Part shown: piece after piece, positions 1 through 25,213 of the stretch
Numbering within the stretch: the stretch's first letter is position 1
Layout: every line of letters starts with the position of its first letter
Origin: a virus
Length of the DNA stretch: 25,213 bases
Virus record (IMG/VR): IMGVR_UViG_3300042868_003087
Location: 1 to 25,213 of that record
Strand: one strand, 5' to 3'
Made by a program: the position numbers and the translations under genes
The notes under the pieces: generated by a model
The model's input: only the letters and a program-made list of their open reading frames with translations
What the model was told of the DNA's origin: nothing
Database searches by the model: none

Positions 1-2
1 TT

Positions 3-707
3 ATTGACTTTAATCCAGACGCTGAGTTCTGGGTGCATGAAGACTATTTGAATAATCCGACCGCAAAGTTTATTTATTCCGACCACAGAAACAATCCCTT
101 TGTCCCGAATGAGAACAGAGCCGAAATCGAGGCGCTTAAAGACATCGACATTGAATTGTGGAAAGTCTATGCAAGGGGAATCACTGGACGCATTGAGGGG
201 CTTATTTACCGCAACTGGACGATTGGAAATAGTTTCCCAGATGTGGAGTTTGTTTATGGGTTGGACTTTGGATATAACCATCCCACGACACTGGTCAAAT
301 GTGGATGGGACGAAAACAAATTCTATTTAGAAGAGGTCATTTATGAAAGTGGATTGACAACGGCTGACTTAATAGCTAAAATGCAGAAATTAAACATTGG
401 TCAAAAGGAAATATTTGCCGATGCTGCGAGACCAGATACAATCGAGGAACTTTATAGGGCGGGATTTAACGTCTTTAGTGCAGACAAATCGGTTAAAGAT
501 GGGATTAACACACTAAAGGCAAAGCCAATCATTCTGGTTGACTCTCCAAATGGAGTCAAAGAGTTCAAAACGTATAAATGGAAAACAGATAAAAACGGCA
601 AAGCAATTGACGAGCCAGTCAAGTTCAATGATGACTTTTGCGATGCTGCCAGATACGGCATATTTAATGGCACAAAATCCCACACTAAAAAAATATCATG
701 GTTTTAG
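3..707 (+). CDS. terL: Terminase large subunit, C-terminal part (partial at 5' edge)
   Basis: This is the nuclease half of the DNA-packaging motor, which cuts the concatemer and pumps DNA through the portal. The reading frame is open from base 3, so the ATPase domain lies upstream of the window; the ATG at 33 is internal. The first residues (DFNP...EFWVHEDYL) match the linker after the ATPase domain in phage terminases. Three RNase H-like nuclease acidic motifs are visible: DFGYNHPTT (Asp codon at 264), IFADAARPDTIEEL (Asp at 420) and NDDFCDAARYG (Asp at 642). The frame ends normally and overlaps the next gene by 10 bases. Family assignment is by motif pattern and is firm; the subfamily is not determined. 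Confidence 0.9.
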   Translation: MDFNPDAEFWVHEDYLNNPTAKFIYSDHRNNPFVPNENRAEIEALKDIDIELWKVYARGITGRIEGLIYRNWTIGNSFPDVEFVYGLDFGYNHPTTLVKCGWDENKFYLEEVIYESGLTTADLIAKMQKLNIGQKEIFADAARPDTIEELYRAGFNVFSADKSVKDGINTLKAKPIILVDSPNGVKEFKTYKWKTDKNGKAIDEPVKFNDDFCDAARYGIFNGTKSHTKKISWF

Positions 708-1432
708 TTAACATCGACAAAGAATATCAGTTCCCTACGCAATTGGACGAAATCACATTGAGGCATTTCATCGACTTGCAAAACTTATTGCATGAGGAAA
801 AATACAACGAAGCGGTCATGCTTATATCTGGAATCAGTCCCGACATTTACGACAAAATCAGTTTAGAGGGAAAATTGGAGTTAACTGGATTGGCTCAGAT
901 GTTAGTCAATGGCGAAATTCTTATGGTTGGCGAGCGATTAGATTTATACGAAATCATGGCTTGTCCGATTGGACAATTTGAAGACTGGAAAGCAACCATT
1001 GCTGAATTTAAGGATTGCGAATGGAAAGCATTGCCGTTTTTATGCTTGTTAGAGACTGGCGATTATAACTATGACACCAGAACAAACAAGCGCTATTTAG
1101 AATATTTAAACTTGCCCGCATCTGTTGCACTTTTTTACCAAAACAAAGTGAATGAGCAGTTTGCAGATATGCACAATAAATTCTTACCTTTGTTTGAGAG
1201 CGAATTAGAGGACATTCAATTGGAAGCGGGAGTTCAAAGTCTTAATCAGTTTGGCGGATATGGCACATTGGTGCAATTGGCAGACGGGGTTTATAAAGAC
1301 ATTGAAGTCGTGAGCAAAACAAGCGTTGCTGAGGCATACACTTTTTTAACTTACAAGAAGATTGAAAGAACCTATTTGCAGAACTTAGAAAAATTGAGAC
1401 GTGAACAAATTAATCGAAATATTCAAGACTAA
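698..1432 (+). CDS. Probable tail assembly chaperone-like protein
   Basis: A 244-residue soluble, largely helical acidic protein whose start overlaps the terminase stop by 10 bases. Its C-terminal third (GGYGTLVQLADGVY, then TSVAEAYTFLTYKKIE) resembles the end of phage tail assembly chaperones, which load onto the tape measure protein during tail building, but this is a resemblance recognised by eye. The gene lies between the terminase and small neck/tail genes, which fits a morphogenesis role. No signal peptide or membrane segment is seen. The following gene begins inside its 3' end with a GTG codon, so the two are probably translationally coupled. A different structural role remains possible. 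Confidence 0.5.
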   Translation: MVLVNIDKEYQFPTQLDEITLRHFIDLQNLLHEEKYNEAVMLISGISPDIYDKISLEGKLELTGLAQMLVNGEILMVGERLDLYEIMACPIGQFEDWKATIAEFKDCEWKALPFLCLLETGDYNYDTRTNKRYLEYLNLPASVALFYQNKVNEQFADMHNKFLPLFESELEDIQLEAGVQSLNQFGGYGTLVQLADGVYKDIEVVSKTSVAEAYTFLTYKKIERTYLQNLEKLRREQINRNIQD

Positions 1433-1844
1433 AGCCGAGCAGACTTATGCTTTCGGCAATGGAACGTTTAACGAGTTAAATGCGCAATCGGACATAAAAT
1501 ATCCGCTTATCTGGATGCTATTTCCTTTGAGCGTAACTAACAACTCGACCAATAACATTATTGTGTCGCAGACGTATTCATTTAACTTGCAATTTCTAAC
1601 GTCTGGCTCACTTACAGATAAACAATCAAAAATAAATAATCATTTTGACCAGTTAAATAAAATCATGGTTGGATATATCCAGTCAATGCAAATAGAAAAT
1701 GAAGACTTAGAGAGGGACGCAATGACATTTGGACAAGCAACAATGATAAATAAAAAACAAGACAATGTGCATTATGGTTGGTCGGTTGCGGTATCGGTAA
1801 CGTTGCCAATTGATTCAAGTTTATGTTGTGATTTATTTGCATGA
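1401..1844 (+). CDS. Probable neck/tail completion protein
   Basis: A 147-residue protein read from a GTG at 1401; a TGA at 1395-1397 closes the frame just upstream, and no earlier start is possible. The sequence KYPLIWMLFP, a beta-rich middle, and a helix containing DKQSKINNHFDQLNKI match the pattern of small Bacteroidota phage proteins at the tail-terminator or tail-completion position, where a protein caps the tail tube and joins it to the head. The call rests on pattern and position between a chaperone-like gene and a gp10-like gene, not on a known domain. It overlaps its upstream neighbour by 32 bases and the next gene by 4. Confidence 0.45.
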   Translation: MNKLIEIFKTKAEQTYAFGNGTFNELNAQSDIKYPLIWMLFPLSVTNNSTNNIIVSQTYSFNLQFLTSGSLTDKQSKINNHFDQLNKIMVGYIQSMQIENEDLERDAMTFGQATMINKKQDNVHYGWSVAVSVTLPIDSSLCCDLFA

Positions 1845-2299
1845 TAGATTTAACGAACACACTGGCTGAATTTAACAAGCTGAATGAGGCGCTTGTAACT
1901 GCATTGAACAAAGCGGGGGCATTGTCTGACTCGCATGAAGTTGTTTTGAAAGTGGAAAATACAAGAAGTCAAGTGTCAATCATGGCGAATGATTATTGGT
2001 TTTGGCAAAATGATGGCAGGGGAATCACAAAAAATGGAAACTCTCCACCATTAGTTAGACCAAAAATTGATGAGTGGGTCAATAAGTTGCCAGATTGGTA
2101 TACCAAAAAAAAGGATGGCACACAAGGCAAGAAATTAACAAAGGCAGAGCAAGCATTTTTGGTTACAAGGAAAATACATAAAGAGGGATATAAGGGGAAT
2201 TTTTACGTTGACAAAACAATCCCAAATTTTGAGGCCGCAATAAATAAAGCGGTATTTGAGGACATACAAAACTATTTTAATAATGAGTTTAACTATTGA
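1841..2299 (+). CDS. HK97 gp10-like head-tail joining / minor tail protein (probable)
   Basis: A 152-residue basic protein starting with an ATGA overlap. It contains NDGRGITKNGNSPPLVRP, a loop of the sort seen in gp10-like neck proteins of Bacteroidota phages, then WVNKLPDWY and a helix AFLVTRKIHKEGYKGN, followed by a conserved-looking C-terminal helix. Proteins of this family sit in the connector between capsid and tail. Length is close to the usual 120-160 residues. Its position among small neck genes supports the call. The exact neck role cannot be fixed from sequence alone. Confidence 0.5.
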   Translation: MIDLTNTLAEFNKLNEALVTALNKAGALSDSHEVVLKVENTRSQVSIMANDYWFWQNDGRGITKNGNSPPLVRPKIDEWVNKLPDWYTKKKDGTQGKKLTKAEQAFLVTRKIHKEGYKGNFYVDKTIPNFEAAINKAVFEDIQNYFNNEFNY

Positions 2300-2945
2300 A
2301 GTTGAGCCGAGTTTAAATACGGCCGTTTACAATCCAGTGCGTTTCGAATTTAATTCGGACGTTACGTCTGACTATACAATCGGAGCAGAAACAGAAGCGG
2401 ATTTGGGTCTAACGAATAACAATGGTTATTTACAACTTGACTTTTCTTATCCGCATGGAATATTAGCAGGCGATTATATCAAAGTTTCACAGAATGGGGA
2501 CGTTGAGGCGTATAATGGCGTTTGGCTTGTAACATCTGTCGTGGGTGATAGCTTTACAATCAATGCTCCTTATGTTGGTGCAGGAGTTAGCAATGTTTGG
2601 TTTTATAAATATTATAAAAATTACAACGCAGTGATTCGTGTATTCGGATTTAACTATTGCGACAATGGATTCGAGGAACTTGCAAAAATAACTTTAAAGC
2701 CAACGTTTGTTTTAGGTTACTGCTATTTTATTATTGACATTGCAGACATCTTAAAGGATTACAATTCCGAGTGTAACGTTGTAACAGATGTAATATCTGG
2801 GGACTTGTTTCCTTTAATCAGTCCGCCAATTATTCAGAACAATTTAAAATCATATATTAGATATTACATTTCTTATGCTGAGGGATTCGACAATCCAGTT
2901 GGAAACGAGGCTCAGTATGAAGAGACAACACCAAGCGACTTATAA
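2283..2945 (+). CDS. Putative tail/baseplate structural protein
   Basis: An approximately 220-residue, beta-rich protein without membrane segments. I place the start at the ATG at 2283 rather than the upstream TTG at 2256, because the ATG sits behind the A/T-rich leader usual in this phage and overlaps the previous gene by only 17 bases. The composition, rich in Tyr, Asn, Asp and Val with short beta stretches, and the position directly before two further tail genes suggest a virion component. Its end (SPPIIQNNLKSYIRYYISYA) resembles the first half of the next protein's style, and the two may be interacting partners. No recognised domain. Confidence 0.5.
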   Translation: MSLTIEVEPSLNTAVYNPVRFEFNSDVTSDYTIGAETEADLGLTNNNGYLQLDFSYPHGILAGDYIKVSQNGDVEAYNGVWLVTSVVGDSFTINAPYVGAGVSNVWFYKYYKNYNAVIRVFGFNYCDNGFEELAKITLKPTFVLGYCYFIIDIADILKDYNSECNVVTDVISGDLFPLISPPIIQNNLKSYIRYYISYAEGFDNPVGNEAQYEETTPSDL

Positions 2946-2948
2946 GAT

Positions 2949-3755
2949 ATGCCAACAGAATATTATACATCCAACGCAGCGTTGCAATATAACGTAACAA
3001 ATGATTTAACAGATTATATGTTGAATGACACTGGCGTAACTGGCAAGAAGTTTTTAACAGAAGCGCCATTGACTAAGGTATTAACAGAGAATGAATTGTC
3101 TGCGCTTTATTTCCTTTGCAATGACACCAATTTTGTTGCATCTGCTCAATATTCTTATTATAATGCAAGTGGAACATTATTATCGGAAACAACAAACAAT
3201 CTATACTATTCAAGTTTAACATTATATCACAACGCTATTCCAGTTAATTGGACTGGAGTCAATCCATTGGCGGTTAAAATGAGAGTGCGAATAATTAGAG
3301 CAGTGGGTGGCGTTTCAATTACTGAGGAGCGTTTTTATATTAGAGACCAGAACGTTTATTGCAATGAAAAACAAGTAAACTGGTTAAACAAGTTGGGCGG
3401 TTATGATAGCTTTATGTTCACTGCGGGTCAAGAAACGGCCATCAATGTGAGACGTGAGAATCCGATTGAGTTTAGCATGGCAACAAATTTTGAGTCGCCA
3501 AATAGAATCAATGGCTATCGCTCGCATTCATCTGTTGAGTCGCTAAGTTTAGCAACCAGAGTTGACACAAAAGAGACGGCAGACTGGTTAAAACGTGAAT
3601 TGATTGACTCAATTGATGTTTACGTTGTGAACGATTTGACTTATGTCCCAGTGAATGTCAAAAATTCATCTGTTGTTTACGATACATGGTCAAAAGATTT
3701 CATTGTGAAGTTCCAATTTGAATATGCTTTTCCAATTAACATCCAAACACGATAA
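2949..3755 (+). CDS. Putative tail structural protein
   Basis: A 268-residue beta-rich protein. The segment NWLNKLGGYDSFMF is a pattern I associate with structural proteins of Bacteroidota siphoviruses, and the C-terminal region (YDTWSKDFIVKFQFEYA) looks like a beta-sandwich strand set. The gene ends immediately before the start of the next gene (stop 3753-3755, ATG 3756), which implies translational coupling and similar expression. A distal-tail or baseplate role is likely from its place just before the large tail-hub gene, but this is inference. Confidence 0.5.
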   Translation: MPTEYYTSNAALQYNVTNDLTDYMLNDTGVTGKKFLTEAPLTKVLTENELSALYFLCNDTNFVASAQYSYYNASGTLLSETTNNLYYSSLTLYHNAIPVNWTGVNPLAVKMRVRIIRAVGGVSITEERFYIRDQNVYCNEKQVNWLNKLGGYDSFMFTAGQETAINVRRENPIEFSMATNFESPNRINGYRSHSSVESLSLATRVDTKETADWLKRELIDSIDVYVVNDLTYVPVNVKNSSVVYDTWSKDFIVKFQFEYAFPINIQTR

Positions 3756-5954
3756 ATGGAATATACAGAAATTATAATTGACGATTTATACCAATTGGAG
3801 TTGGGCGACAAAGCCGTTTTAATTCCGATGACATATGAATTGATTGATATTAAGGACTTGAATAGACGTTCGGGGTCTAAGACAAAAACAATTGTCATCC
3901 CCAGAACAAAACAAAATGATAAAATATTCGGATTTGCTTTCAATATCAATGCAAAAAATGCTTTTGATAAATACACACAAAGAAAAATTCGCATCCAAAA
4001 GAATAGCCAAGTGTTATTTAATGGACTTTGCAGGTTAACTGAGGTAACAAACGACACAATTTCGTTTTATGCCTTTGCTGAGTTGAGCAAGCTAAAGGAA
4101 ATATTTGGCACAAGGTCATTAAATGACATCAATCTGGATGACTTAGACCATACTTGGGACGCAACAATATTTGACACATGGAATGGGACTTATCCGTCTG
4201 GCGTTCCTGCGGATTATTTTTATCCAATGATTGATTATGGGCAATTTAACAACAGACCGCCTGCAAACAATCCAGAAACAACAGACGTTTTTATAACCGA
4301 TTTATATCCTGCTCTTTATTTAAAGCGTGCAATCAAACAAATTTGTATTGATAATGGCTACACATTAAAGACAACATTCTTTGATGACTATAATACAAGC
4401 AAATTATTGATTCCGTTTAGCAATGCGCAGTTTATCCATTCAAATAAATACCTAATTAAGACAGATGGCTTTTCTGGGAATAGACCAGAAACGTCTCCTT
4501 ATGCTTTGCCATCGAGTTTGATTCAATATATCGTGCCAATTACGCAGGAAATATATGACCCATTAAGTCAATTTACATCCAATGAGTTTACATCGGTAAC
4601 AAATCAAAACGTTGACGTTAATATTTCTGGTTTTGTTGATACGTTGGGAACTTATGGAGTGCCTAAAGTATTTGACATTAAATTGCAGTATTATAATAGT
4701 GGAACGGCTACATGGTCGGATGTGATTGTTAAAGATTATGGCCAAATTGCAAACGCAGTTCCATTCGAAATTAAAACGAGCGTTGCATTATTCACTGGAG
4801 ACAAGTTGAGATTTGTGGCGACCAGATATGCAGTTCAATCTGGCGGGTCTGAAATTTTAATTTATCCGAACGTTTATACGATTTATCCAAAAGACGTTAA
4901 GTTAAATATTGCGCAAGGGGAAATTGTCCAAATGTCACCAAATTTACCAAACATAAAGCAGTCAGATTTATTTCAGTGGTGCTATAAAATGTTCAACTGG
5001 GTAATTGTTGTCGATGACAATAAAGGGCAAATAGAAATAAGCACATATGATTTGTTTTATCAAAATGGCGGACAAAAAGATTTCAGCGAAAAATTGAGTT
5101 TGAATCCCAGTCCAGTTATTAACTATCAACCGACAAACTTTTCACGCAAATATGATTTTGCTTATAAGCATGACGAAAAAGATTATTGGTTAACCAGATA
5201 CGATTTAAAACAAACAACCGACCAACCATACAGATATGGAGACGGACAATATTATTTGACACCAGAGGGCGAGGCTATGTTAATTGGTGAGGTTGGATTC
5301 TCTCCGACTATCATTGAAAAGTCATGGAATGGAAACACGCCAGACTATATTTATTTGCCAACGATGTTGGACATTGCAGAGCCAACAATATTAAACACGC
5401 AACATGAGCCGAGAATATTAATCAATGGCGGACTTGTAACGATTGACACATTATCAGATGGCTTGTATTCTGTTTTAAATGTCGAGGGTTTTGGCGTTAC
5501 TGGAAGCGTTCCATTATGCTATTTCCAGAAAAGAAAATATAATGAAAGTGGCATTGACGCATTTGAATTGAACTTGGCATTTAGCACACCAAATGAGGTT
5601 TTGAATATGCCTAAAAATTTGATTGATACCTATTATAAATCAGCAATTGATTCGCTTTCGGTATCTGCTCAAGTTACGGCATACTTTAAATTGAGTGGCA
5701 AAGATATTACAGAATTAGATTTTGCAGAACTCTGGTATATTTCGTATTTTAGTGCGATTTTTAGACTTAACAGAATTGTGGACTATAATCCAAATTCATT
5801 AGGTTTAACAAAAGTGGAATTGATAAACGTGGGAGTATTGGACAGAACACCAGATGAGTTTGGAATAATTGAGCCAGTAACAGAATACACATATCTGGAC
5901 ACAGAAATTTTAGAAGACATAATTACAGAAAACAATAACGACATAATAATTTAA
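3756..5954 (+). CDS. Large tail / baseplate hub protein (probable)
   Basis: A 732-residue protein, second largest here. The N-terminal 110 residues hold a pattern recurring in phage tail-tip proteins: KTKTIVIPRTKQNDKIFG, then KYTQRKIRIQKNSQVLFNGL, that is a lead-in strand, a basic loop and a beta-sandwich comparable to distal-tail or hub domains. The middle has Trp/Tyr/Asn-rich surface sequence (FDTWNGTYPSGVPADYFYP) suggestive of carbohydrate contact, and around residue 405 KQSDLFQWCYKMFNWVIVVD, typical of tail-hub proteins. It lies directly before the fibre gene, so an adhesion-apparatus role is a reasonable inference. No enzymatic motif was seen. Confidence 0.6.
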   Translation: MEYTEIIIDDLYQLELGDKAVLIPMTYELIDIKDLNRRSGSKTKTIVIPRTKQNDKIFGFAFNINAKNAFDKYTQRKIRIQKNSQVLFNGLCRLTEVTNDTISFYAFAELSKLKEIFGTRSLNDINLDDLDHTWDATIFDTWNGTYPSGVPADYFYPMIDYGQFNNRPPANNPETTDVFITDLYPALYLKRAIKQICIDNGYTLKTTFFDDYNTSKLLIPFSNAQFIHSNKYLIKTDGFSGNRPETSPYALPSSLIQYIVPITQEIYDPLSQFTSNEFTSVTNQNVDVNISGFVDTLGTYGVPKVFDIKLQYYNSGTATWSDVIVKDYGQIANAVPFEIKTSVALFTGDKLRFVATRYAVQSGGSEILIYPNVYTIYPKDVKLNIAQGEIVQMSPNLPNIKQSDLFQWCYKMFNWVIVVDDNKGQIEISTYDLFYQNGGQKDFSEKLSLNPSPVINYQPTNFSRKYDFAYKHDEKDYWLTRYDLKQTTDQPYRYGDGQYYLTPEGEAMLIGEVGFSPTIIEKSWNGNTPDYIYLPTMLDIAEPTILNTQHEPRILINGGLVTIDTLSDGLYSVLNVEGFGVTGSVPLCYFQKRKYNESGIDAFELNLAFSTPNEVLNMPKNLIDTYYKSAIDSLSVSAQVTAYFKLSGKDITELDFAELWYISYFSAIFRLNRIVDYNPNSLGLTKVELINVGVLDRTPDEFGIIEPVTEYTYLDTEILEDIITENNNDIII

Positions 5955-5960
5955 AAAAAA

Positions 5961-7736
5961 ATGGCAAAGAAAAAAATAAGCGGACTGCCTGCGGGTAGCG
6001 CTCTAAATGGAACTGAGTTAGTGCCTATCGTTCAGGCAGGAACAACAAAAAGAATCACAACGCAAGACATTGCAAATTTGAGTAATGCAATTGATGTTGA
6101 TGGTAGTGGCACAATTAATAGACTTGCAAAATTTACTGCAACCTCAACAATTGGAGATAGTGCATTTTTTGATGACGGCACAAATCAGGGAACTGAAACG
6201 ACAACTGCGATTAATCGTTTTATCATGTCTGCAAATGCTTCGATTGCAAAAATCTTTTCATTCAGAAGTGGGAATTTGCCTCGATGGGCATTTCGTGTGG
6301 ATGGAACTGAAAGTGGCGCAAATGCGGGAGCAGATTTGGCGATAAGAAGATATGACGATGCGGGAACTTTTATTGATGCTCCAATGACAATGGATAGGTC
6401 GGACGGCACAATAAGTGTTTTAAAAGATGCAACAATCAATGGAGTGGCAGTTGGTCGAGGTGCAGGAAGTATTGCAAGTAATACTGCATTTGGTCAAAGT
6501 GCTTTAATTGCAAATACAATTGGAACAAATAACACTGCTATTGGCGTTTCAGCTTTAACGGCAAACACAACGGCAGTAAATAACACCGCAATTGGAAGTG
6601 GGGCATTAGTTACAAATATTAGTGGAAACAATAACACTGCAATTGGAACATCTGCTTTATCTGCAAACACCTCAGCTAATAACACTGCAATTGGTCGATT
6701 GTGTCTCACATCAAATTCAACTGGAACTGCAAACACCGCAGTCGGCGTAAGTGCTTTACAATCTAATACACAATCAAATAACACTGCGATTGGTTTTGAA
6801 GCAGGAAAAGCAAATACAAGTGGAACTTTAACTGCAATAGGTTTTCAAGCATTATTAGCAAATACAAGTGGCGGCGCAAACACTGGAATTGGCTCAACAT
6901 CTTTAGGAAGCAACACAACTGGTGGCTCAAATACTGCAATCGGAAGTGGTGCTATGTTTGGGAATGTTGCAGGAAATAATAATACTGCAATGGGTTTAAA
7001 TGCTTTGCGTTCAAATAATGCAAGCAATAATGTTGCAGTTGGTTTTGACGCTGCTTTTTCAAATTCAAGTGGAACTTTAACTGCTATTGGTTATCAATCA
7101 TTAAGAGCAAACACAACTGGAACAAATAATACTGCATTAGGAGATAGAGCATTAACCGCAAACACAACTGGTATAACAAATACTGCTATTGGTCAAGCTG
7201 CATTATTTACAAATATTATAGGTAATAACAACACTGCTGTTGGAACAAGTGCTTTATTTGCAAACACTGGGTCTTCAAATACTGCTATTGGTTCAAGTGC
7301 TTTGCTAAACAACACCGCAGGAAATAACACCGCCGTAGGCTTTGAGGCTGCAAGTGGAAATACAACATCAACTGGAAACACTGCTATTGGTTATCAATCG
7401 TTAAAAGCATCTAACGGAGCAAATAACACCGCATTGGGATTACAATCTTTGCTTGTAAATACAACTGGTAGTCAAAACACTGCGATTGGACAAGTATCAT
7501 TAAGTGCCAATACAACTGGCTCGAATATTAGTGCTTTAGGCTACAATACGCAAAGTGGTAATTTTAGTGGAAGTATTATTTTGGGAGCAAACGCAGTTTC
7601 AACCGCAAATAATCAATTTGTTGTTGGTAGTTCGACAACAAATGCAGGAGCAGTAGCAACAGAAGTTTTAGTTTCAGATAGAAGTTGGGCAGTATTAATT
7701 AATGGAACGGCATATAAAATTTTAATGAAAGCATAA
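5961..7736 (+). CDS. Tail fibre protein with beta-roll repeats
   Basis: A 591-residue fibre. Residues 1-40 (KKISGLPAGSALNGTELVPI, then QAGTTKRITTQDI) form the usual short anchoring module of phage fibres. Residues about 50-170 form a beta-rich shoulder. Residues about 174-548 are some 22 tandem turns of the type NNTAIGxxALxxNTxG, like YadA/Hep_Hag head repeats that build trimeric left-handed beta rolls. The last 42 residues (from NNQFVVGSSTT to ILMKA) probably form the tip or trimerisation cap. There is no S74 peptidase domain and no obvious intramolecular chaperone. It likely binds the host surface receptor. The start follows a poly-A leader, and the stop overlaps the next ATG (TAATG). Confidence 0.85.
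   Translation: MAKKKISGLPAGSALNGTELVPIVQAGTTKRITTQDIANLSNAIDVDGSGTINRLAKFTATSTIGDSAFFDDGTNQGTETTTAINRFIMSANASIAKIFSFRSGNLPRWAFRVDGTESGANAGADLAIRRYDDAGTFIDAPMTMDRSDGTISVLKDATINGVAVGRGAGSIASNTAFGQSALIANTIGTNNTAIGVSALTANTTAVNNTAIGSGALVTNISGNNNTAIGTSALSANTSANNTAIGRLCLTSNSTGTANTAVGVSALQSNTQSNNTAIGFEAGKANTSGTLTAIGFQALLANTSGGANTGIGSTSLGSNTTGGSNTAIGSGAMFGNVAGNNNTAMGLNALRSNNASNNVAVGFDAAFSNSSGTLTAIGYQSLRANTTGTNNTALGDRALTANTTGITNTAIGQAALFTNIIGNNNTAVGTSALFANTGSSNTAIGSSALLNNTAGNNTAVGFEAASGNTTSTGNTAIGYQSLKASNGANNTALGLQSLLVNTTGSQNTAIGQVSLSANTTGSNISALGYNTQSGNFSGSIILGANAVSTANNQFVVGSSTTNAGAVATEVLVSDRSWAVLINGTAYKILMKA
6480..7604 (+). repeat. Coding repeats of the fibre beta roll, with a higher-order pattern
   Basis: About 22 units of 14-19 codons, core NNTAIG followed by xxAL and xxNTxG. 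Units have diverged at DNA level through synonymous change, so they are old or under protein-level selection. A longer pattern is superimposed: a block of the form ALxTNxxGNNNTAxG is seen near 6600, 6946 and 7197, and each block is followed within a few units by NNxAxGFxA. That implies duplication of multi-turn modules as well as single turns. Confidence 0.85.
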
Positions 7737-7945
7737 TGGAATCAATAGAAATAACACCAGAACAAATTGCCCAGAATTATTCTGCGGCAATGGATAGCGT
7801 TAACCTTATCACTGAGTTAAGAACAAAAGAAACTTTGACTGAAGAGGATGAGCAAACAATTCAAAGAAATGTTGAGCATTTGGAAATTATGTTGGCCAAA
7901 GATTATTGGACAAATGAAGATTTAACACCTTTAAAAATAAAATAA
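7736..7945 (+). CDS. Small acidic protein downstream of fibre, unknown function
   Basis: A 69-residue acidic protein, predicted helical, with many Glu/Thr/Ile residues (TPEQIAQNYSAAMDSVNLI, then LTEEDEQTIQRNVEHLEIML). It starts in a TAATG overlap with the fibre stop and ends in another TAATG, so it is tightly coupled to both neighbours. Small helical proteins placed just after fibres can be fibre-assembly chaperones; that role here is a guess from position. No signal peptide or membrane segment. Confidence 0.6.
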   Translation: MESIEITPEQIAQNYSAAMDSVNLITELRTKETLTEEDEQTIQRNVEHLEIMLAKDYWTNEDLTPLKIK

Positions 7946-8097
7946 TGGACAATAAGTTAGCAAAACAAATCGTAAAAGAGGCATTGAATTTAGCAATCGC
8001 AAAAGGTTGTTTTAATTTAGCAGAGGTTTCAAGCATCGTGAAAGCAATTGAGTTTTTAGATGAGCAACCAGATGTTGAATTTGGTAAAGTGGAATAA
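7945..8097 (+). CDS. Small 50-residue protein, unknown function
   Basis: A short gene of 50 codons plus stop, beginning MDNKLAKQIVKEALNLAIAK and containing GCFNLAEVSSIVKAIEFLDE. It is predicted to be two amphipathic helices with an acidic end. The ATG overlaps the preceding stop (TAATG) and the frame ends just before the hairpin at 8104. The coupled arrangement and protein-like composition make it a credible gene. It may act with the preceding small protein in fibre or tape-measure assembly, but nothing in the sequence shows this. Confidence 0.6.
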   Translation: MDNKLAKQIVKEALNLAIAKGCFNLAEVSSIVKAIEFLDEQPDVEFGKVE

Positions 8098-8103
8098 TTT
8101 AAC

Positions 8104-8125
8104 GGCGGTCGGGAAACTGGCCGCC
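8104..8125 (+). promoter_or_regulatory. GC-rich hairpin with GAAA tetraloop before the tape measure gene
   Basis: The 22 bases form a 9-pair stem (GGCGGTCGG against CTGGCCGCC, with two G-T wobbles in DNA terms) closed by a GAAA loop, which is a GNRA tetraloop. It is conspicuously GC-rich in AT-rich surroundings and sits 15 bases before the ATG at 8141. No T run follows, so it is not a standard terminator. It could be an RNA processing or stability element, a partial attenuator, or a translational control site. Confidence 0.6.
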
Positions 8126-8140
8126 ATTTAAACAAAGGAA

Positions 8141-10510
8141 ATGGCAGACGAGAAGTCAATAGTATATAATGTCGATATTCAATTCGGCGAACTCCAGAAA
8201 AACCAAGAAGAGATTAAAAAAAGAATTTCTGACTTGCGAGAGGAGCAATCAAAATTAGACGTTTCAACTAAAGAAAACCAAAAGGCTTTTAGGGATAATA
8301 ACGCCCAGTTAAAAGCATTAGAGGGTCAATACAAGTTGAACGAAAAGTCTATTGGCGATTTATCGAATGCCGAGAAAGCAAACACAGACACGACCAATTT
8401 TAATAACAACTCAATAAAACAAAATCGTGAGTTGCTAAAGGAATTGAATGCGGAATATATACGACTTGCTAATCCAACCAAAGAACAGACGGCCAGACTA
8501 AAGAGTTTAACAGATACTTTAAAGGCTCAAGAGTCTGCAATTGGAGACAATCGCAGAAACGTTGGTAATTATGCCGAATCATTCAAAGGATTAATTGGTC
8601 AATTCCCTGCATTAGAGAAAGGATTAACTGGAGTTGGAAATGGATTTAAAGCATTAAGCGCAGGCAATCCATTTAGCTTAATTTTAATGGCAGTAACGCC
8701 ATTGATTCAGTCATTCATGAAATTAGAACCAGTAACAAATGCAATTAATGGAGTTTTTGAGGGACTAAGTGCGACAATCACAACCATTTCGTCATCGGTT
8801 AAAAACTTTTTTGATTTGGTAAGTTCTGGCGGGGGATTATTTGATTCCTTTTCAAACGCATTCAGTGGGTTAGGCTCGAGAATTGGAGAGGCAGCCGCAG
8901 AGGGTTACAACTTAGTGCAAGCATTGGACGACTTAGAAGACGCAGAGCGTGCAAACCAAGCGTCAATTGCCCAAACAAATAGGGATGTGGCTATCTTAAT
9001 TGCTCAATCTAAAGACAGAACTAAGACAGAGAAAGACAGAATTGCTTTATTGCAGGAAGCAAATAGATTAGAAGAGGCACAATTAAAAAAGGATGAGGAA
9101 TTAGCAAACAGAAGAGTTGCAGTTGCAGCGAAAGCATTATCAAACGCAATTAAAACTGGGCAAGATAGAGACACCGCAGAGCAGAGATTAGCAGATGCGC
9201 AACAAAAGCGTTTTGAAATACAACAAGCGGCGGGAACGCAGACAGAAAAAAATCAAGGTCGTATAAATGGATTGATTGAAGCTGAGGCAACATTAAAAGA
9301 AAAACAAAAAGAGAAAGAAAAAAAGAATTTAGAAGACCGAGCAAAGGAATTAGAAAAGTTTACTGCCAAAGTTAGAGCGCAATTATCTGAAGAGCAGAAA
9401 TTAAGGGTTGACGCATTCAATAACGAAAAAGTAATAAACGATTTAAACAGAGCACAATTTGAGGCCAATTTAAAAGAAGAGTTTGCAAATGGATTAAAAA
9501 CCAGAAAGCAATATGATGACGCTTTAAAGCAATCGCAGATAGATAGAAACAATGAGGAAATTGCTCGACTTGAGAGATACAATGGAATAACTGGAGCATA
9601 TGATGACCAAATCACTGCGCTAAAAATTGCCAATCAAAATTTGGTAACTGAAAATAAAATTGCAAACGATGAGGAGCAAAAACAATTAGACGAGCAGAAA
9701 TTGCAATATGAATTAGAACTTGCACAAGTTGAGGCAACTAATTTAGAGGATAAAAATGCAGCCGAAATTGCTATACTACAAAATCAAAATGCTATAATAT
9801 TAGCAGATACAAAGAAAACAGAAGAGCAAAAGAAAGTTGAGATTGCAAAAAATAATGCTGCAATTGTTAAGATTGAACAAGACACTGCAAAAGCCAGAAT
9901 TGAGGCGTTGACATCGGTTGGCCAATCGTTCATGGCATTATCTAAAATATTAGGAGAGAACACAAAAGAGGGGAAAGCATTGGCAATCGCTGCGACAATT
10001 ATAAGCACGTTGACATCTGCGCAAAATATTTATGAGTCAACATCTAAAATCCCTTTTGTCGGCTCAATTTTAGCGCCTATAAATGCGGGAATTGCTTTGT
10101 TGCAAGGTTACCAAAGAGTGCGAGAACTTAGAGCCGTAGAAGTCCCACAATTCGCAACTGGCGGATATGTTGACGGCTTTGCAAATGGCGGTTTATCTGG
10201 AACTCGAATTGGCTCTGGAATGGGAATGCCTATTCGCAGAAAAAATGGCGATAATTTATTAGCAACAATTAAGACTGGAGAGGTTATTTTAAACCAAAGA
10301 CAACAAGCGGCTTTAGGTGGCTCAAATACATTTAAGCGCATTGGAGTCCCTGGATTTGCTAACGGCGGGATGGTAACTCCAGACGCTGCGATTGATAGCA
10401 GTATTAACATTGCAGAAGCGTTGAAAGGATTACAATTGGTAGTAAGCGCAACCGAAATAACAGAAGTTCAAAACAGACTTAGAGTAATAGAAACAACAAC
10501 ATCACTATAA
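8141..10510 (+). CDS. Tape measure protein
   Basis: A 789-residue protein that sets tail length and is expelled at infection. Residues about 1-140 are coiled coil (Lys/Glu/Gln-rich, ELQKNQEEIKKRISDLREE). Around residues 170-190 there is a hydrophobic segment (NPFSLILMAVTPLIQSF). Residues about 260-590 are again long heptad-rich helices (AEAT, KEKQKEKEKK, EEQKLRV). The C-terminal part has a second hydrophobic stretch (SILAPINAGIALLQGY) and Gly-rich loops (FATGGYVDGFANGG, GSGMGMPIRR) typical of tape measure ends. No peptidase or lysozyme domain was seen. It is short for a long-tailed phage, so a fairly short tail is expected, provided the gene is complete. Confidence 0.85.
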   Translation: MADEKSIVYNVDIQFGELQKNQEEIKKRISDLREEQSKLDVSTKENQKAFRDNNAQLKALEGQYKLNEKSIGDLSNAEKANTDTTNFNNNSIKQNRELLKELNAEYIRLANPTKEQTARLKSLTDTLKAQESAIGDNRRNVGNYAESFKGLIGQFPALEKGLTGVGNGFKALSAGNPFSLILMAVTPLIQSFMKLEPVTNAINGVFEGLSATITTISSSVKNFFDLVSSGGGLFDSFSNAFSGLGSRIGEAAAEGYNLVQALDDLEDAERANQASIAQTNRDVAILIAQSKDRTKTEKDRIALLQEANRLEEAQLKKDEELANRRVAVAAKALSNAIKTGQDRDTAEQRLADAQQKRFEIQQAAGTQTEKNQGRINGLIEAEATLKEKQKEKEKKNLEDRAKELEKFTAKVRAQLSEEQKLRVDAFNNEKVINDLNRAQFEANLKEEFANGLKTRKQYDDALKQSQIDRNNEEIARLERYNGITGAYDDQITALKIANQNLVTENKIANDEEQKQLDEQKLQYELELAQVEATNLEDKNAAEIAILQNQNAIILADTKKTEEQKKVEIAKNNAAIVKIEQDTAKARIEALTSVGQSFMALSKILGENTKEGKALAIAATIISTLTSAQNIYESTSKIPFVGSILAPINAGIALLQGYQRVRELRAVEVPQFATGGYVDGFANGGLSGTRIGSGMGMPIRRKNGDNLLATIKTGEVILNQRQQAALGGSNTFKRIGVPGFANGGMVTPDAAIDSSINIAEALKGLQLVVSATEITEVQNRLRVIETTTSL

Positions 10511-10629
10511 TGGCAAAAGCAAAAGCAACGGCACAGAAAACCAAACTTAATTTCGGCAAACGAAAGTCTGGCAGAGCAGCGAAAGCAAAAAATAAACAAC
10601 CTAAAAAATACAGAGGACAAGGTCGATGA
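10510..10629 (+). CDS. 39-residue highly basic protein
   Basis: A 39-codon gene overlapping the tape measure stop (TAATG) and the next start (ATGA). The product is about 40% Lys and Arg with no Asp or Glu, includes KLNFGKRKSGRAAKAK and ends KKYRGQGR. Small basic proteins ending in YRGQGR are, to my recollection, recurrent in Bacteroidota phages next to structural genes. It is probably a nucleic-acid-binding or capsid-interior protein; no function is known to me. The conserved-looking tail and coupled start and stop support it as a real gene. Confidence 0.65.
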   Translation: MAKAKATAQKTKLNFGKRKSGRAAKAKNKQPKKYRGQGR

Positions 10630-10871
10630 ACATTGAAAAAGAATTTTATACCAGAATTGACACCACATTTGGTGATTGTAACAATGTTGCATACCATTTA
10701 GCTGAGAAATGTGCGCTAACAACTGGCGACATGGAGAGATATTTGATTCGTTGTGAATACGAAGAGCAAGTCATTAAGAATAAAAAAAGCAAAATGATTA
10801 TTTATGCTGACTTAGCTGAGAAATATTGCAAGTCTATTCATTCGGTCATCTATATAGTAAAGAAAATCTAA
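10626..10871 (+). CDS. Small helix-turn-helix-like protein, possible regulator
   Basis: An 81-residue protein starting in an ATGA overlap. Residues about 57-81 (MIIYADLAEKYCKSIHSVIY, then IVKKI) fit a helix-turn-helix: a short helix, a turn at Cys-Lys-Ser and a recognition-like helix, as in small Mor/C-type or homeodomain-like regulators. The N-terminal part is helical and carries three Cys. The next 51 bases hold two palindromes, so it could regulate the capsid operon, though that is inference. Alternatively it is a small structural accessory protein. Confidence 0.5.
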   Translation: MNIEKEFYTRIDTTFGDCNNVAYHLAEKCALTTGDMERYLIRCEYEEQVIKNKKSKMIIYADLAEKYCKSIHSVIYIVKKI

Positions 10872-10922
10872 TTGTAAAAAGTTTACAAAAACTATATTTC
10901 TATTTCCGTTAACTTTGTTAAC
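10872..10922 (+). promoter_or_regulatory. Promoter region with two hyphenated palindromes upstream of the protease gene
   Basis: The 51-base gap contains TTGTAAA-AAG-TTTACAA (10872-10888) and GTTAAC-TTT-GTTAAC (10908-10922). Two promoter fits are possible: TTG at 10872 with TATATTTC at 10893 (spacer 18), or TAACTTTG at 10910, matching the Bacteroidota -7 consensus TAnnTTTG but without a well-placed upstream TTG. In the second case the start codon would be almost at the transcription start, giving a near-leaderless message. The palindromes overlap the promoter elements and may be operator sites. Confidence 0.55.
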
Positions 10923-12005
10923 ATGGAAATTTATAATTTATTAATCAATAAGGACATTGGCACTGACAAGGGCGAATTGTCTGCGGATTACGTTAGGTCT
11001 GAAATTTCAAAGGCACAATCACAAGGGTCAAAAGAAATTAGATTAATTATTAACTCACGAGGCGGTAGCGTTTACGAGGGTTTTTCTATTTATAACGACT
11101 TGCAGGACGCAGGTTTAAAAATTACCGCTTACATTCATGGCTTTTGTGGCTCAATTGCTACATTAATTGCATCGGCTGCAAGTTATGTTGAAATGTCTGA
11201 GACTGCTCAGTATATGATACACAATGCAAGTGGCGGAGCGCAAGGCACTGCAAACGAAATTAAGTCAACGGCTGAGGCTTTGTCTCAAATTGACACAATT
11301 CTGGCTCAGAATTACGCTAAAAAAACAAACAAATCAATTGAAGACATCATGACTATGATGGACAAAACAACTTACATGACGCCACAACAAGCCAAAGAAA
11401 TGGGATTTGTGGACGCAGTGAGAATGCCAATTGCCGCTTACGGAAAATTTAACGATAAAATAAAAATGGATTCAAATTTCAAAAACAAAATTGCTTCAGC
11501 ATTCAAGGCTATTGAGGAAGCATTAACTGGCGCAGAGCCAACAAATTTCGTTGAGCCATTGGCAGACGGAATGACTATTCTTTATGGAGAGGGTGAATTA
11601 GAAGTTGGGAAACCAGTCTATATTAACGCTGAAATGACAGAAAAAGCACCAGAGGGTGAGCATGCTTTAGCAGCAGGCAAAATTATCATTGTTGACGCAG
11701 CAGGCGTAATTGTTGAAATCAGAGAAATCGAAGTTGAAGTTGTTTCTGAAGCAACTAACAAAGTCGAGGAATTAACCGCACAAGTTGACGCATTAACTGC
11801 TGAAATCACTGCATTAAAAGAAGAGAAAACAACAATTGAAACTGCAAGCGCAGCATTCAAAGCAAAAATGGACAAAGAGTTCAAAGCATTAAAGTCATTA
11901 GTTGAAACGGCTGAGACTAAAGTTCCAAACGCAGCAGCAGCAAAGGCAGAAGTTAAAACGTCTCCATTTGATGTGGTAGCAGCAAATTTAAAAAAACAAT
12001 ATTAA
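10923..12005 (+). CDS. ClpP-like (S14) prohead protease with scaffold-like C-terminal region
   Basis: A 360-residue fusion. Residues 1-165 form a Clp-type serine protease: NSRGGSVYEGF, GFCGSIATLIASAAS with nucleophile Ser77, QYMIHNASGG with His100, and GFVDAV with Asp164 give the full triad. Residues about 208-268 form a small beta module (LADGMTILYGEGELEVGKP, later AAGKIIIVDAAGVIVEI). Residues about 278-335 are a coiled coil (VEELTAQVDALTAEITALKE) and the end (TSPFDVVAANLKKQY) is basic, as in scaffolds that bind capsid protein. Such enzymes cut scaffold and capsid during head maturation. An internal in-frame ATG at 11466 could yield the scaffold part alone. Confidence 0.88.
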   Translation: MEIYNLLINKDIGTDKGELSADYVRSEISKAQSQGSKEIRLIINSRGGSVYEGFSIYNDLQDAGLKITAYIHGFCGSIATLIASAASYVEMSETAQYMIHNASGGAQGTANEIKSTAEALSQIDTILAQNYAKKTNKSIEDIMTMMDKTTYMTPQQAKEMGFVDAVRMPIAAYGKFNDKIKMDSNFKNKIASAFKAIEEALTGAEPTNFVEPLADGMTILYGEGELEVGKPVYINAEMTEKAPEGEHALAAGKIIIVDAAGVIVEIREIEVEVVSEATNKVEELTAQVDALTAEITALKEEKTTIETASAAFKAKMDKEFKALKSLVETAETKVPNAAAAKAEVKTSPFDVVAANLKKQY

Positions 12006-12032
12006 TTAAATAAAAAATAAAACAACAAGAAA

Positions 12033-13007
12033 ATGGCAGATGTATTAGACATTAACGTTAGTTGGGCAGGGCAACAAGCTAACGAGGTTTTAATAAAACC
12101 AACGTTTTTAACTCCAGAGTTACAAAACGAATTTCGTATCATTTTAGATATTAAATCAAAAAGACAATTAGCATTAGACACAATTCTTTCTGGCGTAGTA
12201 CGTCCGTCTGTTGGTTGCGGTCGTGATAATGCAGGTGATGTTGTTGACATTACTGAAAAATTCATTGAGGTTTGTGATTTGAAAGTTAATTTAGACCAAT
12301 GTGCTAAGAACTTAAAAAACACTTTCATGGAAGAGTATTTGAGAACTGGTAACGAGGCTCAAAACTTAGAGGGAACAATCGTTGAAAACTACATTATTGA
12401 GAAAGTTACAAACGCAGTGCGTTTAGACGTTTACGATATTGCTTGGTTTGGTGATGAGAACTCAACAAATGACACTTTAGCTTCATGTACTGGTATCTGG
12501 ACTCGCTTAATTGCAGGTGCAAATGCTTACGATGTTGAAAAAGTAACTATTCCAGCTTCATTAGGTGATTGTACTGCATTAGATACATTGCGTTCAATGT
12601 ACGAATCAGCACCAGACATCTTAGACCAAATGGCAGAGGGTGATAAATATTTCGCTTTGACCAGAGAGTTATATGACAATTATTTGACTTGTCGTGAAGA
12701 TGCTTGTTGTGGTGATAAATCATGGGATATGGTTGAGGCAGGTGCAAGAATGTTAATGTTCAGAGGCATTCCAGTTTACAAAAAATCGAGATGGTCTCAA
12801 ATCATCAATGCAAACAACATGAATCACAAACATCGTGCGGTTTACACATACAAAGAGAATTTAGTAATTGGTACAGATGCAATTTCTGACACAAATACAT
12901 TAGATTTCTTCTATGATAAAAGAGACAAAATGAATTACATCGATGCTGAGTTCAAAATGGGAACTCAATACATCTATGGTGATTTATCAGTTATCGCTTT
13001 ATCATAA
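12033..13007 (+). CDS. Major capsid protein (HK97-fold, probable)
   Basis: A 324-residue protein right after the protease-scaffold gene, the usual place for the major head protein. Early residues resemble an N-terminal arm, the middle (DKYFALTRELYDNY, EAGARMLMFRGIPVYKK) looks like the spine helix and P domain of HK97-type capsids, and the end (MNYIDAEFKMGTQYIYGDLS) resembles an A-domain strand set. It carries eight Cys, including ACCGDK, which is many for this family. No large N-terminal delta domain is visible, so assembly probably uses the preceding scaffold. The leader is A-rich without a Shine-Dalgarno sequence. Confidence 0.8.
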   Translation: MADVLDINVSWAGQQANEVLIKPTFLTPELQNEFRIILDIKSKRQLALDTILSGVVRPSVGCGRDNAGDVVDITEKFIEVCDLKVNLDQCAKNLKNTFMEEYLRTGNEAQNLEGTIVENYIIEKVTNAVRLDVYDIAWFGDENSTNDTLASCTGIWTRLIAGANAYDVEKVTIPASLGDCTALDTLRSMYESAPDILDQMAEGDKYFALTRELYDNYLTCREDACCGDKSWDMVEAGARMLMFRGIPVYKKSRWSQIINANNMNHKHRAVYTYKENLVIGTDAISDTNTLDFFYDKRDKMNYIDAEFKMGTQYIYGDLSVIALS

Positions 13008-13024
13008 TTTTTAACTTAAAAAAA

Positions 13025-13029
13025 AGGAG
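13025..13029 (+). promoter_or_regulatory. Strong Shine-Dalgarno sequence (AGGAG) for the tail tube gene
   Basis: AGGAG lies eight bases before the ATG at 13038, inside an A-rich stretch. Almost all other starts in the window lack such a site, as is typical in Bacteroidota. It confirms the start and suggests very high translation of the following gene, which fits a major structural protein. Confidence 0.7.
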
Positions 13030-13037
13030 ACAATATC

Positions 13038-13604
13038 ATGCCATGTGGAATAGTTAGTGGATTAGCTTGTGCGACTTGCGAAGATTTGCAGTCAGTAGGC
13101 GGAATAAAAGCCAAAAACATTTACGTGGGTTCACTATCGGATTTGACCGATAGTGGATTCACGACAGATAGCGAGGGTGTTGTTACTGCAATCGGTTTAC
13201 AACCTTATAACTATCTTTACAAGTTTTGCGCAAAAACAAAAAGCGCAGGAGCAAGTCAAGAATTGGTTACTGGTGAGAACAATATCAAATCGTTTACACA
13301 AACGATTACTGGTAAATTTCAGCAACAAACTCAAGACGCTAAAAATGTTTGGGATAATTTAAAATTAATTGACGATTTATTCGTTGTAGTTGAAAAGACA
13401 AATGGTTCTTTTGAATTGTACGGAAAGTCAGCAGGTTTGGAAATCACTGCGCTTACAAAGGCGACTGGAGTTCTAATCGGTGATGACAATGCGTTCAACA
13501 TTACTTTGTCTCAGCCAAATGGCGGAGAATCAGAGTTAGCACCAGATTTCTTTGTTACAAGCTACCAAGCGACAAAATCATACTTAGAAAGCAAAATTGC
13601 TTAA
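13038..13604 (+). CDS. Probable major tail tube protein
   Basis: A 188-residue protein with N-terminal Cys residues (MPCGIVSGLACATCEDLQSV) followed by VGGIKAKNIYVGSL, a mid-region of alternating strands (SFTQTITGKFQQQT) and a strand pair near FELYGKSAGLEIT. Size, beta content and position after the capsid gene suit the tube of a siphovirus tail; similar GGIKxxY openings occur in Bacteroidota phage tail proteins. It has the only strong Shine-Dalgarno site noted, fitting a protein needed in many copies, and is followed by a strong terminator. A head decoration protein is the main alternative. Confidence 0.6.
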   Translation: MPCGIVSGLACATCEDLQSVGGIKAKNIYVGSLSDLTDSGFTTDSEGVVTAIGLQPYNYLYKFCAKTKSAGASQELVTGENNIKSFTQTITGKFQQQTQDAKNVWDNLKLIDDLFVVVEKTNGSFELYGKSAGLEITALTKATGVLIGDDNAFNITLSQPNGGESELAPDFFVTSYQATKSYLESKIA

Positions 13605-13626
13605 TTAGTTTTATTAAAAATGTTTA

Positions 13627-13667
13627 GAGAGGCGTTATGACATGTTCATAACGCCTCTCTTTTTTTT
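13627..13667 (+). terminator. Strong intrinsic terminator after the tail tube gene
   Basis: A perfect stem of 14 pairs (GAGAGGCGTTATGA and TCATAACGCCTCTC) with a five-base loop, CATGT, followed by eight Ts; one further A-T pair can extend the stem. It ends the capsid/tail tube transcript and isolates the downstream glycan cassette. Confidence 0.92.
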
Positions 13668-13679
13668 GTGAAATATTAC

Positions 13680-13687
13680 TATATTTG
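13680..13687 (+). promoter_or_regulatory. Promoter -7 element TATATTTG for the glycan cassette
   Basis: TATATTTG is an exact match to the Bacteroidota -7 consensus TAnnTTTG, 4 bases before the ATG at 13692 and directly after the terminator. The -33 TTG is not at the usual distance (the only nearby TTG, at 13666-13668, leaves an 11-base spacer), so strength is uncertain. Confidence 0.5.
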
Positions 13688-13691
13688 CCTT

Positions 13692-13868
13692 ATGACAATT
13701 CCAGAACTTAAAATATATGTTGACTCGCAAGGCGGGCAAGCTATGAACAGAAAGGATATAACGTGGAATCTAATATTTGACATGTACAAAAGAGCAACTG
13801 GCAATAGGTTGTCAACTGGTTGCGGGTCGTGTTATAAAAGAGCATACAGATGGCTACAAAATCAATAA
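13692..13868 (+). CDS. Small Cys-containing protein, first gene of the glycan cassette
   Basis: A 58-residue basic protein with NRKDITWNLIFDMYKRATG and STGCGSCYKRAYRWLQ, that is a CxxC pair inside a helical stretch. I start it at the ATG at 13692, since the in-frame GTG at 13668 lies inside the terminator T run. Small proteins with this NRKDITW...CxxCYxRA pattern occur, as far as I recall, in other Bacteroidota phages. It is not an enzyme by size; a regulatory or DNA-binding role is conceivable. It overlaps the next gene by 19 bases. Confidence 0.6.
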   Translation: MTIPELKIYVDSQGGQAMNRKDITWNLIFDMYKRATGNRLSTGCGSCYKRAYRWLQNQ

Positions 13869-14527
13869 TTTATCAAATCTTTTTTGACGAAAAGACAAAA
13901 AAATATATTACTCCAAATGCGATTGGATATGACAATTCAATTTACGAGGGTAAAGAGTTGCAACCTGCGTTTGAAAACCACATCATTCGTGAGTTAATCG
14001 AGCAGGGGAAGCATAAAGAGGCTGAATACTTTGGCGTTTTCTCATGGCAGTTTGAATCTAAAAACTCCTATTGGCTAAAAAACTTAGAGGCGGATGTCAA
14101 AGACGCTGACATATACACATTTTATAGGTTGCACACGCAGCCAAACGTCTGGAGAGTTGCTGAGAACTGGCATTCTGGAATTATTAAAACGGCTCAACAT
14201 ATCTTTGACCAATTTAATGGCTTAAAAATAGACCGATTGCAGACGCCGACCATTTATCAGAATGCTCACGTTACACGTTCAGAGATTTACGAGGAATACG
14301 TTACAACGTGGCTAATTCCATTAATGGATATAATGGCAAATGGTGAAAATATATGGTTGCAAGAACATTTATACACTGACACCAAATATAAATCTGGTCG
14401 TTTCTCTAAAGAGCGTATTAAAGCAATCACTGGCGTTGAGTTTTATCCGATGCACACATTCATTTGTGAGCGTTTTTTCTCGACTTTTTGTGCAACTAAA
14501 AACTTTAAAATTAAACATTTATGCTAA
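13850..14527 (+). CDS. Polysaccharide-type glycosyltransferase-like protein (tentative)
   Basis: A 225-residue protein with SIIYQIFFDE at the start, EAEYFGVFSWQFESK around residues 58-72 and VTRSEIYEEYVTTWLIPLMD near residue 150. That layout, with the FGVFSWQF element, resembles proteins of bacterial capsule loci that I associate with sugar transfer. No classical DxD is obvious, so the activity is not shown. It opens a run of sugar-transfer genes and overlaps the fucosyltransferase-like gene by 7 bases, which supports a glycan role. It has no signal peptide or membrane segment and should act in the cytoplasm. Confidence 0.5.
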   Translation: MATKSIIYQIFFDEKTKKYITPNAIGYDNSIYEGKELQPAFENHIIRELIEQGKHKEAEYFGVFSWQFESKNSYWLKNLEADVKDADIYTFYRLHTQPNVWRVAENWHSGIIKTAQHIFDQFNGLKIDRLQTPTIYQNAHVTRSEIYEEYVTTWLIPLMDIMANGENIWLQEHLYTDTKYKSGRFSKERIKAITGVEFYPMHTFICERFFSTFCATKNFKIKHLC

Positions 14528-15300
14528 AGGTAAAATTGACAAGCAATTATGCTACGTCTGAAGTATTAGCGAGCGAGGTGATGCGCCAATTTGCTCCAAA
14601 AAACGAGGTGAAACCATTTAAGTTCACGAGTGGCAATGATTATGATTTGCTTTTTATATTTAATAATACAACAGAAGAGATAAAAGACCCTGCAAAAACG
14701 TTTGCATTTGCTCAAGAACCAAGTTGGTCTGAGAATTACAAAGATTGGAATGGTCAAGTAGCTGAGTTTATTGCACCAGTAAACAACCAATTGCCAATGA
14801 TGTTTAATTGGAGTGGCTTAGATTATGAAGAGGCAATCAATTTGAAATCTGAAAAGACTAAAAAATGCAGTTTTATTGTGGCTAAACAAGAACCGAGAGA
14901 GGGGACGTTGTATGGATTTAGAAACGAACTGGTCGAAAAGATATTGGCCTCAGATATGGACATCGATATTTACGGCAAAGGTTGGGACATTAAAGATGCC
15001 AGATACAAAGGCGAACTAAAAGATAAAAAAGACGGATTGATTGATTATCACACGTCAATTTGCATTGAAAATTCTATTGAGGATTACTACGTAACTGAAA
15101 AATTCTGGGACATTGTGATTTGCAATGCTTTTCCAATACCTTATACCGCTATTGCAGAGAATACAATGCAACGCTTGGAGGCTATTATTTCGCTTGCATC
15201 TGTTGGGGATTCGCAAAAACTTGTAGAAGAGCAAAAAGAATATTATTTTAGCGACTTAAACATTTATAATTACATTAAAAGCAAATGCCAATCTGCATAA
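14521..15300 (+). CDS. GT10-family alpha-fucosyltransferase-like protein
   Basis: A 259-residue glycosyltransferase with the GT10 donor-binding block SICIENSIEDYYVTEKFW (residues about 179-196) followed by ICNAFPIPY; this ENS...YxTEK signature is diagnostic for GDP-fucose alpha-1,3/1,4-fucosyltransferases. Upstream, FRNELVEKI and the YGKGW element (residues 151-155) fit the start of the C-terminal Rossmann domain. Length is short compared with 330-450 residues in Helicobacter enzymes, mostly because the acceptor domain is compact. GDP-fucose would come from the host. The gene overlaps both neighbours, so it belongs to one operon. Confidence 0.8.
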   Translation: MLKVKLTSNYATSEVLASEVMRQFAPKNEVKPFKFTSGNDYDLLFIFNNTTEEIKDPAKTFAFAQEPSWSENYKDWNGQVAEFIAPVNNQLPMMFNWSGLDYEEAINLKSEKTKKCSFIVAKQEPREGTLYGFRNELVEKILASDMDIDIYGKGWDIKDARYKGELKDKKDGLIDYHTSICIENSIEDYYVTEKFWDIVICNAFPIPYTAIAENTMQRLEAIISLASVGDSQKLVEEQKEYYFSDLNIYNYIKSKCQSA

Positions 15301-15938
15301 CTTTCGGAACAAAGGATTATCAACAAGCTATCGATAAATTGCATAAATCCATGAGCAGATTTATGTACACAAAAACGTTTAGCGAGAAGAGTGTTGAAAT
15401 GCTTTTTGATGCTTACCCAGAGCATCTATATTCGTCTCGAGGTTATGGTTGGTGGCTTTGGAAACCTTATTTAATAGATTACATTTTGAGCATTATTGAC
15501 GAGGGCGAATATGTCATGTATCTGGACTCAACAATTGAATGCCTAAAGAATCCAAATGACTTAATCAAAGAGGGCGAAAATATAAAGCTATTTCATAACG
15601 GACAAAGGCATATTGATTGGTGCAAATCTGAGACATATTATGACATGGGCGTTGTTTGCATGCCAGACCAATTACAAGCGAATGCAGCAATCCAAATTTA
15701 TAGAAATACACCAGAGACCAGAGCATTTGTGCAGGAATATTTTAATCTTTGCTCGCAATTAATGTTAGTCAATGATGAGTTCAATCCAGATTATCAATTG
15801 AGCGGTTTTAAAGGCCATAGACATGACCAATCTATTTTAACTAACTTAGCGGTCAAATACAATATTAAATTGAATACATCGCCTTGCCAATGGGGCATGG
15901 GTGCAAATGCTTACTTTAACCATCACAGAACAATATGA
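15285..15938 (+). CDS. GT-A-type glycosyltransferase-like protein
   Basis: A 217-residue protein with SRGYGWWLWKPYLIDYIL (from residue 51) and YVMYLDSTIE (from residue 77), the paired GYGWWLWKPY and YLD-S signatures of a GT-A-like family found in LPS and capsule loci; the Asp of YLDS is the likely metal and nucleotide-sugar ligand. Near the C-terminus GFKGHRHDQSILTNL contains the HDQS element that usually follows the acceptor loop in this family. The product is cytoplasmic. It begins 16 bases inside the previous gene, which argues for translational coupling. Confidence 0.68.
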   Translation: MPICITFGTKDYQQAIDKLHKSMSRFMYTKTFSEKSVEMLFDAYPEHLYSSRGYGWWLWKPYLIDYILSIIDEGEYVMYLDSTIECLKNPNDLIKEGENIKLFHNGQRHIDWCKSETYYDMGVVCMPDQLQANAAIQIYRNTPETRAFVQEYFNLCSQLMLVNDEFNPDYQLSGFKGHRHDQSILTNLAVKYNIKLNTSPCQWGMGANAYFNHHRTI

Positions 15939-16108
15939 ACATTTACAAAATAATTTTAGCGTTTATCGTTTTGCTTTCTTATAATCGTATTTATAAAAAA
16001 GACTGGAAATTCTTTAAAGAATATGGCGGCTCTCGCATTTATTATACAAAAACAATTATCACAATTTTAATTCAGTTAGGTATTTTCTTTATAATTTACA
16101 AAGCATGA
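15935..16108 (+). CDS. Small membrane protein, unknown function
   Basis: A 57-residue protein with two hydrophobic segments, residues about 2-16 (NIYKIILAFIVLLSY) and about 40-55 (TIITILIQLGIFFII), separated by a basic loop (KKDWKFFKEYG). It starts in an ATGA overlap with the preceding gene and ends in another ATGA. It could anchor glycosyltransferases to the inner membrane; that is only a suggestion. Confidence 0.6.
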   Translation: MNIYKIILAFIVLLSYNRIYKKDWKFFKEYGGSRIYYTKTIITILIQLGIFFIIYKA

Positions 16109-16284
16109 CAATAAAAGGCGTATTAAGGAAAGACGATGACGGCCTATATTTAGAGGTCGTAAAAAAAATGTATTTGAATGACTACATTATGAGCGTTGAG
16201 CAGGCAGAAAAATTAAATAAAATAATAGGTAAAAAAATCACTTTAGAATATGAAGACATTAGTCCAGTTGGCGCTGAAAAATAA
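16105..16284 (+). CDS. Small soluble protein, unknown function
   Basis: A 59-residue charged protein (MTIKGVLRKDDDGLYLEVVK, later EQAEKLNKIIGKKITLEYED) beginning at the ATGA overlap and ending 35 bases inside the methyltransferase gene. The coupled position and balanced composition suggest a real gene. It looks like a small beta/helix fold; no domain recognised. Confidence 0.55.
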   Translation: MTIKGVLRKDDDGLYLEVVKKMYLNDYIMSVEQAEKLNKIIGKKITLEYEDISPVGAEK

Positions 16285-16777
16285 GGCTCAACAAAAACCA
16301 TTAGAATTTAAAGAGTTGTTGCATGCGCTTAACTCAATGAAGAGCAAAAAGATTGCAGTTGAAATTGGTAGTTATGACGGCGGGTGCTTACATGCTTACA
16401 AAGGTTTGTTCGACAAAGTTATTTCAATCGATATTGAAAAGCGTTCAAATATTGAGGGCGTGGATTATTTAATTGGCGACTCTAAAGAGTTGAAAGCCGA
16501 TTTAATCAAAGCACTGGGCAATAGCAATGCAAAGATTGATTTCCTTATGATTGACGGCGACCATACATATGAGGGCGTAAAGGCAGATTTCGAAATTTAT
16601 TCTAAGTTTGTGCGCAAGGGTGGGGTTATTGCTTTTCATGATATATTAGACACGCCAATACATAGGGAATTATTTTGCCGAGTGGATAAGTTTTGGAATG
16701 AAGTTAAAGACGGCAAAGAGCATGACGAATTTATTGAGGGTTCTGACTGGGGCGGAATTGGAATTTTATGGATATAA
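16250..16777 (+). CDS. Class I SAM-dependent methyltransferase, sugar-modifying type (probable)
   Basis: A 175-residue Rossmann methyltransferase of the Methyltransf_24 kind. Motif I VEIGSYDGG (residues 37-45) binds SAM, DIE at 61-63 is the ribose-binding acid, IDGDHTYEGVKADF (from residue 101) is the family signature with possible metal-binding Asp and His residues, and IAFHD (residues 127-131) follows. Related enzymes methylate sugars or hydroxylate precursors in glycan and antibiotic pathways. Its place among glycosyltransferase genes implies methylation of the glycan. It is shorter than the usual 200-250 residues but has all core strands. Confidence 0.75.
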   Translation: MKTLVQLALKNKAQQKPLEFKELLHALNSMKSKKIAVEIGSYDGGCLHAYKGLFDKVISIDIEKRSNIEGVDYLIGDSKELKADLIKALGNSNAKIDFLMIDGDHTYEGVKADFEIYSKFVRKGGVIAFHDILDTPIHRELFCRVDKFWNEVKDGKEHDEFIEGSDWGGIGILWI

Positions 16778-17379
16778 TTATAACTTGCAAAGATAGATTG
16801 CCACACTTAAAAAAGTGCATTGCAACTATTAAAGACAAATCAAAGATATTCGTTGTTTGTTACGGCGATGAAATGGCATTTAGATATTGCCAAAATAATG
16901 GAATCCGCTCGAGCCTGACGGCCGCAAAAGATTTCCATTTGTCAAAGGCCAGAAACTTGGGGGTTGCTGAAACTACGGACGAATGGATATTCTTTTGCGA
17001 TGCGGACACCATACTTGACCCGACATTTTTTAATAGCTTAGATTTAAAAGACGGCAATTATTACACTGGAGAGCCAGATTGTTCAGGAAATTGCATCGTT
17101 AAGCGCTCAGATTTTATGGGTTACGACGAAAACATCAAAGGATATGGCGGAGAGGATTCCGATTTATATATTTCTTTAACCAGAAATGGGATTCAAAAAA
17201 ACTTTATTAAGTCAATGCGATACATTCCACATTCAGATTTTGATAGGACAAAGAACTATGGAAACAATAAAAAATGGGAGCAGCAAAAGAAAAACATTAT
17301 CTATTTAATGAGCAAGCATCCGCATGAATTTATTTTTCCGCAATATGTTCCAAACGAAATGAAACTACTTTTTGTATGA
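16768..17379 (+). CDS. GT-A glycosyltransferase with GalT/GalNAcT-type C-terminal motif
   Basis: A 203-residue glycosyltransferase. It opens MDIIITCKDRLPHLKKCI (beta strand and nucleotide loop), has HLSKARNLGVAET around residues 57-69, a DAD metal motif at 78-80, and GYGGEDSDLYISL from residue 125, the Glyco_transf_7C block of galactosyl- and N-acetylgalactosaminyl-transferases and of chondroitin polymerases. The whole is one compact catalytic domain, so it is predicted to transfer a hexose or hexosamine. It overlaps the methyltransferase by 10 bases. Confidence 0.78.
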   Translation: MDIIITCKDRLPHLKKCIATIKDKSKIFVVCYGDEMAFRYCQNNGIRSSLTAAKDFHLSKARNLGVAETTDEWIFFCDADTILDPTFFNSLDLKDGNYYTGEPDCSGNCIVKRSDFMGYDENIKGYGGEDSDLYISLTRNGIQKNFIKSMRYIPHSDFDRTKNYGNNKKWEQQKKNIIYLMSKHPHEFIFPQYVPNEMKLLFV

Positions 17380-17651
17380 TATACAACTCAATTGTAATTA
17401 GTTTGCTATGCTTTGGCTTTTATCGGTCAACCAGACATGGGAATATTTTATATTTTGTCCAAAGATTTGCGGATAAATTACCAAAGATATTTGGAAAGCC
17501 GATTTGCTTGTGTCTCACTTGCATGTCATCGTTTCACACATTGTTGTGGCATCCGATTTTATTTGGGATAAGCGTTGACATTATTCCAACCATCTTAATT
17601 GTGGCCTCATTTAATTACTTTATTGATTTAATAGTCTCGAATTATGAATAA
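17376..17651 (+). CDS. Small membrane protein with CLTCMSS motif
   Basis: A 91-residue protein with about three hydrophobic segments and the motif KPICLCLTCMSSFHTLLWHP in the middle, a Cys-x2-Cys followed by aromatic residues. The pattern resembles phage membrane proteins of the DUF1360 kind, but the assignment is by eye. It is coupled by ATGA to the preceding glycosyltransferase. It may help in membrane presentation of the glycan or in exclusion of other phages; neither is shown. Confidence 0.55.
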   Translation: MIYNSIVISLLCFGFYRSTRHGNILYFVQRFADKLPKIFGKPICLCLTCMSSFHTLLWHPILFGISVDIIPTILIVASFNYFIDLIVSNYE

Positions 17652-18369
17652 ACTGGCAGGCATTTGGAATGTTTGGGATGGCGACGAGCATTTGCGCCGT
17701 TCAATTGAGTTAATCAAACCACATTTGGACGTTGTCATTGTCGTTTACCAAAACGTAAGCAACTCTGGAGAGTTTTATGAGCCAACTTTGCCACATGAAT
17801 TGATTGACTTAACAGAATTTTACATCCCTGCGGTTGGGCAAAGTGGCCAAGCAAATGAAACAATCAAAAGAAATAGAGGTTTGGAACTTGCAAAGAGCGT
17901 TGGTTGCACCCATTTCATTCAAATGGATTGCGACGAAATGTATTTTAGCGAGGATTTTGAGCGTGCAAAGGAGCAAGTTTATATTGCGGAACTGGATGCA
18001 AGCTATTGCAGGCTAAAAACCTATTATAAATACCCAACAAAACAACTATCGCCAGACGAAGACTATTTCGTTCCCTTTATTCATAAAATTTACAAGGAAA
18101 CAATCATGTGTTTCGACAAAAAATATCCTGCGTTTGCAGACCCAACAAGGCGAACCAATACTTACGCCAAACATAAGCAAATTGAATGGCTAAGGATGCA
18201 CCATTATTCGTTTGTCCGCAATAATATTGAACGCAAGTTGAGAAATTCGTCATCGTCAACCGCATTTGATGGGCAATATGAAATCTGGAATCGTTTTGAA
18301 CAGACTGGCGAAATGATACATTTCAAAAATTATAAGACAATTGATGTCCCAAACCATTTCGATTTGTAA
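17644..18369 (+). CDS. GT-A glycosyltransferase-like protein
   Basis: A 241-residue protein starting GIWNVWDGDEHLRRSIELI with VVIVVYQNVSNSGE at residues 30-43, typical of a GT-A family that transfers sugar to a glycan. The likely metal motif is FIQMDCDEMYF, with DCDE at 95-98. Later, EWLRMHHYSFVRNN contains His residues that often complete the active site. It is the last gene of the sugar cassette and overlaps the previous gene by 8 bases. The sugar transferred cannot be told. Confidence 0.68.
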   Translation: MNKLAGIWNVWDGDEHLRRSIELIKPHLDVVIVVYQNVSNSGEFYEPTLPHELIDLTEFYIPAVGQSGQANETIKRNRGLELAKSVGCTHFIQMDCDEMYFSEDFERAKEQVYIAELDASYCRLKTYYKYPTKQLSPDEDYFVPFIHKIYKETIMCFDKKYPAFADPTRRTNTYAKHKQIEWLRMHHYSFVRNNIERKLRNSSSSTAFDGQYEIWNRFEQTGEMIHFKNYKTIDVPNHFDL

Positions 18370-18374
18370 AAATA

Positions 18375-18409
18375 TTGCAAACGGATATTTAAAAATAAAA
18401 GTAAATTTG
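18375..18409 (+). promoter_or_regulatory. Candidate promoter for the portal operon
   Basis: The -7 element TAAATTTG at 18402-18409 exactly matches TAnnTTTG and lies 5 bases before the ATG at 18415. The nearest TTG (18375-18377) leaves a 24-base spacer, longer than the usual 19-21, so the -33 box is doubtful. The 45-base gap is otherwise AT-rich and gene-free. Confidence 0.45.
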
Positions 18410-18414
18410 TAAAA

Positions 18415-19707
18415 ATGGAACTAACTCAAATATCAGACAATTATTTCATGTTTACGGCTAAAGCGCCTGCGGATTTATCTGTTTTTAATCAAACGGATGA
18501 CACTGCAAACAAAATTGTGCGCTATGGCAAGGACAATAATTTTCCTCAAGAACTAATTAAGGCGGTGCAGTCGTCTCCAATTGCAAACGCATGCGTTGAA
18601 ACACATGCAAAATTTTTGTATGGGGATGGTTTATATTTTGAAACTCCGACTGGAGAGGAAACAGATTTCTCGAGAAAATTGAGCGAGGTTTTTAACGAGT
18701 CAATGTTCCAACGCATTTGCTATGACATGGCATATTTTGAAAGTTTGGGATTGATTATGAAATGGGATTTGAATGGCTTTTTAAAAAGCGTTAAATCTCA
18801 GGATTTTTCAACCATTCGTTTAGGTATTCCAAACAAAGATTTTGAAATCACATTTGCTAAGTTGTCAAGTAACTGGCAACAAGAAACAAAAGACAGAAGA
18901 TACAAAGCCGTTCCGATTGATTTATATAATGACATCGAAACAAAAGCTAAAATTTCAAACTATAATACCAATTCATTATACGAAGACTTTAGCAAATGGA
19001 ATGGTACTTTGAAATATATTCGCAGATATAAGCCAGGCCAAGTATATTATTCACAACCTAAATATGCGTCTGCATTAAAATGGATTTATGCCGATGGGCA
19101 AATTCAGAATTTCCATGCTAATAATATTGACAACTCTTTTGCACCTGCATTTATCGTTTACGTTCCGTACAAATTAACTGGCGAGGATGAAAACGGCAAG
19201 GACATGAAAGAGTCATTGAGAGAATACATTGCAGACAGATTAACTGGCGCAGATAATGGCGGTAAATTTGCGATTTTGGATGGCTCATCAAAAGAGGGGT
19301 CAATCCAGATTATACCATTTAGCCAGAGTACGTCTCATGAAATGTATATCACACTTTCTAATTTAATTAGAGACCATATTGCAACGGCGTTTCAAGTGCC
19401 ATCTATTTTAGCAGGGATTCAGGTTTCTGGAAAATTAGGAACTGCAAAAGAAATTGCAGACTCTTCAATTTATTATCAGAATGCAGTCATTAAACATGAC
19501 CAAAATTTATTGATGTATGAAATGAATGCACTGGCAAAATTAATGGATGGTTACGATGGCACTATTATAAAAGTAACAAACTCGATTCCTTTGGCTTTTG
19601 TTGCTGACTCGTTTGCAGGTGCATTTACAGAGGACGAAATCAGAGAGGCTTTTGGATATAGTCCTAAAAAATTAGAATCAATTACACCAATTAACCCAGT
19701 TCAATAA
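18415..19707 (+). CDS. Portal protein
   Basis: A 430-residue portal, the dodecameric gate for DNA packaging. SSPIANACVETHAKFLYGDG near residue 53 matches the N-terminal clip/wing start of portals; a wing region follows, then SHEMYITLSNLIRDHIATAF and PSILAGIQVSGKLGTA around residues 310-350 give the typical stem helix and crown loop (the FQVPSILAG segment is a portal hallmark). Length is normal. It lies about 18 kb downstream of the terminase and beyond the glycan cassette, which is an unusual place. It is joined to the next gene by TAATG. Confidence 0.87.
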   Translation: MELTQISDNYFMFTAKAPADLSVFNQTDDTANKIVRYGKDNNFPQELIKAVQSSPIANACVETHAKFLYGDGLYFETPTGEETDFSRKLSEVFNESMFQRICYDMAYFESLGLIMKWDLNGFLKSVKSQDFSTIRLGIPNKDFEITFAKLSSNWQQETKDRRYKAVPIDLYNDIETKAKISNYNTNSLYEDFSKWNGTLKYIRRYKPGQVYYSQPKYASALKWIYADGQIQNFHANNIDNSFAPAFIVYVPYKLTGEDENGKDMKESLREYIADRLTGADNGGKFAILDGSSKEGSIQIIPFSQSTSHEMYITLSNLIRDHIATAFQVPSILAGIQVSGKLGTAKEIADSSIYYQNAVIKHDQNLLMYEMNALAKLMDGYDGTIIKVTNSIPLAFVADSFAGAFTEDEIREAFGYSPKKLESITPINPVQ

Positions 19708-20207
19708 TGGCTTGTTGCAGTTGTCAATTCATAACACAAACAGATTTTTATGGCATTGTGCCGCTTTCCAGAAATGTTGAAAGTCAGGACATTGATATTG
19801 CTATTAAGAACACACAAATAACATACATTAACCAATTGCTTTGTCAGGATTTATTCGATGAGTTATGTACACAAATTGAAAACGATTCTTTGACTCCCGC
19901 AAACGAGGAATTAATGTGCTATTTGAAAAAAGTTCACGTTTGCTATGCTTTCGGAGACTTTATGTTTTTTCACCCAGTGCAAGTAACTAAAGAAAGCGTT
20001 GTCAGAAAGGTAACGGACGAAAGCGAGTTTATTGATTTTGACACAAACGAAAAGCAAGCTAATTATTGGAGACAGATTGGTAAAAACTACGCCAGAGAAA
20101 TGTTCGAATGGCTGAAGTTAAATGAGAATTTGAATCCATTATATGACCAAGCGTCATGTAATAATTGCGATGAGACTAAAAATTTAGAAAACTGGGGAAT
20201 ATGCTAA
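19707..20207 (+). CDS. Head-tail adaptor-like protein (probable)
   Basis: A 166-residue, Cys-rich, helical protein directly after the portal, with MACCSCQFITQTDFYGIVPL at the start, AIKNTQITYINQLLCQDLFD in the middle and NYWRQIGKNYAREMFEWL near the end. The layout, a short N-terminal strand, a helix with NTQITYINQLL and C-terminal helices, is that of the adaptor proteins next to the portal in Bacteroidota phages (I believe family DUF6712, from memory). Seven or more Cys, some in pairs, are unusual. Starts in a TAATG overlap and ends 7 bases inside the next gene. Confidence 0.6.
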   Translation: MACCSCQFITQTDFYGIVPLSRNVESQDIDIAIKNTQITYINQLLCQDLFDELCTQIENDSLTPANEELMCYLKKVHVCYAFGDFMFFHPVQVTKESVVRKVTDESEFIDFDTNEKQANYWRQIGKNYAREMFEWLKLNENLNPLYDQASCNNCDETKNLENWGIC

Positions 20208-20548
20208 CAATTTATCAAAACACAACGAGCGAAATAAGCATTAGTTTGCCGAGCGTGCATGACTATTATTTATTTGTTTTTATTAAAGATGGCGTTATTG
20301 AAAAAACTATCTATGAGACAATTCCATGCGATGACTTTTGTTTTGTTTTAATTGAGAATATTGAATTAGGCATTTGGGACTTAAATATTTTTGGACAATC
20401 GAGTCCATCAAATTTAGACCCAAATTTAGCAACGTTCCTTTATGACAATGACGTTGAAGTAAAGGTCAATTATAGTGATTATATAGTAACTCAAAAATGT
20501 GATTATCTAATTACTGAGGGGAATGATTTTATAGTTACAGAATGGTAG
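20201..20548 (+). CDS. Small beta-rich protein with C-terminal DY(I/L)xTE repeats, paralogue A
   Basis: A 115-residue protein. Residues about 15-85 follow the pattern YYLFVFIKDG, then DDFCFVLIENIELGIWDLNI, then FGQSSPSNLDPNLATFLYD, which reappears in the next gene, so the two are tandem paralogues. The last part holds three short repeats, DYIVTQ, DYLITE and DFIVTE. These are beta-hairpin-like and could bind partner proteins in the neck or tail. The function is unknown. It overlaps the adaptor gene and the next gene. Confidence 0.6.
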   Translation: MLTIYQNTTSEISISLPSVHDYYLFVFIKDGVIEKTIYETIPCDDFCFVLIENIELGIWDLNIFGQSSPSNLDPNLATFLYDNDVEVKVNYSDYIVTQKCDYLITEGNDFIVTEW

Positions 20549-20838
20549 TTATTGAAGCGAACATCGACACGAAAGTTGTTTTGTTTCTCGAGGAAACTTA
20601 TAGCTATTATTTATTTCAGTACACCAGAAATAATGGTTGCGATGAGTTTATTGATGTTATTACCGCAGTTGAATGCGATTTTTATACATTCATTGTGAAT
20701 GTGGATTTGCCTACTGGGTTTTGGAATTTAAAAGTTTATGGACAAGACGATTATTCAAACTTAAATCCCGCAAATGCGACTTTAGTATTTGAGGACATGG
20801 CCAGAATAATCAATTTAGCAGATGAGTGTTTATTATGA
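20542..20838 (+). CDS. Small beta-rich protein, paralogue B of the previous gene
   Basis: A 98-residue protein. YYLFQYTRN, VECDFYTFIVNVDLPTGFWN and LKVYGQDDYSNLNPANATLV line up with the corresponding parts of the upstream protein (CD followed by F, then L-G-W-N/D-L, then G-Q and NLxPxxATxxxxD). It lacks the C-terminal repeats. The divergence is large, so the duplication is old. Probably a virion or assembly component in tandem with its sister; no further function is seen. ATGA overlap with the holin gene. Confidence 0.6.
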   Translation: MVVIEANIDTKVVLFLEETYSYYLFQYTRNNGCDEFIDVITAVECDFYTFIVNVDLPTGFWNLKVYGQDDYSNLNPANATLVFEDMARIINLADECLL

Positions 20839-21209
20839 GAAATTGGTTAGTTAAAAGTTTAGACGTTATTATCATTTATTTAGTTACCTATTTCTCTCCG
20901 ACATTCTCGGTTTTGATGGGAATCAGCTTTCTGGTGCTAATTGATTTTATCACTGGTATGGTTGCCGCTTATAAAAGAGGTGAAGCGATTACAAGCCGTA
21001 AAATGAGGCCAACAATTACCAAAGGAATGGGCTACATGTTTGCAATTTTAGCAGGTCATGTTTTTCAAAGACATTTTTTGCCAGAAATTGAGGTAATGAA
21101 AATCGTATCTGGTCTAATTGCGTTTATTGAGTTAAAGTCTCTGGACGAAAACCTAAAAGACATGACTGGCAAAAGTCTATTTAAACAATTTTTTAAAGAG
21201 GGCAAATAA
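20835..21209 (+). CDS. Phage holin (phage_holin_4-like)
   Basis: A 124-residue membrane protein started at the ATG at 20835, coupled to the preceding stop by ATGA, rather than the GTG at 20826. Hydrophobic segments cover residues about 10-25 (VIIIYLVTYFSPTFSV), 27-45 (MGISFLVLIDFITGMVAAY) and 63-75 (GYMFAILAGHVFQ), plus an amphipathic stretch; the loop KRGEAITSRKMRPTITKG is the family signature of small toxin-secretion/lysis holins, as is the C-terminal SLDENLKDMTG. It probably forms the inner-membrane lesion that releases the endolysin next door. Confidence 0.85.
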   Translation: MRNWLVKSLDVIIIYLVTYFSPTFSVLMGISFLVLIDFITGMVAAYKRGEAITSRKMRPTITKGMGYMFAILAGHVFQRHFLPEIEVMKIVSGLIAFIELKSLDENLKDMTGKSLFKQFFKEGK

Positions 21210-21808
21210 TGAATTTAGATAAACTGAAAGGGCATGTCCCAGCTTCGGTTATTGCTCAAATCCCTTTTGTTGTTAATCAATATAAAATCAACACAGCTTT
21301 AAGGCTATCGCATTTTCTGGCTCAATGTGGCCACGAATCAGCTAATTTCAGAGCAGTCAAAGAAAATCTCAACTATTCGGCTGAGGGATTAACTAAAACA
21401 TTCAAAAAATATTTTCCAACTTTAGAGGTTGCCAAAGATTATGCAAGGCAACCAGAGAAAATTGCATCAAAGGTTTACGCCAACAGAATGGGAAATGGAA
21501 ATGAAGCGTCAAAGGATGGGTTTAAATATTTAGGCAGGGGATTTATTCAGCTAACTGGCAAGGCTAATTATATTGAATTTGATAAAAGCGTTCCAGAGGA
21601 TATAATAAACAATCCAGAACTGGTTGCAACTAAATATCCTTTGGCATCGGCTGCATGGTTCTGGAATAAAAATGGATTGAATGCAATAGCAGACAAAGGA
21701 GCAACGGATGCGGTTATAACGTCAATAACTAAACGAGTAAATGGCGGCACAATTGGCCTTTCAGATAGGATTCAGCATTTCAATGAGTTCTATTCCTTAC
21801 TTGGCTAA
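21209..21808 (+). CDS. GH19-type endolysin (lysozyme/chitinase-like)
   Basis: A 199-residue muralytic enzyme of glycoside hydrolase family 19. AQCGHESANFRAVKENLNYS (residues 39-57) is the signature with likely catalytic Glu43 and a second acid at Glu52; YANRMGNGNEASKDGFKYLG and RGFIQLTGKANY give the substrate cleft. There is no signal peptide, so it needs the holin to reach peptidoglycan. The whole chain is one domain, the usual length for phage GH19 lysins. It is coupled by TAATG to the holin gene. Confidence 0.9.
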   Translation: MNLDKLKGHVPASVIAQIPFVVNQYKINTALRLSHFLAQCGHESANFRAVKENLNYSAEGLTKTFKKYFPTLEVAKDYARQPEKIASKVYANRMGNGNEASKDGFKYLGRGFIQLTGKANYIEFDKSVPEDIINNPELVATKYPLASAAWFWNKNGLNAIADKGATDAVITSITKRVNGGTIGLSDRIQHFNEFYSLLG

Positions 21809-21849
21809 TTTGTTATTATTAAAATTATTGCTAATTTGCACAAAATTAG
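21804..21849 (+). promoter_or_regulatory. Repeat-bearing promoter before the phosphoesterase gene
   Basis: GCTAATTTG occurs twice at a 26-base spacing (21804-21812 and 21830-21838), so each copy falls where a -33 TTTG and a -7 element (CTAATTTG, imperfect TAnnTTTG) are expected. A third, inverted copy with one extra base (CAAAATTAG, 21841-21849) follows and can pair with the second. Start of transcription would be about 15 bases before the ATG at 21860. The repeats may be a regulator site. Confidence 0.5.
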
Positions 21850-21859
21850 ACCCTAAGAC

Positions 21860-23074
21860 ATGAAATACGAAAAATTTATCGTTGCAAATCTCGATTTATT
21901 CGAACAGATTGGCAGAAACAAAACACAATTTTCACAATTATTAAAGGAAAGTTATCCAAAAGAACTTGGCTCAACTAATTTAGAGGGAATTAGAGCAGGG
22001 GTCAAAGCATTTTTCAGGGATAATCCATTGCCAAGCATTGAGCAACCAATTGAAAAAATCAAAGACATTAGCATTGTCATTCAAGAAGACCGAAAAAACA
22101 AGGCTTTAATGGCTCAGCTAAATGACGTTAAAAAGAAAAACGAATATTTGCTTGCTAAACTGGAATCAATTGAGCAGGCTTATGATGACTTGTTGGCTAT
22201 CAAAGAAAAAAGCGACACATTAGAAATTAAATTTGAGAAATCGAGCGGCTCAAAAAATATGGGAACGCCAATTATTTCATTGTCGGATTGGCACATTGAA
22301 GAGAACGTGAGACGTGGCCAAGTTAACGGATTTAATGAGTATAATTTAAAGATTGCAGAGAAACGCTCAATGGCCGTATTTCAGAACATGGTCAAATTAA
22401 TTGATAAAGAAAGCAAAGACGTTCACATTAAAGACGTTGTAGTTTGGTTGGGTGGCGACTTTATATCTGGATATATCCATGACGAATTAGTCGAGTCAAA
22501 TAACCTTTCGCCATTGCAGGCAATCCGAATGGCAAAGCAATTAATTATGAATGGATTTGAGTTTTTATTAAAAAATACTAAGGTTAATTTTATTATACCA
22601 TGTTCGGTTGGTAATCATGGCAGGAATACAAAGAAAATGCACATCTCGACCAGTTCTGCGACCAATTATGAATACATGATGTATTCGGATTTAAAGGATT
22701 TATTTAGAAACGAGAAACGAATGACATTCCACATGCCAGAGTCAGACGATTGCTATGTCAAAGTTCTGGGCAAAACAATTAGGTTCTTTCATGGCGAGGC
22801 GGTTAAATATGGGGGCGGCATTGGCGGGTTGACAATTCCTTTGATTAAATATTTATTAAGAAAAGATGAACAAAGAAAAGCCGATTTTACTTGTTTAGGC
22901 CATTTCCATCAATTATTTTACCCAACAACCAGTTGCTGCGTTAATGGTTCATTGATTGGATTGTCTCCGTATGGCCACAAGGCAGGATTCAAACCAGAAA
23001 AGCCCGCACAAGCGTTCACATTATTAGATGAAAAGAGAGGTATTTCAGTTAAAATTCCGATATTTGCAGAATGA
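21860..23074 (+). CDS. Calcineurin-like metallophosphoesterase
   Basis: A 404-residue enzyme with an N-terminal part of about 130 residues, including a coiled coil (residues about 85-120, ALMAQLNDVKKKNEYLLAKL), and a C-terminal phosphoesterase core. Metal-site motifs are complete and in order: SDWH (Asp143, His145), GGDF (Asp200), GNHGR (Asn252, His253), FFHGE (His311) and GHFHQ (His348, His350). Enzymes of this group are phage nucleases or phosphatases, similar in layout to SbcD/Mre11-like proteins. A role in DNA processing or nucleotide turnover is likely; the substrate is unknown. It has its own promoter. Confidence 0.82.
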   Translation: MKYEKFIVANLDLFEQIGRNKTQFSQLLKESYPKELGSTNLEGIRAGVKAFFRDNPLPSIEQPIEKIKDISIVIQEDRKNKALMAQLNDVKKKNEYLLAKLESIEQAYDDLLAIKEKSDTLEIKFEKSSGSKNMGTPIISLSDWHIEENVRRGQVNGFNEYNLKIAEKRSMAVFQNMVKLIDKESKDVHIKDVVVWLGGDFISGYIHDELVESNNLSPLQAIRMAKQLIMNGFEFLLKNTKVNFIIPCSVGNHGRNTKKMHISTSSATNYEYMMYSDLKDLFRNEKRMTFHMPESDDCYVKVLGKTIRFFHGEAVKYGGGIGGLTIPLIKYLLRKDEQRKADFTCLGHFHQLFYPTTSCCVNGSLIGLSPYGHKAGFKPEKPAQAFTLLDEKRGISVKIPIFAE

Positions 23075-23292
23075 GCGACAAACCAGAAAACCAGAACATC
23101 GATGAGGACATCGAGGACATGTCAGATGAGGACATATACAAAGAATTATATTTCCTAAAGGAGTTTTTATGGGAAATTGAGGAAAACACATTATTGTATT
23201 TTCCAAATAAAAAAGTTGAATGGCAGACTGAGGTCATTAAGTTAATTGACCAGAGGTTAAAATGGTTAAATTTTGAGGATGAACAAGAATAA
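23071..23292 (+). CDS. Small acidic protein, unknown function
   Basis: A 73-residue protein starting in an ATGA overlap. Its first 24 residues are very acidic (NQNIDEDIEDMSDEDIY), followed by helical segments (KELYFLKEFLWEIEEN, TEVIKLIDQRLKWL). It could mimic DNA or bind a basic partner. Nothing specific is recognised. It overlaps the next small frame by 14 bases. Confidence 0.6.
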   Translation: MSDKPENQNIDEDIEDMSDEDIYKELYFLKEFLWEIEENTLLYFPNKKVEWQTEVIKLIDQRLKWLNFEDEQE

Positions 23293-23437
23293 GATTTTAG
23301 AGAGCATTGAAAAGGAAATAACGCAATTAGAGGAAATAATAAAAAAAAGAAAAAAGAAATATAATGAGGTTAAGCATAGTAATATTGGCAATCATTTTGA
23401 CCAGTTGTGGAGTCAAGAAACAATCGACAAGCGTTGA
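23279..23437 (+). CDS. Small basic coiled-coil protein overlapping the spanin gene (uncertain)
   Basis: A 52-codon frame from an ATG inside the previous gene's end, with MNKNKILESIEKEITQLEEI and a Lys/Arg-rich stretch. It overlaps the start of the spanin gene by 74 bases in another frame. Such nested frames recall Rz/Rz1 arrangements, but there is no signal anchor or lipobox. The strong coding look lies in the part before 23364; the rest may be chance. Confidence 0.4.
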   Translation: MNKNKILESIEKEITQLEEIIKKRKKKYNEVKHSNIGNHFDQLWSQETIDKR

Positions 23438-23795
23438 GACCCAGACAAAGAGCGAGGTTAAGATTGAGACGCAAACAAAGGTTACAGAGGTTGCCAACGA
23501 TTCGTCTGTTATTGTTATATTGGAGACTATTGACTACCAAGTTTGCATCGATACGATGGGCAAAATTCAATCAGCGCCAAAGAAGTTAACCAGACAAATA
23601 ATTCAAAAGCGAAAATCAGCCGTTGTGAGACACGAAGAGGTTAAGAGTAAACAAGTATCAGTTGAGCAAAAAAAAGTCGAGCAGAAGTCAAAAGAAGTGG
23701 TTAAGGAGAGCGGAGTTTGGTCTCTCTGGTTGTTTGGTTTAATTATATTACTTGCTTTTATTATTTATATTGTAGCAAAAATGAAAGTTTTTTAG
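23364..23795 (+). CDS. Probable unimolecular spanin (u-spanin) lipoprotein
   Basis: A 143-residue protein with a lipoprotein signal peptide: basic start MRLSI, hydrophobic VILAIILT and lipobox LTSC with Cys15, and a C-terminal transmembrane helix at about residues 118-138 (SLWLFGLIILLAFIIYIVAK). An outer-membrane lipid anchor plus an inner-membrane helix on one chain is the layout of u-spanins such as T1 gp11, which fuse outer and inner membranes at the end of lysis. The roughly 100-residue middle is Lys/Glu/Val-rich (KQVSVEQKKVEQKSKEV) and may span the periplasm. It lies just downstream of holin and endolysin; a terminator follows. Assignment is from topology and context. Confidence 0.72.
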   Translation: MRLSIVILAIILTSCGVKKQSTSVETQTKSEVKIETQTKVTEVANDSSVIVILETIDYQVCIDTMGKIQSAPKKLTRQIIQKRKSAVVRHEEVKSKQVSVEQKKVEQKSKEVVKESGVWSLWLFGLIILLAFIIYIVAKMKVF

Positions 23796-23814
23796 TTTTA
23801 GGTTCATAGTTTGG

Positions 23815-23845
23815 AAGCCGTACAGAAATGTGCGGCTTTTTTTTT
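23815..23845 (+). terminator. Intrinsic terminator after the spanin gene
   Basis: A 9-pair stem (AAGCCGTAC with GTGCGGCTT, one G-T pair) around the loop AGAAAT, followed directly by a run of nine Ts overlapping the stem end. It closes the lysis and phosphoesterase transcript. Confidence 0.9.
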
Positions 23846-23852
23846 GCCCTAA

Positions 23853-23884
23853 AATCTGGCTTTAAATACTTAAAATCGCAGATT
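23853..23884. other. AT-rich imperfect hairpin in the intergenic gap
   Basis: The gap from 23846 to 23986 contains no gene. It holds an inverted repeat, AATCTG (23853-23858) with CAGATT (23879-23884), enclosing TTTAA and TTAAA arms around an ATAC loop, and then a stretch of A-rich DNA at 23885-23917. It could be a protein-binding or untranslated leader structure, or chance in AT-rich DNA. Confidence 0.35.
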
Positions 23885-23917
23885 ATAAAAAAAATATTAA
23901 AAAAAAATAAAAAATGT

Positions 23918-23958
23918 TTTGTTTTTTAAAAAGTTAAAACGATATTTGAATATCAAAT
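23918..23958 (+). promoter_or_regulatory. Promoter with overlapping palindrome for the distal small genes
   Basis: TTTG at 23918-23921 and GATATTTG at 23941-23948 are separated by 19 bases, the Bacteroidota promoter spacing; the -7 element has one mismatch to TAnnTTTG. The palindrome ATTTGA-ATA-TCAAAT (23944-23958) lies across the -7 element and start region, which suggests repressor control. Transcription would start roughly 30 bases before the ATG at 23987. Confidence 0.6.
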
Positions 23959-23986
23959 CAAACGAAAACTATTAAAAACTAAAAAC

Positions 23987-24115
23987 ATGAACAGATTAAA
24001 AACTAAACACTCGGATTACACAGACGCACAATTCAAAGAAACATTGTTAGGCTTTGCAACTTTGATTATTGGATTCATTTCATTTATGGGTTTTTTATTT
24101 TATTATTTAGGATAA
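23987..24115 (+). CDS. Small single-span membrane protein
   Basis: A 42-codon frame: polar start MNRLKTKHSDYTDAQFKETL, then one hydrophobic helix (LLGFATLIIGFISFMGFLFY). It is the first gene after the promoter with its palindrome and ends in a TAATG overlap with the next gene. The function is unknown; small inner-membrane proteins at this place can affect host or superinfection, but nothing shows it here. Confidence 0.6.
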   Translation: MNRLKTKHSDYTDAQFKETLLGFATLIIGFISFMGFLFYYLG

Positions 24116-24465
24116 TGGGAGCAGTTAAAACGGCGATGACATTGGCAAGTTTGCCAGTGAATTCAGAATGCGAAATATCAGACATTATCATGAATGGCTC
24201 AACTTACATTGTTAGCGGTTATTATACAACCAACGAAAATGAGGAGCAAAGCTATCTGGTTATAACAGAAAAGGAACTGGACAAATACTTATCGGAATAC
24301 TATTCTATTGAAGAGGTTAAATCAAATATCAAAAATGGAAAATATATTATCATGACAGATGGCGAGGGCGAGAATGCAACGTTTATTCCATTTGACCAGT
24401 TTATTGATGAGAACAAATACGAATTATTTTATAATCTAATTAAAAGCGAAAGTGGTAAATTTTAA
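24115..24465 (+). CDS. Unrecognised soluble protein
   Basis: A 116-residue acidic protein coupled by TAATG to the small membrane protein. It contains VNSECEISDIIMNGSTYIVS and later GKYIIMTDGEGENATFIPFD, beta-rich segments separated by a helix-forming region (EKELDKYLSEYYSIEEVKS). No known domain is apparent. It lies in what looks like the early small-gene region, and the next gene begins inside its end. Confidence 0.6.
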   Translation: MGAVKTAMTLASLPVNSECEISDIIMNGSTYIVSGYYTTNENEEQSYLVITEKELDKYLSEYYSIEEVKSNIKNGKYIIMTDGEGENATFIPFDQFIDENKYELFYNLIKSESGKF

Positions 24466-24832
24466 ATTAAAAGGGAAAATCGAAGCCAAAGAAAATGGAG
24501 TCGATTATATGATTAAGCAATTCAATTCGGAAATTATGGTTTATGCTTTTGAGGGCAAAGACTTGTCGGTTGAAAATAAGTTTATTGAATTAAGGGACGC
24601 AATGAAATATGTCCGAGAGCATGCCAGAAAAAAAGCGGGCGAAATATCTAAAACTTACAACCAGACAATCATTGGTAAATTAAAACTGGGTGAAGACTAT
24701 TCAGTCCCAGAGGCTGAAATCAAAAACCAACGCTCTCTGGTTTCTTATTACAGAAAGACCAGAAATAGAGACTACATGTTTGACGTTTTTTATAATAGTG
24801 GTAAATTTTTTAAAATAACGAGAATAAAATGA
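24452..24832 (+). CDS. Unrecognised small basic protein
   Basis: A 126-residue protein read from GTG at 24452, 14 bases inside the previous gene; an in-frame ATG at 24509 is the alternative start and would remove 19 residues. The protein is beta-rich at first (KLKGKIEAKENGVDYMIKQF) and then helical and basic (AMKYVREHARKKAGEISKTY). No family recognised. The last residues, YNSGKFFKITRIK, are a basic strand. Confidence 0.5.
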   Translation: MVNFKLKGKIEAKENGVDYMIKQFNSEIMVYAFEGKDLSVENKFIELRDAMKYVREHARKKAGEISKTYNQTIIGKLKLGEDYSVPEAEIKNQRSLVSYYRKTRNRDYMFDVFYNSGKFFKITRIK

Positions 24833-25155
24833 TAGCATCACACATCGAGGCATTTGGCCAAGTATTAAGCAAACAAGGTTTTGTATTAATAGAACGAATC
24901 GAAGAGCCATTTATGGCGCATTTTATTAAAGATGAATTCGAAATAAAGTTGAACTGGGAGACATTCACATTGCCGAATTGTTACGCTCCGCTTTATTACC
25001 CAGACTCAGAAGACCAAGCAATGACATTGCTTGCATGTCATGGAATCATTAAATTACCCAGAGACTACAAAAGCGACTCAGAAAAATTAAATTTAATCGT
25101 TAAATGTGGCTCATTAGTTAATCAAAGTTTAATCAATCAAATAATAAAATCATGA
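24829..25155 (+). CDS. Unrecognised small protein
   Basis: A 108-residue protein coupled by ATGA to the previous gene. It starts MIASHIEAFGQVLSKQGFVL and contains EIKLNWETFTLPNCYAPLYY and ALYYPDSE-like Pro/Tyr stretches followed by LACHGIIKLPRDYKSDSEKL. It may be a single alpha/beta domain. No catalytic motif or membrane segment was found. It ends four bases inside the next coding frame. Confidence 0.6.
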   Translation: MIASHIEAFGQVLSKQGFVLIERIEEPFMAHFIKDEFEIKLNWETFTLPNCYAPLYYPDSEDQAMTLLACHGIIKLPRDYKSDSEKLNLIVKCGSLVNQSLINQIIKS

Positions 25156-25213
25156 AGTTAATCCATACCTATCCACACAGACAAGAAGAGGACGGATGTC
25201 CAAAGACAGAAGT
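25152..25213 (+). CDS. Partial coding frame at the 3' edge
   Basis: An ATGA-coupled frame with 20 complete codons, beginning MKLIHTYPHRQEEDGCPKTE, open to the window end with no stop. Context makes it the next gene of the small-gene operon; too little is present for identification. Confidence 0.5.
   Translation, partial: MKLIHTYPHRQEEDGCPKTE

Follow-up and report, generated by a model that had tools for sequence, protein, structure and literature searches.

Near-absence of GATC and other palindromic words from a metagenomic phage clade, probably under host Type II restriction

Genes of the window and phage identity

The window, i.e., the whole stretch of 25,213 bases that was analysed (A 36, T 28, G 20, and C 16%), carries the following phage genes, all on the plus strand. 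The C-terminal part of the large terminase (33..707; Pfam Terminase_3C), for which locus L041 provides a full-length homologue, is followed by a repetitive fibre-like protein with NTAIG-type repeats (5961..7736). A ClpP-like protease (10923..12005) is probably the prohead protease, since its gene precedes that of the major capsid protein (12033..13007), itself assigned by position and by a weak resemblance to the XkdG-like protein found in Bacteroides phage BS-TP3. The cluster of sugar genes at about 13850-18369 contains a Glycosyltransferase family 10-like protein (14521..15300) and a Methyltransf_24 protein (16250..16777), the latter presumably a sugar-gene enzyme because glycosyltransferase-like genes adjoin it. 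Downstream lie a portal protein (18415..19707; Pfam Phage_portal at 36.1 bits, slightly below the curated cut-off of 39.1), a holin (20826..21209) and a GH19-type endolysin (21209..21808). No tRNA genes were found in the window or in five stretches of relatives.

Alignment of the terminase against genome contigs yielded 19 loci with 31-53% identity, of which 16 lie in Bacteroidota genomes, and the relatives of the L041 terminase also included Bacteroides, Phocaeicola and Flavobacterium phages, among others. To judge from these terminase relatives, the window comes from a tailed Bacteroidota phage; the whole phage is probably roughly 33 kb long and presumably lytic. Tyrosine integrase PF00589 was absent from all 16 records searched, including four with end repeats, three from clade A (the window's own clade) and one from clade B. 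The capsid protein as query revealed 39 related viral loci and no relative among the genome contigs. The literature search, outside which most subscription journals lay, returned nothing on this phage group by title or abstract.

Missing words in the window and in clade A

The scripted count gave 0 GATC in the 25,213 bases, confirming the complete absence that the earlier note had reported by eye, while 81 copies were expected from base composition, 65 from dinucleotides and about 53 from trinucleotides (maximal-order Markov). The base frequencies estimated in that note (about 32% A and T, 18% G and C) were slightly off, and its expectation of about 80 copies agrees with the zero-order value. 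When the codons of the 33 window genes were shuffled 500 times with protein sequence and overall codon usage held constant, 56.4 +/- 6.0 GATC were obtained, with a minimum of 40. The avoidance is visible in codon choice, as had also been claimed: in the 33 genes, Asp preceding a codon that starts with C was written GAC in 26 of 26 cases, compared with 234 GAT to 206 GAC in other contexts, and the two examples given, GAC-CAA (12294..12299, plus strand) and GAC-CAT (16559..16564, plus strand), were both correct. Similarly, Ile following a codon that ends in G was never ATC (0/73, against 127/575 elsewhere), and Ser following a codon ending in GA was never TCN (0/9, against 334/494 elsewhere).

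GATC is not the only word missing, and the earlier note was silent on the others. CTAG, CCGG, and CGCG are likewise absent from either strand of the window (1..25213), where 28, 19, and 33 copies, respectively, were expected by the maximal-order Markov model; GGNCC, ACNGT, AAGCTT, CTGCAG, and GAAN4TTC also number zero. None of the 500 codon shuffles was free of GATC, nor was any free of CTAG, CCGG or CGCG. Chance and composition were thereby ruled out, by Markov expectations at three orders together with the shuffles. Rusinov et al. (2018; PMC6286503) defined extreme under-representation as a ratio below 0.1 where the expectation exceeds 15 sites, and described it above all for non-temperate dsDNA phages. 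The window's GATC (0/53), CGCG (0/33), CTAG (0/28), and CCGG (0/19) all lie within these limits, the ratio here being the maximal-order Markov one and theirs being their own.

The same loss was found throughout clade A. In 54 contigs totalling 644 kb, GATC occurred 3 times against 1,359 expected, CTAG 2 against 835, CCGG 0 against 520, and CGCG 1 against 988. Longer palindromes of the Type II kind were also gone (GGNCC, ACNGT, AAGCTT, CCATGG, CTGCAG, and GAAN4TTC, the last with 5 copies in six records against 58 expected). The loss is specific to sequence and strongly prefers palindromes: 4 of 16 palindromic 4-mers were eliminated against 0 of 120 others (Fisher P 1e-4), and 8 of 39 palindromic 6-mers against 6 of 1,642 others (Fisher P 1e-10). 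Among asymmetric 5-mers, 11 of 496 were eliminated, a number that includes pieces of interrupted palindromes, and the asymmetric words lost in clade A include CCAGC, CCTTC, CACGG, and AGCTC.

The absence has persisted through about 11% divergence. Six clade-A records differ at 10.95% of aligned positions, and GATC, CTAG, CCGG, and CGCG never appear among their one-substitution differences, for which neighbour-based expectations were, respectively, 1370, 1371, 634, and 615 (values that are non-independent, as they cover 15 pairs and both strands). In the same comparison, ten of the other twelve palindromes stood at 0.91-1.51 of expectation, and AGCT and GTAC at 0.41-0.42.

Sister clades, bacterial loci and the search for a host

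Avoided sets differ among sister clades, which retain some of the sites avoided by clade A and miss others (ACGT, CATG, GCGC, and the asymmetric CCAG). Their sets are either CTAG/ACGT/CCAG, with GATC varying, or GATC/CTAG/CATG/GCGC/CCAG. On the terminase tree, elimination of GATC was gained or lost at least seven times. Of 115 CCAG positions in G012 (clade A), 33 read CCGG in G015 (clade B); CATG, avoided by neither of the two, was retained in 48 of 100 (both strands), and G018 (clade C) has zero CATG. Of six metagenome ids sought in the literature, five returned nothing, and that of the clade-B relative L029 derives from Lake Erie hypolimnion water (PMC12697132).

The 19 terminase loci in bacterial genomes, taken as putative prophages, served as a control. 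CCGG stood at 0.75 of expectation or above in all of them, and CGCG at 0.55 or above in each of the 18 for which the expectation exceeded one site. GATC fell below half of expectation in seven (L057, L064, L066, L067, L072, L074, and L075), with 1 copy against 43 expected in L064 (Hymenobacter negativus), and CTAG fell below 0.3 in 12. The shortage thus reaches beyond free phages, and this control is weaker for GATC and CTAG.

Alignment of 19,999 window bases with 12 of the terminase-locus genomes gave two weak matches, both in one genome, and of 394 genomes from the family to which Paraflavitalea belongs, 39 showed short matches to the same DNA. The strongest Chitinophagaceae matches fell mostly in the repetitive fibre gene, and one in the gene at 8141-10510; around twelve of these short matches no CRISPR-like repeats were found, these being defined as 20-mers that recur three or more times 45-95 bases apart. 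Since the genomes searched yielded no host, no cognate enzyme was matched. In one candidate host family of 344 genomes, the restriction enzyme family DpnII, which targets GATC, was present in 6 and MjaI, which targets CTAG, in 20. GAAN4TTC, one of the words avoided here, is a verified methyltransferase target, with an adjoining restriction enzyme, in a Bacteroidetes genome from Lake Biwa, for which no GATC, CTAG, CCGG or CGCG methylation is reported (PMC6329791).

Explanations for the loss of sites

The data very probably reflect a genome, likely that of a lytic Bacteroidota phage, purged of sites by several host Type II restriction-modification systems. On this reading GATC is one of at least four tetranucleotides removed, and about a dozen sites were probably lost overall. 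Any remaining site would carry a risk of cleavage at entry, so that mutations removing sites would be favoured and new sites weeded out, until none remained and the enzymes would have nothing to cut. We infer host Type II enzymes as the agents, and their identities and the host bacterium in the same way. Long exposure to host restriction, as the earlier note had proposed, is well supported; its single GATC-specific system is not, because at least four 4-bp and several longer or interrupted palindromes are gone together. Counting against this reading, the genomes searched gave no host with a cognate enzyme, the shortage of GATC and CTAG extends to loci in bacterial genomes, the Lake Biwa genome is not reported to methylate any of the four words, and CCAG (clades B and C) and the four asymmetric clade-A words are unexplained by enzymes with palindromic targets.

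Protection by the phage's own methyltransferases gained no support from the three families searched: the DNA methyltransferase families PF01555, PF00145, and PF02086 had no match in 20, 16, and 16 records, respectively, and none in the window record.

Site loss as a strategy is already known, about one-tenth of viral genomes having lost sites wholly or almost wholly (PMC6286503), and what is notable here is how many sites are missing, how completely, and how the avoided set changes among relatives. Rusinov et al. likewise found Type II-like palindromes extremely under-represented; they paired known hosts and enzymes, and the present clade differs in the joint loss of several sites, in the asymmetric 4-mer lost from sister clades and in the set turnover. 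Staphylococcus phage K, likened to the window by GATC absence alone, is a dsDNA phage with no GATC in about 140 kb, which PMC6532042 explains by avoidance of the host Type II enzyme Sau3A; it differs in having a Gram-positive host and a known enzyme, while the window belongs to a metagenomic clade that has jointly lost four or more 4-bp palindromes. Among cultured Bacteroidota phages whose terminase is related (33-34% identity), Flavobacterium FPSV-S2 has eliminated two 4-bp palindromes (CATG and CGCG, with GATC few, at 22 against 74 expected), and Phocaeicola BV737P3 and Bacteroides ARB25 none, compared with four in the window, the counted stretch being only 21.5 kb of the FPSV-S2 record and 21.8 kb of the ARB25 record.

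Part of the avoidance, mainly of CCAG in clades B and C and of CCTG in clade E, may conceivably answer a defence with a non-palindromic target (Type IIS, IIG, III, BREX-like, or CRISPR via its PAM); this would add to host Type II restriction rather than replace it, and we hold it as a tentative suggestion. CCAG numbered 0 against 53, 35, and 36 expected in G015, G016, and G018, respectively, where CCTG, CCAC, CCAA, and CCAT are present, and CCCG was also lowered in G015 (7/26) and G016 (3/20). For sites of Type I and IIG systems avoidance is reportedly unobserved, and for those of Type III very rare (PMC6286503), so a case of the CCAG type would be unusual. On the other side, the clade-B contig L114 retains 3 CCAG against 30 expected, the genomes searched held no host and no matching CRISPR array, and asymmetric targets of orthodox Type IIS enzymes are also avoidable.

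Mutation or composition alone is an improbable cause. Deamination of methylated cytosine would turn CCGG into CTGG/CCAG, and this predicted product is in excess in clade A, where CCGG is missing (G012, 126 against 88 expected). The pattern is reversed in clade B, however, as G015 lacks CCAG and has 144 CCGG against 79 expected, and deamination cannot account for GATC, GGNCC, and AAGCTT. As to a general genome signature, the rarity of CTAG in the bacterial loci means that part of its loss may belong to a wider signature, but codon shuffles and trinucleotide models at constant composition never yield zero.

Still less probable is that the phage encodes a sequence-specific nuclease which breaks down host DNA at these words and has had to shed its own copies, even though total absence of sites would shield it from its own enzyme. 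The nuclease-like proteins among 20 of the window and nine of G012, a complete-looking relative, were the terminase and weak matches, falling just short of threshold, to a YqaJ-like exonuclease and a RusA-like resolvase; no protein among these is known to cut at 4-bp sites, and a single nuclease cannot account for a dozen unrelated sites.

Avoidance of GATC through Dam/MutH-dependent mismatch repair or other Dam-linked control, which the earlier note had offered as its second option, is very improbable. The precedent is phiX174, an ssDNA phage whose 5.4 kb wholly lack GATC and in which added sites lowered the mutation rate, the absence being tied to mismatch repair and GATC (PMC5014478). The comparison with phiX174 concerns GATC only, and the avoidance here is not restricted to that word. 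Dam or MutH would touch GATC alone and cannot, as sole cause, remove CTAG, CCGG, CGCG, GGNCC, and AAGCTT. Bacteroidota are not known for MutH.

The chance is negligible that GATC-bearing DNA was lost in library preparation or assembly: although the window and its viral relatives are IMG/VR records, nearly all metagenomic, metagenome 3300037042 holds L027 with 10 GATC and L118 with 0, metagenome 3300042154 holds L001 with 0 and L128 with 14, and the result was repeated under 24 metagenome ids among L001-L026 and in the three clade-A records with end repeats.

For many environmental phages the host is not known, and under host Type II restriction the missing words form a list of the enzymes that a phage probably met, here including GATC, CTAG, CCGG, CGCG, GGNCC, ACNGT, AAGCTT, CCATGG, CTGCAG, and GAAN4TTC, among others; the differing lists of relatives indicate that this list turns over inside phage lineages. 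It is possible, though we put it forward with reserve, that the words a clade avoids give a readable, quickly changing record of the restriction repertoire of its hosts, including an undescribed defence that recognises CCAG (clades B and C) and a further one that recognises CCTG (clade E), so that hosts and past switches of defence could be recovered from phage genomes alone. If confirmed, lists of missing sites could narrow down hosts, follow the change of restriction repertoires in natural waters and reveal defences that recognise unusual words, CCAG being an example.

Missing words in the window and its genes

A scripted count over the window (25,213 bases) gave zero copies of GATC, against 81, 65 or 53 copies expected when base, dinucleotide or trinucleotide counts, respectively, are kept, so the complete absence that the earlier note had reported by eye was borne out. 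CTAG (28 expected), CGCG (33) and CCGG (19) were absent as well; the control words TGCA, CATG, TCGA and ACGT occurred at 0.93-1.01 times expectation. When synonymous codons were exchanged among 33 genes (23,841 bases), keeping the proteins and overall codon use, all four words were present in 500 of 500 shuffles, with means of 56.4 (GATC), 30.2 (CTAG), 22.6 (CGCG) and 18.9 (CCGG). AGCT (32 versus 76.6 in the shuffles) and GTAC (12 versus 41.1) were lowered, still present. Avoidance of GATC through codon choice, also claimed previously, held up in the window genes: all 26 Asp codons before C were GAC, none of the 73 Ile codons after G was ATC, and none of the 9 Ser codons that follow a GA-ending codon was TCN.

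The window is a virus record in its own right and codes for a terminase, a ClpP-like protease, a portal protein, a holin, a GH19 lysin and sugar genes. Its putative capsid protein, named here from position and weak similarity, retrieved 39 viral loci as query, while a terminase alignment of three relatives yielded 513 confirmed viral relatives; the best 80 of these were used. End repeats of 121-127 bases, as in complete circular assemblies, occur in three clade-A records (32.6-33.4 kb) and one clade-B record (35.4 kb). Positions 5961-7736 encode a long protein built of NTAIG-type repeats, and many Chitinophagaceae genomes contain short matches to its DNA. A cluster of glycosyltransferase-like and methyltransferase-like genes (13850-18369) lies between the capsid and portal genes and, judged by eye, is retained in clade B (L047). 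In clades B and C, a ParB-like gene lies 5' of the terminase genes (L048:11579-12181, by a Pfam ParB_N match; L053:1828-2364, by eye). The clade-B relative L029 is from Lake Erie water (PMC12697132).

Upkeep of the absence in clade A

All four words were absent from the window and the viral relatives L001-L026 (27 of 27). The clade-wide count covered 54 contigs (643,980 bases), namely six longer records and 48 of 59 clade-A loci, the other 11 being omitted as pieces of contigs already counted. Observed versus expected numbers in these homologous, hence not independent, contigs were 3 versus 1359 for GATC, 2 versus 835 for CTAG, 0 versus 520 for CCGG and 1 versus 988 for CGCG. Control words reached 0.76-0.98 of expectation (TCGA 1560/2054, ACGT 1405/1428, CATG 1913/2301, GCGC 1228/1477). 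The six stray sites were spread over five contigs, two of these sites being no more than 50 bases from a contig end.

An artefact is argued against by related contigs that carry GATC under the same metagenome ids. As to history alone, 10.95% of aligned positions differ among the six clade-A records, and 4-base windows one substitution away from each other never involved GATC, CTAG, CCGG or CGCG, where neighbour-based expectations were 1370, 1371, 634 and 615 (15 pairs, both strands, not independent). In the same test AGCT stood at 0.41, GTAC at 0.42 and the remaining ten palindromes at 0.91-1.51 of expectation. This is most simply read as continual purging of new sites by selection, and not as an effect of history alone. 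The absence was kept up near-perfectly in a clade that recurs under numerous metagenome ids, 24 of them among L001-L026.

Nineteen loci in bacterial genomes with related terminases, 16 of them in Bacteroidota (including Mucilaginibacter, Hymenobacter, Adhaeribacter, Pontibacter and Bacteroides), served as controls, bacterial flanks included. CCGG was at least 0.75 of expectation in these loci, and CGCG at least 0.55 in the 18 with more than one expected. In 7 of the 19, GATC did not reach half the expected number (observed/expected: L057 13/47, L064 1/43, L066 60/124, L067 23/60, L072 12/52, L074 11/27, L075 9/50) and in 12 of the 19 CTAG was below 0.3 of expectation. Avoidance of CTAG, and in some measure of GATC, therefore extends beyond clade A; what sets the clade apart from these loci is that it has lost CCGG and CGCG. 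L064 is a Hymenobacter negativus locus. Four 4-bp palindromes were eliminated in each of the six clade-A records, two in FPSV-S2, two in Dulem virus 31 and none in three other cultured phages, only part of the record being counted for four of these five. The Dulem virus 31 record (PP511318.1) is 35.8 kb long and carries terminase, portal and tail genes; its filing as Microviridae looks like an error.

Avoided words and restriction systems

In the six clade-A records (181 kb), words below 0.12 of expectation comprised 4 of 16 palindromic versus 0 of 120 other 4-mers (Fisher P 1e-4), 8 of 39 palindromic versus 6 of 1,642 other 6-mers (Fisher P 1e-10) and 7 of 397 interrupted palindromes. The avoided words, some overlapping, include GATC, CTAG, CCGG, CGCG, GGNCC, ACNGT, GGNNCC, CCNGG, AAGCTT, CCATGG, CTGCAG, GATATC, GAAN4TTC, GCTNAGC and AGCN4GCT, which we take to resemble, in large part, a catalogue of Type II targets. 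Asymmetric 5-mers were eliminated in 11 of 496 cases; five are pieces of ACNGT, GGNCC or CCNGG, which do not account for CCAGC, CCTTC, CACGG, AGCTC and others.

The earlier note had proposed a host restriction system cutting GATC. Host Type II restriction is indeed the best explanation, but CTAG, CGCG and CCGG are absent too; each palindrome eliminated would remove the targets of one enzyme. No match was obtained to three DNA methyltransferase families (20, 16 and 16 records searched) or to tyrosine integrases (16 records). Site elimination is reported to occur most often in non-temperate phages that have no other protection (PMC6286503).

GAANNNNTTC (GAAN4TTC) was also avoided, with 0 versus 7 expected in the window and 5 versus 58 in the six records, four of which had none; no other spacer length was as low across the six together. 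In a Lake Biwa Chitinophagaceae (Bacteroidetes) genome, a verified GAAN4TTC methyltransferase adjoins a restriction enzyme; methylation of GATC, CTAG, CCGG or CGCG is not reported for it (PMC6329791), which makes this genome a lead, not the host. Among 344 Chitinophagaceae genomes, the DpnII-type enzyme family occurred in 6 and the MjaI-type in 20, both being present in one (G212).

Avoided sets in sister clades

Clade B (capsid identity about 80%) lacked CTAG and, apart from one contig (L114: ACGT 1, CCAG 3), ACGT and CCAG; contigs held 0 to 11 GATC each, and most had CCGG in excess. L037, its placement left open, had ACGT 1 and GATC 3. Clade C lacked GATC, CTAG, CATG, GCGC and CCAG. In clade E (terminase identity 48-50%), CATG, GGCC and GCGC were nearly gone and GATC was missing in only some members.

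A terminase tree was built from 56 rows, selected by the author from 99 loci; on it, GATC elimination must have been gained or lost 8 times, and well-supported branches enforce 7 of these changes. L155 (observed/expected GATC 12/20, CTAG 0/24) groups with L152 (GATC 0/35, CTAG 13/55). The terminases of L155, L152 and L145 are near-identical; L155 has normal GATC and no CTAG, L152 and L145 no GATC and some CTAG, reflecting either a recombined terminase or a recent change in which site is avoided.

Where the clade-A record G012 has CCAG, clade-B G015 carries CCGG at 33 of 115 homologous positions and clade-C G018 carries CCTG at 32 of 110; CATG of G012 was kept in G015 at 48 of 100, and G018 had none. 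CCGG was strongly over-represented in G015 (144 versus 79 expected) and clade-B G016 (116 versus 59), often where clade A has CCAG/CTGG. The asymmetric CCAG/CTGG numbered 0 in G015, G016 and G018 (loci L047-L050 and L053-L054) versus 53, 35 and 36 expected. CCTG/CAGG was absent from clade-E L144 (0/27) and L142 (0/30), with few copies in L131 and L152. Neither absence can be put down to a palindromic Type II site.

What seems unusual in these phages is the number of sites lost together, the near-perfect maintenance of that loss across the clade, the differing sets in sister clades, and the fact that clades B and C have lost CCAG, an asymmetric word.
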